Of a stretch of DNA of 64,000 bases, positions 1 through 64,000 are shown piece after piece. Positions within the stretch are counted from its first letter, which is position 1. Every line of letters begins with the position of its first letter. The stretch lies in assembly GCA_032622095.1 (NCBI GenBank), contig CP136065.1, positions 63,781,094 to 63,845,093 on the forward strand. Direction: 5' to 3'. Under the pieces are notes generated by a model that saw only the letters and a program-made list of their open reading frames with translations, was not told the origin of the DNA and made no database searches. The stretch is from Siphonodentalium dalli (Eukaryota > Mollusca > Scaphopoda > Gadilida > Siphonodentaliidae). A program made the translations under genes and the position numbers.

Positions 1-807
1 ATATGGACACATCAAAAAGCGAAGAAAGGTGTACCTTTGAATTGTTTTTGTGGTAATATTTAAATTAGATAAAATTCGGAAAGATGTTGAAATTGTGTCA
101 GTACGTCATATGTTTCATACATGTCATTGATATCTATTTGTTAGGGTTCGTCATATTGCCATGTTTTCAGACATTTGAAATATTGATGTATTAGATATGT
201 GAGATGTATTTTGGAATTCATATATTTTTGGACATGTTATTTGACACAAACTTACTAACCAACTCTGCCACTACGGGAACGCCATCCTGGGGGTGATACA
301 ACAATATTATGCGGAGCGTTTCTTCGCGCAACAAAGGGCGACAAAACCATTAATTTTCAATTAGATCGTTGCCGTTGATTTGACGTTGTCAGTAAGGTTG
401 CATTTTAATGAAAACTGAGTGTTTGAATTTCTCGAAAATAGCAAATGATAGAAATATCTGATTTACACCACAGATTACCCGTGTCAAATCAACCGTTTTA
501 ATGGTCTAAAAATAGCCACATGTTCTGTCCAAACTTATAGAACATAATTGAGGGAACATTGTTTCCCAGAACAGAAGCTCATATGGACTGTTCTATCTAG
601 CAGAATTTATTATTGTATGCCCCCGAATTTATGCAGAAAGAACAGGGAAGAGAGAATCTTTAATTATTTCACCTTTGGGGGGGGGGGCAAGGGTGGCATT
701 CCCGCAGTGACATTGTGACACCCGGTATGTACACGGATATAATCTCACAGACAGGAGTGCAACTATACACTTAGTGAAGTCTTCATGTTACACGTATGTT
801 CCTCAAG
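1..807. other. non-coding, nothing recognised
   Basis: No exon with supporting splice sites or long open frame was seen on either strand. A short run of G near 678 is the only simple-sequence feature. It may be intron or upstream DNA of the membrane-protein gene whose exons begin at 7877. Confidence 0.5.
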
Positions 808-1206
808 CCTTGAAATAGTGTGCCTGTCATTTGCAGAATGGGGTCCCCTGAGGATGAATTTAGTGACGCTATCCCGCATAGCGGGCTAGCGTCACCAAAT
901 TCACCGTCTGGGAATCTCATTGGAGACCTATGATCAGAGTGAAGTTATCGGGTTGAAGTTGGTGATGTTCACACATTAGTCACCTCGATTATGCAAATTA
1001 GGAGATATAGAAACTGAACAGAATGGCAAAAGTAACTAAAAACAATGTTAATTTGAGACTATAGATACTTCAAAGAAGATTAGGCATAAGCAGAATGAGG
1101 TCACCCAATGGTGAATTTGGTGCTGCTAGAGCGATGTGCGGGATAGCGTCATTAAATTAACCCTATGTGGACCTCATTCTGCAAATGACAGAACACTATT
1201 TCAAGG
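808..1206. repeat. MITE family G, copy 1
   Basis: A ~400-bp element with ~30-bp terminal inverted repeats: the left end CCTTGAAATAGTGTGCCTG is mirrored by the right end ending CACTATTTCAAGG. The subterminal GTCATTTGCAGAATG is also mirrored (CATTCTGCAAATGAC). A related copy lies at 15236-15667, so the two copies bracket the membrane-protein exons. No coding capacity; I could not define a target-site duplication. Confidence 0.75.
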
Positions 1207-2326
1207 ATTGATGTTCCCACTAAGTTACACCGTGTATGAAAAATGTATTCAGGGTTCCAGAGCTAATATTTTAACCCAGTAGATGTGAGTTGTCGTTATT
1301 GTACAAGTGTGAAGTATCTCAATGGCTATGAATTGTAAAAACAACACAATGACAGCGACTGGCAATCTCGTGACTCACCCTACCGTCAGATGATCATATA
1401 CATGTAATATACACAGAAGTCTGAAGTGTGAAGTTGTCGGATCTATACATAGTTAATATCCGTGGCTCCTGTCGATGACTATATCCAGTGAACAGCGGGA
1501 GTTGTTGACCTTTGATCGGGTCAAATACTAATCCACCTGCACCTGAGGTATGTTCTGACTCAAAAGTGGTATCACAGAGAAGTGGCAACAGGGGAGGGGT
1601 GTCACTCCCAGCATTGGTCAAAATGTACGACAGTTGGACATTTCATGCTTGAACCAACGCTAGTTGAAAATTTCAGAGAAAAGCAGATCGAAATTGGTTC
1701 GCCAGTTTGAATTTCCAACCGATATCTAGTGTATTGTGGGTGGTTGGTAAGGACAAATGTGTGTTGACCAGCCTGTCATTGTCTGTTGAAAAATGTTCAC
1801 CATGAGTTGGTGTGGGGTGAGAGTTTCACCGTGAGACACACTCTAAGAGTGCACCACATCTCGATATTTAAATAAAAGGCATTACCACTATTGAGTCAGA
1901 TATACCATACTCCATTCTCGCTTTATGCGCTAACCTCTAAGGTTATCAATTCCTTAAGATCCTGTGCTAATCATTCGCTAACCATTTATATTCTCCCAGG
2001 TGTCCGATGGAATATACGGGCGAGAGATGCCAAATAAGAGATTTCGATTTTACATTGTTGGAAAAATACAAAAGTATGTATGAGAAAATATTAGATTGGA
2101 ATTTCATTTCCAAAAAAAAACGCATGTTCATTTTATCCCGGAATTTAACATCGTGTTGACAGTACCTACATGTATGCGACAATCTATTTCCGATAGCGCC
2201 ACGCAGTCCTCTCGCAAAATCTACGGCATTACCATATTTTCCTGCGTTGGACATGTAGATGTTTTTATTTATGAAAGCCGTTTGCAAACTTTAACAACTT
2301 GTTGCTTTTACGAATCATCTAAGGGT
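1207..2326. other. non-coding, no gene supported
   Basis: Open frames on both strands are short and overlap one another, without splice sites or domain signatures. A 75-codon minus-strand frame at 1394-1621 is the most protein-like, but nothing in it is recognisable. Confidence 0.45.
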
Positions 2327-2738
2327 ACGTTCATACGCTGGCAAGTTTGCACGGTATGTTCTTGCGGGCATTTCGTCATAGAAAACCACGTCGTGCCAGA
2401 ATATGAACGGAAATATGCACAAAACATGTATCATTACCAAAGCGAACTGCATGAGAAGTAAAATTTATGTAGTTCAACTTGTAACGGTGCTACTTAATTT
2501 GCCTACAAATACCTGTATGATTTATTCTTGCGAGATAATTGCATGTTATTTACAGGCAAATTCCGGTAGCATCGCTACAGGTAGAACTACATAGATTATA
2601 CTTCTAATGTAGTTAGCTGTGGTACAGATGCACTGTATATGTGCTCGTTTCCGTTCATATTCTGGCACCATGTCGTTTTCTACGACAAAATGCCTGCAAA
2701 CCATACCGTGCAAACTTGCCAGTGTATGAACGTACCAT
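2327..2738. repeat. inverted-repeat DNA element (family H)
   Basis: Long imperfect terminal inverted repeats: the left end GGTACGTTCATACGCTGGCA is mirrored at the right end, which finishes GTATGAACGTACC. The arms stay similar for more than 100 bases inward (TGCACGGTATG and CCAGAATATGAACGG are both mirrored). This is a fold-back-shaped MITE. The overlapping open frames here are only products of the palindrome. A looser relative may be the element at 19002-19307. Confidence 0.75.
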
Positions 2739-2930
2739 AAGAATACAAATGTGTATTTTCTGTTTCTTAGAGTGACACAAGGCACTCGCAGTGGGTAAAT
2801 AGAAATAATATAAGTAGAAAAAATATAGAAGTTTGTAAAAACATCACCACTATAAGAACATGGAGAAATAGATCAACTTTGTTTCATAACTATTAGCAAT
2901 AGTTCTCCAATAACGACATTTATTGTGTTG

Positions 2931-3041
2931 AAACCATTGTTATGTAAAGACAACGGTTACCGTGATATCGCCGCTAATCGTGTGGAAACCATTGTTATGT
3001 AAAGACAACGGTTACCGTGATATCGCCGCTAATCGTGTGGA
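2931..3041. repeat. near-perfect tandem duplication, ~57-bp unit, two copies
   Basis: The block starting GAAACCATTGTTATGTAAAG and ending GCCGCTAATCGTGTG occurs twice head to tail with essentially no differences, so it is recent. Confidence 0.9.
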
Positions 3042-3127
3042 AAGCTAAAATATTTTAGTCTGAATATGATTTTCAGAAACATTTTCGCTGCTTTAACCTT
3101 TTCCAATTTTTACCATCAAGTTTTGAT

Positions 3128-3465
3128 TAAAGGGGGACCCTACCCTAAATCCGGCCATTTGTGGGAACGTCTCCTTTTATACTCAACAGACTATATGCAA
3201 CACATGAATGAATATGAGCCAGATAATACACTCATGTGTTCTATGAACGATTCAAACAACATGGTAATTATAATGAAAATGAATTGATGACTCCAGCCAT
3301 TTATTCATTTTCATTGTAATTACCATGTTGTTTGAATCGTTCATAGAGCACACAAGTGTATTTTTGCACCAATCCATGGCTCAAATTCAATCATTTGTTG
3401 CATTTATTCTATTGAGTATAAAAGGAGGTGGTCCCATAAATGGCCAGATTTAAACTGTGGTATCT
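3128..3465. repeat. long hairpin element (family K)
   Basis: A ~340-bp palindrome. The inner arms match almost perfectly around about 3290 (AACATGGTAATTATAATG versus CATTGTAATTACCATGTT; GAACGATTCAAACAACATGG mirrored). The outer arms match more loosely: the left contains CGGCCATTTGTGGGA and TCCTTTTATACTCAA, the right TTGAGTATAAAAGGA and CCCATAAATGGCC. It resembles a MITE nested in element L. Confidence 0.8.
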
Positions 3466-4198
3466 CATTGGACTAGTTGGACTTGTATCGGTAATTCCGA
3501 TGTAATACTTTAATGTTTACTTAATAATGGTTTTGAGATGCGAAATGTCCTTTTTGAAGAGTTATTAATAATGAAAATAAGAAAAACTATTTTTCACGTA
3601 TGTTTTACAGACTTTTATATAAAAAATATGTTATTTCGCACGAACCCTCTTCGAAGGCCTTAATCTCCTTTAACTCTAATTGTGTGTCAGCGTACATCTA
3701 ACCAACATGGCAACCAATTTACCACCATAAAAACTATTTCTATCGCACGCGGCTATGGGGATTGCACTGTTTTCATTGAGATATATACAAACGCTTCCAT
3801 ATACTTCTCGCTTCTGAACTTTGCGGTCATTTTCTGAAACATTATATATGCTTTGACCTTTTCTAATGTTCAGTTTCATGATTCAGTCATCTTATTTGGG
3901 AGCACTATTGATCGTAACAGTAAGGGTAGCGTATATAGAGACAACACTACTATTACTACAGTTAATGTTTACAAAACATTTGTTTGAACGCTCGACATCG
4001 CGTTATTGGAGAATAATTTATTATGAAATAAAAAACAAAGATAAATCTATTTCCCCTCGCTCTTCTGAAGGATGGTGAATCTACAGACTTGTATTATTTT
4101 TACCCACTGCGACGGTCTTCCATCCTTTAAACACATCGCCCATAATCCTTATAGCTTATCCAAGAATATTCCTCATTTCGACGTCCCTGCCTCCGCAA

Positions 4199-4472
4199 TT
4201 AACCATTCTATGACTGGAGCTTCCTGAAATTTTGCGAAAACCCTGTGCCAATGCTTTCTCTTATATATGGGTGTCTCCCATGGGGAGCCTCGCGTGTATA
4301 AGAGAATTGCACTGGCCTAACAATATTTACCTTGACCTTGTAAGCCAGTGAATTCTCTTATATGCGAGGCCCCCTATGGAAGACTCGCTCATATAAGAGA
4401 CTGCACTGGCACAGGGTCTTTAATGCTACACCAGCGCAGCTCCCGTCATGAATCCCGTCATTAAAGGGTTAA
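4199..4472. mobile_element. TTAA-flanked MITE family A, copy A1
   Basis: It begins at TTAA followed by a slightly decayed CCATTCTATGACTGGAGC and ends ..AAAGGG then TTAA. Termini of this kind (CCCTTT..AAAGGG with TTAA duplicated) are characteristic of piggyBac-type transposons. The interior holds two hairpin cassettes containing GCATTCTCTTATAT and TATATAAGAGA, separated by a linker containing CTAACAATATTTACCTTGAC. Non-autonomous, no coding capacity. Confidence 0.8.
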
Positions 4473-4745
4473 CTCAGGGCCGGGAACATAAACGTCATAA
4501 TTTTCTCGAACATTGCGACAAGTTGTCTCAAATCGAAGTGATGTCTTTATAAATAACTCGACCAAAATACAGCGAATAAGCTATGTATCAATTTTCACCA
4601 ACTCACTGTGAATCGCGTCCCCATATACATATATATCTGTTGAGAAGATATAAGTGTTCAAGTGGCTTGGGTCATAATTTTTCGAGGTTGTGAAATTTGA
4701 ACGCCAGAATCTCATCCAAAACAAATCTGTTTGATACCATTGTTT

Positions 4746-5007
4746 TTAACCCTTTCATGACTGGAACTTCCTGAAATTTTGCGAAAACCCTGTGCCAATG
4801 CATTCTCTTATATATACCAGTCGCCCATAGGGCGCCTCGCATATATAAGAGAATGCATTGGCCTAACAATATTTACCGTGACCTTGTAAGCCATGCATTC
4901 TCTTATATATGCGAGGCTTCCTATGGGAGACTGGCATATTTAAGATAATTCACTGGCGCAGGATCGTTAATGCTGCACCAGCGCAGCTCCAGTCATGAAA
5001 GGGTTAA
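4746..5007. mobile_element. TTAA-flanked MITE family A, copy A2
   Basis: One of the better-preserved copies: TTAA, then CCCTTTCATGACTGGAACTT, and at the other end CTCCAGTCATGAAAGGG then TTAA. Two hairpin cassettes lie inside (about 4795-4862 and 4891-4954), with the family linker between them. It lies ~270 bp from A1 in the same orientation. Confidence 0.88.
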
Positions 5008-5110
5008 GTATCCGAGATGAGTTGTTGGGTAGCTCATTAGTATAACAGCTTGCTGATGTTTCTGGAAAATATAGGGGGAAAACGAATGTTGAAATTACCA
5101 ATCGTGATAT

Positions 5111-5210
5111 CTTGCCGCCATTTTTTAGCAAATTATGACGTATATTCCTGGTCCTGTAATTGTAAACTTTGCTTTGCGAATTCTTTCTATAAGCAGTATT
5201 TTAAAAAATC
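5111..5210 (+). pseudogene. weak candidate: Cys-loop receptor-like exon fragment
   Basis: After an acceptor-like 'ccattttttag', one frame reads PGPVIVNFALRILSISSI. This resembles the N-terminal ligand-binding region of glycine/GABA-type Cys-loop channel subunits, where a G-P-V-x-V stretch is followed by an S-I-S-S-I/L stretch. A neighbouring frame just before it reads LANYDVY, like the preceding family motif, so a frameshift would be needed to join them. The expected downstream motif (M-D-F/Y then R-Q-x-W) is absent. The likeness covers only ~25 residues and could be chance. Confidence 0.2.
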
Positions 5211-5635
5211 CCTCAGAGCTCATCAAAGATGGTCTATCTCTTCCTATAACAAGTTTTATATTGTTTCCTGGGTATACAATAATAAATATGAATCGAAGAC
5301 CCCTGTCCGCAAACACTGCTATCAATTAATATTATTTTATTTCGAATTTTCTGGTATACTTTATACATGCAATCAATTTGGGACAGTTTACCGCTCGCGT
5401 TCGTTTGGAGCGTATCGTGCGGCATAACTCTATCTAAAATTGTATTCTAAAAATAGTAATATGTCCCACTTGATTATCGCATCACATAAGAAAATATCGA
5501 TATAAAATCAATTTTAATTTATAGAAGCGTTTCCGGACAGGTGTATTCGACACATATATATTATTTTATAACCAGGAAACCATGGAAACTATATAAAATA
5601 TGTGCAGGAAGAGATATGCCATCTTTATTATTGCA

Positions 5636-5840
5636 ATAATCAAAGATTGTAGTTTTATTCAAATCATGTATGTCAGCAAAGATTGGTGGTGTTATGAGCT
5701 AACGTGGTATACAATACTTATAGTTTATCCATCTTTCAATCAAAGATTATAGTTTTATGCAAATCATGTAAGTCAGCAAAGAGTTACGGTGTTATGCGCT
5801 GTATAAAGTGGTAGACAGTACTTACTGTTTATCGATTTTT
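5636..5840. repeat. imperfect direct duplication, ~110-bp spacing
   Basis: AATCAAAGATTGTAGTTTTA through GTCAGCAAAGA at about 5638-5680 recurs at about 5748-5785 with a few changes. The sequence following each (GTGTTATG.GCT, then TATAC/TATAAAGTGG and ..AGTACTTA-like) also matches. No gene is seen around it. Confidence 0.75.
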
Positions 5841-6198
5841 CTTTCCAAAATAATAGAGAAGACAATACATCTAGATTTGAAATATAGCTGCAGAGAAATT
5901 AGAATTTTCGTTTCTTAAAGTTGCCTCCGATTTGTCACCATTAGTAAAAATGTTCTAAGTTAATTTGAACCGTACTATCATCAGCATTCGTTTGTCATAA
6001 GCATCGCGCAAAATACAAAAATAATTAATCATTGACAATGCTCTCTATTATATACCGCTGCTGGGCGACCGAAACATGTACGCTCTTTATAATAGATAGT
6101 CATTCAAAACGTGTTAAAACTTCCTCTTTTCATAGTCGATGTTTGGCAACAAAACCTCCTAACAATGGGTCCATGTGTCCGATCTAATTCTTTTTTGG

Positions 6199-6443
6199 TA
6201 TAGCCCTTCCATGATTTTGAAAAAAAACCTGTGACAATGCATTCTCTTATATATGCGAGTCTCACATAGGGGGCCTCAGATATATGTGAGAATACATTGA
6301 ACAATATTTACCTTGACCTTGTAAGCCAGTGCATTCTCTCATATATGGGAGGCTCCCTATTGGACACTCGCATATATAAGAGAATATACTGGCACGGGAT
6401 CTTTAATGTTGCGCCATTGCAGCTCCCGTCATGAAAGGATATA
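6199..6443. mobile_element. MITE family A, copy A3 (degenerate ends)
   Basis: The ends read TATAGCCCTTCCATGA and TCATGAAAGGATATAA. The family CCCTTTCATGA/TCATGAAAGGG termini are recognisable but the flanking TTAA is now TATA-like. Two hairpin cassettes with the standard linker are present, the first with mutated arms. Confidence 0.75.
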
Positions 6444-6830
6444 AGACCTACAGATGGTAGTTTTATTGTGCCAGATCGGACATGGAATCTTTAAAAACAA
6501 CTGCAAATTATGCTGCGCTTCGATCGTCGCGTTTAGTTGTACCTTAAAGATGACCTGTCCGATTTGACACCATAAATCCACCAAGATGTACGTTTTTAAT
6601 ACCAGAAAATAACTATCCCGGACCCATGAGCCCATAAACAGAAGGTTTTGATGGCCAGATATCGACTCTCAAAATAGAAAAGTTTTAGCACGTTTTGAAT
6701 TATTGCCAGCAAGCAAAAATCCAATGATCGTATCTTATAAAGAGCGTCGATGATAACGTCACCTAAAGCAGCATACAATAAAGAGCGTTATCAATTATGA
6801 GCTTATGCAGTGGTCGTTTTCTACGTATAT

Positions 6831-7028
6831 GTCTTGTCACTGAGTCGCGGCCATATTGGATCCATCCATCCCCGTTCCGGTCAAAGTTCTAGAGTAGTAT
6901 TCCATATATGGAATTCGTGAATATTCAAAAGATCCATATATGTAATGCTACTCTAGAACATTGACCTGTAGCACTAACACTGGAACTGGGGTGGGTGGAT
7001 CTATATGGCCGCGACTCAGTGATAAGAC
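6831..7028. repeat. MITE with ~40-bp inverted repeats (family M)
   Basis: The left arm GTCACTGAGTCGCGGCCATA with CCATCCATCCCC is mirrored by GGGGTGGGTGG and TATGGCCGCGACTCAGTGA on the right. The centre holds a second small inverted repeat (TTCTAGAGTAG / CTACTCTAGAA). A compact non-coding palindrome. Confidence 0.85.
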
Positions 7029-7039
7029 GTATTACTTAT

Positions 7040-7575
7040 GGATAATTCGGGAGGGGGGGGGGTGGAAAAAAAGTTTTTTCCGGGCATGTATGCCGGGGTG
7101 GGTGGGTGGACCAACAAACAATTTTTTCCGCAACTCAAAAATATTTTTCCTGCAAGTCTTTTTGACTGTTTTTGCAATCAGTTTGGCTTAAAACACATCT
7201 ATATGTCAATATTAACATAAATGACCAATTTCATGATGATCAGACAAACAGTATAGCCTGTAGCCCATGCTAATGGATGAATTTTGAAATCCAAGATGGC
7301 TGCTGGCAGCCATGTTTTTTTTGGACCGAATGACCCCAAAATGACTTGTTCCTATTTACATGTCAATGTTAACATCCATGACTAATAGTATGAACATAAA
7401 TTCATATACAGCTGTTTACAGTGAATTTCCCCCCACGAATCTCTGTGTTAGTGTTAAACGGGGGGGGGGGGGGGTGTCAAAAATTGGTCGGAAAAAAACT
7501 GCCGAAAACGGAACAAATTTGGACGCGGGGGGTGGGTGGGTCCCAACAAGATTTTTTCTGACTACCCCTGGATAA
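7040..7575. repeat. G-run-rich low-complexity repeat, two related blocks
   Basis: Blocks at about 7048-7150 and 7455-7575 each contain long G runs followed by A/T runs and 'gggtgggtgg'. A related C-rich inverse block lies at 42240-42425. The frames here are compositional artefacts. Confidence 0.6.
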
Positions 7576-7876
7576 TTGTGTATTTTTCCACAATGCCTGT
7601 GCCATACGAATGATACTCATTTGAAGTATATGTCATTTTATTTTTTGCGCGAAAATCTGAAAATTGGCTTTGGAAATTTTGTCAAATTTGATGTCAAAGC
7701 GGACCGGACATTTTTAATTGATTTTAAATCTATTTAAAGCGCGATACACAATAGTTAACTATTCCATGAAACATGAGTGCGTTTGAATTTTAGTTGCATT
7801 ATGTAAGTACTGTTGTATTCATATCCAATATTCGGCTTTCGTATTTGTAATCAATGTCCGTGTTTATCTTTTTCAG

Positions 7877-7979
7877 CTCAAATTAAATTAGAAAAAGACC
7901 GTACATTGATCATCATAGGAATCGTCATCGGTATATTAGTGCTCATCGCAATATTCATCTCCTCTTACTTCCTGGCAAA
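7877..7979 (+). CDS. membrane protein, transmembrane exon (partial gene)
   Basis: A 103-nt exon between acceptor 'tctttttcag' and donor GTGAGT. It begins with the last two bases of a split codon and ends with two bases of the next. The 33 complete codons read QIKLEKDRTL, then a hydrophobic helix of about 20 residues (IIIGIVIGILVLIAIFISS), then YFLA. The next exon supplies a strongly basic stretch, so the topology is type I with the C-terminus inside the cell. This phase-1 entry is common for exons following extracellular modules. No extracellular exon was found in 1-7876, so the ectodomain lies upstream or was missed. The protein family is not identified. The exon itself is well supported by phase and composition. 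Confidence 0.85.
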
Positions 7980-8484
7980 GTGAGTATATCCAAACCAAGT
8001 TTGTCAGTTTCGTGTTCATGGAGCTTAGAGTGAGCAGCCATACGTTGCAAGTAGAGGTTGGGCGACACACGCAGCCAAAATACTTACAAGAAACGCATTT
8101 GTAAAAATGTGAAGCAAAATAATTTGAAACCAAGAACTCTTTATAATGAGATATGCGGAATATGACTGTCTGCGGACAAAAAATCACCAAACAATTTTTG
8201 CAAACTTCAAAAATAAAAGTTCATATTCCTCATGAAGGCTGAAAACACGCGATCATTTGTAATCTGGTCCGTAACATGGTTAGGCAGTTTTCCGCAAACA
8301 ATTAACAATATATAATGTTATCAATACATGTTCAATTGTTCTATATATATTTTACAAGAAGTTGTCTTGACTTGTGTTAAAATGCTATATGACAACAGCC
8401 ACGCGTGGGTGTATTTTGTCAATAAATGTTATATGTTATGTTATGCTAGCCAGATTTCGTTAAATTTCTCAAAATTTCCCTCCT

Positions 8485-8732
8485 TTAACCCTTTGAGTGC
8501 CAGGTCGATTTTTGTATCAACCCATATACCCTGTGCCAATGCATTATCTTATATATGCGAGTCGACCATAGGTCGCCTCGCATATATAAGAGAATGCATT
8601 GGCCTAACAATTTTTATTTTTATTTTAATTTTTTTTTTACAATTTTAATATATTTTATTATATTCTTTAACAGACTTATTGTGTAGTAAGTTTAGGGCCG
8701 ATTAGATCGGCCCCTGGCAATCAAAGGGATAA
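8485..8732. mobile_element. TTAA-type MITE family B, copy B1 (short form)
   Basis: TTAA then CCCTTTGAGTGCCAGG at the left. The right end reads GATCGGCCCCTGGCAATCAAAGGG followed by ATAA (mutated TTAA). One hairpin cassette (about 8535-8605) with the CGACCATAGGTCG tip follows the left end. It lies in the intron after the transmembrane exon. The long right-hand body of full copies (see B2) is missing. Confidence 0.85.
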
Positions 8733-9192
8733 TCACGGGTGTCGGCGTATAATGACGGGAAGTTCTTGCTCCTTTTAGTACGTGTTTTCGACCAGAGTAG
8801 TCGACGTTTCCGACTATAGACGCTTACTAAACATATATAATTCAGAATACCGTGGGCAAGCGTTAACTAGATATTAATTAGCACAACATCCCGACCACTG
8901 ATACGCTGAAAGTCAAATGGTTGCTTTATTATAAAATTCTGAATCGGTCAATCATCTGAAGTTATAAAATTAATGATGGTTATTATTTCCAAACGCCCTT
9001 TTATTAACCCTGTTGTGAAGAGACAATTGTAAACTGGTATCATCCAATGAATTGCAACCAGTTTCTACCATTAATAACCAATATCGATACCATTTAATTG
9101 CTCCATGAACCTTCTTACATGTATAGATAGCATGTCGAATACATGTAAATATCACATATCGTAACCATTTCTATATCAATACTCATTGACAG

Positions 9193-9275
9193 TTCCCATA
9201 GGAAATGTTCAGATAATAAGTTCAACAAACGACCATATGTAGGTCGGTTGTTGAACTTATTATCTGAACATTTCG
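9193..9275. repeat. perfect hairpin (family E, copy 1)
   Basis: GAAATGTTCAGATAATAAG on the left is mirrored exactly by CTTATTATCTGAACATTTC on the right, with TTCAACAAACGACC / GGTCGGTTGTTGAA inside and a short loop. Related copies: 16345-16490, 28905-29005, 61460-61548. Confidence 0.9.
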
Positions 9276-9358
9276 CTGCAATAACTGGGACTCCTTCTGT
9301 ACTTGTATTATATATTGATTGCTTAATTATCCTGTAATCCCAATCAAATGAATAATAG

Positions 9359-9470
9359 GGAACTGAAAGCTTTCCAGTGAATGGCAACAAGCCATATTAC
9401 CGACTAAATCCTGAAGTTACCCATAATTCTGCTGTAGTTAAGGAGTCGATTATTTAGGACATTACTGTAT
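9359..9470. repeat. right half of MITE family F
   Basis: It matches the right arm of the complete copy at 24211-24400 (CCATAATTCTGCTGTAGTTA, ending CATTACTGTA). Its left arm is missing, and family E sequence lies where it would be expected to begin. Confidence 0.75.
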
Positions 9471-9520
9471 ATAAACGGTTAAAATATCCGAAACTAAACC
9501 TTCATTAAACACCATTTAAG

Positions 9521-9665
9521 GAAAAGGCGAGAAGAATTCTACAAGCGAAGGGAAGAAAAGAGGAGATTGGCAAGTTACATTCCAGATGCCATCCGACTCT
9601 TGGATGACACAGATGGTAAAGCACGCCCGAATCCAATAATACCACTCAGGCCGTCAAGACACTCG
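9521..9665 (+). CDS. membrane protein, juxtamembrane exon
   Basis: A 145-nt exon after 'caccatttaag' and before donor GTAAGT. Its first base completes the AAG codon left open by the transmembrane exon. The 48 codons then read KRREEFYKRREEKRRLASYI and continue to a loosely acidic DDTD and PNPIIPLRPSRHS, ending in phase 0. Ten Arg/Lys within ~16 residues directly after the helix is a classic stop-transfer/inner-leaflet signal and confirms the orientation. The exon end is compatible with the phase-0 exon at 13945. Family B1, a hairpin and half of a family F MITE occupy the 1.5-kb intron before it. Confidence 0.85.
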
Positions 9666-9684
9666 GTAAGTTCTCTGGGTGGGA

Positions 9685-9780
9685 CATGTGGTAAAATAGG
9701 CCCAAAATCCAATGATACCACCCAAGCAGCGAAAATACCCTAAACAGAGAGTCAAGACACTGCCAAGTTAACATCGCCGG
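9685..9780 (+). pseudogene. decayed partial duplicate of the juxtamembrane exon
   Basis: Just downstream of the exon's donor, the sequence again reads GGTAAAATAGG, CCAAAATCCAATGATACCAC, and later GTCAAGACACTGCCAAGTTA. This matches the exon's 3' end (GGTAAAGCACG, CCGAATCCAATAATACCACT, GTCAAGACACTCGGTAAGTT) with substitutions and an insertion. The donor is destroyed (GCCAAGTT) and the frame is broken. It looks like an old tandem duplication of the exon 3' border. Confidence 0.65.
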
Positions 9781-10299
9781 CTGAGACTTACATACTTGCT
9801 ACAGGGACATGGCTAGATGGTGTCCACCTTGAAATGTGCAAATGCAGCCCGCCCACCCCTCCTAAACCAGACCAAAAACTCCCAGGTTCACGATATTACA
9901 TTTACATCCTTGGGTTGGAACTTTCCAACTGGTACCTCAAGCTTTCCCATTTTTTTTCGAAATTTTCAACCTGACACCCCACTAATGTTGGAAAATTTCT
10001 AACTGATGGCCATTTCAGACCAATATTTTGAACAAAATTAGAAAATTTGCTAAAGTTTGTCTAAACAACAATTCCCCACTCATTATTGGTTTTAAAATCC
10101 AATCTGTGTAAGATTTCCAACTAATATTACCAGGCATAGATTTCCAACTATTGAAACTTTTGGCCAAAATTGGGTGTGGGTAGAAAACCCCACCCCCTGT
10201 TTCACATCCCTGCTTGTTAGTGGCAGCCTCGTCCATCAGGACGTGCAAAGACCCATCACGTGGATTCCCCATTCACTGTAGGAGAGATAAAGAGAGAAT
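9781..10299. other. intron sequence, no gene seen
   Basis: Several phrases recur loosely ('ttccaact', 'ggaaaattt', 'ccaacta'), suggesting an old repeat. No exon is supported on either strand. Confidence 0.4.
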
Positions 10300-10390
10300 T
10301 TAACCCTTCCATGACTTGAGCTTCATGAAATGTTGCGAAAACCCTGTGCCAATACATTCACCAGCGCAGCTCCCGTCATAAAAGGGTTAA
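10300..10390. mobile_element. MITE family A, internally deleted copy A4
   Basis: Only 91 bp. TTAA + CCCTTCCATGACTTGAGCTT, the first part of the left arm (..GCGAAAACCCTGTGCCAAT), then directly the right terminus CAGCGCAGCTCCCGTCAT..AAAGGG + TTAA. Both hairpin cassettes are gone but both TTAA sites remain. Confidence 0.85.
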
Positions 10391-10744
10391 AGGAGGTAAC
10401 AGAAATTTCCGGTTTCACCCAAAATTCATTGAATGTTTTGTCTGACAACAGTTACTGTAGGTTGACATTGTTCTCGGTTTATTAAGGTTTCTTATTGGTT
10501 TGGTCAATTATAGCATACATACGTATACGGGCAGGCAATGTAGACCGGAGTATACCACAAATTCATAACAGCCAGAGTTTTAAACAAATCACGCAGCACA
10601 TTTATCCTTATATTATGGGTTGTGTAGATTTTTTGAGCATTATAAGAAAATGACACACGAGAGAAGCCATTCCATTGTCCATTTTTGTATCACGTTTAAT
10701 TATTTTCTTTTTTAATTTATCAATCTTTTATCATTCTGTTCAAG

Positions 10745-10840
10745 GCAACTCAAACAGTGGAATCTTCGTTCGGCACGGGTATTTTCAGTTCTAGATTTAT
10801 CCCACTCAAAAACAATTTAGTTAAAATTAACCCAATATAA
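10745..10840 (+). CDS. duplicate/alternative tail exon candidate
   Basis: The stretch 10722-10780 resembles the acceptor and start of the tail exon at 13945. Both have an 'aatctttt.tcattctgtt' tract before the AG, followed by GGAACCCAAACAGTTGAG (13945) or GCAACTCAAACAGTGGAA (10745). From an AAG acceptor the same phase-0 frame reads ATQTVESSFGTG and stays open for 31 codons to TAA at 10838. If used, it would give a short-tailed isoform. The polypyrimidine tract is kept but the acceptor is AAG rather than CAG. After ~12 codons the likeness stops, so it may be a dead copy. Confidence 0.4.
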   Translation, partial: ATQTVESSFGTGIFSSRFIPLKNNLVKINPI

Positions 10841-11245
10841 GTTAATTATTATCCCAATTATTTGGTTACCCACAACCGACTAAACAAGTATCTAACCAAA
10901 TTATTTGACTAAATGAAAAATTAACCCAATTCACCTAACTATTGGGTCCTTTTCGGTAACCCAATTGCCTCAATTCTCAACCAACTGAACTTTAGTTATT
11001 AGTAACTGCCTATATTGGGTTACAATCAACCCCATATTTAGTATAATTCCGAAACCCAACATGGGGTCACCCAAATATTTAGTCAATTTCAACTGAATTA
11101 ATTGGGTAATCAAATATTTGGTCATTATGCTGAAAAAAAGTTGGTTAAGCAGTTTAGTTACAAAATGTTACTAAATGTTTAATCAATTTCAACTGAATTA
11201 ATTGGGTAATTAAATATTTAGTCATTAAGCTGAAAAATGTTCAGT
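10785..11245. repeat. AT-rich internally repetitive element
   Basis: Many 'aacccaatta' and 'aattgggta' phrases in both orientations. A ~70-bp block with AATTTCAACTGAATTAATTG and GTAAT.AAATATTT.GTCAT is present twice (about 11085-11145 and 11184-11243). Probably a decayed palindromic transposon. Confidence 0.6.
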
Positions 11246-11546
11246 AAGATTTTGTGAGCAGTGATCCCCTTTTAAGAGGGTTGTTTCAAAGTTTAACGGT
11301 TAAAATAATATAAATCGAAATATTTTACTCGCCATTGCACACTGATATAGAAAATCCACAAAAATATTCTTGCAATTAATACATTTATTTAAAAAATAAT
11401 AGTAAAGGAAATATTACAATCGTCTTTGTCTTCACTAATTTACAGAGATCTGATACTGAATTACACCAACATATATCAGCTGGGCTGCGAAATAATACAA
11501 ATTTGAGTAATTTTGTGCTGTGAAACCTGTATATGAGCCTTTTTGT

Positions 11547-12028
11547 TTAACCCTTTCAGTGCCAGGGGCCGATATCATCGGCCCTAATTTACGGTCTGTA
11601 AAATCGGCCCTAATTTATTTATTTATTTAATTTTGTTTTTTTATAATAATTTTTTTTGGGTATGCTTAAGCATGCTATAGCAAATTTAAAAACAAACTGG
11701 TTAAAACCTTAGGGGCATGTTATAACTCAAAACTATCACCAAGTATTCATAGTAATAATTTTGATGCCCATGAAAAACGTAAGATTCCCTGGCACTAAAC
11801 CTACAAAATAAGTCTGGCACTGAAAGAGAGTAGAATATAAGAACAAATTATTAAAATTGTAAAAAATTGTAAAAAATAATAACAAATGATGAAAAATTGT
11901 TAGGCCAATGCATTCTCTTGTATATGCGAGGCGACCTATGGTCGACTCGCATATATAAGAGAATGCATTGGCACAGCCTAGGGTATATGGATTGATACAA
12001 AAATCGGACTTGGCACTGAAAGGGTTAA
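11547..12028. mobile_element. TTAA-flanked MITE family B, full copy B2
   Basis: TTAA + CCCTTTCAGTGCCAGGGGCC at the left and TTGGCACTGAAAGGG + TTAA at the right, 482 bp in all. Subterminal phrases include ATCGGCCCTAATTTACGGTC and GGTATGCTTAAGCATGCTAT. One hairpin cassette lies near the right end (about 11908-11975, tip CGACCTATGGTCG), followed by CACAGCCTAGGGTATATGG and a 'gatacaaaaatcgga' linker. No open frame of note. Related copies: B1, B3, B4. Confidence 0.92.
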
Positions 12029-12549
12029 TCCAGAATAAGGTGTACATTGTCATGTTCCCCTGGATATCTTCCCACATCCCCATACCAACTAAATCTGTTA
12101 AACTCCAAACTTATACAACACATGACAAAAATAATCATCTTATACGATTGCATTGCTTATTTCGCTTCATATAGTCATGAATAAGCAAACCTTTCCCCAA
12201 GAAAAAGTTGCTTGAGTCAGAGTTTGGGGTGATGGGGGGGGGGGCACCGTGACATATATCTTCTCCTCTAAGCAGCTACACGACACAATGGTAATTGTAT
12301 CGCTTATTTTGTATATGTAGTCATAAAACATCGAGAAATTGTCATACCGGTATGTAGATGATGGTGGTGGGAAGATATCAAAGCCGAGACATCTCTCCCC
12401 ACCCAAACCCTGACTAAACTACTTTACATTCACCTAAAATGTTGATATCTCGATGTTTCAGGAGTATATTTATATAAAGCAAAATAAGCTATAAAGGATA
12501 TACATGTCGGAGCAGGGTTAAAATGAACAAAATAAATTCTTTAAAAATG

Positions 12550-12804
12550 TTACCGGCATTTCAGTACATGGTGCAGCATTAAATATCATGTGCCAGTGTA
12601 TTCTCTTATATACGCGAGTCTCCCATATGGAGCCTCATATATACATGAGAATGCACTGGCTTTCATGGTCAAGGTAAATATTGTTAGGCCAATGCATTCT
12701 CTTATATATGCGAGTCTCCTTACGGGAGACTCGCATATTTAATAAAATAAATTGGCACAGGTTTTTCGCAAAATTTCAGGAAGCTCCAGTCATAGATGTG
12801 TTAA
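12550..12804. mobile_element. MITE family A, copy A5 (left end decayed)
   Basis: The right end is CTCCAGTCATAGATGTG + TTAA. The left terminus is recognisable only by GGTGCAGCATTAA. Two hairpin cassettes (about 12593-12660 and 12690-12757), the first with CAGTG/CACTG stem ends and the second with CAATG stem ends. Confidence 0.75.
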
Positions 12805-12921
12805 AACCGCCATAAACAGAAAGAAGATTATTTTTATTATAGACATACTTTGAAGTACGTTGATTCCAACCGTTTGATTTGCACGTCGTTGTTAACATGA
12901 CTCAATTTAAAACTTTAACTC

Positions 12922-12925
<4 letters not shown>

Positions 12926-12983
<58 letters not shown>
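12926..12983. repeat. (GA)n microsatellite
   Basis: About 28 uninterrupted GA units followed by 'tagagac'. The Ser-Leu frame on the minus strand across it is an artefact of the repeat. Confidence 0.98.
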
Positions 12984-12989
<6 letters not shown>

Positions 12990-13167
12990 CAGCCTACTCA
13001 CTGGCTGGTTACATCCGTTCCACAGAGATCTGATTGGTTTATATAGTTGGGTATAGCTATAGCTGGGTTGAGATCGATACTTTAGTACCTCATGCGAAAT
13101 ATATGAGTTGGGTATAGTGTGCACATAACCAAATGCTTCAACCAAACTACTTGCCATCTTACGCAAT

Positions 13168-13944
13168 TATATACATTTTAACTGAATGTTCCTATTCTGA
13201 ATTTTCTAACAAATGTTTTACAACCGAATTGTTTTTGTGCTAGCTTCTTTGTTTATATGTAAATATTGCGGTGTTTGTCACTACATGTTGATTTGTTGTT
13301 TGCATTTTCCGTTCTAGAGTTATTCTTCGTTGTTTTTGCCGTCCTGGCAGACATTTCGGTCATGGGTTATTGGATCTTAATGACATTCATTATGACGCTT
13401 CGCCATCGGAGTTGTTTTCAAAAGAGTACCGCAATAGTCAGCAATACGCGATTTCTGGCCTTTGGAGCTTTTATTTGTCTGTATTTTAACCGAATTGTCA
13501 CATCGAAAGTTGAATTATCTCCCTTGCGCTAACTATACGAATGTCAGTCTATAATCACATTGAGCTGATAGAACCTAGATATATGTAGGATATATTATTA
13601 AATAAAGAAAAGTTATCGTATCAATTTTGAAATTTTATCTTGGAAGTGCATATGACTATTTTCAGAGCTGCATGGCCCACACCAGATACCTAACACATAC
13701 TTCGTATTCAGACATCATACCATTTTGTATACTGTGCATGGTACATGTATAACATAATTAAACCATCAAAACAGTACTCATATTAATAACATAGTCCAAA
13801 CTGACAGTTATAGCCTTTATATGGTTAAACTCCTATTTTTCAGCCCTCCAATACAAACCAATGATATCGAGTATAATTATTGCTACCATAAAGTTGTTTG
13901 AATTTTTCGTTTTGGTTTATAAATCTTTTTTCATTCTGTTCCAG
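13168..13944. other. intron sequence before the tail exon
   Basis: An 88-codon open frame at 13266-13532 is hydrophobic at its start but has no splice or family support. The last ~25 bases form the polypyrimidine tract of the exon at 13945. Confidence 0.5.
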
Positions 13945-15021
13945 GGAACCCAAACAGTTGAGACTGCGTTCGTGGCTGGACCTCAAACTCCACCAACAAA
14001 AAACCCACCAACGGACGACCAAGGTCAACCAGTTCCATATGTGCCAAACCCACGACCGAAACTCAGGGAGCGACTGCAAGGAGTTTCTGTCGATAGAGGG
14101 ACTGACAAACGGGGCAAGAAAGCAAGACGACTGGAAAAGGGACGCAGCTGTCCAGAAACTATGCACCTACCGAATGTTTCCCCGAAAAAGATATCACCCC
14201 TAGCTAGGGGAAATCCCGGTTCTAATGATAAAATAATGTCACGTGACGCAGATGTGCCATATAACGTCAATAGTCAGGAACATGTTCCACAAAATTCGGG
14301 AGCCGCTGATTATGACGTGGTTGACAATCGTTATGAGGAGGTTCCTCTGCACGCTAGTCCAGTGTCTAGTGCACTAAACGGTGGTTACGATGACGTTGAT
14401 TCGAATCGCTATGCAAATCCAATAGGGCATCCAGCTGTTATTGACTATAGAAAGTATGATCTTCCAAAGTTCCCGAGCTTACGGTCGGAAAGTGACGAAG
14501 ATTCCCGAGGCGAATCGCTCCCGCCTCTCCACATCAGTGAGGAAGATTTGAACTGTGGTACTTCAGAGGATAGTGTCAGTGATGATAGTATAAAGCTACC
14601 CCCAGTGACTAACGTAAGCATAAATACGGAGCCTAATAACAACGTGACATATTTAAATGAGGATAGTTTCGATAGTAGCTCCCCCTATGATGAAAGTTCC
14701 TATGACTCATCGTCTACTTGTAGTGGTGAAAATACGCTTGATATCCCACCCTATCCACACGATGCTGCTGACAACAATGTTGATAGCAAACCTGTCGATC
14801 ATCCACCGAACAAAATCACGTGGGACGAACAAGGCACGCCCATATTGGGGCGTCATCCTTATAGTCCTTACGACAACTGCATAGATAGTGATCATCCATT
14901 TGACTCGTCTCAAACAATGGCACAGCCATTGCTGTTAAAGAACAATCCAGGCACAAAAATGGAAGACGGTCTGGACAAACTCAGTGACGTGATAGAGAAC
15001 CAAGATGGCATTCATATTTAA
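13945..15021 (+). CDS. membrane protein, large cytoplasmic tail exon with stop
   Basis: This terminal exon follows 'attctgttccag' in phase 0, continuing the frame of the 9521-9665 exon. It runs 358 codons to TAA at 15019. The tail starts GTQTVETAFVAG, has a Pro-rich segment (PPTKNPPTDD), a basic patch (DKRGKKARRLEKG) and then a Ser/Asp/Tyr-rich half. Tyrosines sit in YDVV, YEEVPL, YDDV and YDLP contexts. The acidic Y-x-x-P type YDLP is a known Crk-class SH2 ligand pattern and recurs in engulfment-receptor tails, but no homology is proven. The last residues, DGIHI, fit a class II PDZ ligand (hydrophobic at -2 and 0). Inferred role: signalling receptor or adhesion molecule at the plasma membrane. 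The ATG at 13861 is intronic and should not be taken as the start. A GTAAGC at about 14614 could act as an internal donor in phase 0. Confidence 0.85.
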   Translation, partial: GTQTVETAFVAGPQTPPTKNPPTDDQGQPVPYVPNPRPKLRERLQGVSVDRGTDKRGKKARRLEKGRSCPETMHLPNVSPKKISPLARGNPGSNDKIMSRDADVPYNVNSQEHVPQNSGAADYDVVDNRYEEVPLHASPVSSALNGGYDDVDSNRYANPIGHPAVIDYRKYDLPKFPSLRSESDEDSRGESLPPLHISEEDLNCGTSEDSVSDDSIKLPPVTNVSINTEPNNNVTYLNEDSFDSSSPYDESSYDSSSTCSGENTLDIPPYPHDAADNNVDSKPVDHPPNKITWDEQGTPILGRHPYSPYDNCIDSDHPFDSSQTMAQPLLLKNNPGTKMEDGLDKLSDVIENQDGIHI

Positions 15022-15235
15022 TACAAGTTTTTTCAATTTAGACTATATTATAGATTCCTTTATTGTTGTTAGAAATACTGTTAATTCTTTTAGAAGTCTA
15101 CATATTTTAAAGGCATTAGGGTTACAATTTCAAAGATCTTTGCAGAACAAGACACACACCTGGTCAATGGCGTTGATCGTTGTTTATTAGCTTTGTATGT
15201 TATTATTCATTGATGTTGGTCTACAAATGTTCCAG

Positions 15236-15667
15236 TCTTGAAATGTTCCAGTCATTTGCAGAATGAGGTCCTCATAGGGTGAATTTTGTGACGCGTTCCC
15301 GTTGGCCAGGGTCACCAATTTCACTCTCTGTGAACATCATTCTGCTTATGCATCAACTGCTATGGGGGACCAGGTTGAAGTTCACCAGTTAAAGTTGGTG
15401 ATGTTCACCCATTAGTCACTGCAATTGTGCATTTTATCTTCTGCAAATTAGGGGATATTTAAACTGAACAGAAGGGAAAAGTAACTAAAAACAATGTTAA
15501 TTTGATAATATAGATACTTCCAAGAAGATGATGTCCAAGCAGAATGAGGTCCAATGAGGGCGAATTTATTTAGTGACGCTAGCCGATGTATGGGGTAGTT
15601 TCTCTAAATTCTCCCTAGGGGACCTCATTCTGTCAACGACAGACACACTATTTTAAGTCTTGAAAAT
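15236..15667. repeat. MITE family G, copy 2
   Basis: Shares with 808-1206 the phrases GTCATTTGCAGAATGAGGTC, GTTGGTGATGTTCAC, GAAAAGTAACTAAAAACAAT, GAGGTCCAATGAGGGCGAAT and GACCTCATTCTG. The outer ends are TCTTGAAA / TTAAGTCTTGAAA-like. It sits just 3' of the tail exon stop and may lie in its 3' UTR. Confidence 0.75.
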
Positions 15668-16344
15668 GGTCATGGTCCATCGGAATGCATTGTTTTTAGA
15701 TTTCGTGGTGTAGCCGAAACGAATTGTATTAATTGAACTTTAAAGACTTGGTCGCATTTTTATTTTGTTTTTCCAATGTTTTTTTCTGAAAGATGACACG
15801 AGTTGTTTTGTCTTATAAACATAAACAGTGAGAAGGAATTTGGTGACACGAGCAATCTCTCGAGAATTAGAATTTAGAATTTCTTATCTAAAACAAATTT
15901 TATACAAAGTGTACTACTTGCTTCCTCTAAAACAGAAGAATACATCATCCATATGGTTCTATCGCGGGTATCAATAAACAGAAAGCTGCCATAACATGGT
16001 TGCGTACATCAGATTATTGAACCTACTGTAAGGGGGTGTGTCATGTTCTTTTACAATATTTTCTTTAGTATGGCTGATAACATGGAGTTCGTTAGTGTGG
16101 CGTGATTGGTCGTTCTGGCTGGTGTCATACAATGTATATTCACCAATGATTTGCCTACTTTCCCAATCACATGGTGTTTGTTTATTTGCTAAAAATTATC
16201 CCTTTCCATATTAAATGGAGTATCCCGCCAGTTATAAAATTACATGTTCGATTGGTCTATTCTTCATTTAGACGGGTGTTCAGAAAAACAGACGACAGAC
16301 AGATGAAAACAAATAAAATTGCAGAATGAGTTTTATTAATTGGT
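15668..16344. other. non-coding; possible 3' end of the tail-exon transcript
   Basis: An AATAAA at about 15972 is the most visible polyadenylation signal after the stop at 15021. No exon is supported. Confidence 0.4.
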
Positions 16345-16492
16345 GGGAACAGTTGATCGTATTATCTGAACATTTCATATCTGATAACTACTCATCAATG
16401 AGTATTTAGTAAAGAAAGGGTTAAATCTATCATCTGAACATTTCCTATGTGATAACTACTCATCAATGACTATTTAGTTTAGAAACGGTTAA
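16345..16492. repeat. family E sequence, tandem pair
   Basis: TATCTGAACATTTC, GATAACTACTCATCAATGA and TATTTAGT..AGAAA.GGTTAA occur twice in a row about 75 bp apart. They match the arms of the family E hairpins. Confidence 0.8.
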
Positions 16493-16836
16493 CTGTCCAC
16501 GTAATGTTAACTCAGATAGTATTCGTAACTTTTAATGGTGTAGTTTTAAATTCTACCGATATGAGTAAAATATGATGAATATTTGGCCATATTCACCGTA
16601 ATGGTCATTAATGCATGCGATATACTGAATCAATAACGATTACACATGCATTGCCAACATCCGTACTTCATGTATTCAGCATAGTATGCGTCAATTTACC
16701 AATTTCATAAAGATGTTATGCCATCGAGCAAACTATTTTATCTATCACGTTCGTATGAGATGTCGCACCCGTATGGGTTGTGTCGCGTCCGTATGGGCTG
16801 TGTCTATACTTGATGCCTTCTTGTGAAACATCTCAG

Positions 16837-16862
16837 CTGCTAATAACCAGGGAGAGTATCTG
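16837..16862 (+). CDS. possible 26-nt microexon (weak)
   Basis: Between 'tgtgaaacatctcag' and donor GTAAGC. Entering with two bases of a split codon it would read ANNQGEYL and leave in phase 0. Short enough to be chance; listed because it lies among other tail-exon candidates on the same strand and contains a tyrosine motif. Confidence 0.15.
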
Positions 16863-17081
16863 GTAAGCTTGTTTGGGTGAACAACTGGGCTGACCATTGT
16901 GCTGATTTATAAAGCAAAACCGGAAGAAAAATAGCCAATTTCAATAATCATTCGGTTAACATACACATATGCAATTTTCGAATATGACATATATAACATG
17001 GCTCAAGCTGACAATAGGTATATAAGAATGGGGCCATGCATATTTAGCCTCGAATTGACTTTGGAGAGCATCTTGCGTACA

Positions 17082-17300
17082 GATCTATAATAATAATAAT
17101 TGATGCATTTATACAGCGCATTCCACCGTAAATTGGTTTGAATGTGCTTTACATGATTATTACCCGGTCATTATAGGGCATTGGTTACCCATCCTCGCTT
17201 AGGATAAAGCAATCAGCAACAATACACAATTCACACACTGGGAAAGTTAAGCAGCAATTGTTTTCAGGCAATTTGTTGCAACTCGGTGGGCTAAAATATG
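17082..17300. repeat. dispersed SINE-like repeat starting at (AAT)n
   Basis: After 'aataataataatt', the sequence 'gatgcatttatacagcgcat' followed by 'gtgctttacatgattattacc' resembles a dispersed repeat common in marine invertebrate genomes ('...tttatatagcgc...caaagcgctttacat...'). The family likeness is from memory. Confidence 0.5.
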
Positions 17301-17409
17301 AATTGATCATATATTGACATTTTGGGTTCTATATCGATAGAGCCATGGTCAGCAGTATCAAATCATCTAAACAAGTATACATGTGCATGCTCCCGGTTCT
17401 CTTTCGATA

Positions 17410-17663
17410 TTAGCCCTTTACCCAACAGAACGGCCATGTGCCAATGCATTCTCTTTTTTAGGCCAATGCATTCTCTTATATATGCGAGGCGACCTATGGT
17501 CGACTCGCATATATAAGAGAATGCATGGGCACAGGGCATAACTGTAACTATCACAATGTGGTCAAGGAGCCGGTTCCAATGATATCCATATTTGTATGGT
17601 TCTATTGAGACAGACCGAAGATATTTTAGGCTGTTTTGGCCGATTTGTTGGGTAAAGGGTTAA
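17410..17663. mobile_element. TTAA-type MITE family C carrying the hairpin cassette
   Basis: The left end is TTAG + CCCTTTACCCAACAGAACGG and the right end is CCGATTTGTTGGGTAAAGGG + TTAA. These termini differ from families A and B beyond the shared CCCTTT. The interior contains the same hairpin cassette (about 17461-17528, tip CGACCTATGGTCG) plus a duplicated arm fragment just before it (GTGCCAATGCATTCTC at 17438). Confidence 0.85.
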
Positions 17664-17802
17664 GCTGCTCTTACATATGTACATAAATACATACATAAAT
17701 GCATGGAGATCACTGTGCTTTTTTGCCCAGGCGCAAAAACGGACAATTTAAGCTAACATTACTGTTACTCCGGTAATAAGTAATTCTAATTCACTCTTTC
17801 AG

Positions 17803-17866
17803 CTTCCAATCTGGTAAATCCAATTTCGACGACTCTGATTTATTTATGAATGTTGATCCATGTTAA
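17803..17866 (+). CDS. possible alternative terminal exon (short tail)
   Basis: After a good acceptor ('tcactctttcag') a frame entered with one base reads FQSGKSNFDDSDLFMNVDPC then TAA at 17864. The entry phase equals the exit phase of the transmembrane exon (7979), so direct splicing would give a ~20-residue acidic tail. The composition looks protein-like, but 20 open codons after an AG can occur by chance. Confidence 0.25.
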
Positions 17867-18184
17867 ACTTTGGAAACAATAGAACATGGTCTGATTCTAA
17901 GCATGCTAGAAGTTAATATTGTTATTTAATGCGTCTACTCAGCATTCGCTAGTTCTAAATACGACGACACATGTTCAAACAGAAATTTTCTGGAAACATT
18001 TCATCATAGTAGAGTTTTGACAATTTGTTTTCTTCTTATCTATTGTCACCAACCCCTGGTAGTTTTTAAAACACCAGAGCAGTTGATATATGGTACAAGG
18101 TTTAGCAACTATTCAAAGAAATTATGCAATACATGTGTGTTGGGCAGGTTATTGTCTAAAAATAGGCCATTCACTACTGATATG

Positions 18185-18330
18185 ATATCAAACTGTAAGG
18201 CAGAGTTTTGTCCCCTCGCTATGCTGTTTTCAGTGCACTGACAACTGCCATTTCGTACGTACAGAATGTAGAGTCTTGTCCCTCGCTTCGCTGGTGTCAG
18301 TAGTCTGACAACAGCCATCTCGTACATAAT
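18185..18330. repeat. tandem duplication, ~70-bp unit
   Basis: GCAGAGTTTTGTCCCCTCGC..TCAGTGCACTGACAACTGCC is repeated as GTAGAGTCTTGTCCCTCGC..TCAGTAGTCTGACAACAGCC. Confidence 0.8.
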
Positions 18331-19001
18331 GTAAGCTTTCTTTACATTTTTATTTGTCAGTTATAATTCACTCTGCATTATTCTGAGAAACTAAAATGTC
18401 CATACTCAAACGCAAATCTGACCGGATCAGAGAAAATTAGGCTTAAATTGTCCGATATAGTAGCGCAAAATAGCCCCAGCAACAGTTCCTACACTGATTA
18501 GCCAGAAGTATATAAAAGACTTCTTCTGAAACGAGATTGGTATAATTTATGCTAAATGCCATAAGCAACGTCAACTTGTAGGAAATGTTCTTTTTTGCAT
18601 AAAAATGTTGAATAAGCTTGAATCAATTATATTGGGCAGACGTTAGACAAGAAACCGAGATTAGAAACGACACTTGTGACAGCCATTTTCTGGGTTTTCC
18701 CAAACTGTTCTGTTCCAAAAATAGACACTGGCACATGGTTGCAGTAATATCCCCAGTGTATATAGGGACATAACTCTATCTTGCAGTTTGATAGTATAAG
18801 TATGTATTTCTGCATCGCCATTTTACATCAAGGTGTGTGTGCGGAAATGGGATTCAATGTGTACATATGTAAGAGATTACTTCCATGTGACGTAATGTGA
18901 CTTCCGCTCAATCTGTTCATGGGGTAAATACAGTGCCTAAATCATTACCAATTAGTTTAGCGAGCACCTCAATTAGTTCTTTTCTTCTCCAACAAGTTAA
19001 G
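18331..19001. other. non-coding, nothing recognised
   Basis: Only short random frames; no splice-bounded exon seen. Confidence 0.45.
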
Positions 19002-19307
19002 GCTATGTTCACACACTCGGAAACTTACCTGGCAATTGTTTCCAGGCAAAACACGGATATAAACTATTCATGAACAATGTTGTGAACAATTGTTTATTTA
19101 CTATGTGACATTTACATGCGTTAGCCTTTGAACATCTGACACTGGCAGAACTCTCATCCATGCAATCAATCTTGACATGGCATAGCTGTAACAACACATG
19201 CAACAATCTCAATTACTTTTATTGCTTGGCAATTGTGTATTAGATAGCCATGATCAACGAATAGCCTATAAATTGTCAGGAAAATTTGCAATCTGGTGCA
19301 CGTAGCC
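19002..19307. repeat. inverted-repeat element, distant relative of family H
   Basis: The left end GGCTATGTTCACACACTCGG and the right end GGTGCACGTAGCC are mirrored imperfectly. Inner CTGGCAATTGT and AATTGTCAGGAAAATTTGC phrases also face each other. Confidence 0.5.
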
Positions 19308-19489
19308 TTATTATTTCGTATTTTCGATTGGCTGGGGTGGAACTATCAGTTGCAATTGGCGAGGGTTGGTGTAAGATAACTTCGCACTTAAGGGTCCAAG
19401 CCTTCAATTAAAGCAAAATCGTATAAACGTCTGTAAAATAAATATCATCAACAAGTACATGTGAAAATAGATAGATTTTGCTGTAATTT

Positions 19490-19775
19490 TATTACTAATA
19501 ACGAGATTTCGTCTATCAAAACCATTGGTATGTAAACATTACTGTTTCAGTGGAATTATCAATCAAAGAATAATTAGTCCAGAGAGATACATAAGTTCAA
19601 TCAAATCCTGATGGTAAACATTGGAAGACGTCAAAGTATTGAAAATTTTCTGAAAATCATATTTGAACTTACTATGCGATTAGTTATGTTTGATGACAAA
19701 TTACTATAACAGTTTACATAACAATGGTTTCAACATGAACAATTTCGTTATTGGAGAGCTATCAATAATTCATAT
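19490..19775. repeat. inverted-repeat element family L, copy 2
   Basis: The right half TTTACATAACAATGGTTTCA and CGTTATTGGAGAG is the reverse complement of the family L left end at 2899-2960. The left half has AAAACCATTGGTATGTAAAC in mirrored position. Confidence 0.6.
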
Positions 19776-21003
19776 AAGAAGAAAGTTTATCTTATTTTCC
19801 AAATGCTTGGTGATGATGTTTTTGCAGACTTTATTATTATTGCACATTTAACAACTGTGAGTGCTTGAGTCCCTATAACGTTGTTATGAAGTGGCGTACA
19901 TTTTGTTGTACATGCATGTAAGGTGTCAGACGTAAGTATCAGATAACATTCTCGCCTAAACATATTTAAGATTGTGGTAAATATTGTTATTGAGCTGCTT
20001 TCCATTGTTTCCAAGTTATTTCTCGCATTTGCTAGTATGTTTCATGCAAACAAACAGGATGTCTATATTGCTAACAGCATTGTGGGAATGAGTACGATGA
20101 TATGATGTATGTACGACGACGCGCATGACAAAGGAAGAACTATCTGAATTACAATGTAGTATGTGCGTCCATAAGCTCTCCATCAAGTGCCAATCGTGGA
20201 TGTGTGAATTCTGGTTTCTTTAAACAATTGGTGATAATCATTCAGAGTATCATCTCTAGAAGTCTCATTCAAATACCATTTATGGGAAGGCCTAGGACAT
20301 CCTAAAATCACTTTTGAGTTGCATATAGATCTGATAGTACTATCATATCAGTAGTATTTATAAATATAAATATTTAATGCAAACGATAAAAAATTGTCGT
20401 TGGCTGATAAAAAAAACATCAACATTGTCAACTACATTGGGATGGGTAATTAATCAAATTAAGTGAAAGTAAAATGCATATATCAGATTTTTTAAGATTT
20501 ATTGCAACGTTGCAAACATGGTGAAATAGAAATTTACATATAGCCAATCATGAAGTAAAGTTTGTCACAACATGGATATTCAGAATTAAAGTTTGCATAC
20601 AAATAATATGACACATAGTCTGGAAGTCAAATATGGATGAGGCTTTTGGGGACGTTGAGCTATCTGAATTATTATCATTGACTTTTTTAAAGACATTGCG
20701 TGAATTTCTAAATCAGCCATTAAATAAGGTTGTGGTCTCATTTAAATTTCTCGAATACTCAAGCTCTTAGAGGTTCACAGTTTGTTTCGATCTTTCGAAG
20801 CTTTGTGATATATAGGAATGAATGTATGATTTGTATCGATATATACGAGACTTGTGTATGAGGTGAATGTTCAGCAGTCTTCTCTTTATAAGGCGATATC
20901 ACAGGGCTACTTCGGTGATCAAAGCCAAAGCATCTGTCTTCAAATTGTGCCGAATGCAGAACTACCATGATACGGAGTCTCTCATTCATATGTTTTGTTT
21001 TAG
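19776..21003. other. non-coding, no gene supported
   Basis: A 45-codon frame starting ATG at 20633 (MDEAFGDVELSELL..) is protein-like but lacks convincing splice borders. A 75-codon minus-strand frame (19787-20014) has no support. Otherwise AT-rich intergenic or intron sequence. Confidence 0.4.
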
Positions 21004-21105
21004 ATTATCTTGTCTCCTGCCACTAAAAATCTAGCCCACAACATGGCGATTAACCTGACAAATGAACGTGAAGTTGATGAAGATTACATAGAAAGCAATG
21101 TTTAG
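21004..21105 (+). CDS. candidate terminal exon ending in a PDZ ligand
   Basis: After acceptor 'catatgttttgttttag' a phase-0 frame of 33 codons reads IILSPATKNLAHN, MAINLTNEREVDED and YIESNV, then TAG at 21103. The ending E-S-N-V is an exact class I PDZ-binding pattern (S/T-x-V at the very C-terminus), typical of receptors and channels anchored by scaffold proteins. The entry phase matches the phase-0 ends of the 9665 exon and of the possible internal donor at about 14614. It could therefore be an alternative tail for the same membrane protein or the last exon of another plus-strand gene. No upstream partner exon is proven. Confidence 0.4.
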   Translation: MILSPATKNLAHNMAINLTNEREVDEDYIESNV

Positions 21106-21425
21106 TAAAGTCTCATTGCCCATGTCTTAAACCATGTGAAACTAATTATACAAACTAGAAAATAGCTCTCAAACACAAAATATATTTTCAAATGGCTCTT
21201 CTTGATTGGTTCTGATGTAGTTTTATATGTCAGAGTGGGCGTGGTCGCTCTGGTATCAATCATCATATATCGTCTAGCACAGGCGAAGCTGGTTCTTATC
21301 GCAAATGGATGCGTGTTCTTTTTCCAGACCATAGCAGAATATCTTAATTATTATTTCATGGCAATTTGACAGTTCATTACCTAGTCAGCGGTTTCTACGT
21401 GCACTATCTCTGACAGCTTCGTGGG

Positions 21426-21485
21426 GTGGTCATAACCGTCATATAGATCTGAGAACGACGTAAAACCAACCAACAAACGAACTAA
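21426..21485. repeat. SINE-like 3' tail
   Basis: The phrase 'ctgagaacgacgtaaaacca' followed by 'accaacaaacgaac' resembles the tail of dispersed SINE-type repeats in mollusc genomes. Short and truncated; the family assignment is from memory. Confidence 0.4.
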
Positions 21486-22194
21486 TTTTATTCATCAGAA
21501 GCTATACAGGAAACAGCATCGTATTATATGTTTTTAAAAGTTTACCTGATGAGATGTTTTATTTATAAGCCTGGTGAAAGCCAAGGTCTTCTTGAACATG
21601 GAATTAGCTGCTTTCGGCACGTGATGATGGATTCCTTTGGCTGGCATGATCACATGCGCAAAATGCCATCAATCCAGCTTCCAGTGCGTTATCGTCGAGT
21701 CTGTGGTTTCCAAAATGTACAGAATATTTATATATAATGAAATCTCAAGATAAGTCTTTTCAATATTTACATTCACCAACTTAACTTCGTTGTTGTGTTA
21801 TATGTTATTCAGTTGATATTTCATTTATTTATTTCAGTCCTGTTGTGTTTTGTGTGCATCGCCTCATCTGAACAAATGAGAGAATGATAATTTATTTAGG
21901 ATGAATGTTGCTGAGTGATGTCTCAGAACAAAGCCAAGACCGCATAACAAAATGTTTGATATGCAAAGTACTACTAAAGTGTTTGATATGCAAAGTAATA
22001 TTAAAGTGATGTGAAACACTCAAGTAGGGTGATCAAATAGAAATGGAGAATAATCTTGTTCAAAGTAGTTATTTTTACAAATATTATATCTAAATTGACA
22101 ACACACACCGTCATTCTTATATATTAATTAAATACAGTGACTCTCAATGGTGAAATCATTTTCGTTAGTTTATCGCCGATAGATGCGTCCCGAA
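21486..22194. other. non-coding, no gene supported
   Basis: A 69-codon frame at 21528 has no supporting splice signals. A short doubled phrase (GTTTGATATGCAAAGTA) occurs at about 21954 and 21980. Confidence 0.4.
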
Positions 22195-22285
22195 TCGAGT
22201 TGTAAATATTTACAATTGAGCATAGTTCAGACGATGTTTTCTATGGAGTGGTATGATCGATTTGCTTCAGATTTTCGGCGGTGTT
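22195..22285. repeat. dispersed repeat shared with 53745-53830
   Basis: TTGTAAATATTTACAATTGA, GCATAGTTCAG, GATGTTTT and TATGGAGTGGTA reappear in reverse complement near 53760-53825. Family unknown. Confidence 0.65.
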
Positions 22286-23722
22286 AGTAGAATATTACAC
22301 TCCTCCGATTGGCATAGCACCTGAATACCAATGTATCAGTTTCAAGCACCCAAACAAGTACATAATATGTCTTACTTTTGAATTGTGATTCAATTGGAGA
22401 CCAATGTCACCGATATGGTAAAGTTAATTCATAAACACTTGATGAACGGAAGTAATTATTTTATGCATTTTCGTCATACTGTAATTCGAGACCAAGAGTT
22501 TTATACTGTCGGTACAGTCGACGACAATACCCTGTGACATGAAATGTTTTATGAACTTATAGCAACAAAGCCATGTATATCACAACATCAATGCATCACT
22601 GGTGATAACTTAGGGTATTATAGAACCCAGGCCATGGTCAGTGTGATATTATGTCGAGACACTGACGAATAGCTATCTGAAAACATACTGCTACTCCTTT
22701 GCACAAAATTAGGATGTTTGTTGTTGGACTGTTCAAAGTCTGTAAGCATTTCCGGGACACATTTTGCATATAATTAGAGCTTATTAATAACCCACCATTA
22801 CCATGGAATCTACTTTCGGTGATTAAAATGTCTGGTGTTTGTGAGAACATAACATAATTTTACTCACCGTTCTGACTTATTTTCTCTTACTCTGCCTCGA
22901 ATTACCATACTACTAACACGCATACAAATATATTACTTCCGTTCATCCAAAGTGGTAAACAGTCATTACAAAACTTGTGTTTCACTGTTTACTAGTCTTC
23001 TTCGGTGCTTATGTCACTTAAATTCGACCAGTGAGTGTACAACTGACGTTTGAGAGAATATAGCTTTCAAACATTTGGCATGAGTCAAAAATATGTAATG
23101 ACACATAATAGTTCTCATCGCACATGAATACAACAATCGGAAAACATTCAGCATCGATTCGAACCATTTTCTAATGGGCTGCATATATATAAACAAATAA
23201 ATATTGCTAATCAGTGCACTTCACCTTCTGGAACTTGAGAATTATTTCCACATACAATTTTTTTTTTATCAAAATAAAACTTCGAAGATATGTCAAAATA
23301 AAATATGCAGTGTAAGTCATTAAAAATAAACTGATTAACTCGTTAGCAATCTTAAAAACAATATGAAAATTATTCTACTTTTTTGTTGTTCTTGTCATAC
23401 CACTCCATCGAGATCACAAGTTCATGATCGTGTACTCAGCTCAGTGTCTGATTGGTCAAGAACGTTCCATGCTATATTGCTCTGTTGTATTGACATAGTA
23501 AGTTCAGTCCGCAAGGAACCCCATCTCTTTCGAACAGAATGCGGGGTGGTCTCGGTGGAAACTGCATCACTAATGTAATCTCTAAACCGTCGCTTCAGAC
23601 ATTCGGATATATACTGCTGTTTTGAACTCATGCAATGGACGAGCTAGATATTTGTTGCATACGTTTTTGTAGTTCCAAGCAAAAAGTGAGTATGTCCATT
23701 TTACGAACATCTATTATTATTT
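22286..23722. other. non-coding, no gene supported
   Basis: Frames of up to ~70 codons occur on both strands and overlap; none has splice or domain support. Confidence 0.4.
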
Positions 23723-24076
23723 ATTTTTTTTGGGTATGCTTAAACATGCTATAGCGAATTTAAAAACAAACTGGATAAAACCTTAGGGGCATGTTATAAC
23801 TCAAAACTATCACCAAGTATTCATAGTAATAATTTTGATGCCCATGAAAAACGTGAGATTCCCTGGCACTAAACCTACAAAATAAGTCTGTTAAAGAATA
23901 TAAGAAACAATTATTAAAATTGTAAAAAATAATAACAAATGATGAAAAATTGTTAGGCCAATGCATTCTCTTATATATGCGAGGCGACCTATGGTCGACT
24001 CGCATATATAAGAGAATGCATTGGCACAGGGTATATGGGTTGATACAAAAATCGGACCTGGCACTGAAAGGGTTAA
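23723..24076. mobile_element. MITE family B, 5'-truncated copy B3
   Basis: Starts inside the element at GGGTATGCTTAAACATGC, then matches B2 and B4 closely (CATGTTATAACTCAAAACTA, CCAAGTATTCATAGTAATAA). It ends with one hairpin cassette (about 23957-24024) and CCTGGCACTGAAAGGG + TTAA. The left terminus is missing. Confidence 0.88.
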
Positions 24077-24210
24077 ATGGTTGAGGTGTTTGATGTTCAA
24101 ACTCGGGGTACAATCGATACCAAAGTCCTTGTAAATTTCAGTTATATAATATAAGTTTTTAACGATTACTGCTTTTGAGTGTGCATTGTGAATTGCCACA
24201 TCTCATGTAC

Positions 24211-24400
24211 TACAGTAATGCTCTAAGTAATCGCCTCCTTAACCACAGCAGAATTATGGCTAACTTTTCAGGATTTAGTCGGAAATATGGCTTGTTGCCA
24301 TTCATCGGAAAGCTCTCGGGGAGAGCTTTCCGATGAATCCTGAAAAGTTACCCATAATTCTGCTGTGGTTAAGGAGGCGATTACTTAGAGCATTACTGTA
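24211..24400. mobile_element. palindromic MITE family F, complete copy
   Basis: Begins TACAGTAATGCTCTAAGTAA and ends TTACTTAGAGCATTACTGTA. The arms are nearly perfect for ~90 bp (CTCCTTAACCACAGCAGAAT; GAAAGCTCTC / GAGAGCTTTC at the centre). The ends coincide with TA, as expected for a Tc1/mariner-type TA target, but this is not proven. Other copies: 9359-9470 (half), 62504-62751, 63948-64000. Confidence 0.9.
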
Positions 24401-27020
24401 GTTTATATCCCATCAGATCGACGTTTATGTGTGTTTTAAACAAATTTAAAATCCAAACTGCCAGGGTTAGGTTGATTGGTGACGTAGGTTCCTGGCCATG
24501 GGTATTAACCAGAAGAGTTAAGCAAAGTGTTAAAAGTAAAGTGTTTCCGTTTGTTGTTGATACCAAGGACATAATGTAGACATGACTTGAGTGCCGCCAT
24601 TGCCACTGAAAATAAGTTAACGAGGAAATTTGCAGCGTCCATCTGTGCAGAATCAGCGTTATCTGTGTTTAGAGTTATTATTCGTTGCGGAAACCAGATT
24701 AACTGACTGTTTCTGACTGTGATGTTACAGTAATGTTTACAATGATATCAACATTCAACATTTCAACTCGAGTATTATGGTCTTGATATAAGTAGAGTTG
24801 TCGTTTCTCTGTTAACTATTGCTGTTTCAAAATATCTTGAAATGTTAAATTAATGAGTTAGATAATATGACTGAATGAAATGAATATTTGTCCAAGTCTC
24901 ATAACACATTAAATATGTATGTATGAAATATGTATATTTTGTTACAAACTAGTAATTTATCGAATACTTATTGAGTTAAATTTAATCTGCGTAATATCAT
25001 TGTTATCATTATTGCATTTCAAATACAATCATTTTCATTGTTCATTTCAAATCAAATTCCAAATTTTGGTTCATTGAGTTTATTATTGATGCGCGCCGAC
25101 CATTTCTTTTTCATTGTAAAATTAGCCATGAAACTGATATTTATTATTCTGTAACCATGGTACCTATCCGACAAATGTTATTTTATGCATTCCAAACTTC
25201 ATGTGTACTTGAATTCAAAAGATAAAATGTGATAACAAACTCACTAAGACTTATTTGTTTGTCATTCGTTGTCAGCTTGGAGCAGATGGGAATGAAATAT
25301 TCAATGCATGAACCCTGGGGTCAATACTATAAAACTTCTATTTCTCTAAATTTCGAGTACTATAATCGTGAGTATTACACGTCGTATGTGCTTTCTTAAG
25401 ATGGGATTCGTATTTTATAGTATACTACTTTAGTTTATCTTCCCACAGTATTTGAGGTACGAACCACTGCATGTCTTGACTTTTTGCCACCTTGTATTTT
25501 ATACACACTTATGTTTTATAGCACCGATATCGATACATAGTCCTGGTGTATGGATTTTTGTGGCTCGTGTTGACTTATATAATTATGCTGTTTCTAGTGC
25601 CAAATTGGTATGTTATGAAACAACTACAGTAACTGATAATTGTCTGAAATTCTCATTTTCAAAGTCGTTGGCAGATCTAAGAAAATCCATTTGCATCGAG
25701 CTTTTAAAGCCACATGGCGGTTTGCACTCTAACATACACCTAATAATATTAGATTTTTTATTTTTCTCAGTATCGAAATAGGTCGATAAATACTTGAAAT
25801 TGAAAACAGCTGGAAAATGGCTATGACCCTGTGAAGAATTTTTGGGATCATATGAAGCAGTTTTTAAATATTCGTGTATTTGTCAACATATCTTCTACCT
25901 CCTCCTAAATTACAGAAGACAGAATTTGGAAGCTCAAATGAGCCAAGCATATTTAAAGTCTCATGGAGGGCTCCAGCAGCACCTTACACATAGAGTATAG
26001 TATTACATGTTAAAATATCCATCTGCCGAACATGCGTTGTGTACATGACCTGCAAATGTACAAACTAGTCAATTCAGTTTATAAAAATGCATAAATATTT
26101 GGATATGCTTGGTAATGGCTGCTTCAACCAATTCATCAGTGTTACTAAGATATTATTATCTATGTTCATGAATGCTACCAGTGTGTAGGGTCGTTCGTCA
26201 TTCTAATCCAACATGACCAACGAAAATTTTAATTGCTTTAATTACACATATATTCCCACTATAATTATATACTCTCAGATTTGGTGTGGATATATTATCG
26301 GTTGCAACAATCAACCAAGGATAACGTTGCAGAGCATATGGGGTAAGACTCTAAGATGGCTTCAAAAATAGACATGAAGCGCAGTTGAAGTACAAACAAC
26401 TCTCCAGTTGTGCTGTAGTTTTGACAAACGAATTATATAAACAAACTCCGAGATGTTCTGCTTGTATATTGTTATTTGTAGCTTGTAAATGACATCATAT
26501 AGCGGGAACGAATACGAAACAACGCACACAAATACTTAGGGAAAATCTCGTTACATCGATTTCAACAACACTTTGGCAGTATACTAATAAATGTGGTTGC
26601 AGAAAGGGTAACTTAATGGAAGTCGAAGTTTAAAGAATTTGTGACGATTGAGTTATAACTTATTATCAATTCGGTGAGTCAATAATCATAGTCGTTTCTA
26701 TGATGACTAACTCTGACCTATCTCCGAAATCAGAATAAACCTTATCATACGATTGGAAATCTTCCGGTCGGAAATGGCAGATTAATGTCTACATGCTACA
26801 AATCACAAGCCACGAGCGAAACCTCGCTTATGTAACCACCCTATTGTGAAAACTTAAAACATAAATCCGTGCACTGGAGTGCAGCGTCTCCGTTCATGTT
26901 GATTGTTTATCTGAACATCCCGACAAACGAGAAATGGATCAATCATCGTATACCTTCAGAATTGAATGGGAGAATCCAGTTCGAAAATTTAGGTTCCCAG
27001 TAACTCAACGTAGCTCAATG
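24401..27020. other. longest stretch without a recognised feature
   Basis: About 2.6 kb of AT-rich sequence. A 109-codon plus-strand frame (25452-25781) is hydrophobic and has no splice or domain support. It may be intron of the minus-strand gene that begins at 34796. Confidence 0.45.
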
Positions 27021-27273
27021 TATAACCGTTTCATGGCGGGAGCTGCGCTGGTGCAGCATTAAGATCCATGTGCCAGTGCATTCTCGTATATATGCGAGTC
27101 TCCCATAGGGAGCCTCGCATATATAAGAGCATTCACTGACTTACAAGATCAAGGCTAGGTAAACGTTGTTAGGCCAAAGCATTCTCTTATATATGCGAGG
27201 CACCCTATCGCGAAAATGTATTGCCACAGGGTTTTCGCAAAATTTCAGGAATCTCCAGTCATGAAATGGCTAA
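27021..27273. mobile_element. MITE family A, copy A6
   Basis: Left CCGTTTCATGGCGGGAGCTG, right AATCTCCAGTCATGAAATGG, with decayed TTAA flanks (TATAA / CTAA). The first hairpin cassette is intact with CAGTG-type ends; the second is truncated. Confidence 0.8.
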
Positions 27274-27354
27274 CATTCGTTTAGGTTTTGCAGATATATC
27301 TTTTCTTGGAACACTATTTAACTTGTCGCCAACATTTCGTTTATTGTAAATACG

Positions 27355-27636
27355 TTAACCCTTTCATGACGGGAGCTGCGCTGGCTCAAACATTAAAAAC
27401 TATGTGCCAATGCATTCTCTTATATATTCGAGTCGACCATAGTTAGCATCGCATATTTAAGAGAATACATTGGCATAAAAAATGTTTTTCATTACATTCT
27501 TTAAAAAACATTTGTGTTTGGCCAATGCATTCTCTTATGTATGTATTTACATATGGTCGACTCGTATATATAAGAGAATGCATTGGTACAGGGTTTTCGC
27601 AAAAAAATCAGGAAGCTCCAGTCATGGAAGTGTTAA
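27355..27636. mobile_element. TTAA-flanked MITE family A, copy A7
   Basis: TTAA + CCCTTTCATGACGGGAGCTG at the left and CTCCAGTCATGGAAGTG + TTAA at the right. Two cassettes are present but their tips carry mutations and the linker is replaced by a T/A-rich stretch. It lies 82 bp from A6 in the same orientation. Confidence 0.82.
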
Positions 27637-28142
27637 AGATCACCTGTCCGATTTGACATCAAATAATTTCCTGGCATCGCATAAGTCCACAAATTAATCC
27701 ATAACTAATACGTCAAAGACGATCTCAAAACCTCAGAATTACGAACGCTCTTTATTATTTACCACATTCGGGTCGCGGAAGCATGGACGCTCTTCACAAG
27801 AGACGTTCATTTGAATTGCTGGCCTGACAAAAATACAAAATTGTTAAAACTTCCTCTTTTGAACGTCGATATCTGGCCATAAAAACCTCATATTAATGAG
27901 CTCCTAGGTCCTATCTAATATTTTATAGTGATATTGCTTTTGGGTCACATTTCCCGAAGGTCAGTCAATGGCGGAAATTGACTTTCTGTTCGCTTTCTTA
28001 AATTTAGTTTCTGGTATAACTGGGTCAGTTTTAATATTATTCGGCTTGTTGTACTATTAAAAGTGAAAAGGCCGCATAAATTAGCAACTTTGAGCATTAA
28101 TAAGGCGCTTATAATAAAACAAATACCGACATTTTTTTTTGA
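27637..28142. other. non-coding, nothing recognised
   Basis: Contains two 'cgctctttat'-type phrases also found elsewhere in the window (6080, 6740, 40840, 41130), suggesting a decayed dispersed repeat. Confidence 0.4.
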
Positions 28143-28241
28143 ATACCGGAATCATCTCATGAGTGTCTGGAAAGAAATATCGAAGCCGCTCATGAATATT
28201 TGATATTTCTTTCCAGACACTCATGAGATAATTCGGTATTC
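28143..28241. repeat. perfect hairpin, ~40-bp arms
   Basis: TCTCATGAGTGTCTGGAAAG plus AAATATC on the left is mirrored by GATATTTCTTTCCAGACACT plus CATGAGA on the right, around a loop containing GAAGCCGCTCATGAATATT. GAATACCG/CGGTATTC extends the stem. Confidence 0.92.
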
Positions 28242-28424
28242 AAAGTGTAGGTATTCTCTATGTATTACATTAAATCATCATAATGGGTATAATAGAGTTG
28301 ATTGAATTATATATAACAGTATATTGGTGCTGAAATTAAGTTGCAGTATTCATCTGGAAGGGGGTTTTCATGAAAATGAAGCAGACGACAGATAGTAAAA
28401 GTACAGAATGAGTCCCATATGTGA

Positions 28425-28878
28425 CCCGCCATATCAAATCCAGTCGAAAGTCGGGATTTTTTTTACCCTGTGCCAATGCATTCTCTTATATATGCGAGTC
28501 GACCATAGGTCGCCTCGCATATATAAGAGAATGCATTGGCCTAACAATTTTTTACAATTTTAATAATTGTTTTCTTGTATTCTTTAATAATTTCACCCAT
28601 ACAGAGCCGAGCCCCAGACAAACATGAGCAGACGACACTCTTCTATATGCTTCTATAGATGTGTGGGGCTCCCTGCAGGTTAATGAATGTTTTTTTATTT
28701 TATGTCCTAAAAATTGTAAGAAACATTTATTTAAAAAAAATGATAAAAAATTGTTAGGCCAATGCATTCTCTTATATATGCGAGGCGACATATGGTCGAC
28801 TCGCATATATAAGAGAATGCATTGGCACAGGGTAAAAAAATCCCGACTTACGACTGGATTTGATATGGCGGGTCATAT
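28425..28878. mobile_element. long-TIR element family D with two hairpin cassettes
   Basis: Both ends carry TGACCCGCCATATCAAATCC facing inward, followed by AGTCG.AAGTCGGGATTTTT. Each end then enters a complete hairpin cassette (about 28474-28541 and 28761-28827). The middle is ordinary sequence containing GCCGAGCCCCAGACAAACA. The termini differ from families A-C and no CCCTTT/TTAA signature is visible. Target duplication not resolved ('atat' on both sides). Confidence 0.85.
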
Positions 28879-28904
28879 ATATTGGAGGGAAATAGTCAGA
28901 TAGT

Positions 28905-29005
28905 ATGTTCAACAAACAACCTATGGTCGTTTGTTGAACGTATTATCTCAACATTACCTGATTGATAACTACTCGTCAATGAGTATTTGGTAAAGAAATG
29001 GTTCA
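28905..29005. repeat. family E hairpin, copy 3
   Basis: GTTCAACAAACAACC / GGTCGTTTGTTGAAC form a short hairpin, followed by the family tail GATAACTACTCGTCAATGAG. Confidence 0.8.
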
Positions 29006-29050
29006 ATGACAACACATGGTAGCGCAAATGTCAGTGAATAGATGTGCATA

Positions 29051-29446
29051 TTAAGGGGAGGTCAAGTGACAAATTTTGAATGGGGATTTCCATGCAAATC
29101 TGCGGAGCAAAAGTTGCAAATACATCTGTGTGTGACTTGATGTGGTATTGGAAACAACGGGTACTTATCTGGTGGATCCGCTTGGAACTTTTTCAATCAT
29201 AATGTTGGTGTATTTATTTTTGAATTTTATATTTATTTTTCAAATGTAGGTCAAGTGATGTAATTCCAGAAAAAAATTCTCAGAAATATATTTATTGCAA
29301 AATATTATAATTTACCAAGGGGACCCGCCAGATAAATACCTGTTGATTCCAATACCACACCAAGTCACACTCAGAAGTATATGCAAATCTGTAGCGTTTG
29401 CTCCGCAGATTTGCATGGAAATCCCTATTCAAAATTGACCTCTTAA
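29051..29446. mobile_element. TTAA-flanked inverted-repeat element
   Basis: TTAA + GGGGAGGTCAAGTGACAAAT at the left and ATTGACCTC + TTAA at the right. Long inner arms include GATTTCCATGCAAATCTGCG / CGCAGATTTGCATGGAAATC-like matches and a mirrored block containing 'ccaataccac'. It has the same target signature as the piggyBac-type MITEs but unrelated arms. Confidence 0.75.
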
Positions 29447-29635
29447 AGACATATTGTGGATTTATTTCATTGAATAAAAACAATAAATTAGTATCCAAAC
29501 ACTATCCCCCTGAAAGAATGTAGCAAAGAACAAATAGTGTCGAATATTCCAAATTCACCGACTGTACCATTTCAGAGAACACAACGGTTGAACTGTGCAC
29601 AAATATGAATATGTATATACTGCGTTATTCGAGAC

Positions 29636-30305
29636 GCATTGGCTGCGACACACGTACCACAGTAGCGATGGCATAGTAGGTGTGACAATTTATTATGGTG
29701 GAGTTTGGTGACAATTGGTCCGTCATAATTCTGTGCCATAGCTATCCATGTCGCCCGCTGATTTTCCGCACAATGAGTCGTCTGGACCAATTAACCATTG
29801 CTTGATCTCTACTCATTACGTTTTGCTAAATTGTATTCATGACGATATATATAATTGCACGATAGATCGTCCAGAATTGTGTTCGACCATGGCCTGGTGG
29901 CAATCCTCATTGAATCACATATCATTATTGTGGTACGTTTTTATATGATCTCAATGCATGCATGTTTATCTACTTGTATTAATTTCATTAGTAAGAACAA
30001 TCATGGCTGTTGGGATGGGTTATTCATTAAGTTATCAAGTGGACTTGTGTGTTAGCATGCAAAATATAACACTGCGTGTTGAGTAAAGATCAACATCGAC
30101 AAGACATTCGGGTAGATACATCATTGAGAGATCGACCGTCGCTGGTAGAGCTTGGTAGACTCATTGTGCGAATTTGCAGAGGGCGACATGGACAGCTATG
30201 GCACAGAATTATGACGGACCAATTGTCACCAAACTCCACCATAATTAATTGTCACACCTACTATGCCATCGCTACTGTGGTACGTGTTCCGCAGCCAATT
30301 ATTGG
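29636..30305. mobile_element. long-TIR element family I, complete copy
   Basis: Both ends start TTGGCTGCG and continue for about 125 bp as near-perfect inverted repeats (ACCACAGTAGCGATGGCATA; GGAGTTTGGTGACAATTGGT). The interior (~400 bp) includes 'cacgatagatcgt' and no conserved protein. Frames of ~124 codons here run through the repeat arms and are not genes. A second copy at 43377-45886 is split by an insertion. Confidence 0.9.
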
Positions 30306-30714
30306 CCATAAACAGTACGGCAATGATTGGTCCAACAATAGTCACTGCATGTGTGTAATTAGTTTAGAACAACGACGCTGTGTTCGGACCACTGGGATAT
30401 CAAATTTATGCATTTGGCATGAGTATTTGAAACATACACTGGATCAATAAATATCAAAGTATATAATTTTGTTATTGGAAAATGGAAAAAATGATTTATG
30501 ATGTCCCTCTAAAACATGGAAACATTATGAAATAAACGCATAGAACATTCAATATCAAACAAAATAGCGTCTTTCTTGAAGCATTCTTGATCCAAACATG
30601 TTATTCTGTACACACGAATATAACTAAAAAGTCAGATAGGTTTCGTAACATTTGGTCTGGAACCTGAATACGTCTTTAAAGTCATGTGGTGTGGTCACTT
30701 ATAACAGCACTTCA
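30306..30714. other. non-coding, nothing recognised
   Basis: AT-rich, no splice-bounded exon. Confidence 0.45.
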
Positions 30715-30923
30715 TTAACCCTTCCATGGTGGGAGCCGCGCTGGTGCGACGTTAAAGATCCCGTGCCAGAACATTCTCTTATATATGCGAGTCTCCCATT
30801 GTGTTAGACCAATGTATTCTCTTATATCAGAGGCTCTCTATATAGGAGACTCGCATATATATTTGAAAGAGAATGCTTTGGCACAGGGTTTCAGGAAGCT
30901 CCATGTAGTCATGGAAGGGTCAT
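30715..30923. mobile_element. MITE family A, copy A8 (rearranged)
   Basis: TTAA + CCCTTCCATGGTGGGAGCCG at the left and GTAGTCATGGAAGGGTCATT at the right. The first cassette is cut after its first arm and joined to the 'gttaga' linker, so only one complete hairpin remains. Confidence 0.8.
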
Positions 30924-31330
30924 TATTGTATACCTGGCTCTTGATTCGTGTCAACGTTTTCATTCAAGCACAATAATATGTATTGTCAATATAAAATTCA
31001 TCCCTATTGTTTTCTGAATATAGGGTGCATAATCTCCGTGAATATTCTGTATTATTTTAAATCCCTGACTCTGACTCAATCGGAATGTTGTGATTTCGGT
31101 GCGAAATTTAAGTAATGACAGAAGTCAGCCAGAATCATACCACATGTTTAATATTGTATCATCCATCGGAAGTTCAACACTGGATGGAACTATCCATGCA
31201 TGTATACATCCATCGGAAGTATACCAGTGCAATTGAATAAAATTGCTCATGTACAAGGGTATCTTTCCTATGTCGGATCTACCCCTTTGAATCCTCATGC
31301 ATCTTTGACGTTCGACGGGTTTAGTTTGCC

Positions 31331-31435
31331 ATGGACATACAACAGCAACATAACACAGCCCAGCAAGCTGCCAGCAAACAACAGTCCTCAGCCGCATCCC
31401 TGTCCCGTCGGTTTCTGTCCTCTACGTATCTGTGA
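31331..31435 (+). CDS. small Gln-rich open frame (unidentified)
   Basis: An ATG in a strong GCCATGG context follows 'gggtttag' and opens a 34-codon frame MDIQQQHNTAQQAASKQQSS.. ending in a basic/Ser stretch (SLSRRFLSSTYL) and TGA at 31433. The Gln/Ala/Ser composition is unusual for AT-rich background. A donor-like GTATCT overlaps its end, so it could be an internal or first exon. No family is recognised; overlapping minus-strand frames also exist. Confidence 0.25.
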   Translation: MDIQQQHNTAQQAASKQQSSAASLSRRFLSSTYL

Positions 31436-31621
31436 ACAATATAAATCACATTAGTAGAGCGCACAAAAAAGTGAAATGATCAATTTGGGGAGTGCATCCA
31501 ATATTCGAGAAACTTGGTGAACTGTTGTCTCTCTTTTGGCGTATTTTAACTCTCCAGACTTTACTGTATAGGTCTCCACCGAGGGGTAGTTAAATTATCT
31601 TTATATGATTGGGGAAAAACG

Positions 31622-32112
31622 TATAGTACGACAGATAATTATTACGAACAGTTATTTGTTGTCGTACTTTTTTTCAGATGGTCCAAAAACATTTTCGCAG
31701 AATTGACGACAACGAGTCCGTTGAGACAATCATGCTTGTTACTCGCAGTGAGGGGATTACGAGACAGCCTGTCGTGATTATTTTGCTTTTATCAGGTCAT
31801 ATCTTAGTGCTTTGTGTTTCGCAATCGCCTCGTGTTTCACGACGACGAATGATATTATTGCCACTAATAGATCAAAAGTAGGGCCATATGGCGATCACAA
31901 TTTAAGGACATAATCTCAGTGTCATCTCCCACATTGAGGGGCCGAGAAACGATCGCGAACTTATTACTATGTCATGTCCTTGTGAGTTTTGTTGAAAATC
32001 CGAACCTGTAATCGTAACAACGAATATGGTAAAAACGACAACGAATATAAATAACACAAATTCTAGTTACGTTGTACCATATTCGTAATAATTAATTGTC
32101 GTCGTTAATTGT
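31622..32112. repeat. inverted-repeat element
   Basis: GTACGACAGATAATTATTAC near 31627 faces GTAATAATTAATTGTCGTCG near 32085. A frame starting ATG at 31678 right after a splice-like 'actttttttcag' is probably coincidental. Confidence 0.5.
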
Positions 32113-32679
32113 GCGAAAGATCTGTAGTATAGGCGGTCTTCCGGATAACAATTTCATGAGTTTTGGCTACTGAAGTGTTTCTTGTTTGTTATTATGATTA
32201 TGATTGGGCAAAAACAGACGCGTGCACGTGATGTCTTTTGTCAAATAAAATGATATTGGCAAATTTAAATTAATCCAAGACATTATTACAGAATGGCCCT
32301 GATGTTTATTCCGGATTTCAAAGACACACATCACTGATTTAGCATAATCTGCATGCGGCCAAATTTGGAGCGCACAAGATACACAAGAATAAACAAACAA
32401 ACACGCAAGTATGTTTATACTCCTCAGTTCGGGTCGAATTTTCGCCGACAAACAAACAGCAATGATTCCCCCAGTGAGAGTCGGTGCATATAATTTATAC
32501 CTAAGAATGAAGGTGTGTGCTGCCACTTTGGCATAACATTTATGAAATTAACTACCTTGGCATAACATTTATGAAATTAACTACCTTATTGTGTATTCCC
32601 ATTGGATCACCCCAATGGGGTGTTCCACGTCACTTTAAGGATACATAATCTGAATTATATATAACGCTCCTAAATTACA
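32113..32679. other. non-coding; short tandem near 32530
   Basis: TTGGCATAACATTTATGAAA is repeated directly at about 32529 and 32558. A 119-codon minus-strand frame at 32167-32526 starts without an ATG and has no family likeness. Confidence 0.4.
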
Positions 32680-32838
32680 ATTTCTTTAGCTTTGTCAGGT
32701 GGCTTTGTGGGTAAAAAATATTTGATTCGAGTCGAGGAACCCACCCATGAAAACTCAGAGTTATCAAATATCGATTTTTGAAATCTGTTATTTTTCACCA
32801 CCTGGAATATTTGCGGCCTAAGCAACAAAAAATTATAA
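32680..32838 (-). repeat. fragment of dispersed repeat family O
   Basis: GGGTAAAAAATATTTGATTC and GAGTCGAGGAACCCA match, in reverse complement, the right part of the copies at 47239-47643 and 55395-55821. Confidence 0.7.
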
Positions 32839-32940
32839 GTCCAATATGAACCAGTGTGAATATTTAGGTCCAATATGAACCTGTGTGAATATTTAGGTCC
32901 AATATGAACCAGTGTGAATATTTAGGTTCAATATGAACAT
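32839..32940. repeat. 29-30-bp tandem repeat, ~3.5 copies
   Basis: The unit CCAATATGAACCAGTGTGAA + TATTTAGGT is repeated head to tail. A single inverted copy (CACATTGGACCTAAATATT) with neighbouring ATATCCTCGTG sits at about 33705-33745, and CACGAGGATAT follows the array at 32947. The two sites are arms of a larger inverted structure. Confidence 0.88.
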
Positions 32941-33042
32941 ATTTTCACGAGGATATGTTGATATCCCGGGCTTCAGAAATCACGAGGATGGCATGCAACT
33001 ACTTCCATAAATCTGAAATCTGAAATTGATTAAGTTTGCCCC

Positions 33043-33172
33043 TCGAATGCTGGCAAGCTTCATTTATCGTTTTAGAGTTTCTTTCGAATACTGGCAGGCT
33101 TCGTTGACCATTTTTGGAGTTTCTCTCGAATGCCGGCAGACTTCATTGACCGTTTTAGAGTTTATGGAAGTT
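33043..33172. repeat. ~42-bp tandem repeat, three copies
   Basis: Units begin TCGAATGCTGGCAAGCTTCA, TCGAATACTGGCAGGCTTCG and TCGAATGCCGGCAGACTTCA, each ending TTTTAGAGTTT-like. The unit length is close to a multiple of three, so one frame reads as a 14-residue repeat, but no gene signal surrounds it. Confidence 0.85.
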
Positions 33173-34578
33173 GCATGCTCTACTCGTGAATATTTACATA
33201 GCCCGTCTGTGTTACACTAAATCCTGTTTGGTGATCGATCAACTGCCAATTGGGCCACCCGGTGTACACCACAATTAAGCACAGAGTGTAACACGAACAG
33301 GAAGTTACAAACCGTTGACATAATCTGAACTCACTAAACGCGGTCAGCAGAATACTGCCTGCTTTTAAAAGTGCAGCCAAATTGCATCTGAAGCCAGTTA
33401 TTTATATCGATTACGTTATCGTAGCTAAGAGTTTGGAAATCTTATATTCGGCTGACTTAATGTGCTGCGTGGGATAGTCTAAACTTCTCAGCAGATTTTG
33501 TGAAAATAAATAAGAATACACTCAGTTTTTTTTATGGGAATAAATCATCAAAAAGCTATATAAATATAAAAAATGACTGTAGTGGTATAGTATTTGTCAA
33601 AAATACGTATTAAAGTGTTCTATTTCTGGTGCGGCTGAGCGTAATTCGGGGTGAAATGTTAGTTGAAATGAAAATTCCATGATTAAGGGTGCTAACAAGC
33701 AACATATCCTCGTGCAAATAGGTTCACATTGGACCTAAATATTCGCATATATTGGGCTGATTTGATTATGAAATAAGCCCATAGTTACTTTATACCCGTT
33801 ATTCTGTTGAATGACGAGGTCCACAGCGATTACACATTATAAAGAGCGTGAATCTGGTAAGTCGTGTCGATGAAAAACAAAGTAGATTACATATCTATAA
33901 TGCCAATATAGGCTTATTTCGTATGGAATAAATCGCATACTGGACTGTTTTTAAAACCACTATTTTATGTCCATATATAGCGTATATTGAGGTTAAATAA
34001 TGCCAGTACAGGGGAACCCGAGCATGCATCTAGCTGTGATCATGACGAATGTCGGATATTTGTTTGTTTGTTCATTGTTTTTATACCAAAAGTCGCACAT
34101 TCCTACTTTCGATCAAATGTTTGGACTGAAATGGCCCTTATATCGTACTGGGGATTACCCGTCAAAAATGACGGGTCGTATAACTCTGTCTTATATATGT
34201 CATACAGGACATGGATCGCTATTAAGTTATCATAGTGCTCTCAGAGGCGCCCGTGCTTTCGTTGGCTAAATCCCTGCTAATCGGTGATGGAAATTTCGCG
34301 ACCCTTGGACTGTGCCATGTCTCAGACCGTCTTTAACCGATCAACCTGAAAAGTTGCGTGTCGTAATCTAAGATGTGTCAGATCGCATGCTCATGACAGC
34401 GCGGTGACGTATTTAAGGCGCGTTGTCAATGACACCGTGCTCCATTTAAAACATGTGAGCGTTTCAGCTACCGGTGCTGGTGAATCGAAAACTAAAGTTA
34501 GCAGCTCTCGGCCAATCGGAGTGCTTCTTTTAGCGGCAAATATTCGACTTAAATTACAATATTTGTTAATATACTTAC
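33173..34578. other. probable first intron of the minus-strand Pro-rich gene
   Basis: Lies just 3' (minus strand) of the exon at 34579-34803. Short inverted repeat near 33200-33300 (GTGTTACACT / AGTGTAACAC). No second exon could be fixed. Confidence 0.4.
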
Positions 34579-34803
34579 ACGACCTGTGGTGCTGGCTGGG
34601 TGTACACTGTTTGTTGATATGAAGGTGCATATGCTCCCGCTGGTGGAACAGGGGCGTAACCTGCTGGGGGAGGGCCTCCTGTGTAGAACCCGGGTGGCGG
34701 CGGAGGGCCTCCTGTGTAGAACCCGGGTGGCGGCGGAGGGGCAGACCCTGCAGGAACGGATCCGTACCCAGGAGCAGAAGGGTTCACATATGACATTTTA
34801 TAA
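34579..34803 (-). CDS. Pro/Gly/Tyr-rich protein, first coding exon
   Basis: On the minus strand, acceptor 'ttacctctttcag' is followed by seven bases and ATG at 34796. The frame reads MSYVNPSAPGYGSVPAG, then two copies of GPPPPPGFYTG, then PPPAGYAPVPPAGAYAPSYQ and QTVYTQPAPQVV. It leaves at donor GTAAGT after two bases of the next codon (72 complete codons). Such N-termini precede a C-terminal membrane or lipid-binding domain in LITAF/CDIP-type proteins, scramblases and some annexins, where PPxY/PPPP motifs recruit WW- or ESCRT-associated partners. Which of these it is cannot be told from this exon. The doubled GPPPPPGFYTG comes from a 33-bp tandem DNA duplication (34671-34736). An acceptor directly before the ATG means a non-coding exon lies upstream, or the transcript is trans-spliced. 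Downstream exons (below 34570) were not found. Confidence 0.75.
34671..34736. repeat. 33-bp in-frame tandem duplication in coding exon
   Basis: GAGGGCCTCCTGTGTAGAAC + CCGGGTGGCGGCG occurs twice without differences and adds 11 codons to the Pro-rich protein. Confidence 0.95.
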
Positions 34804-35099
34804 CTGAAAGAGGTAATAAAGAATATAATTTGTATGTATTAGAGATGTTTTGCAACAGAAAAACAATAGAACACAAAACAATATACAAAACAAACAAACA
34901 GAAAAAAAAGCATAGGATTTGAGATTACACATTTCAATTCGATATTGACCCTTGGAATGCGATGTTTAATAACTGTGAACTGCATGCATGTCAAATCGAA
35001 GATATGATACAAGTGAAGCATTATCTTATCATCCAATGCAATATATTCCATAAATAAGGTAAAGCGAATACTACCCAAAAACTGTCTGAGAACTTTATA

Positions 35100-35705
35100 T
35101 TTCTCTTTGATCCACAGGCATCTCATGATTCTCATCTATGATTTGGCAGTTTGGGGCCATGCATGCCTAAACAGGGCCACATCTTTAAACAACAGAAAAG
35201 GGCAATTAGAATTATGTCCAGCAAATCGTATATGAGCCATACAGAACCAATTTATCTGAATGAAAACATACTTAAATTTCATGACGTATAAGACCTAGTT
35301 ACAAGCATCAACGTTCGTTTTAGACTGGAAAAGAGACAATCTTCCCAAATCATTCAATGAACCAGTTGACTATGGCTGACAGTCTGAAAGCATCAACTCC
35401 GAGAACTACATTTAGTTCTGCGTTACCCAAACACATAGTCCCTGACATATATGATATGGATAGCATTGGGTAAAAACAACAAGAAAATAAAATTTCGAAA
35501 CCGATTTTAAAAGTTATTGACAAAAAATGATCTATCACAATACTCTTCTAAAATTAAACGCAACAATATAATTTGTCGAGATTGTGCAGTTATGCCCAAA
35601 TACACGGCATGAGCCCCGGCATTGTTACTTGCTAATTTTGGCTGGATGGTATGTAACATTGGCCTTTACGAACACTGATGGATCTGAACAAAGCGAACAG
35701 CGATC
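35100..35705 (+). pseudogene. LINE reverse-transcriptase C-terminal remnant
   Basis: Shifting frames read LIYDLAVWGHAC then, after a frameshift, QQKRAIRIMSSKSYMSHTEP and IYLNENILKFHDVY. The order (..WG.., Q-K-x-A-I-R-I, H-T-E-P, I-L-x-x-x-D) is that of the C-terminal 'thumb' region of non-LTR retrotransposon (Jockey/CR1/RTE-like) polymerases. Later residues (LPKSFNEPV..) and multiple stops fit a decayed C-terminus. The 5' part is absent, as usual for truncated LINE copies. The 3' UTR seems to continue past the MITE at 35706-36357 to about 36700. Confidence 0.75.
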
Positions 35706-36357
35706 TTAAAGGGGTACTGTACACAGAGATAGGCGATTTTTTTTATTTACTCCCATTGAAATAACTTTCAAGTAAGATTGTGTTCGTGTTATATGAGTTT
35801 CGTATAAACCTCATTTAGCGAAGAAAATATTGATCTTGAAAACAAAAATATTACGATTTCAAACTACGCGCCATCGTTTGACCTTCACCGGAGAAGACGC
35901 AGGTCGCAGGAAGAACCGGAAGTTCATTGCTCACAGTTTCGATAGATGCCTTCAATCTCTTCCATCGAACAATCTCACTCCCTATAAAAATACTTGACGC
36001 TTTATGACTCTTGTTTCTTTCTCCTTTTTCCGAATCGGTTATAACGGGCCTTCCTTTTGCAGGTAACATGTTTTGTTTGCAACTCAATAATGTTCGCGAA
36101 CGGCCGTCGATAAAAGACACGCAACAGATGCGATTTCAAGAACGGTAACTCGTAATGGCATAATTCTCCATTTTATGACTCCAGCCATAAATTATTTTAT
36201 ATTAAATAATTCAATGTTACTTTTACGATAGCCTGTTAACCGGAACTTTTTCAGTAGACATCGTCGACTCGAATTAGTTATTTTATAATATAATATTCAT
36301 ATTAGATCGCTATTGTCACCGGGAATTTATTGAAATTGGGGTACAGTACCCCTTTAA
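35706..36357. mobile_element. TTAA-flanked inverted-repeat element (family N)
   Basis: TTAA + AGGGGTACTGTAC at the left and GTACAGTACCCCT + TTAA at the right, ~650 bp. The flanking LINE sequence continues on both sides, so it inserted into the LINE copy. Frames inside (e.g. minus 35851-36120) have no recognised domain. Confidence 0.8.
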
Positions 36358-36785
36358 AAGGCTCTTAGTTGGTCATATAGTCTAAAACCATAATACTTCA
36401 GCCAGACTCTCTGCACTTAATCTGATACAGTAATATTGGCCCAGTGCTTGGTACAACGATTGTGCATATACGAGTATACTATGTACACCATGTAAATGAT
36501 TTGGATACTCCATTCAGACATATAATTTTTCATATTGTTTTCATGTTTTGAAATGTTACTATATTCACGTTGTCATTTTACTATTTAAAATCATTTCCAC
36601 ACATAGGCGGCAGGAGGACGCCTTATTTGGCCATGCTGCTCATGTACAATATAATCATGTTAACTCTGGAAATTTAGGAAAAGATGCCTAGGCAATATTT
36701 GTTTTGCCTAGGTGGGCGAAATTGGCCTAGGGAAAAAAAACATATTTTACCCAGGCAATTTTGCAACAATATTTCCATTTCAAAT

Positions 36786-37630
36786 CAATAATAACCTTCC
36801 AACCCAGGTATGATATTTTAATATTATATAATAATAACCTTCCAACCCAGGTATGATATTTTATTATTATATAATAACCTTCCAACCCAGGTATGATATT
36901 TTATTATTATATAATAATAACCTTCCAACCCAGGTATGATATTTTATTATTATATAATAATAACCTTCCAACCCAGGTATGATATTTTATTATTATATAA
37001 TAACCTTCCAACCCAGGTATGATATTTTATAATTATATAATAACATTCCAACCCAGGTATGATATTTTATTATTACATAATAACCTTCCAACCCGGGTAT
37101 GATATTTTATTATTATATAATAATAACCTTCCAACCCAGGTATGATATTTTATTATTATATAATAACCTTCCAACCCAGGTATGATATTTTATTATTATA
37201 TAATAACCTTCCAACCCAGGTATGATATTTTATTATATAATAATAATCTTCCAACCCAGATATGATATTTTATTATTGTATAATAACCTTCCAATCCAGG
37301 TATGATATTTTATTATTATATAATAACGTTCCAACCCAGGTATGATATTTTATTATTATATAATAACCTTCCAACCCAGGTATGATATTTTATTATTATA
37401 TAGTAACCTTCCAACCCAGGTATGATATTTTATTATTATATAATAATAACCTTCCAACCCAGGTATGATATTTTATTATTATATAACAATAACCTTCCAA
37501 CCCAGGTATGATATTTTATTATTATATAATAATAACCTTCCAACCCAGGTATGATATTTTATTATTATATAATAATAACCTTCCAACCCAGGTATGATAT
37601 TTTATTATTATATAATAATAACCTTCCAAC
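36786..37630. repeat. ~40-bp minisatellite, left part (~20 units)
   Basis: The unit ATAACCTTCCAACCCAGGTA + TGATATTTTATTATTATATA is repeated about 20 times. Units differ mainly by one or two extra 'ATA' steps (37, 40, 43 bp) and a few substitutions. Interrupted by the hAT element at 37631; the array resumes at 39189. Confidence 0.97.
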
Positions 37631-38152
37631 CAGGGATGGGGTAATTGTAATTTGTAATTGCAATTGATTGTAATTAATTACATTTTTTCAAGTAATTGCA
37701 TGTAATTGGTAATTGAGTTTATTCTCAATTACATGTAATTGCAATTGAAATTGGTTAGGATGTAATTGTAATTAGGGTCTAATTTCAATTACTTCAAAAT
37801 CACAGGTACTTGTTTCTTCTCAAAGTTCTCTTTCATGATTCATCCAATGGTTTCTTCAAATGTTTTTTTCCAAATTTCAAAGTGTAAGACTGGTGACTGG
37901 CTATCACTGTCCCAACACTGAGTTTGTATCCACTGTGTCTCAATGGTGAATTCTGTTGACACCTCCTGTTTGTTTGCTTAAGCATTGGTTAACCTTTGAG
38001 GTAGAAGGCTTGTTTTGATAAATACAATGAGAAACCAACTTCAAATAATTGACAATAGATCACTATAATATATCACTCTTATGATCATGTTTCATTATCT
38101 CCATCTGGTATGGTATATATGCTTTGGTAGAAATTCATACCAACCATTGCTA

Positions 38153-38299
38153 ATGCTATCAACATGTCGACAAAAAATCTGGCAGCATTTTAATTTGCAG
38201 AAAGACACATCATGTCCTATGAAAGCGAAGTGCAAACTTTGCCCAACTGCAATATCCAGTTCCAAAATAGTTACCTCCAATTTTGTGACACATCTGAAG
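38153..38299 (+). CDS. transposon BED-finger protein, exon 1
   Basis: Forty-nine codons from ATG at 38153 to donor GTAAGT at 38300, ending in phase 0. It reads MLSTCRQKIWQHFNLQKDTS, then AKCKLC and TSNFVTHLK. An aromatic W-x-x-F followed by C-x2-C and a later H is the beginning of a BED zinc finger, the DNA-binding domain at the N-terminus of hAT transposases. The final H-x4-H pair is completed across the splice (THLK|RKH). An upstream in-frame start exists near 38081, but 38153 is the better ATG. It sits within the hAT element at 37631-39188. Confidence 0.8.
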
Positions 38300-38643
38300 G
38301 TAAGTTTCCATTTCTATGTATTAGTTTTGTTTAATTCCATTGACATATAACTTCAGTCATATGGTGGTATTGGTATATGCATTGTTTCTTGTCCCTTCTA
38401 ATTTGCAACTGAATGACAAAGTGGAAACAAATATCTGCCTCAATAATCCCCCAATTAGCTGGTGGCCACAAAGGCTAATTAAGTTTATGACTCTAAATTA
38501 ACAATCAGAGTGTTGATTATCTCATTTTCCTTTACAATTGGCCTGGCTGTGTGTCTGACTTACTGAGATAGTCTTATTCCCTTAATAATTAAATGATGGA
38601 TACATGTGTGTTACTAAAATACTCTATTATTTTCATTTTATAG

Positions 38644-38802
38644 CGAAAGCATCATGATGTCTATGAATCCACAGTCACACAAGCACCATCAGCATGTGAT
38701 CAACAACCTACTAGAATCTTTCAGTATGCAAAAACATCGGTCAAGAATGCCAAAGCATTGAAGATAGTTAGCAAAGTTCATAAATCTCTGATATCATTCT
38801 AA
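38644..38802 (+). CDS. transposon BED-finger protein, exon 2
   Basis: After acceptor 'cattttatag' the frame continues RKHHDVYESTVTQAPSACDQ, then QPTRIFQYAK and ends KVHKSLISF with TAA at 38800. The total product is 101 residues. Its first residues finish the BED finger (H-x4-H). The Q-P-T-x-I region is like the linker that follows the finger in full transposases, but the RNase-H-like catalytic core (D..D..E) and dimerisation domain are absent. Such a finger-only protein could bind the element's ends without cutting. That is inference; it may equally be a deletion derivative. Confidence 0.75.
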   Translation, partial: RKHHDVYESTVTQAPSACDQQPTRIFQYAKTSVKNAKALKIVSKVHKSLISF

Positions 38803-39188
38803 TTTCTAGAAGATTAACCCGACTACAAGCTGCCAATACAACACGCTGGAATTGCCAGCTATAAATCACGATTCGCTCAGTTCTACGAACACCTATACTG
38901 GACTCAGTACATTGGCTGCTCTGTACCAAGTGTGCTTCACTGTGTATTTCATCTTGCTTGTATTAAATTTATGTTTTGTTATCAAATAGAGTTTATATAA
39001 ATAAAAAGTGTTCCTACTTCAATGATGTGCTGAAATGTAATTGTAATTGAATTACATTTCAAAGTAATTGTAATTGTAATTAATTACATTGTGAAATAGA
39101 TGTAATGGGAATTGTAATTGTAATTGAAAAATGTTGAAGTAATTGCAATTGTAATTAATTACATTCACAAGTAATTGCCCCAAGCCTG

Positions 39189-40122
39189 CTTCCAACCCAG
39201 GTATGATATTTTATTATTATATAATAACCTTCCACCCGGGTATGATATTTTATTATTATATAATAATAACCTTCCAACCCAGGTATGATATTTTATTATT
39301 ATTTAATAACCTTCCAACCCAGGTATGATATTTTATTATTATATAATAACCTTCCAACACAGGTATGATATTTTATTATTATATAATAATAACCTTCCAA
39401 CCCAGGTATGATATTTTATTATTACATAATAACCTTCCAACCCGGGTATGATATTTTATTATTATATAATAATAACCTTCCAACCCAGGTATGATATTTT
39501 ATTATTATATAATAACCTTCCAACCCGGGTATGATATTTTATTATTATATAATAATAACCTTCCATCCCAGGTATGATATTTTATTATTATATAATAACC
39601 TTCCAACCCAGGTATGATATTTTATTATTATATAATAATAACCTTCCAACCCAGGTATGATATTTTATTATTATATAATAACCTTCCAACCCGGGTATAA
39701 TATTTTATTATTATATAATAATAACCTTCCAACCCAGGTATGATATTTTATTATTATATAATAACCTTCCAACCCAGGTATGATATTTTATTATTATATA
39801 ATAACCTTCCAACCCAGGTATGATATTTTATTATTATATAGTAACCTTCCAACCCAGGTATGATATTTTATTATTATATAGTAACCTTCCAACCCAGGTA
39901 TGATATTTTATTATTATATAATAATAACCTTCCAACACAGGTATGATATTTTATTATATAATAATAACCTTCCAACACAGGTATGATATTTTATTATATA
40001 ATAATAACCTTCCAACACAGGTATGATATTTTATTATTATATAATAATAACCTTCCAACACAGGTATGATATTTATTATATAATAATAACCTTCCAACCC
40101 AGGTATGATATTTTATTATTAT
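39189..40122. repeat. ~40-bp minisatellite, right part (~23 units)
   Basis: Continuation of the array at 36786-37630, with the same unit and the same length variants. Blocks of units carry shared variants (CCAACACAGG near 39930-40070; CCAACCCGGG at several places), pointing to local block duplication. Confidence 0.97.
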
Positions 40123-41154
40123 GTAATTCACTCATATTACGATCATCTACATTCTTATTTATTTTAGAGGATATTGATTCCAGGGGCCTGTTTCATGAAG
40201 CAATGTCATAAGATTATCTTAAGATGGACTTAATCTAAGATCTAAGGTGGGTCTTATGATGTAACTTTTCCGTTTCAAGAACGCGTTTCACAAAACAAGA
40301 TTAAGTCCTACTTAAGTAGTAATTTAAGTTCGCGCGCTTTTAGACTGGCTCTCGACAATTTATTACAGCTATGCACAGCAAATGTTGGTTCTGTGTATGT
40401 TATATGCCTAGGTACAGTGTCTGGTGACAGATACTAGGGCGTGTCTTAGAATAATTATGATATTTTAATGCAAGGGCGATAATCAGTATAATGACTGGTG
40501 CATACTTAACTGCACGAGCGCGCTTTTTAACTGTGTTTTCGCGTCAGACCCCATCCACACATATCTGCATGCTTCCAATGCCTATTTTATACAAACGTAA
40601 CGAGCTCAAATATATTATTTCAGTTATTAAAGGGACTTATACATCGTAACTCAGAATGTGAACCTTCACCCATATAACATGCCACAGCGGCGACGCGAGA
40701 CATATGTTCGCTCCTTTCAATGCTGATATTAGGTTTTAATGCATTATACGTCTTTGAAACATCTATAATACCAGGAAACCGAATATGTCGCCACGACGGC
40801 ATACACATACAATACACCACAATGGAAGCACTGAGCTAAACGCTCTTTATTGATTGCCAACATTCATGGAATACTAACACAAAAGGCTCTTTATTTATAT
40901 TGCTATAATGTGAATAGGACTTCATATCGTGCTCCAAATAGACTTATTTCCAATCTGAGACATACTTGTAGAAGCCATAAATAAATGATGTTAATGCCAT
41001 TTGCTCTGGTTCTGTTGACAAATGTGCTAAACGTCTGTTATAATTAACAAACTGCGTATGAACTTCGAATGTACGTTACGTTGAACGACATTCTGCATGT
41101 ATGTTTTAATAAAAACTACTTCTAATAAAGAGCGTTTATAATTAACAACACGTG

Positions 41155-41240
41155 AACAGACGGCCGGTTCACAGGCCCCTGTGGAAAATTATTGGTATTT
41201 TAGTAATTCCCCCAGGGGTCTGTGGGCCGGTTCACATTGA
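41155..41240. repeat. nested small hairpin element
   Basis: GGCCGGTTCACAGGCCCCTG faces CAGGGGTCTGTGGGCCGGTT, with a short AT loop containing AAATTATTGG / AATTCCCC. Confidence 0.85.
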
Positions 41241-41454
41241 TATTATATGTTCTTTCGCGGATCCCGGTGTGCCCGCGCGGTCCGTATACTATATACATGC
41301 TATATATCTTTTTATTTCATAGTTAATAGATTATGATAATATACATAATAATAATAAAATAACATATATTATGTATTATTATCTTGCCGATATATATACG
41401 GGGTACATATACAATACATTTTACAATCAAATTATAACATAATAATATAGAAAG

Positions 41455-41490
41455 GCAAGTAAATAATAATAATAATAATAATAATAATAG
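41455..41490. repeat. (AAT)n microsatellite
   Basis: About ten uninterrupted ATA/AAT steps. Confidence 0.95.
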
Positions 41491-42080
41491 CTGACATAAG
41501 CATTTATAAAAAAAAAATGAGTATAAATCATTCACTATTATCCTCGATGTGAAAATGTTGGGACTAATTGTCTCAACATGATTATTGTCTACAGTGCGAT
41601 TGGGTGATTTGAATCGCAAATGATGTTCAACTCTATGTAAATATATTCTTTTTGTAACAGCAATTAGACATGTATATATATAGTCCGGTCTTGGCGGTTT
41701 ACAGTTAGTAGCGGACACCCCGCCAATCTTGCAACCACTGGTCACGTCACTGCTATAGCTTACCAGTTGGTTATTAATTACTACCATTTCTGAAACACCC
41801 CTCCGTGCTAGCAAGGTGTTATTCTGTTAAATGTGTTTATAATAATATATACATGAACTAAATCCCATCCACATTCGGACCAACTGCGGATCACAACGTA
41901 TGTCTTAACTTTAAGATTATCTTATGACACCTCACACCAGTCTTAAAGTTAAGACCATCTTAGGTTAAGACTTTGTTCGTGAAACGCACATATGACTGAA
42001 GTTTGAACTTATGACCATCTTAAGTCCCAACTATGTCATAAGTTGCCTTCATGAAACAGGGCCCAGGCCACTATACTCAG

Positions 42081-42195
42081 TATATATGCACAATTTCCCA
42101 ACCATCTTCTAAGCGTGTCCTTATAGTTAATGCCCCAGTGCCATTGATGGAAGAGAGGAAGGAAGTCATTGATGCTATTGTTAATCTGTTGGACG
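42081..42195 (+). CDS. unidentified exon (Val/Leu/Glu-rich)
   Basis: Acceptor 'ctatactcag', then 38 codons including SSKRVLIVNAPVPLMEERKE and VIDAIVNLLD, then a possible donor GTATAT. The frame stays open further (GICTEEQGVRKK) into a C/T-rich repeat, so the true 3' border is uncertain. The alternating hydrophobic and charged pattern (K-R-V-L-I-V-N-A-P-V-P, then an amphipathic helix) looks genuinely coding and unlike the surrounding repeats. Probably the same gene as the exon at 42970-43092 on the same strand. No family recognised. The transposon at 40183-42064 ends only ~16 bp upstream of this acceptor. Confidence 0.5.
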
Positions 42196-42239
42196 GTATA
42201 TGTACAGAAGAGCAGGGGGTCCGAAAAAAGTGCCATGAC

Positions 42240-42425
42240 AGTAGGCTGAATTTTTTTTCCGCCTCTTGGGTACCCACCACCCCCCTATTTGAAGGAATTT
42301 TTTTTTTCAATTTCATGCGGGGTACCCACCCCCTTTTTACCTCCAAATCCAGCCAAATCACCCCTTATTTGAAGGAAAAAAAATTCCAATTTCATGCAAG
42401 GTACCCACCCACGTTTTACCTAAAA
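42240..42425. repeat. C/T-rich low-complexity repeat
   Basis: 'GGTACCCACC' and 'tatttgaagga' with T-runs repeated three times; related in reverse complement to the G-rich blocks at 7040-7575. Confidence 0.7.
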
Positions 42426-42969
42426 ATCTGTAGTCTCACACCATTTAGGCTTGGTATTTGTTTCAGTTATAAAGTCTGAGAACAGATAAGAATCGTATAA
42501 ACCTGCAGCACCCATTGTTATCATGTTTGTGTTTGTTTATCGATTGATTCATGACTTGTAAACAAGTTATATGAACATTTTACCATATTTCCAATGCTTG
42601 TCTGTAATCACTTTAAATTCAACTGTATCGAAAATATAAAATACAAATTTAGGCAAAACATTTATGCTAAATAGTAATGGACCCACACGATCTTATACCA
42701 TCTGACAACATGGCTTTTAACAGATTGATCAGCATGCATATGGCTTTGATGTGAAATTGTGTCCAAAAAAAAATAAATAAATTTAAACTAAAAAATCAAA
42801 AAAAAATCTGGATGTGGCTTTAAATAGCATTCAATACTTTCTAGCATGATGGGATTTCCATGTTTTGCCTCTTATGCTGTCTGATCAAGTCTAAGGGTGG
42901 ATACACACATGCATGTACATGTAATATATGTAATTATCGTGTATTTGGCGTTTTACATGGATCATACAG

Positions 42970-43092
42970 ACAATGCAATATGTGTCCACTGACAATCCAA
43001 TCATTGCCGACGTGTTGACTGCACTTGGTTCTAGTTCCAATAGACCATTTCCGAGTTACAATAAATTGAAAGCTAGCTCTTCTGTGTTGGAG
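42970..43092 (+). CDS. unidentified exon, companion of 42081
   Basis: A 41-codon exon from acceptor 'ggatcatacag' to donor GTGAGA, phase 0 at both ends. It reads TMQYVSTDNPIIADVLTALG then SSSNRPFPSYNKLKASSSVL E. Complex, uncharged-Ser-rich and clearly unlike background translation. An ATG at 42973 could also make it a first coding exon. The phase does not fit the phase-1 end proposed for 42195, so either an intervening exon exists or the first exon uses another donor. Further exons to the right are obscured by the family I insertion. Product unknown. Confidence 0.55.
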
Positions 43093-43376
43093 GTGAGAAA
43101 CAGACATCACGTTACAGCAATGTAAGGTTCTTTTTGTAAACAGATCGCAGCGAAATGTCATTAACATAATTGTGAAAATAATAGCTACAAAATGCTGATT
43201 TTCCTAAATTTATTACAAATACACATAAGTGACCCACGAAAAAGCACTTTAGACAGTGATTTATTGTGTTGTGTACAATAGATGAATTCCCTGTTTGTCT
43301 TGCAAATAATCAAGTTGTCTGTCGAGGCACAGGTAGCCTATAATTATGTTCCATTATATACATAAATCTCTATTAT

Positions 43377-45886
43377 TGGCTGCGGACACACATACCACAG
43401 TAGCGATGGCATAGTAGGTGTGACAATTTATTATGGTGGAGTTTGGTGACAATTGGTCCGTCATAAGTATGTGCCATAGCTATCCATGTCGCCTGCTGAT
43501 TTTCCGCACAATGAGTCGACTGGACCAATTAACCATTCTTTTCACAAAGGTTGATATCTATTCATTACGTTTTGCTAAATTGTATTCACGACGATATATA
43601 TAATTGCACGATAGATCGTAGGGGCCTATACTATAGAATACAATTTTTGTAATAGCAGGCTTATTTGAGCCGTACAGAAGGTGTCGAGTACTATAGACCA
43701 CTGTAATCTAACAGCGAACTCGATTTCTTGTAAATCACAAAAAGACGGCAAATCGAGTACTATATATCGACAGTACTATCGACCACCGTTCGTTAAACGC
43801 ACATCTAAACATTTGTGATTTTGTCAAGGGAAATTACTCTAATGATATATGCGAATGATATGACAGTGCCTATTTGTGTCAGTTTATGAATGATTTAGTT
43901 GATGAATAAAGGTACATTATGTGTGTGAATGGTTTCCGATACTTGGTTTATTTTGACCACAATTGCGCACGGTGAAAAGTAATTCCTTCGGTATCGCGTG
44001 GAATATACTTACAATTTTCAGATGTTTTATGTTACATGTTTCTTAACGGTTTGTCGAAAAAGGTCGGCAAACACACATATCGGCTGCCTCTCAAATGGCT
44101 ACTTCAACTTGATATAGCAATATTAGCAAGGGTGGAACCTGATTTGTCTAGCTAGCTTTGGGCAGGGACAGCGGCTGAAATATTAGAAGTGGAAACATCT
44201 AGACCTTATAGTTGAAAAGTTTGAGGTACCATGCAGCTGGAAAAATTCAACCCATGATGGGGGGTGCGATGGCTGTTCTCGGACTTGGTATTTTCGACCT
44301 GTGTCAAGGATGGGTGTTCATTTGGAAATTCCATTGTGGACTCCCTCGTCCAGGGTCTCCGGGGAAATCCAACCTCGATTTTAAAACATATATATAACAC
44401 CATCTACTTAAACTATACCTAATTCTCGGTCTATTCCATGTATACCAACTAATCGGATAGATTTAGGTAAACATATGCCATTTGGTTTATAACTAACACG
44501 CACTACTACATTGGCAATGTTAAGAATAAGGGGACTCCTATTTTTTCTAAGAATTCCCTCATGGAACATTATGTGCGACACTATTGGCCAAATTAAATAG
44601 TTTAGACCACAAGGTGAACGCAAACTTCTTGAGCACACAAATGCCATGCGGTTCAAAAAAGTTACATAATGTCATGGTAAATATTTGGGGTCCACTGATT
44701 CTTAACGCAACCTAGCCTGAAATTATCAGTAACTGTTGCAACACGAAATGCCACCACCCCCAGATCCACCGCGTATCCGTGTACCTTCGCACACATATCG
44801 TTTATATATACGTTTTGAGCCCAAGCCCGACAACTGTAACTCTTTAATTCCATTCATAATTAGAATCTGGACCGCTGACATGGCTATCTCCTTTCAACTC
44901 CATTGAGCGTAAACCACCTACAATGGGTTAACAATTGAGATTCCGTGACCGCATTACAAAGAACATGTACCCAGCTAATCGCACTCCCCAGTATACGCAC
45001 GAAGAAGTCGTGATCACGGCGTGACAAATCAATAATGTAGCATATGCAGTTGTAATCTAATAAAGAATTTTTACAAAAATGGTAGTATTGCTGTACTATA
45101 GAACCCGCTTAGCCAGTACTTTATCATTCCGTATTGCGAATTTTTACATATTACAAAGATGTAGCGTTCGAGTACTATGAAAACACGCAAAGATGAAACT
45201 TTCAGGCCCCCTTTTTCTCCACCAAATGCAAAGATTTTCCGGTCAAGTAAATCCCGGTATATAGATGGTTCGCCAAAAAAGATCATATAATTCATTACAT
45301 GTCAATGTATTTTTCATTCAAAGAGTTTTAGGCATATGTTGAGTTTCAATCTACAATGAAAGAAATACACTGATAGAAATGCAGTCCAATACTATAGAAC
45401 ACAAAATATGTATTACAAAATTAGTAAATCACAAATTAACGCTGATATTACAAAAATTGTATTCTATAGTATAGACCCCAGGTGCTAATTACTCGTTGAC
45501 TCGCATATCATTATTGTGGTACGTTTTTTATATGATATCAATGCATCCATGTTTATCTACTTATATTAATTTCATTCGTAAGAACAACCATGGCTGTTGA
45601 GATGGGTTATTCATTAAGTTATCAAGTGGACTTGTGTCTTAGCATGCAAAATATAACACTGCTGTGTTGAGTAAAGATCAACATCGACAAGGCATTCGGG
45701 TATATACATCCTTGGGACTGTCTCTGGTAGAGCTTGGTAGACTCATTGTGCGAATGTGCAGAGGGCGACATGACTTGCTATGGCATATTAATTGTGACAA
45801 CTAATTATCACCAAACTCCACCATAATAAATTGTCACACCTACTATGCCATCGCTACTGGGGTACGTGTGTCCGCAGCCATTCATC
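43377..45886. mobile_element. long-TIR element family I, split copy
   Basis: Left arm 43377-43620 and right arm 45480-45886 match the intact copy at 29636-30305 (GCGATGGCATAGTAGGTGTG; GGACTTGTGT.TTAGCATGCA). The break lies just after the shared 'cacgatagatcgt' and is filled by the element at 43621-45479. A few dozen bases of family I sequence are missing at the junction. Confidence 0.88.
43621..45479. mobile_element. DNA element nested in family I, ~1.86 kb
   Basis: Near-perfect ~34-bp inverted termini: GGGGCCTATACTATAGAATA + CAATTTTTGTAAT at the left, mirrored at the right with GGGGTC. 'Ctatag' phrases recur internally. Frames up to ~80 codons show no transposase motif. Target duplication not identified. 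Confidence 0.82.
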
Positions 45887-46950
45887 TATATTGTATACAT
45901 AAATCTCTCGGCATCTATATTATTTTCATAAATTGTTTATCATGAGTTACTCTTGCAAATTATATAATAAAACTGACATTAAAAAAATGCTTTATAACCT
46001 GACATTCTCCAACATACAGTACTCGTGAAATTTTTTTTACTCACTGACATTTCAACAAGCAAATTATCTGTGTATTGTCGGTGCTCGATTCAAATATTCG
46101 CATATGTCGCCTCAAAATGGTGTAACCATATATATACTAAGTTACCTTTGAATCGATCGAAACAGGAGAGAAACACATAAAGATAACAAACAATTCCGAA
46201 AACAGTGACGGAAACATTCCGATCTCCAGATTGTGTTCGAATGATTCAAATCATGATGAACCATGTTTCTTCGGCAAAAAGATAGAATGAAAAAACTGGC
46301 TTCATGTTGTTATCTTCGGCATCCTTTCTTCGTATGTTTATCGTGTACGGGGCCTGGAGTTTGATTTGGTGTTTACACACCATTTGATAGGGCATACAAT
46401 TGATCATTTATTCAGAATCACGGGATGCATGTCTAAATTACATAAGGGGCGGAAATCACACACCGCAACATTCGCACTTTATGTTTGTCTGTAACAATGA
46501 CTACCGGGCATCAAACAATAGTAATCGGATCCTTTTCCCATACTATAACAGATTTGGTAAAAAAAAGTTGTGGCATTGAATTCACTGGATTTAGATAATA
46601 GTATCTCTACAAATTAATGCCAGATTGGTCGATGTTATGATCTTAATTACATCCCATGTATTAGTTATACATACATGTTTCATGTTACATGCATATATGC
46701 AATGCGGCGTTGATCGAAATGAGACCCTACCTTCCGGTGAGATAACACGCTAATTAACAGCGCACTCTTATGGCCGGCTGGAAGGGAGGTAATAAAGGGC
46801 ACTGATTTATTGTAACCCGGGAATGGTCTATTAAGTCGGAATATAGTTAAACCGCTATCTTAGACCGAGTCGCCAGGCCACTTAAAATATTTGTTCGTGG
46901 GAAAACCCATATGGTGGACGTTCTATTTAAATAATTACCAATCCTCTCAG
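45887..46950. other. non-coding, no gene supported
   Basis: AT-rich sequence between the family I copy and the candidate exon at 46951; nothing recognised. Confidence 0.4.
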
Positions 46951-47040
46951 ATGATCCTCTCTTGATATTCATAGCAGTGGTGGATCAGGATTTCCACCAA
47001 CTTGGGGCTATATGTGATCCCGAAAGCTACCAGGCGGTGT
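46951..47040 (+). CDS. weak exon candidate
   Basis: After 'accaatcctctcag' a frame entered with two bases reads DPLLIFIAVVDQDFHQLGAI then CDPESYQAV. A GTGTGG could be a donor, and the frame stays open to 47213. It would fit a phase-1 exon such as 42195, but no intermediate evidence links them. Could be chance. Confidence 0.2.
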
Positions 47041-47238
47041 GGCTAACTCTGAGCTATTCAACTAAAACATATTATATTGTACCTTTTTCGACATGTGGGT
47101 CTCACGGGGGTATAAATTTAATTTTTCTCTATACACAGTGCCTCATTTGTTATGATGTTGGCTATATTCCGACTCATGTACATTATGTACACATGTATAT
47201 CATATGGTGGTGATGTTGATCAATGTCCCGTTAATGGG

Positions 47239-47643
47239 TTAAAGGTACTCAATCCGATTCGATGGTCCGTATATAATCAGATTCCAACAACAAATGTTTT
47301 GTTAGAAATGCCGCTTCAGTTATCAGAGTCGATTAATTGCCCAAAAATGATGCTAACCACTGCCCGAAACGTGTTATTTATCAACATGCTGTTCGACGAA
47401 ATTTGGCCTTATTGTCAACAGAAAGCCTCTTGATTTTAGAGTTATCCATCTACATCCGCAATTGGTCCTAGTCCGTTGACTCGTCGACTGTTTACTGGGC
47501 CACTCATAATAGATTTCAAAAATCGATATCTAATAACTCTGAACATTGATAGGTGGGTTCCTCGACTCGAATCAAATATTTTTTACCCCCGAACCCAAAT
47601 AAATAGTAATTGAGGGGCGCTTAATCGGATTATGCATCTTTAA
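47239..47643. repeat. dispersed repeat family O, copy 1
   Basis: TTAAAGGTACTCAATCCGAT at the left. The right end ATCGGATTATGCATCTTTAA is roughly its inverse, so this is an ~400-bp inverted-end element. It contains TTCCTCGACTCGAATCAAAT and TTTTAGAGTTATCCATCT. Copies 2 and 3 are at 55395 and 57688; a fragment is at 32680. Confidence 0.82.
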
Positions 47644-47941
47644 TATAATACATCGTGGCTGATAATAGTGTTGTATGGGTAGTAATCGCATTGTCAAGGA
47701 TAACACAATTTTTTTATAATTAAATATCTGCTCGTTAGTCCCGAATTTATAGATCATGCCACGAATCCTCTACTCTGGCTCCGCCCGCGCGTATATATAT
47801 ATATATAGAAAGATCATATTCCACCAGTTCAATACATGCATGGGAAGTTGGGAACTGTTTGATGTTCTGGTGTGGAACTTTATAACATTTAAAAATAACG
47901 CAGTTAAAGTATTATGCCTATATTTCTTTGATATTATATGT

Positions 47942-48394
47942 TTAAACCTTTCCGATCTCATCGGGCCAAATTTACGGTCTGTAAAATCGGCCCTAAAAAA
48001 AAAAAATTGGGGTTGAATTTTTTTTGGGGTATGCTTAAGCATGCTATAGCGAATTAAAAAACAAACTGGTTAAAACCTTAGGGGCATGTTATAACTCAAA
48101 ACTATCACCAAGTATTCATAGTAATAATTTTGATGCCCATGAAAAACGTAAGATTCCCTGGCACTAAACCTACAAAATAAGTCTGGCACTGATAGAGAGT
48201 AGAATATAAGAAAAAATTATTAAAATTGTAAAATATTGTAAAAAATAATAACAAATGATGAACATTTGTTAGGCCAATGCTTTCTCTTATATATGCGAGG
48301 CGACCTATGTGGTCGACTCGCATATATAAGAGAATGCATTGGCACAGGGTAAATGGGTTGATACAAAAATCGGACTTGGCACTGAAAGGGTTAA
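47942..48394. mobile_element. TTAA-flanked MITE family B, copy B4
   Basis: TTAA + ACCTTTCCGATCTCATCGGG at the left (part of the terminus deleted) and TTGGCACTGAAAGGG + TTAA at the right. The body is collinear with B2 and B3. One hairpin cassette (about 48271-48340) has a 2-base extra step in its tip (CGACCTATGTGGTCG). Confidence 0.9.
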
Positions 48395-48404
48395 TAATGT
48401 ATTT

Positions 48405-48595
48405 CATAGTAGGTGAAGGCCTCAGCACCAAATCAGATGATTTAGGCGACATTAATTTGTGAACCGATTTCGCGGTAAACATTGAATTGATTACTCGTGG
48501 AAAAATTCTTGATAGTATATATGCGACTCAAAACGAAATCGGTTCACAAAAGTCGCCTAACTCGTGTAATCTCGAGATGGGACCTTCACCTATAT
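48405..48595. repeat. inverted-repeat element next to B4
   Basis: ATAGTAGGTGAAGG ... TTAGGCGAC ... TGTGAACCGATTTCG is mirrored by CGAAATCGGTTCACA ... GTCGCCTAA ... CCTTCACCTATA. Confidence 0.85.
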
Positions 48596-50132
48596 ATTGT
48601 GAATTGTATAATTAAGGAACAGTTATTATTATTCAAAAAATTCCATGCATGTTTTGAATTGGTGCCGTTGGAGTGTGATATCTACAGCTGAATGCTAATC
48701 ACATCGTTCACCAGAAATAAATGAAGGACTATGAACTTGTCATTAAGATACATGTCAGATAAACTACATGTATGCTGTCCCATCTCCGAAAATCACCGGA
48801 CTTCCTGATCGGTCAGCCTGCTGTTGGTCTGTAAGATTGTTATCTGCTGTTCGGCAGTATAAATTTATACTCTTTTCGACGACAGTCGTGCTTCCCGACT
48901 CCTTATACCGCGTTGTTGTTATATTTAATTGTAAACATATAATATAATACAATACGTACCAACCAAGAAATTAGATAATTAGACTTGTCCTGTATTGGTG
49001 GTGATGATTATTGTATAAACATCCCTTCGGTAATTCGTTTCACTGTGCAGCATTCAGTGTCTAGTCAGTATAATATTTCTAACAAAACCCGGAACAATTA
49101 GTATGAAAATAGTGTGTATGCACGATCACATGACATGGCGGTGATTCCCCTACACAGTGTGACTTACAACACATGCTAAAATTATCATATTGATTGTCCG
49201 CACTTTGGACTGCGTGGTCGTATAATCGTTCCTATAATATACACAAAGATAGTATTCCCGTTTCTTAAAGTTGTATACTATCCAATTTCGCATGTATTGC
49301 CATCGGTTGTATATATCGTGTATATTCTAGCTGTGTATAGAAGCCTGCACCGCGCTTTATACTGGCCCGTACGTGGCGAGTTGGAAACTTAAATTATACT
49401 AGTGACACCAAGTGATGTTCTCTTTTATGTCTTATACTGCCTGGTTCCGGGGATCAAAATAATAATATATGAGTTGAATTACAGTTTAAGGGTCAACATC
49501 GAACATGAGCGCTCGCTTTTAAAACAGCTTGGTGCTCTGACGTAAGCTCGGCACTGGTAAAGTTCAAGAATTGCAGTTCAATTGGAAATTAAAATACACA
49601 TTTTATTTACTTTCTTAGCATAACATATATATATATATATATATATAGTATATATAGCAACTGAATACTTCTAGAAAAAACTATCATGCAATTCTTATCT
49701 GGCGACTGAATATATATAATGCGTAGCCTGTAGGTTCGGGCCTTATATTGGTTCTGTTCGGACAAGTTGTTGTATCTGTGGTTAGTTTGAAGCTTTGAAA
49801 GGTAGTCCCAATGTTTCGTTTGTGCAATAAAATTATCCTTAATGACGCCGAAATACTGATGCCTCACTTCAATGGTGCTTTTTGTCTCCCTTGATGACCT
49901 TTGACCGTACGGTTTGCCACGTTAGGGTGAAATGCGCATGACCGCTATCATTGACTTCCGGCGATAAATGATTTTCGTTGAAAATCGAACAAAACATGCC
50001 GTTATAACTCGATTTCTCTGCAAATACGATAGAAGAACCTTAAGTATCAAAATTCATGGAATGAGGTGTTGATACAAATTAATTATGAGCTCGAAAAAAC
50101 TACGCAGTTTTGTTTGAATCGATTATTTCAGA
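48596..50132. other. non-coding; (AT)n at 49622-49650; promoter side of gene 4
   Basis: Nothing recognisable except the AT microsatellite. The last ~150 bp precede the ATG at 50133 and include an acceptor-like 'gattatttcag' directly before it. Confidence 0.45.
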
Positions 50133-50247
50133 ATGGACAACCAACACCCTAATTTTCCACACAATCCGATGTCAATTTCGGGTGGCAGACCCCCGATTGC
50201 AACTCTTCCACAAGGAGGGGTGGATGGGCAATTTCCTCCCGGCCCTG
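50133..50247 (+). CDS. Pro/Gly-rich protein, first coding exon
   Basis: ATG in AGAATGG context, 38 codons (MDNQHPNFPHNPMSISGGRP, then PIATLPQGGVDGQFPPGP) and the first base of a Gly codon, then donor GTGAGT. The exon at 61724 supplies the other two bases and continues in the same composition. The AG immediately before the ATG suggests a 5' UTR intron or a trans-splice site. Long disordered P/G/Q/N-rich N-termini of this kind precede the zinc-finger and trunk domains in SEC24 COPII coat subunits, and also occur in RNA-binding and chromatin proteins. The identification remains open because the conserved domains would lie beyond 64 kb. Confidence 0.75.
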
Positions 50248-50666
50248 GTGAGTTAATACGCGTTTCTTATCCTCGTGTAAACCTTTGTATGTAATATGAG
50301 GAATCCCAGTCTCGCGTTCGTGTGGAAATATGCATCTCATTGTTGACGTAAGACAGTCTGACGTGGACAATTTCTGTCGGCGATTTCCATGCTGCATCGC
50401 ATTATGATTTAAAAGTCGGAGAACCGAAGCCTACGGGCAAAAGTTACTTTATGTTAGCTACCAATCACAATGTTCAGTTATTTTCAATGGATAACATGCT
50501 AATTTTGTGAGTTCATGATACATCGAATATCACTGTTTTACTGTGCATGTTTTATTGTTTACTTTTATTTAATATTTATATATTCAGTAATTCATAATTC
50601 ATTATCTTTGTCTTAGAAATGGGATAAGAATTAAAATTAGGAAGATATATGTTTTAATATATCTAG

Positions 50667-50740
50667 AGGAGTGGATAGCTCAGTTGGTTATTGGGCTGAC
50701 CTCTGTCTCTGAGCTACACTTGAGGGTAAAATTGCGAAAC
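50667..50740 (+). repeat. tRNA-like SINE head or decayed tRNA
   Basis: GTGGATAGCTCAGTTGGTTA is a good tRNA-type A box (TRGCTCAGTTGG). The expected B box (GGTTCRANNCC) about 35 bases later is degenerate ('gagggtaaaattgcg'), and no clean cloverleaf is visible. Most likely the start of a tRNA-derived SINE. Confidence 0.45.
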
Positions 50741-51263
50741 TACATTATCAAATTTGAGTCATCACTTGTTGTGGCTGAAGCCAGTGAAGGGGGTCACTCA
50801 CCATAAAAGCCCTTCACCACATTTTCAAAACCTCTCCACCCTTCAGCACTTTTTTTTAGGTGTGAGTGACCCCTTCAGCTTTACTGCGCCATGACGTCCA
50901 TTGGGGCGAATGAACTGACAAAGTCACATCTTTAAATCTTATCTTTATTTTAATAGGGCCCTGCATTTAGTAGATTTACCATTTGCTTTGGTTCGATTAG
51001 AAACCGATGTGATGATTCGGTCTGGTTTGAAACCTTTGACTTGGATTCAGGTTGGATTGAACCTTTTAGTTGGTCCTGCAAAATTATCAAATCATACACT
51101 ATGGAATGATCATGAATCACTAAATATAGCGTTCACTATCAGCCCTTTTAATTCAGATTGTCTGGCTTCGGCAATCTGCTACGGCAACCATTTACCGTGG
51201 CCTAGTTTGCTTCAGCAAATGGCTTCGGCATTGCCGATTGCCGTAGCCAATTATGAAGGCTGA
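50741..51263. other. intron, repeat remnants
   Basis: Small inverted phrases (GTGAGTGACCCC / GGGTCACTCACC near 50790-50870; GCTTCGGCAAT / ATTGCCGTAGC near 51165-51250). A 91-codon frame at 50988 is not supported. Confidence 0.45.
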
Positions 51264-53414
51264 CTATGAATACCGGACATAACCGAACACAACCGAAAAC
51301 AAGTCCAAATAAGGGTTAAAAGACGAAAATATATTAAATAAAGTTTATAACGATGTGTGTGTGTATGTAAGCTAGTGATATGTGAAGTTTGGTGCAATTT
51401 GGTGGATTAAAAGTTATGTTAATGAAAGTTTTATGTAATTTTACGCCGTCGGCGCATAAGACAGAGTCCGGCGTTATAGCGGCTATAGCTCTATGAATAC
51501 CGAACACAAGTTCAAATAATGCGTATATTAGGGAAATAAATGAAATAAATTTTATAATCATGTGTGTGTATATGTAAGTTAGTGATATGTGAAGTTTGAT
51601 GCAAACTGACCGATTAAAAGTTACGTTATTTGAAGGTTTATGTATACAATATTAGCTGTCGGCACGTAAACCAGAGTTCGGCAAGATGGCGGCTAACTCT
51701 ATGAATACCGAACACAAGTTCAAATAAGGCGTATATAAGGGAAATATATAAAATAAAGTTTGTATTGATGTGTATTTATATGCAAGTTAGTGATATGTGA
51801 AGTTTGATGCAATTTGGCCGATTGAAAGTTTAGTTATTTGTAGGTTTATGTACAATATTAGCTGTCGGCACGTTCGGCAAGATGGCGGCTAACTCTGTGA
51901 ATACCAAACACAAGTATAAAAGGGAAATATATATAATAAAGTTTATAATAATTATGATGTGTATGTATATGTAAGTTAGTGGTATGTGAAGTCGGCACGT
52001 AAGTGAGAGTTCGGCGAGGATTTCTATGAATATCGAACACAAGTCGAAATAAGGGATGATTAAGGCATCAGCGATAGGTGATAATTAATTTCCCTGCACT
52101 GCGCAGTAGAGCCTTTGTTGCTGATTAATTACTCTGGCTTACCGAAAAGATTTCAGGGATGTTTTGACAGTGATATTATAGCAAGGTTTCACAGGTTTCA
52201 TAGAAACCAAAATGGTTGAATAAACAATATATGGGTGATGATTAGTGATATGATATCTCATAGTGAGAAAGGCCTCCTGAGCCCTCCTCACAATATATAG
52301 TAAGTTGGTTTACGAGGAGGTCGAAGCTGACATCATGACGAAAAATAAAAGTATATATATATTCAGTCTTTCATACTGAGAGGTCCGAAGTCTTCGAGGC
52401 TCGTGAACAAATTAATGTAATTTCCAAACTTTGGACCAATAATAATTGTGAAAGTTTAAACCATATTATCAAATTGGAAAATGAGTGGAAAACGTTGCGA
52501 CTTAACAGACAATTTATCAGAAATAGTTGACGATCAATTACGGGACGTTAGAGGTGCTTTACATGGCTGTGGAAATTTTTAATTAGCGAATCAGGCAATA
52601 TCAATAAAAATAAACAATAGTATATGGGTAAATATGACAGCAGACCAACTTGACCTACGATTAAACCAGAAAAGTTTATTTTTGCAAGACCGCTGTGGAT
52701 GTTTCGACCGCACGATGATGAAACTATATATATATAATATCGACAGAATGTCATTTTATAGACAAAAGATTGAACATCATTTTATAGACAAAAGATTGAA
52801 CAAGGAAGGTGTTAACAATGACTAGTAGGCAAAAATAGGCAGACCGGATTTCGGATTCCTCTGCATAATGTCGCAGTCCGCCTAATGATGGTCAATGGTC
52901 CTCCTATAGCATTAGGCAGACCTGAGAATTTGTATATTTTATATTACTTGAGGAATCACAAATTATTCGGTATTCATAGAGTTAGCCGCCATCTTGCATG
53001 CCGAACTCTGGTTTACGTGCCGACAGCTAATATTGTACATAAACCTACCAATAACTAAACTTCTAATCGGTCAAATTGCATCAAACTTCACATATCACTA
53101 ACTTACATATGCACACACATCTTTATAAACTTTATTTCATATATTTCCCTCATATACGCCTTATTTGGACTTGTGTTCGGTATTCATAGAGTTAGCCGCC
53201 ATCACGCCGGACTGTGACTAGGCGTGAAATTACATAAAACTTTCATTAACGTAACTTTTAATCAGCCAAATTGCACCAAACTTCACATATCACTAGTTTA
53301 CATATACACGCACATCATTATAAACTTTATTTCATATATTTCCGTCTTTTAACCCTTATTTGGACTTGTTTTCGGTTGTGTTCGGTTATGTTCGGTTGTG
53401 TTCGGTATTCATAG
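51264..53414. mobile_element. Foldback-type element with tandem-repeat arms
   Basis: The outer ends CTATGAATACCG(G/A)ACA and, inverted, TGTTCGGTATTCATAG bound a 2.15-kb element. The left arm consists of about four head-to-tail units starting at about 51264, 51490, 51699 and 51895. The right arm holds about two units in the opposite direction (starts near 53414, 53190 and 52985). Units are ~200-225 bp and contain GATATGTGAAGTTTG.TGCAA, GGCAAGATGGCGGCTAACTC and CCGAACACAAGT. A ~0.9-kb unrelated centre separates the arms. Arms of tandem units in inverted order are the defining architecture of Foldback/Galileo-like elements. The flanks TGA on both sides could be a 3-bp target duplication. Confidence 0.88.
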
Positions 53415-54033
53415 TGACCCAAATATAGATGCAAAATCATAGAGCTGCGCACACAGCCCTTGAAATTAGCCACGTCAATCAGCAGTAATAATTGCAGTGT
53501 TAATAATCACTTTTTGTCACAGCATTATATTACTGTGGCTTATGCGCTGTGAAAGGGTGACCTATCAATATATAGCGCACTTTGTCATGCAGATAATGTC
53601 ATGTGCTAGAATAGTAACTGATTGCGTTCCAAGAACTGTTTATTGTTTACACTTTATAGACATATTATGGACTTGTTCGGGTGCGTGTAACTGTTAAGTT
53701 ATGAGTATTCATGGCAGCAAGAGGAATATTGCATTCTATAGTATTGCAAAAAATCTCTAGCAAATCGACTGTACCACTCCATAAAAAACATCACCTGAAC
53801 TATGCTCAATTGTAAATATTTACTTATACTTTAATTTAGTGCTGAAACTGTATGAACTGTTTTGTAGCCTGTTATATATAACGAGTAACCAGATCATAAC
53901 CAGATATCTGCTATTTTCAAGCTATGACCCATACCATAGTATGGTAAACATAGTGTCGTTGTCCGGATTGACCACTCGTCGTTAGTCTGTCTGTCTGGCT
54001 GTCTGTCTGTAGACACTTTACGCATGGTGCGTT
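53415..54033. other. intron sequence; shared repeat at 53745-53830
   Basis: ACCACTCCATAAAAAACATC, CTGAACTATGC and CAATTGTAAATATTTAC are the reverse complement of 22195-22285. Nothing else recognised. Confidence 0.5.
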
Positions 54034-54460
54034 AACTGAAATATTTTTTATCTGATCAGAACCAAATTTTGTATATGAATTTCTCAGCACCAAATACAGA
54101 TCGAGTTCGAATATGGGTTCGATCCGAGCTTTTTTTACGGAGTTATGGCCCTTTTTCGACTTAGAATTCATGCTACCTTACATGTAACTCAAAATTTTTT
54201 TATCTGATCAGAATCAAATTTGGTATGCAAGTTTCTCGGACCAAAATACAGTTCGAGTTCGAATATGGGTTTGATCCGATATTTTTTAATGGAGTTATGG
54301 CCCTTTGACATAGAATTTCTGCATATTTTTATAAACCAACTATTTTTCAACTGATAAGAACCAAATTTGGTATGCGAGTTTATCAACTCAAAATACAGAT
54401 CAAGTTTGAATATGGGTCAGATCCTGTTTTTTTATACCAGAATTATGGCCCCTTTTAACT
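54034..54460. repeat. ~145-bp tandem repeat, three copies
   Basis: Each copy has TTTTATCTGATCAGAA.CAAAT, GAGTTCGAATATGGGT..GATCC and GGAGTTATGGCCCTTT followed by 'gac.tagaatt'. The last phrase is a very common mollusc-type dispersed repeat (from memory). Copies differ by ~15-20%. Confidence 0.85.
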
Positions 54461-55394
54461 AAGAATTGAACATATTTGAGATTTGCTTACAATGTACCGG
54501 TAGCAGCTTACAACTGGTATCAGTAAGAGAGACTAGAGATAATCTCTATTATTGATACCCGGTAATGAAATCTGATATTCACTGCTGCACTTTAATAGCT
54601 ATCTGTTGTTTATTGCATTTCCAAAGTGTGTGGACAGTGACTTCTCAGGATTGATCAACTCCAACATAGCTCTCTGGTCTTGCATGGATTTTGGGATTAA
54701 AATTAACCCATTCCATAGACACATGATATCTGATAGGCAGATATTAAATTATATCTTTCACTTTGAGCCAGGTTCAGTAAGGATTTCGAAAAACATTAGA
54801 GGAAATGTCTTATTTTGAAATTCCCTCTATTGCATTTGGGGTGCAGGATAATAATTATGTTGCTTGTATTCTTGAGACTGACTTATTGTGTGGGCTTCTA
54901 AATCCATATATATGCATTTATAGACTATTTTGATCAGTTCATTAGTGTGATTAAGATCAACCCCTTGCTATCTCATTTAATAACTCAAATATTTGTCATT
55001 GATTATATTATATTTCAAGTCATAGTTTATGATAACACACCCCTAACCTGTATAGAGAGGGTCATTTGGTTTAATTGCTTTAAAATATTAACAAAATTAA
55101 CCCACCCATTCCATAGACATACAGTATGCTATCCAATGTAATAAATCTAATATCTTCAATCTCATATCCCACCTCTAGTTATCTCATAATTCTGCATTAA
55201 AGTATGTTATATCCAATCATTATCAATCATATTTTACTAAATTTTAACTGTTATGTATGGTTCTTCTGCCTGACTATGGCCTGAGCTCTATAAGACTATA
55301 TATCTATTTTCAACTGACTTAATAGGTTTGGAATCAAATGCCATATCCATGTTCATATGGAAGGTGCCCAATAAGTCTTATGCCACTTGTGAAC
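54461..55394. other. intron sequence, loose repeat traces
   Basis: 'aaccca.ccattccatagaca' phrases recur at about 54703 and 55100; no exon supported. Confidence 0.45.
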
Positions 55395-55821
55395 TTAAAG
55401 GTACTCAATCCGATTTGATGGTCCCTATATCATCAGATTCCAACAACAACAGTTTTTTTTGAAATTCCGCTTCTGTTATCAGAATCGATTAATTGCCCAA
55501 AAATAATGCTAACCACAGTCCACTATAGTATAAAATTGCCCAAAATCTTTTATTTATCAACATTTTGTACAATGAAATTTGCTGCTTTGTCATATATCTG
55601 ACACAAAAAAGCCACTTGATTTTAGAGTTATCCATCTTCATCGACTTTCATATGGCCACTAAATATTCCAGGTGGTTAAAGATAATAGATTTGAAAAATT
55701 GATATCTGCTTACTCTGAGCTTTGAGGAATGGGTTCCTCGATTTGAATAAAATATTTTTTACCCCCCCGAAGCCAAATAAATAGTAACTGAGGGGTGCTT
55801 AATCAGATCGAGTAGCTTTAA
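55395..55821. repeat. dispersed repeat family O, copy 2
   Basis: TTAAAGGTACTCAATCCGAT through CTTAATCAGATCGAGTAGCT and TTAA; collinear with 47239-47643. Confidence 0.85.
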
Positions 55822-56162
55822 TAGTAAGGTGAATTGTTGAAAAGGTTGGTGTAAGGATTTATGAAAATAGCTAATCGTTATCGCCAAGGTATGGGTTAAA
55901 CATCTGCCGATCGTGATCGGCCTCTCGTTTAACAAATGAAAATAAAAAAATCGATGAAAACATTGTTTTCTTTTCGAACACAATCAAATGCAAAGAATTA
56001 GTCCTTAGGTGCAAATGAGTCCGACTGCATGGAAACACCACTTTGATGCGAATTCATTGGAACTCCATCCACTGAGATTACTCAAACCTCGGTAATGTTA
56101 AAAATACATAGACCCTGTGTATGTAAATCGGGTTCTACAGAGTTTGCATTCTGCTAATTATA

Positions 56163-56935
56163 ACCCCCCGCAACGAAGTTAGGGGGGGTATACTGGAGTC
56201 AGCTTGTCCATCCGTCGTCCGTCCGTGGACACAAATTTGTCCGGAGTTTTTCTGTCGTTTTTTGATCAATTTCCGTGAAACTTGGCACAGACATCAACCA
56301 CCATGGGAACCTGTGCACCTGCGATTATGACGTCTGTCGGACTTTCTTTGGTGGAGTTATTCCCCCTTTTTCGACTTAGAATTTTTTTGCAACATGTATA
56401 CTTTTGTCCGAGCTTTAATTCCTACATTTTTCGGTCAATTTTATTAAAACATGGTACAGATATTTAGTACCATGGGAACTTGTGCACCTGCGATTATGAC
56501 ATCTGTCCCACATTTTTTGGTGGAGTTATCCCCATTTTTCGACTTAGAAACTTTTTTTGCAAAATGCATAATTTTGTCCGAGCTTTTATTCCTACATTTT
56601 TCGGTGAATGTTTTTTAATCTTGGCACTGATATTTAGTACCATGGGAACCTGTGCACCTGCGATTATGACGTCTGTCCGACATTTTTTGTGTGGAGTTAT
56701 TCCCCTTTTTCGACTTAGTAATTTTTTCGCAACATACATAATTTTGTCCAAGCTTTTATTCCTACATTATTTGGTCAATAGGTTTAAGATTAGGGTTATG
56801 GTTGTACACCTGCAATGGGAACTGTTATTTTATTATTTTAACTAAATGTTTACTGACATGTGAAACATCTTAGTATTTTAAAAACGGGGGGGTATCCGTA
56901 GTCCCATTGGGACAGTCACACCTCTAGTTTCTTTT
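56163..56935. repeat. lophotrochozoan-type CCCCCGCAACGAAGTT repeat
   Basis: Begins CCCCCCGCAACGAAGTTAGG then 'gggggtatactggagtcagc' and ends 'gggggtatccgtagtcccat'. The body holds three ~170-bp units sharing CCATGGGAACCTGTGCACCT + GCGATTATGACGTCTGTC and GGAGTTATTCCCC.TTTTTCG (starts near 56283, 56455, 56624). Frames crossing it are not genes. Confidence 0.8.
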
Positions 56936-57687
56936 TGTTTTCTTCAAGCAGAACGAAATGCGTTCAGACATCCGATTACGCATTTTATGGGTATCCATGA
57001 TGCTGTCTACTAGTAGTGAGTCGGACAGTAGATCTGTCAAAAGACCAGGCCATACTACATTGAAAATGATTGCATTGATCTTTGCCGACGACTCAATGCA
57101 CGTGTTTCTCCGGACATTGGAACATCAAAGACGATGTCATGCATCTTTGATTTTAAGCTGCCAAAGCCACACTATGTAACTTTCAATTCATGGAAGACTT
57201 TTGATCTTGCACCAGATTTGAACTTCGATTATGCTTAAATTTTTGCTGATAAAGTTTGTGGCAAAATTGATAAAGTAAAAGTACACGTATTTAAAAGCTA
57301 GAGTTGGCAATCTCGCATTGATTAAGGACCTGGATACGTTAGGTTTTAGCTCAACAAACTTGGAAATCAACGTACGTCCATTGTGATTGCGTGAAATTTC
57401 ATCAATATTGGATTGGCTTTGCTGTTATATTTCAGAAAACCATGCTGAGATCAATAAAATGATTTCATGTTGATATCAATGAAATTTTATCCTTGAATCG
57501 ACCTTTCTTGTAAATGTTGGCTTTTTGAAAAATCCGCGAGGGCTAAAGATCGCCCTTAGAAGAGGGCTTTCCGAGAGCTACATTAAATGCTCATGCTCTC
57601 GCAGGGGCCATTCCTGTATTTTGTGTTAGATTTGGAATAATCCAGTTGACCAAACATGGCAAACAATTTAAGTTCCATGTTCCATGT
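56936..57687. other. intron sequence, no gene supported
   Basis: A 73-codon frame at 56958 lacks splice or domain support. 'gagggc.aaagatcgcccttagaagagggc' near 57540 is a small hairpin. Confidence 0.4.
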
Positions 57688-57975
57688 TTAAAGGTACTCA
57701 ATCCGATTTGATGGTTCCCATATAATCAGATTCTAACAACAACATTATTTTTAGAAATGCCGCTTCAGTTATCAGAATTGATTAATTGCTCAAAAATAAT
57801 GCTAACCACTGTCAACTATAGTATAAAATTGCACAAACAATGTTATTTATCATCGTGTTGTTTGATGAAATTTGGTCTTATTACCGGTATCAACACAAAG
57901 CCTATTTTATTTTAGAGTTATCCATCTTAATCTGCAATTTTGTCCGAGACTGTTGGCTCGTCAAATTTTTACTGG
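57688..57975. repeat. dispersed repeat family O, truncated copy 3
   Basis: TTAAAGGTACTCAATCCGAT, GAAATGCCGCTTCAGTTATC and TTACTGGGCCACT match copy 1; the right third is absent. Confidence 0.82.
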
Positions 57976-58570
57976 GCCACTGTTAAGTCATTAATTCATT
58001 TTTCAAACTACTCTAGTCTAAACGTTGACAGCCTGACTGTTTACTTTGAAAAATGAAACTGTAGGAAACAAGTTGTTGCAAAAATGGGAATGCGAAATGA
58101 AACAAAATTTTATACCACGTGGGGAGATGTCTGCAAATAATTTTGTACTAGAACTTGCAGATCCTTGAGTGGCTGCAGTCAACATGAGCTACACTCACTA
58201 GGTCATTGACACCTTTTTGTCAATTCTCGCAACTAATGGGTCAATACAAGTGAACACTTTAACAAACTGACTAACTATCACTCAATTTATTAACTTTTCC
58301 AACTGGTGACAGTTTACAACACATTTGAGAGTGAAAAAGGCCATCAGAGAAAAGGTCGGACTGAAACAAAAAACGTGCCTGTCTTATATGAAATATTATG
58401 ATTTTGAGCCGATTTATTTTTTACGCGAATGACGGACTGTTTCCAGGCCTGCGAAGTTTGGAGTATTCGATTCGTCACAAAGCTCCGATAGATTTGATTC
58501 TATATCGTTTTGAATACTGGAGTTTGGTTTTCAATCGAAATACATGTATGTGCAACAGAATGTTTCACGC
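57976..58570. other. intron sequence, nothing recognised
   Basis: No splice-bounded exon. Confidence 0.45.
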
Positions 58571-59189
58571 TAAAGCCCGCCGCACACGTTGCGATATTTG
58601 TTGCACGACATTTGTCGCAGACCCTTGCGACGTAAGATCTGTGTGCGCCCACGGTATGATTTTAGTTGTGCGACTTCTGTTTTTATCTCTTACGGTAGAC
58701 CACCGCACACGATGCGATCGGATCGTACAATCTGTTGTTTACTCGTGAATGCAATGGCAATGGGTTACCGTATTATTAACGTGGTATACAAATTCACACA
58801 ATCAGATATTATTTTGACACCAATTTGCTGATGTCCAGTCCATGCACCTGTTTCAATTGTAGTTGTATTCTTGAGGCATGGATGTATTCCGCCGTCCAAA
58901 ATATCCCGCTACTCTGACTTGAAGTTGAAGATCACTGTATGGACTCCATGTTGTTGTGAAAGAAAACATGTGATCGCCGCGTGATCAGCTTAATAGTTGA
59001 ATCTGATTGGCTACTTCGAATAAATCGTACGACTCGATCGTAGAAAATCAAAATTATTTGATTCCTTGCGGGCCGATCGTGCGACAAAATGTCGTACGAT
59101 TTTCCACCGCACACGCTGCGATCTGACCCGTAACCGGTGCCCGATATTTGTCGTACGATATATATCGCATCGTGTGCGGCGGCCTTAAC
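58571..59189. mobile_element. MITE with GCCGCCGCACACG ends
   Basis: The left end TAAAGCCCGCCGCACACGTT faces the right end CGTGTGCGGCGGCCTTAA. The interior repeats CGCACACGATGCGATC-like motifs and 'gtcgtacgat' in both orientations. Plus-strand frames here are products of the element. Confidence 0.82.
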
Positions 59190-61459
59190 CAATGCAGATG
59201 GCTGCATTCCGGGTCTCGCATGAATTTGAAGTCTAAAACGTACATAGTGAATGTCTTACCACATCAGGGGCACCTCTCATCCTCAACTTAACACTACCAT
59301 ATAGTGACTTATACCAATCATATATATCATGTAGATAGCATGCTATCATCAAGAACTGCACAGTGTTACATGTATGTAAACAAAGGCCAATGTATGTTAC
59401 ATAATTTGCCGTTTTATTACATAACACAGTGTAGATCTTGAAGATAACATGATATTTACGTAATATTTATCATTGGTACATGTATAAAGGCACTGTAGGC
59501 AATCTTTCTATATTTTAACATTCTATTATCTCTATTATAGTTATAAACGAGTTAGTGGAGACATATATATTATAAATATGATTGAAATGCCCTCGTACAA
59601 GTTTAAAGTCCATGTTACACGATGAATCCATGCTATACAAAACACTCATAGAAACCCATACGAAGCTCTCATAGAAACCCATGCAGCAACTCTACTCAGG
59701 TATTGAGTAACTAATCGCGTACGCCTACAACTTAAGTGTTTGGATCGCAAGTCTGTGGTACGTATTTGCCTCAAATCTCATAAAATCATGTGTGTCTTCA
59801 CATTATCTTGCTGGCAACAAACCCAACTGGTTATTGTCATTATTGATTGATTATTTTGCTAAATCTGGAATCAAATCAGTTAGACACTTGTCAAGTTACT
59901 CAGAATTGAGCTTTATACATGGACAATAATGACACAAGTAAATCCGGTATTCCATTTACAAGTTCCTCATTTCTTTTGCGGGAAATTTTTATTGAAATAT
60001 TGATGATTTCAACATTTGGATTTCGGGGATTGGATATTCGATTTGATCAGAAATTTTTTGAATATTCTATTCGAGATTCGTTTCGAATCAAAATCAAAGA
60101 TTTGCAAGGCCCTAGGACTGTATCTCTGACCCGTAGCACCACGTGGCTACATAAAATTACCTGTATGTGAACGATGTCGGCATTATTCAGTAATTTGGCA
60201 CTGCGACATGCAGACTTTCTATCAATCGACATCATTGGCTACATGGTAACTGATTTCTTGAGTGAACACTTATTGTCACTTTCTCTGCGAAATTCCCTTT
60301 CATGCAGGATCAAAGGTCCAGGTTTTGTTTTTAACTCTTCCAAACCATTTCTAATTGACTTGAACATGCATGTACTTAGGTTCATAAAATATATGCGGTC
60401 GAAATTGCTTACGTCAGTTTAAAGTTGCGTGGGTATAGGCCTGCCTTGAAAATTGGAATGTTATTAGGAATTCAAGTTTTATGTTCTAATCTTCAAAATG
60501 TTATCATTTCCTTGTCAAAACACAATTCGCCCTGATGTTCCCAAATTACACTATTCTAAAGACCTAATCTAAAGTTACTGTTGTAGATTAGGGCTGGACG
60601 ATATTAATGAAAATAAAAACCGCGATTTAAAAAAAAAACAGATACTAGAAACTGAAAACAATTTCTCACTGTTCGATAGAATCACATCATTGTCATTAAT
60701 TTCGTCAAGTTGACATCGGGAATAACATATACAACCACTCAACCAGTGACAACCTCATGCTCGATCGATATTCGGAATGAAAAGTAAATTCACTGGTTAA
60801 ATTCTGCTATTCGGACAATTTCGTTCCAGTGACTTGACAAACTCTGGTATACATGTATAGGCCTACCGGTAATTAATAAAACCATTATCTCGTCTATGCC
60901 AAAACTAAAAGTGTTCTATACTATAGTATCCTTTTCTAACTAGGTTTGTTCAACTATGTTGACTTGTTGAGTAAATATATGTTATTCCCCGATGACACTT
61001 GCGTCGCTTGACAAATGGAAATGTGGTCAAGACAAATTTGACAATGAGGTTCAGTCTTTTAGCCAAGTCCAACCAAACACATGTGACGTAGTACATAACT
61101 TTTGGAATTCGGCCAAGCAAGGACACCATGTATATTTGGGCGGGTTTGAAGCCCTAATTCTGTATAATTGGTTTTAACCAATCGCAGTGAGTGGTTTCTT
61201 CTAGACGAGAAGAGGGCGGTATCTTCGCCCATTTATTATTTTGACTGACGATGCATGTGTATACGCTTATGATTCGCTGGCACCCACTGATAGCCGACGA
61301 TATTACGATTATTTTAGTTTAGACGATATTACTGACGATATTGAAATTTTAACCGGGTATTGTCGATTAATCAGGAAACCGCCCAGCACTATTGTAGATA
61401 AATTTCTAAAAGGGCTCAATATTAAATCTTAAGCAATGAACAGACAATTACCATAGAGC
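59190..61459. other. intron sequence; hAT-like end near 60588
   Basis: 'TAGGGCTGGACGATATTAAT' at about 60588 resembles one end of a known hAT subgroup, but no partner end was found. A 63-codon acidic frame starting near 61241 has no ATG and no splice support. Otherwise unremarkable. Confidence 0.4.
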
Positions 61460-61548
61460 ATCATTGATGAGTAGTTCCCTTAAGAAATGTTCAGATAATA
61501 AGTTCAACAAGGTTATTTGTTGGAACTAATTATCTGAACATTTCCAAC
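61460..61548. repeat. family E hairpin, copy 4
   Basis: AAATGTTCAGATAATAAGTT faces AACTAATTATCTGAACATTT, with TTCAACAAGG/TTGTTGGAA inside. Confidence 0.88.
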
Positions 61549-61723
61549 CAAATAGTAAATTATTTTCACTTTTATTTATCTGTCTGCTTATATATTCTTA
61601 ACATCCCTGCAGATTAATAATAGACCATTCCAATGTATACTTTTATAATTGAATGGGAGAATCCATTTAGTATAGGAAGGCCATCAGTATTTGATATTAA
61701 CCTGATTTGCTTGTTTATTTCAG

Positions 61724-62437
61724 GTGCGATGCCTGCTCATATGCAGCCACAGATACCATCAGGTCCAGGTTCCCAAAAGAGTCTACCCCCTAATCAGCCT
61801 GCAAGAATGCCAGGACCGCCACCAGGTCAATTCAGGCCACAATTTTCACAAGGTCAGGGTCAGCCAATACCGCAGCCACATTCAGGACAAGTTCAACCCC
61901 CAAGGCCTCTTCCAACACGACCTCCAAGTTTGCAGCCATTTAATACAGTGAACGGCAATGCCACGCCCCCACCTAACTATAGTGGTGGCATGTCACAAGG
62001 AAATATTGGGAGTTCAAATGCTGGAACAGTTCCCCAAAGTTTGAGTCAGATAGGCACACAAGGAACTCAGCCACCGCTGAACACAAGTGGTGGTATGCCT
62101 ATGAGGATGAACACACCTGGTTTTCCTCCTCCAACGTCAACAACTGCCCCAGCTCGCCCTCCAGTTAATGGCCCAGGTGGCGATACTAGTGCAAGTAACT
62201 TTCCTGGTGCAAATGTCGGCCCGCCACCAATGAACAACCCTAGACCACTTGTGCCACCTTCTGCAAGTTCTGCTCCGACTTCACATAATGTTTCTCAACA
62301 CACAGGACCTTATGGAGCACCACCACCAACTGCCCCAGCATCAGCCAGTATTGGCGCACAGTTTAATATGAAGCATTCAACCTCTGGGTCAGATATGCCT
62401 TCTTTGGCAAATGGATCAGTTTCTGATCCAAGCAGTG
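61724..62437 (+). CDS. Pro/Gly/Asn/Ser-rich protein, second coding exon
   Basis: Acceptor 'tgtttatttcag' and a 714-nt exon whose first two bases complete the Gly codon begun at 50247. It then reads AMPAHMQPQIPSGPGSQKSL, PPGQFRPQFSQGQGQPIPQP, and later GPYGAPPPTAPASASIGAQF and SLANGSVSDPSSG. The donor is GTAGGT at 62438 (GTATAC four bases on is an alternative). No cysteines, almost no charge, ~45% Pro/Gly/Ser/Asn: an intrinsically disordered coat- or RNA-protein type N-terminus. The G-P-Y-G/A-P-P-P pattern and long P/G/Q tract are like SEC24C/D N-termini, but there is no diagnostic motif. The gene continues right of the window. Confidence 0.82.
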
Positions 62438-62503
62438 GTAGGTATACTGAACAGAAATTTATTCTTATCTGATATGCATGAATATTTAGTATTTGATATG
62501 ACA

Positions 62504-62751
62504 TACAGTAATGCCCTAAATAATCGACTCCTTAACCATAGAAGAATTATGGGTAATTTTTCAGGATTTAGTTGGAAATATGGCTCCATATTTCCAACTA
62601 AATCCTGAAAAATTACCCATAATTCTGCTATAATCATAATCACTGAGAGCTTTCCGATGAATGGCAACAAGCCATATTTCCAACTAAATCCGGAAAAATT
62701 ACCCATAATTCTGTTGTGGTTAAGGAGTTGATTAGTTAGGGCATTACTGTA
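62504..62751. mobile_element. palindromic MITE family F with duplicated arm
   Basis: TACAGTAATGCCCTAAATAA at the left and TTAGTTAGGGCATTACTGTA at the right. The inner arm (AACTAAATC.TGAAAAATTA + CCCATAATTCTG) is present twice on the right side (about 62597-62629 and 62681-62713), so one arm has been duplicated compared with 24211-24400. Confidence 0.88.
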
Positions 62752-63947
62752 CTATGACACTAATTTGAGAAAATTGACAGTGTTAGCCTTTGCAGACTGT
62801 GATGCGTCATCCATTATTTCTGCATCTGGCGCTGAATGAAAACAAACTTAACCTCTCGGCTGCAATACGTCCGAACTGAGTATGGACCTACATGTACATG
62901 TATTTCAGCACCCAACCAAGCAGCCATCATTTATGAATAAAGAGAACTCAGAAATTAGTGAACATGTGTACCTGATCAGGCCTTAAAATCCATCCATTTT
63001 CGGAAAGAATCCAAGTTGATTCACAAGTTGGATGGTACGAGAATCAAATTTAATCGTGTGCTTTAATTTTAACTTTTTTTCAGAGATTTTTTGAACAGTA
63101 ATATCTTACTTTAAGATCATTAAAAAGGTACCTTCTCCCTGTAACTTCAGTCAAGTGAGTTGATGTGAATGTGACGGGCATGCAGAGTTGCAATATTTAT
63201 CGTACATACATAGCTTTCAATTTTGTCGTACCTATGACTATCTTTCAATAACAAAGCAGATATATGTATGCAAGAATCATAGTTGATTCTCATGTTTCAT
63301 TTTTTCGAGAATCATTTGCGAGAACGATTTTTATTCGTATACAAATTATAAGCCCTGGTATCTCAACGTATCTATTGTTCTAGGATTTGGTATGATAATG
63401 GCCTTTGTATGAAGTAGTTGTATGGGTTTCGCGTCATTCCCATTATATTAGGGAGAAGTGACCTAATAGGGAGAAGTAACTTCTTCCAAATTGAAACCTC
63501 TAGGCAAGTCCAACCTGGTCGGTATATTTAAACAATTAAGCAAACAAAGCATGAGGCTCGATGTGTAGCCTATTTCAGCGACATACATGTACACTCATGT
63601 TTTGATGGCAAGAATCCAGAAAATACAACATCACTTGTGACACCATCTGCATGCCATGGTGTCATATTAATGTTTATCTGCCCCTTACCATTGAGTGATC
63701 AAGGGATTATCGAATGCCATATAACTGAATATATGTTTAACTTGTGCATGGTAGAAGTTTGATTTGCTTGCAATGCCTTTACAACTTTTGGAATCCTTTT
63801 TTAACTACTCCAATATTTCTGTATTACTTGTGTGACTAAAATATTGTATGTGCAGGATCTCCAAAGATTGTTTAAAATGCTTCACTTGTTTTCCTTATTC
63901 TCTTGTTTCAATGACTAAATATTCTTCTAAGTACTGTGACATCTACA
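62752..63947. other. intron sequence, no exon found
   Basis: Candidate acceptors near 63083 and 63860 lead to stops within a few codons, so the next exon of the Pro-rich gene lies outside the window. Confidence 0.5.
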
Positions 63948-64000
63948 TACAGTAATGCCCTAAATAATCGACTCCTTAACCACATCAGAATTATGGGTAA
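63948..64000. mobile_element. MITE family F, cut by window end
   Basis: TACAGTAATGCCCTAAATAA followed by TCGACTCCTTAACCACATCA matches the left arm of 62504-62751. Confidence 0.85.

Follow-up and report, generated by a model that had tools for sequence, protein, structure and literature searches.

In the window analysed here (64,000 nt of the forward strand of Siphonodentalium dalli contig CP136065.1), a 67-nt near-perfect hairpin is present in four MITE families, A to D, whose ends differ. Since it is the ends that a transposase recognises, a MITE family is normally told by them. In the present case, it is the interior that is constant and the ends that vary, a change of target site included. 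The reading towards which we lean, with moderate confidence, is that one conserved core has been combined repeatedly with different transposon ends, forming at least four end pairs.

The hairpin and its carriers

Genome-wide, a 13-mer of the hairpin arm has 345,344 exact copies (172,780 + 172,564), while the reversed 13-mer, taken as a control, has 9 (7 + 2). The total number of hairpins in the genome is extrapolated to ~4 x 10^5. Moreover, when folded as DNA, the hairpin reaches -33.2 kcal/mol compared with a shuffle mean of -5.4. Judged by the reversed control and by folding relative to shuffles, the hairpin is not due to chance. Its copies lie mostly inside the four families of small mobile elements. 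Rfam returned no matching RNA family, the literal hairpin strings have no match in literature text, and three ORFs of the window have no Pfam match.

In the window, CCAATGCATTCTC has 18 exact sites and 30 sites at ≤1 mismatch, and a search query that includes the flanks finds 21 cassettes. The arms lie where the sequence-only reading had placed the common hairpin, that is, in A (4746-5007), B (11547-12028), C (17410-17663) and D. The D element, which it had put at 28425-28878, is likewise present, its limits being 28421 and 28875 instead. The elements are the following; B- and C-type elements are given with their strand, the others being unstranded.

4199-4472: A-type MITE; two hairpins; TTAA at 4199 and 4469; TIR-like stretch at the right end, repeated
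4746-5007: A-type MITE; TTAA on both sides; inverted hairpins at 4795-4861 and ~4890-4955
6204-6439: degenerate A-type MITE; two hairpins
8485-8732, + strand: short B-type MITE; one hairpin (8536-8602); right target ATAA
10300-10390: A-type MITE, internally deleted; the first hairpin arm survives as a stub
11547-12028, - strand: long B-type MITE; TTAA on both sides; one hairpin (11905-11971); an internal B-like TIR adjoins the core half
12545-12804: degenerate A-type MITE; two hairpins; left end approximate
17410-17663, - strand: C-type MITE; hairpin at 17463-17529 intact, the other shortened by deletion; TTAA on the right, TTAG on the left
23740-24076, - strand: B-type MITE; right end and hairpin (23958-24024) intact; 23740 is the start of the stretch read, not a mapped left end
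27026-27269: degenerate A-type MITE
27355-27636: form A2, with A ends, B/C/D-type hairpin loops and an AT spacer
28421-28875: D-type element; hairpins at 28473-28539 and 28759-28825; outer arms of 42 bp that are inverted repeats of each other; altered right end
30715-30919: degenerate A-type MITE
48040-48394, - strand: B-type MITE; right end and hairpin (48274-48342) intact; 48040 is the start of the stretch read, not a mapped left end

The shared core and the ends around it

The unit that the families share exceeds the hairpin. It begins at the CCCTGTG outside the hairpin and extends into part of an AT-rich spacer, the order being CCCTGTG, hairpin, CCTAACA and AT-rich (sometimes minisatellite) spacer. 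In two-sided cores, the spacer is followed by a further hairpin in inverse orientation and CACAGGG, and two inverted hairpin copies are usual in A, C, and D. The consensus of CCCTGTG plus hairpin (74 nt) has no differences among B, the long and short sides of C, D1, and D2, while the A left consensus departs from this unit at four positions that make up two compensatory pairs (6 of the 37 listed hairpins, identical to others, were left out of the hairpin comparison). The spacers are similar in part, with 46/58 aligned bases for B-D1, 38/43 for B-D2, 45/53 for C long-D1, and 38/46 for B-C long (p ≤ 0.004); this similarity was not found for the C short side or for A right. Hence, of the proposal that the hairpin alone constitutes a module, one internal block carried by at least four end pairs stands, but the block is CCCTGTG-hairpin-spacer, usually present twice in inverted orientation and with similar spacers in B, C long, and D.

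Carriers A, B, and C are piggyBac-type (TTAA) MITEs. Their ends consist of TTAA and CCCTT(T/C), as in piggyBac-type elements, and a terminal CC(C/T)T motif is present in all three (CCCTTTCATGAC, CCCTTTSAGTGCC and CCCTTTACCCAAC). Among elements with both TIR words exact, TTAA is found on both sides in 17/23 of C, 8/9 of B, and 1/1 of A. The ends of A, B, and C are therefore not wholly unrelated, as the sequence-only reading had it. Beyond this stretch, outer arms of different families are in no pairing more alike than shuffles (lowest p 0.156). TTAA target-site duplication is absent from all eight D elements. A 4-bp repeat, ATAT or ATTT, is present in six of them, against a mean of 2.9 and a maximum of 6 in shuffles.

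The genome has at least 128 matches to PF13843 (piggyBac), with 116 of 649 candidates scored. Two of 13 piggyBac loci (L081 and L084) carry TTAACACGTTGAGTGCCGG at one end, where 12 of 15 bases are like B after TTAA. In the 13 fetched loci, neither an A TIR nor a C TIR nor any second TIR was found, and the cassette occurs in none of them, read to 1,350 bp past the domain on each side. TTAA-flanked inverted repeats were not detected in these loci at the first stringency, and the second gave weak, chance-like pairs only (in L091 and L093).

How the families may have arisen

If the core was indeed joined to different ends repeatedly, it would be mobilised as a piggyBac-type (TTAA) MITE when it has A, B, or C ends, and by another transposase when it has D ends. 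A new family would have been founded when the core landed between the ends of another element, through nested insertion at TTAA or through repair of an excision gap with the abundant core as filler, and each founder would have amplified afterwards. The hairpin may be kept intact in source copies, perhaps by aiding amplification, with old resident copies free to decay.

Ends and core occur in several combinations: A ends and B ends each go with two core types, and the D-type core is found with and without arms. In three of the 33 cassettes with B arms (L077, L078, and L108), a D-type core follows; L077 and L078 break off at the identical place, and L108 retains the inner part of the arm only. 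A ends with B/C/D-type hairpins are seen in L027, L068, and at 27355-27636 in the window, and D-type cores with both hairpins and no arms in L014, L050/L066, L075, and L111. In another B form, a B-like TIR follows immediately on the core spacer, at its TTAA; this was so at 6 of the 6 sites inspected (five of one sample plus L109, among 326 exact sites). What counts against this reading is that no carrier lacks the core among the copies examined and that no autonomous parent was found.

Several candidates for such elements were set aside. The long C arm followed by two non-C bases occurs at nine places, all nine of which carry the core or most of it, slightly changed. A 169-bp B pair (L128) and the A element at 10300-10390 are without the hairpin by deletion, and core remnants stay in both; the exact pattern of a core-free D palindrome has no match. 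Among the long forms, in which pair lengths refer to neighbouring + and - places <2.5 kb apart and leave out the C1:750-916 kb array and the last ten unpaired C places, the C form (L094; pair 2,406 bp apart) is a C MITE with ~2 kb of filler at TTTAA and a longest open frame of 104 aa. The D form (L095; pair 1.4 kb apart) holds half hairpins and a Bcl-2-like ORF, and the longest frame of the B form (L096; pair 1.6 kb apart) is 121 aa. A frame from L094 and one from L096 gave no Pfam match.

Common ancestry with replaced ends accounts for much of the same data. In favour of repeated joining to different ends, 35 B/C/D copies, selected without hairpin words (the set selected by hairpin words was not used for the comparison), depart from their consensus by 0.85% in the hairpin, by 3.2% in the outer arm, and by 2.5% in the spacer; the low value for the hairpin may in part reflect subfamily variants in the arms. 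Old A copies count against it, as their hairpins are no better preserved than the remainder: they are 10.7-10.9% diverged, compared with 4.8-8.0% in their arms and with 0.3-1.8% for the hairpins of B, C, and D relative to their own consensus, so that A is the most diverged family. This position of A would agree with one old MITE lineage in which A is ancestral, B and C are descendants with fast-diverging arms, the hairpin is the slowest part, and D is a later capture, an account to which we give a real but minority chance. The account is also consistent with the TTAA + CCCTT(T/C) common to A, B, and C and with form A2, which joins A ends to a B/C/D core; CCCTTTCATGAC and CCCTTTCAGTGCC are alike by eye as well (12/15 aligned, A right vs B), but with a p of 0.168. 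Arms of different families are, however, no more similar than shuffles, yet B, C, and D have one and the same hairpin, and the C arms are unequal (~20 and ~140 bp). The sequence-only reading had named a shared body with diverged ends as the mark of a single family. Such a body is found, but D differs from A-C both in target site and in its ends, which are quite different.

It is a tentative and rather doubtful thought that the paired hairpin core acts in cis as an amplifier, and does so together with transposases that are unrelated to one another. Were this so, any end pair gaining the core, TTAA or not, would obtain a large advantage. The core and not the ends would then be the multiplying unit, a selfish interior that changes its ends, which is the reverse of the usual view that ends define the element.

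We consider it unlikely that the core is a mobile element itself, with the ends CCCTGTG...CACAGGG and perhaps a TA target, which inserted once per family founder. In favour of this, homology ends outwardly at (C)CCTGTG in the consensus of every family and in most copies without arms, and TA precedes CCCTGTG in B, in D, and in 8 of 11 distinct arm-less or variant ends (counted by eye; one of the remaining three has GA and two are altered). The A and C junctions are not TA, however, and no target-site duplication is visible by eye in four arm-less two-hairpin cores. Furthermore, joining the flanks of L111 gives a sequence for which no uninterrupted site was found: the search returned each half on its own and, at one flank, a 68-bp repeat, with 40 of 1,690 candidates scored, so that a weak site could escape. 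L014 can be read as a D element minus its arms, and every arm-less copy has a D-type interior (in L037, a related one). As to cassettes in general, 30 of the 193 classed have no recognised arm (11 further matches are unclassed). By eye, these are degraded or tandem A, one rearranged C, one damaged B, and arm-less D-type (or related) cores, and the hairpin moving by itself, as had been suggested, is not seen.

A further account, in which the hairpins passed from family to family independently of the remainder, through gene conversion or through template switching at the palindrome, would fit a hairpin consensus that is identical across families with differing spacers and a palindrome maintained by compensatory changes, but it is quite improbable, as the T.C mismatch that marks hairpin polarity persists in 132 of 142 full hairpins, none of the 142 has the flipped form (G/A), the spacer is partly shared too, most A copies have kept their own loop, and conversion of resident copies is not seen because old resident copies decay.

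Relation to described elements

The sequence-only reading knew of no described element class of this kind. In the accessible part of the report on them, the CMITEs of Acropora millepora and A. palmata match the description, being TTAA MITE families whose TIRs differ but which share a conserved interior of ~75 bp (Wang et al. 2010, PMC2872659). They are like the present families in their TTAA target (A, B, and C), in CCCTTT-type ends related to piggyBac, in an interior better conserved than the TIRs, in tandem arrays, and in a composite element that resulted from insertion at TTAA. Between the families described here, conservation of the interior likewise exceeds that of the TIRs (the 74-nt unit is identical in B, C, and D, the arms being dissimilar), and TTAA is the target of A, B, and C but not of D. 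CMITEs differ in size and number (~100 bp and ~1,600 copies by the authors' estimate, against the hairpin total extrapolated above). In that part of the text, the words hairpin, palindrom-, and cruciform are absent, whereas here there are two inverted hairpins per core, and family D with its non-TTAA ends has no counterpart (PMC2872659). The coral elements are thus a direct precedent and a smaller case, likened by description. Compared with the accessible CMITE text, three things are new: the pairing of the hairpins, the scale, and family D with its non-TTAA ends.

mPing and mPong are not TTAA/piggyBac elements. Their internal sequences can raise or lower transposition, as tested experimentally, and an effect of internal MITE sequence on transposition is the role proposed here for the hairpin; in the accessible text, they are without a hairpin module common to several families (Redd et al. 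2023, PMC9921582). The V highly conserved domain of SINEs, according to the accessible part of another report, occurs in the MER6 MITE (Luchetti et al. 2019, PMC6887750). That case also involves a conserved domain common to different mobile elements and spread by amplification of the carrier, but there a SINE domain is found in a Mariner-derived MITE, while here a palindromic core is found in DNA-transposon MITEs.

With a constant interior and varying ends, what makes a MITE succeed can be asked directly. The families amount to natural swap experiments, in which a single interior is paired with four types of ends and identical ends are paired with two types of interior. In repeat annotation, internal similarity would merge these families, and the TIRs would split them.

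Abundance and form of the hairpin cassette

The palindrome CCAATGCATTCTCTTATATATGCGAG-loop-CTCGCATATATAAGAGAATGCATTGG, which the sequence-only reading reported in at least four MITE families, was found in the window (C5:63,781,094-63,845,093; genome size 2.23 Gb, nine contigs) at the positions named there. Its two halves pair at 31/33 symmetric positions, and the predicted fold is a stem with a single T.C mismatch and an ATA loop. This mismatch gives the hairpin a direction: when oriented by a query containing both the mismatch and the adjoining CCCTGTG, 132/142 full hairpins have the same sense relative to CCCTGTG and 0/142 the flipped form. The 64-kb window holds 21 detectable cassettes. Genome-wide, the 13-mer arm has 345,344 exact matches (9 for the reversed control) and the 34-mer ACCCTGTG + arm 42,618 (control 0). 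A random sample of twenty 6-kb pieces, with each contig represented by two or three from its first 150 Mb, contained 22 cassettes with arms of C (12), D (2), B (1), A (1) or none recognised (6). Extrapolation gives ~4 x 10^5 per genome, a rough figure because the sample is clustered (36 exact 13-mers, 18.6 expected). A large tandem array at about 842-921 kb of contig C1 repeats a cassette with a period of about 11,175 bp.

The loci read comprised the window, the 20 random pieces, 60 C1 pieces around cassette words (42 from the first 100 13-mer-arm places, 18 from the first 100 34-mer places), 13 piggyBac loci, 3 long TIR pairs, 16 test pieces and a further 16 pieces at 34-mer places without a listed D or B TIR adjoining. 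These gave 204 cassette matches, 11 of which were dropped; the outer side was readable in 193 (A left 18, A right 15, B 33, C long 31, C short 31, D 35, none 30), counts that are not independent since loci partly overlap or are duplicates (L030/L031/L032, L050/L066, L053/L065, L056/L064, L062/L071/L072 and one side of L075/L101).

Family-specific ends around a shared core

Families A, B and C share the terminal motif CCCTT(T/C), and elements with two exact TIR words have TTAA on both sides in 17/23 (C), 8/9 (B) and 1/1 (A) cases. D elements start with GTGACCCGCCATATC and show TTAA in 0/8; a 4-bp ATAT/ATTT repeat occurs in 6/8, a number that shuffles (mean 2.9) also reach because D flanks are very AT-rich. 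The D copy in the window, with a changed right end, lies outside these eight. Exact TIR words number 91,621 (C), 23,232 (B), 20,357 (D) and 18,189 (A, including words in tandem arrays). Among pairs copied from listed places, 30/32 C pairs are spaced 355-470 bp and 20/25 D pairs 445-468 bp, while B pairs form two size classes (17/32 at 223-278, 13/32 at 413-493). The terminal sequence of family A also occurs in tandem, mostly in multiples of 37 bp (G000:C1:3257437-3273395 and 4907345-4923982) and in a 33-bp form at locus L107, which suggests that satellite DNA has arisen from a MITE end.

Homology common to all family consensus sequences runs inwards from (C)CCTGTG. B and the two sides each of C and D have an identical 74-nt consensus of CCCTGTG plus hairpin, from which A departs by 4 (left) and 7 bases (right). 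Likeness extends into the spacers for B-D1 (46/58), B-D2 (38/43), C long-D1 (45/53), B-C long (38/46) and D1-D2 (39/46), all with p <= 0.004 against dinucleotide shuffles (D1 and D2 being the two D sides). It is weaker for C long-D2 (p 0.022), is seen in A left over the first 13 bases past the hairpin (like B and D, p 0.012-0.026), and is not shown by C short or A right in the shuffle test. The two A outer arms are alike, and between families no pair of outer arms scores better than shuffles (lowest p 0.156).

The data fit a conserved interior combined several times with new ends, each combination then being multiplied, on this model, by a transposase reading those ends. B would have originated by nested insertion at TTAA. 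For C and D, abortive gap repair, in which the abundant core sequence fills the gap left by an excision, could explain the origin, but a gap filler would not need a limit as exact as the constant one at CCCTGTG.

Mixed combinations and the search for parents

Ends and interior also occur in other combinations at individual loci. B arms adjoin a D-type core in 3/33 B-armed cassettes: L077 and L078 have whole B TIRs and an identical inner break point, and thus perhaps represent one event, and L108 has only the inner part of the arm. A ends enclose an A core with a 29-bp spacer or, in L027, L068 and window 27355-27636, B/C/D-type hairpins with an AT spacer or minisatellite. In family B, at 6/6 cases seen, of 326 exact places, the core spacer ends at TTAA with the B-like TIR CYCTTTCAGTGCCAGACTT directly after. 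This junction suggests that a B element entered a core at its TTAA and thereafter moved with the outer left end; the common B form resembles the junction after a short deletion. Arm-less D-type cores retain both hairpins (L014, L050/L066, L075, L111) or one (L013:3570, L055). No target-site duplication was seen around the four two-hairpin cores, and the joined L111 flanks had no uninterrupted match among the genome candidates scored (40 of 1,690). L014 may be a D element after loss of its arms, because AATATG lies near both ends. Locus L037:180-475 has a variant single-hairpin core outside A-D, whose middle part (CCCTATAGGGAGCCCC...) is related but distinct, and L031 and L098 repeat hairpin plus spacer in tandem inside A elements (about 97-108 bp per unit).

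As an exact pattern, core-free palindromic D occurs 0 times, against 15,229 core-bearing D ends. C long arms lack the following CC at 9 places, and all 9 still continue into core. No TIR pair from listed places matches a core-free length for C or D, and the odd-length pairs read (C of 233 and 2,406 bp, D of 282 bp, one D of 1.4 kb; L058, L094, L127, L095) contain core or half core; other D pairs are spaced 554 bp, 667 bp and, in a second case, 1.4 kb. The cassette is present in 0/13 piggyBac loci within 1,350 bp on each side of the domain; their TIRs were mostly not found, with a B-like TIR at one end of L081 and L084. At least 128 genome places match a piggyBac-type transposase, and many of the frames lack internal stops (open frames up to 722 aa). 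In L095 (G000:C1:4495940-4497760), D-type ends and half hairpins enclose a 148-aa ORF (594-1037) matching the Bcl-2 family (PF00452, E 1e-10); another TIR pair with comparable spacing occurs at C1:4549552-4550937.

Hairpin conservation and related systems

Among 31 distinct hairpins, of which 24 are A and 7 B/C/D, 90.3% of cells pair. The covariation score of 0.120 is reached by none of 500 shuffles and by no slid version (0.017-0.059), its signal coming from pairs 29/39, 30/38 and 4/64; pairs changed on both sides (6) and pair types (23) are not above shuffles (5.7 and 22.2). This shows that the palindrome remained a palindrome while changing, not by what means, because the aligned hairpins are related and also supplied the structure. 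Among copies selected other than by hairpin words, 35 B/C/D copies depart from consensus by 0.85% in the hairpin, 3.2% in the arms (including subfamily variants) and 2.5% in the spacers (sign-flip p 0.0001 and 0.0014 for hairpin against arms and spacers). In 11 A copies, the hairpins (10.7-10.9%) depart more than the arms (4.8-8.0%; spacers 8.5%), suggesting that resident copies decay and that any constraint on the hairpin would act on source copies. Aid to transposition may be a candidate role; internal MITE sequence can help transposition [PMC9921582].

The closest known case is CMITE of Acropora corals [PMC2872659]. It comprises TTAA MITE families with differing CCCTTT-type TIRs and a conserved interior, about 75 bp long, whose origin the authors of that paper call a mystery; tandem arrays occur, and one composite element was formed at TTAA. 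Relative to that account, the paired hairpin, the copy number, a family that differs in ends and target, and swapped end/core combinations are new in S. dalli; the coral paper also reports one element with another family's interior. Further reports of such a system were not found in mostly non-subscription literature, which does not imply absence from print.

Other repeats in the window include a long inverted repeat at 29638-30299 (142-bp arms, 93% complementary), with no hairpin cassette detected within it and perhaps another MITE-like element, and two AT-rich tandem arrays (36787-37638 and 39189-40127) with the 40-bp unit CTTCCAACCCAGGTATGATATTTT...
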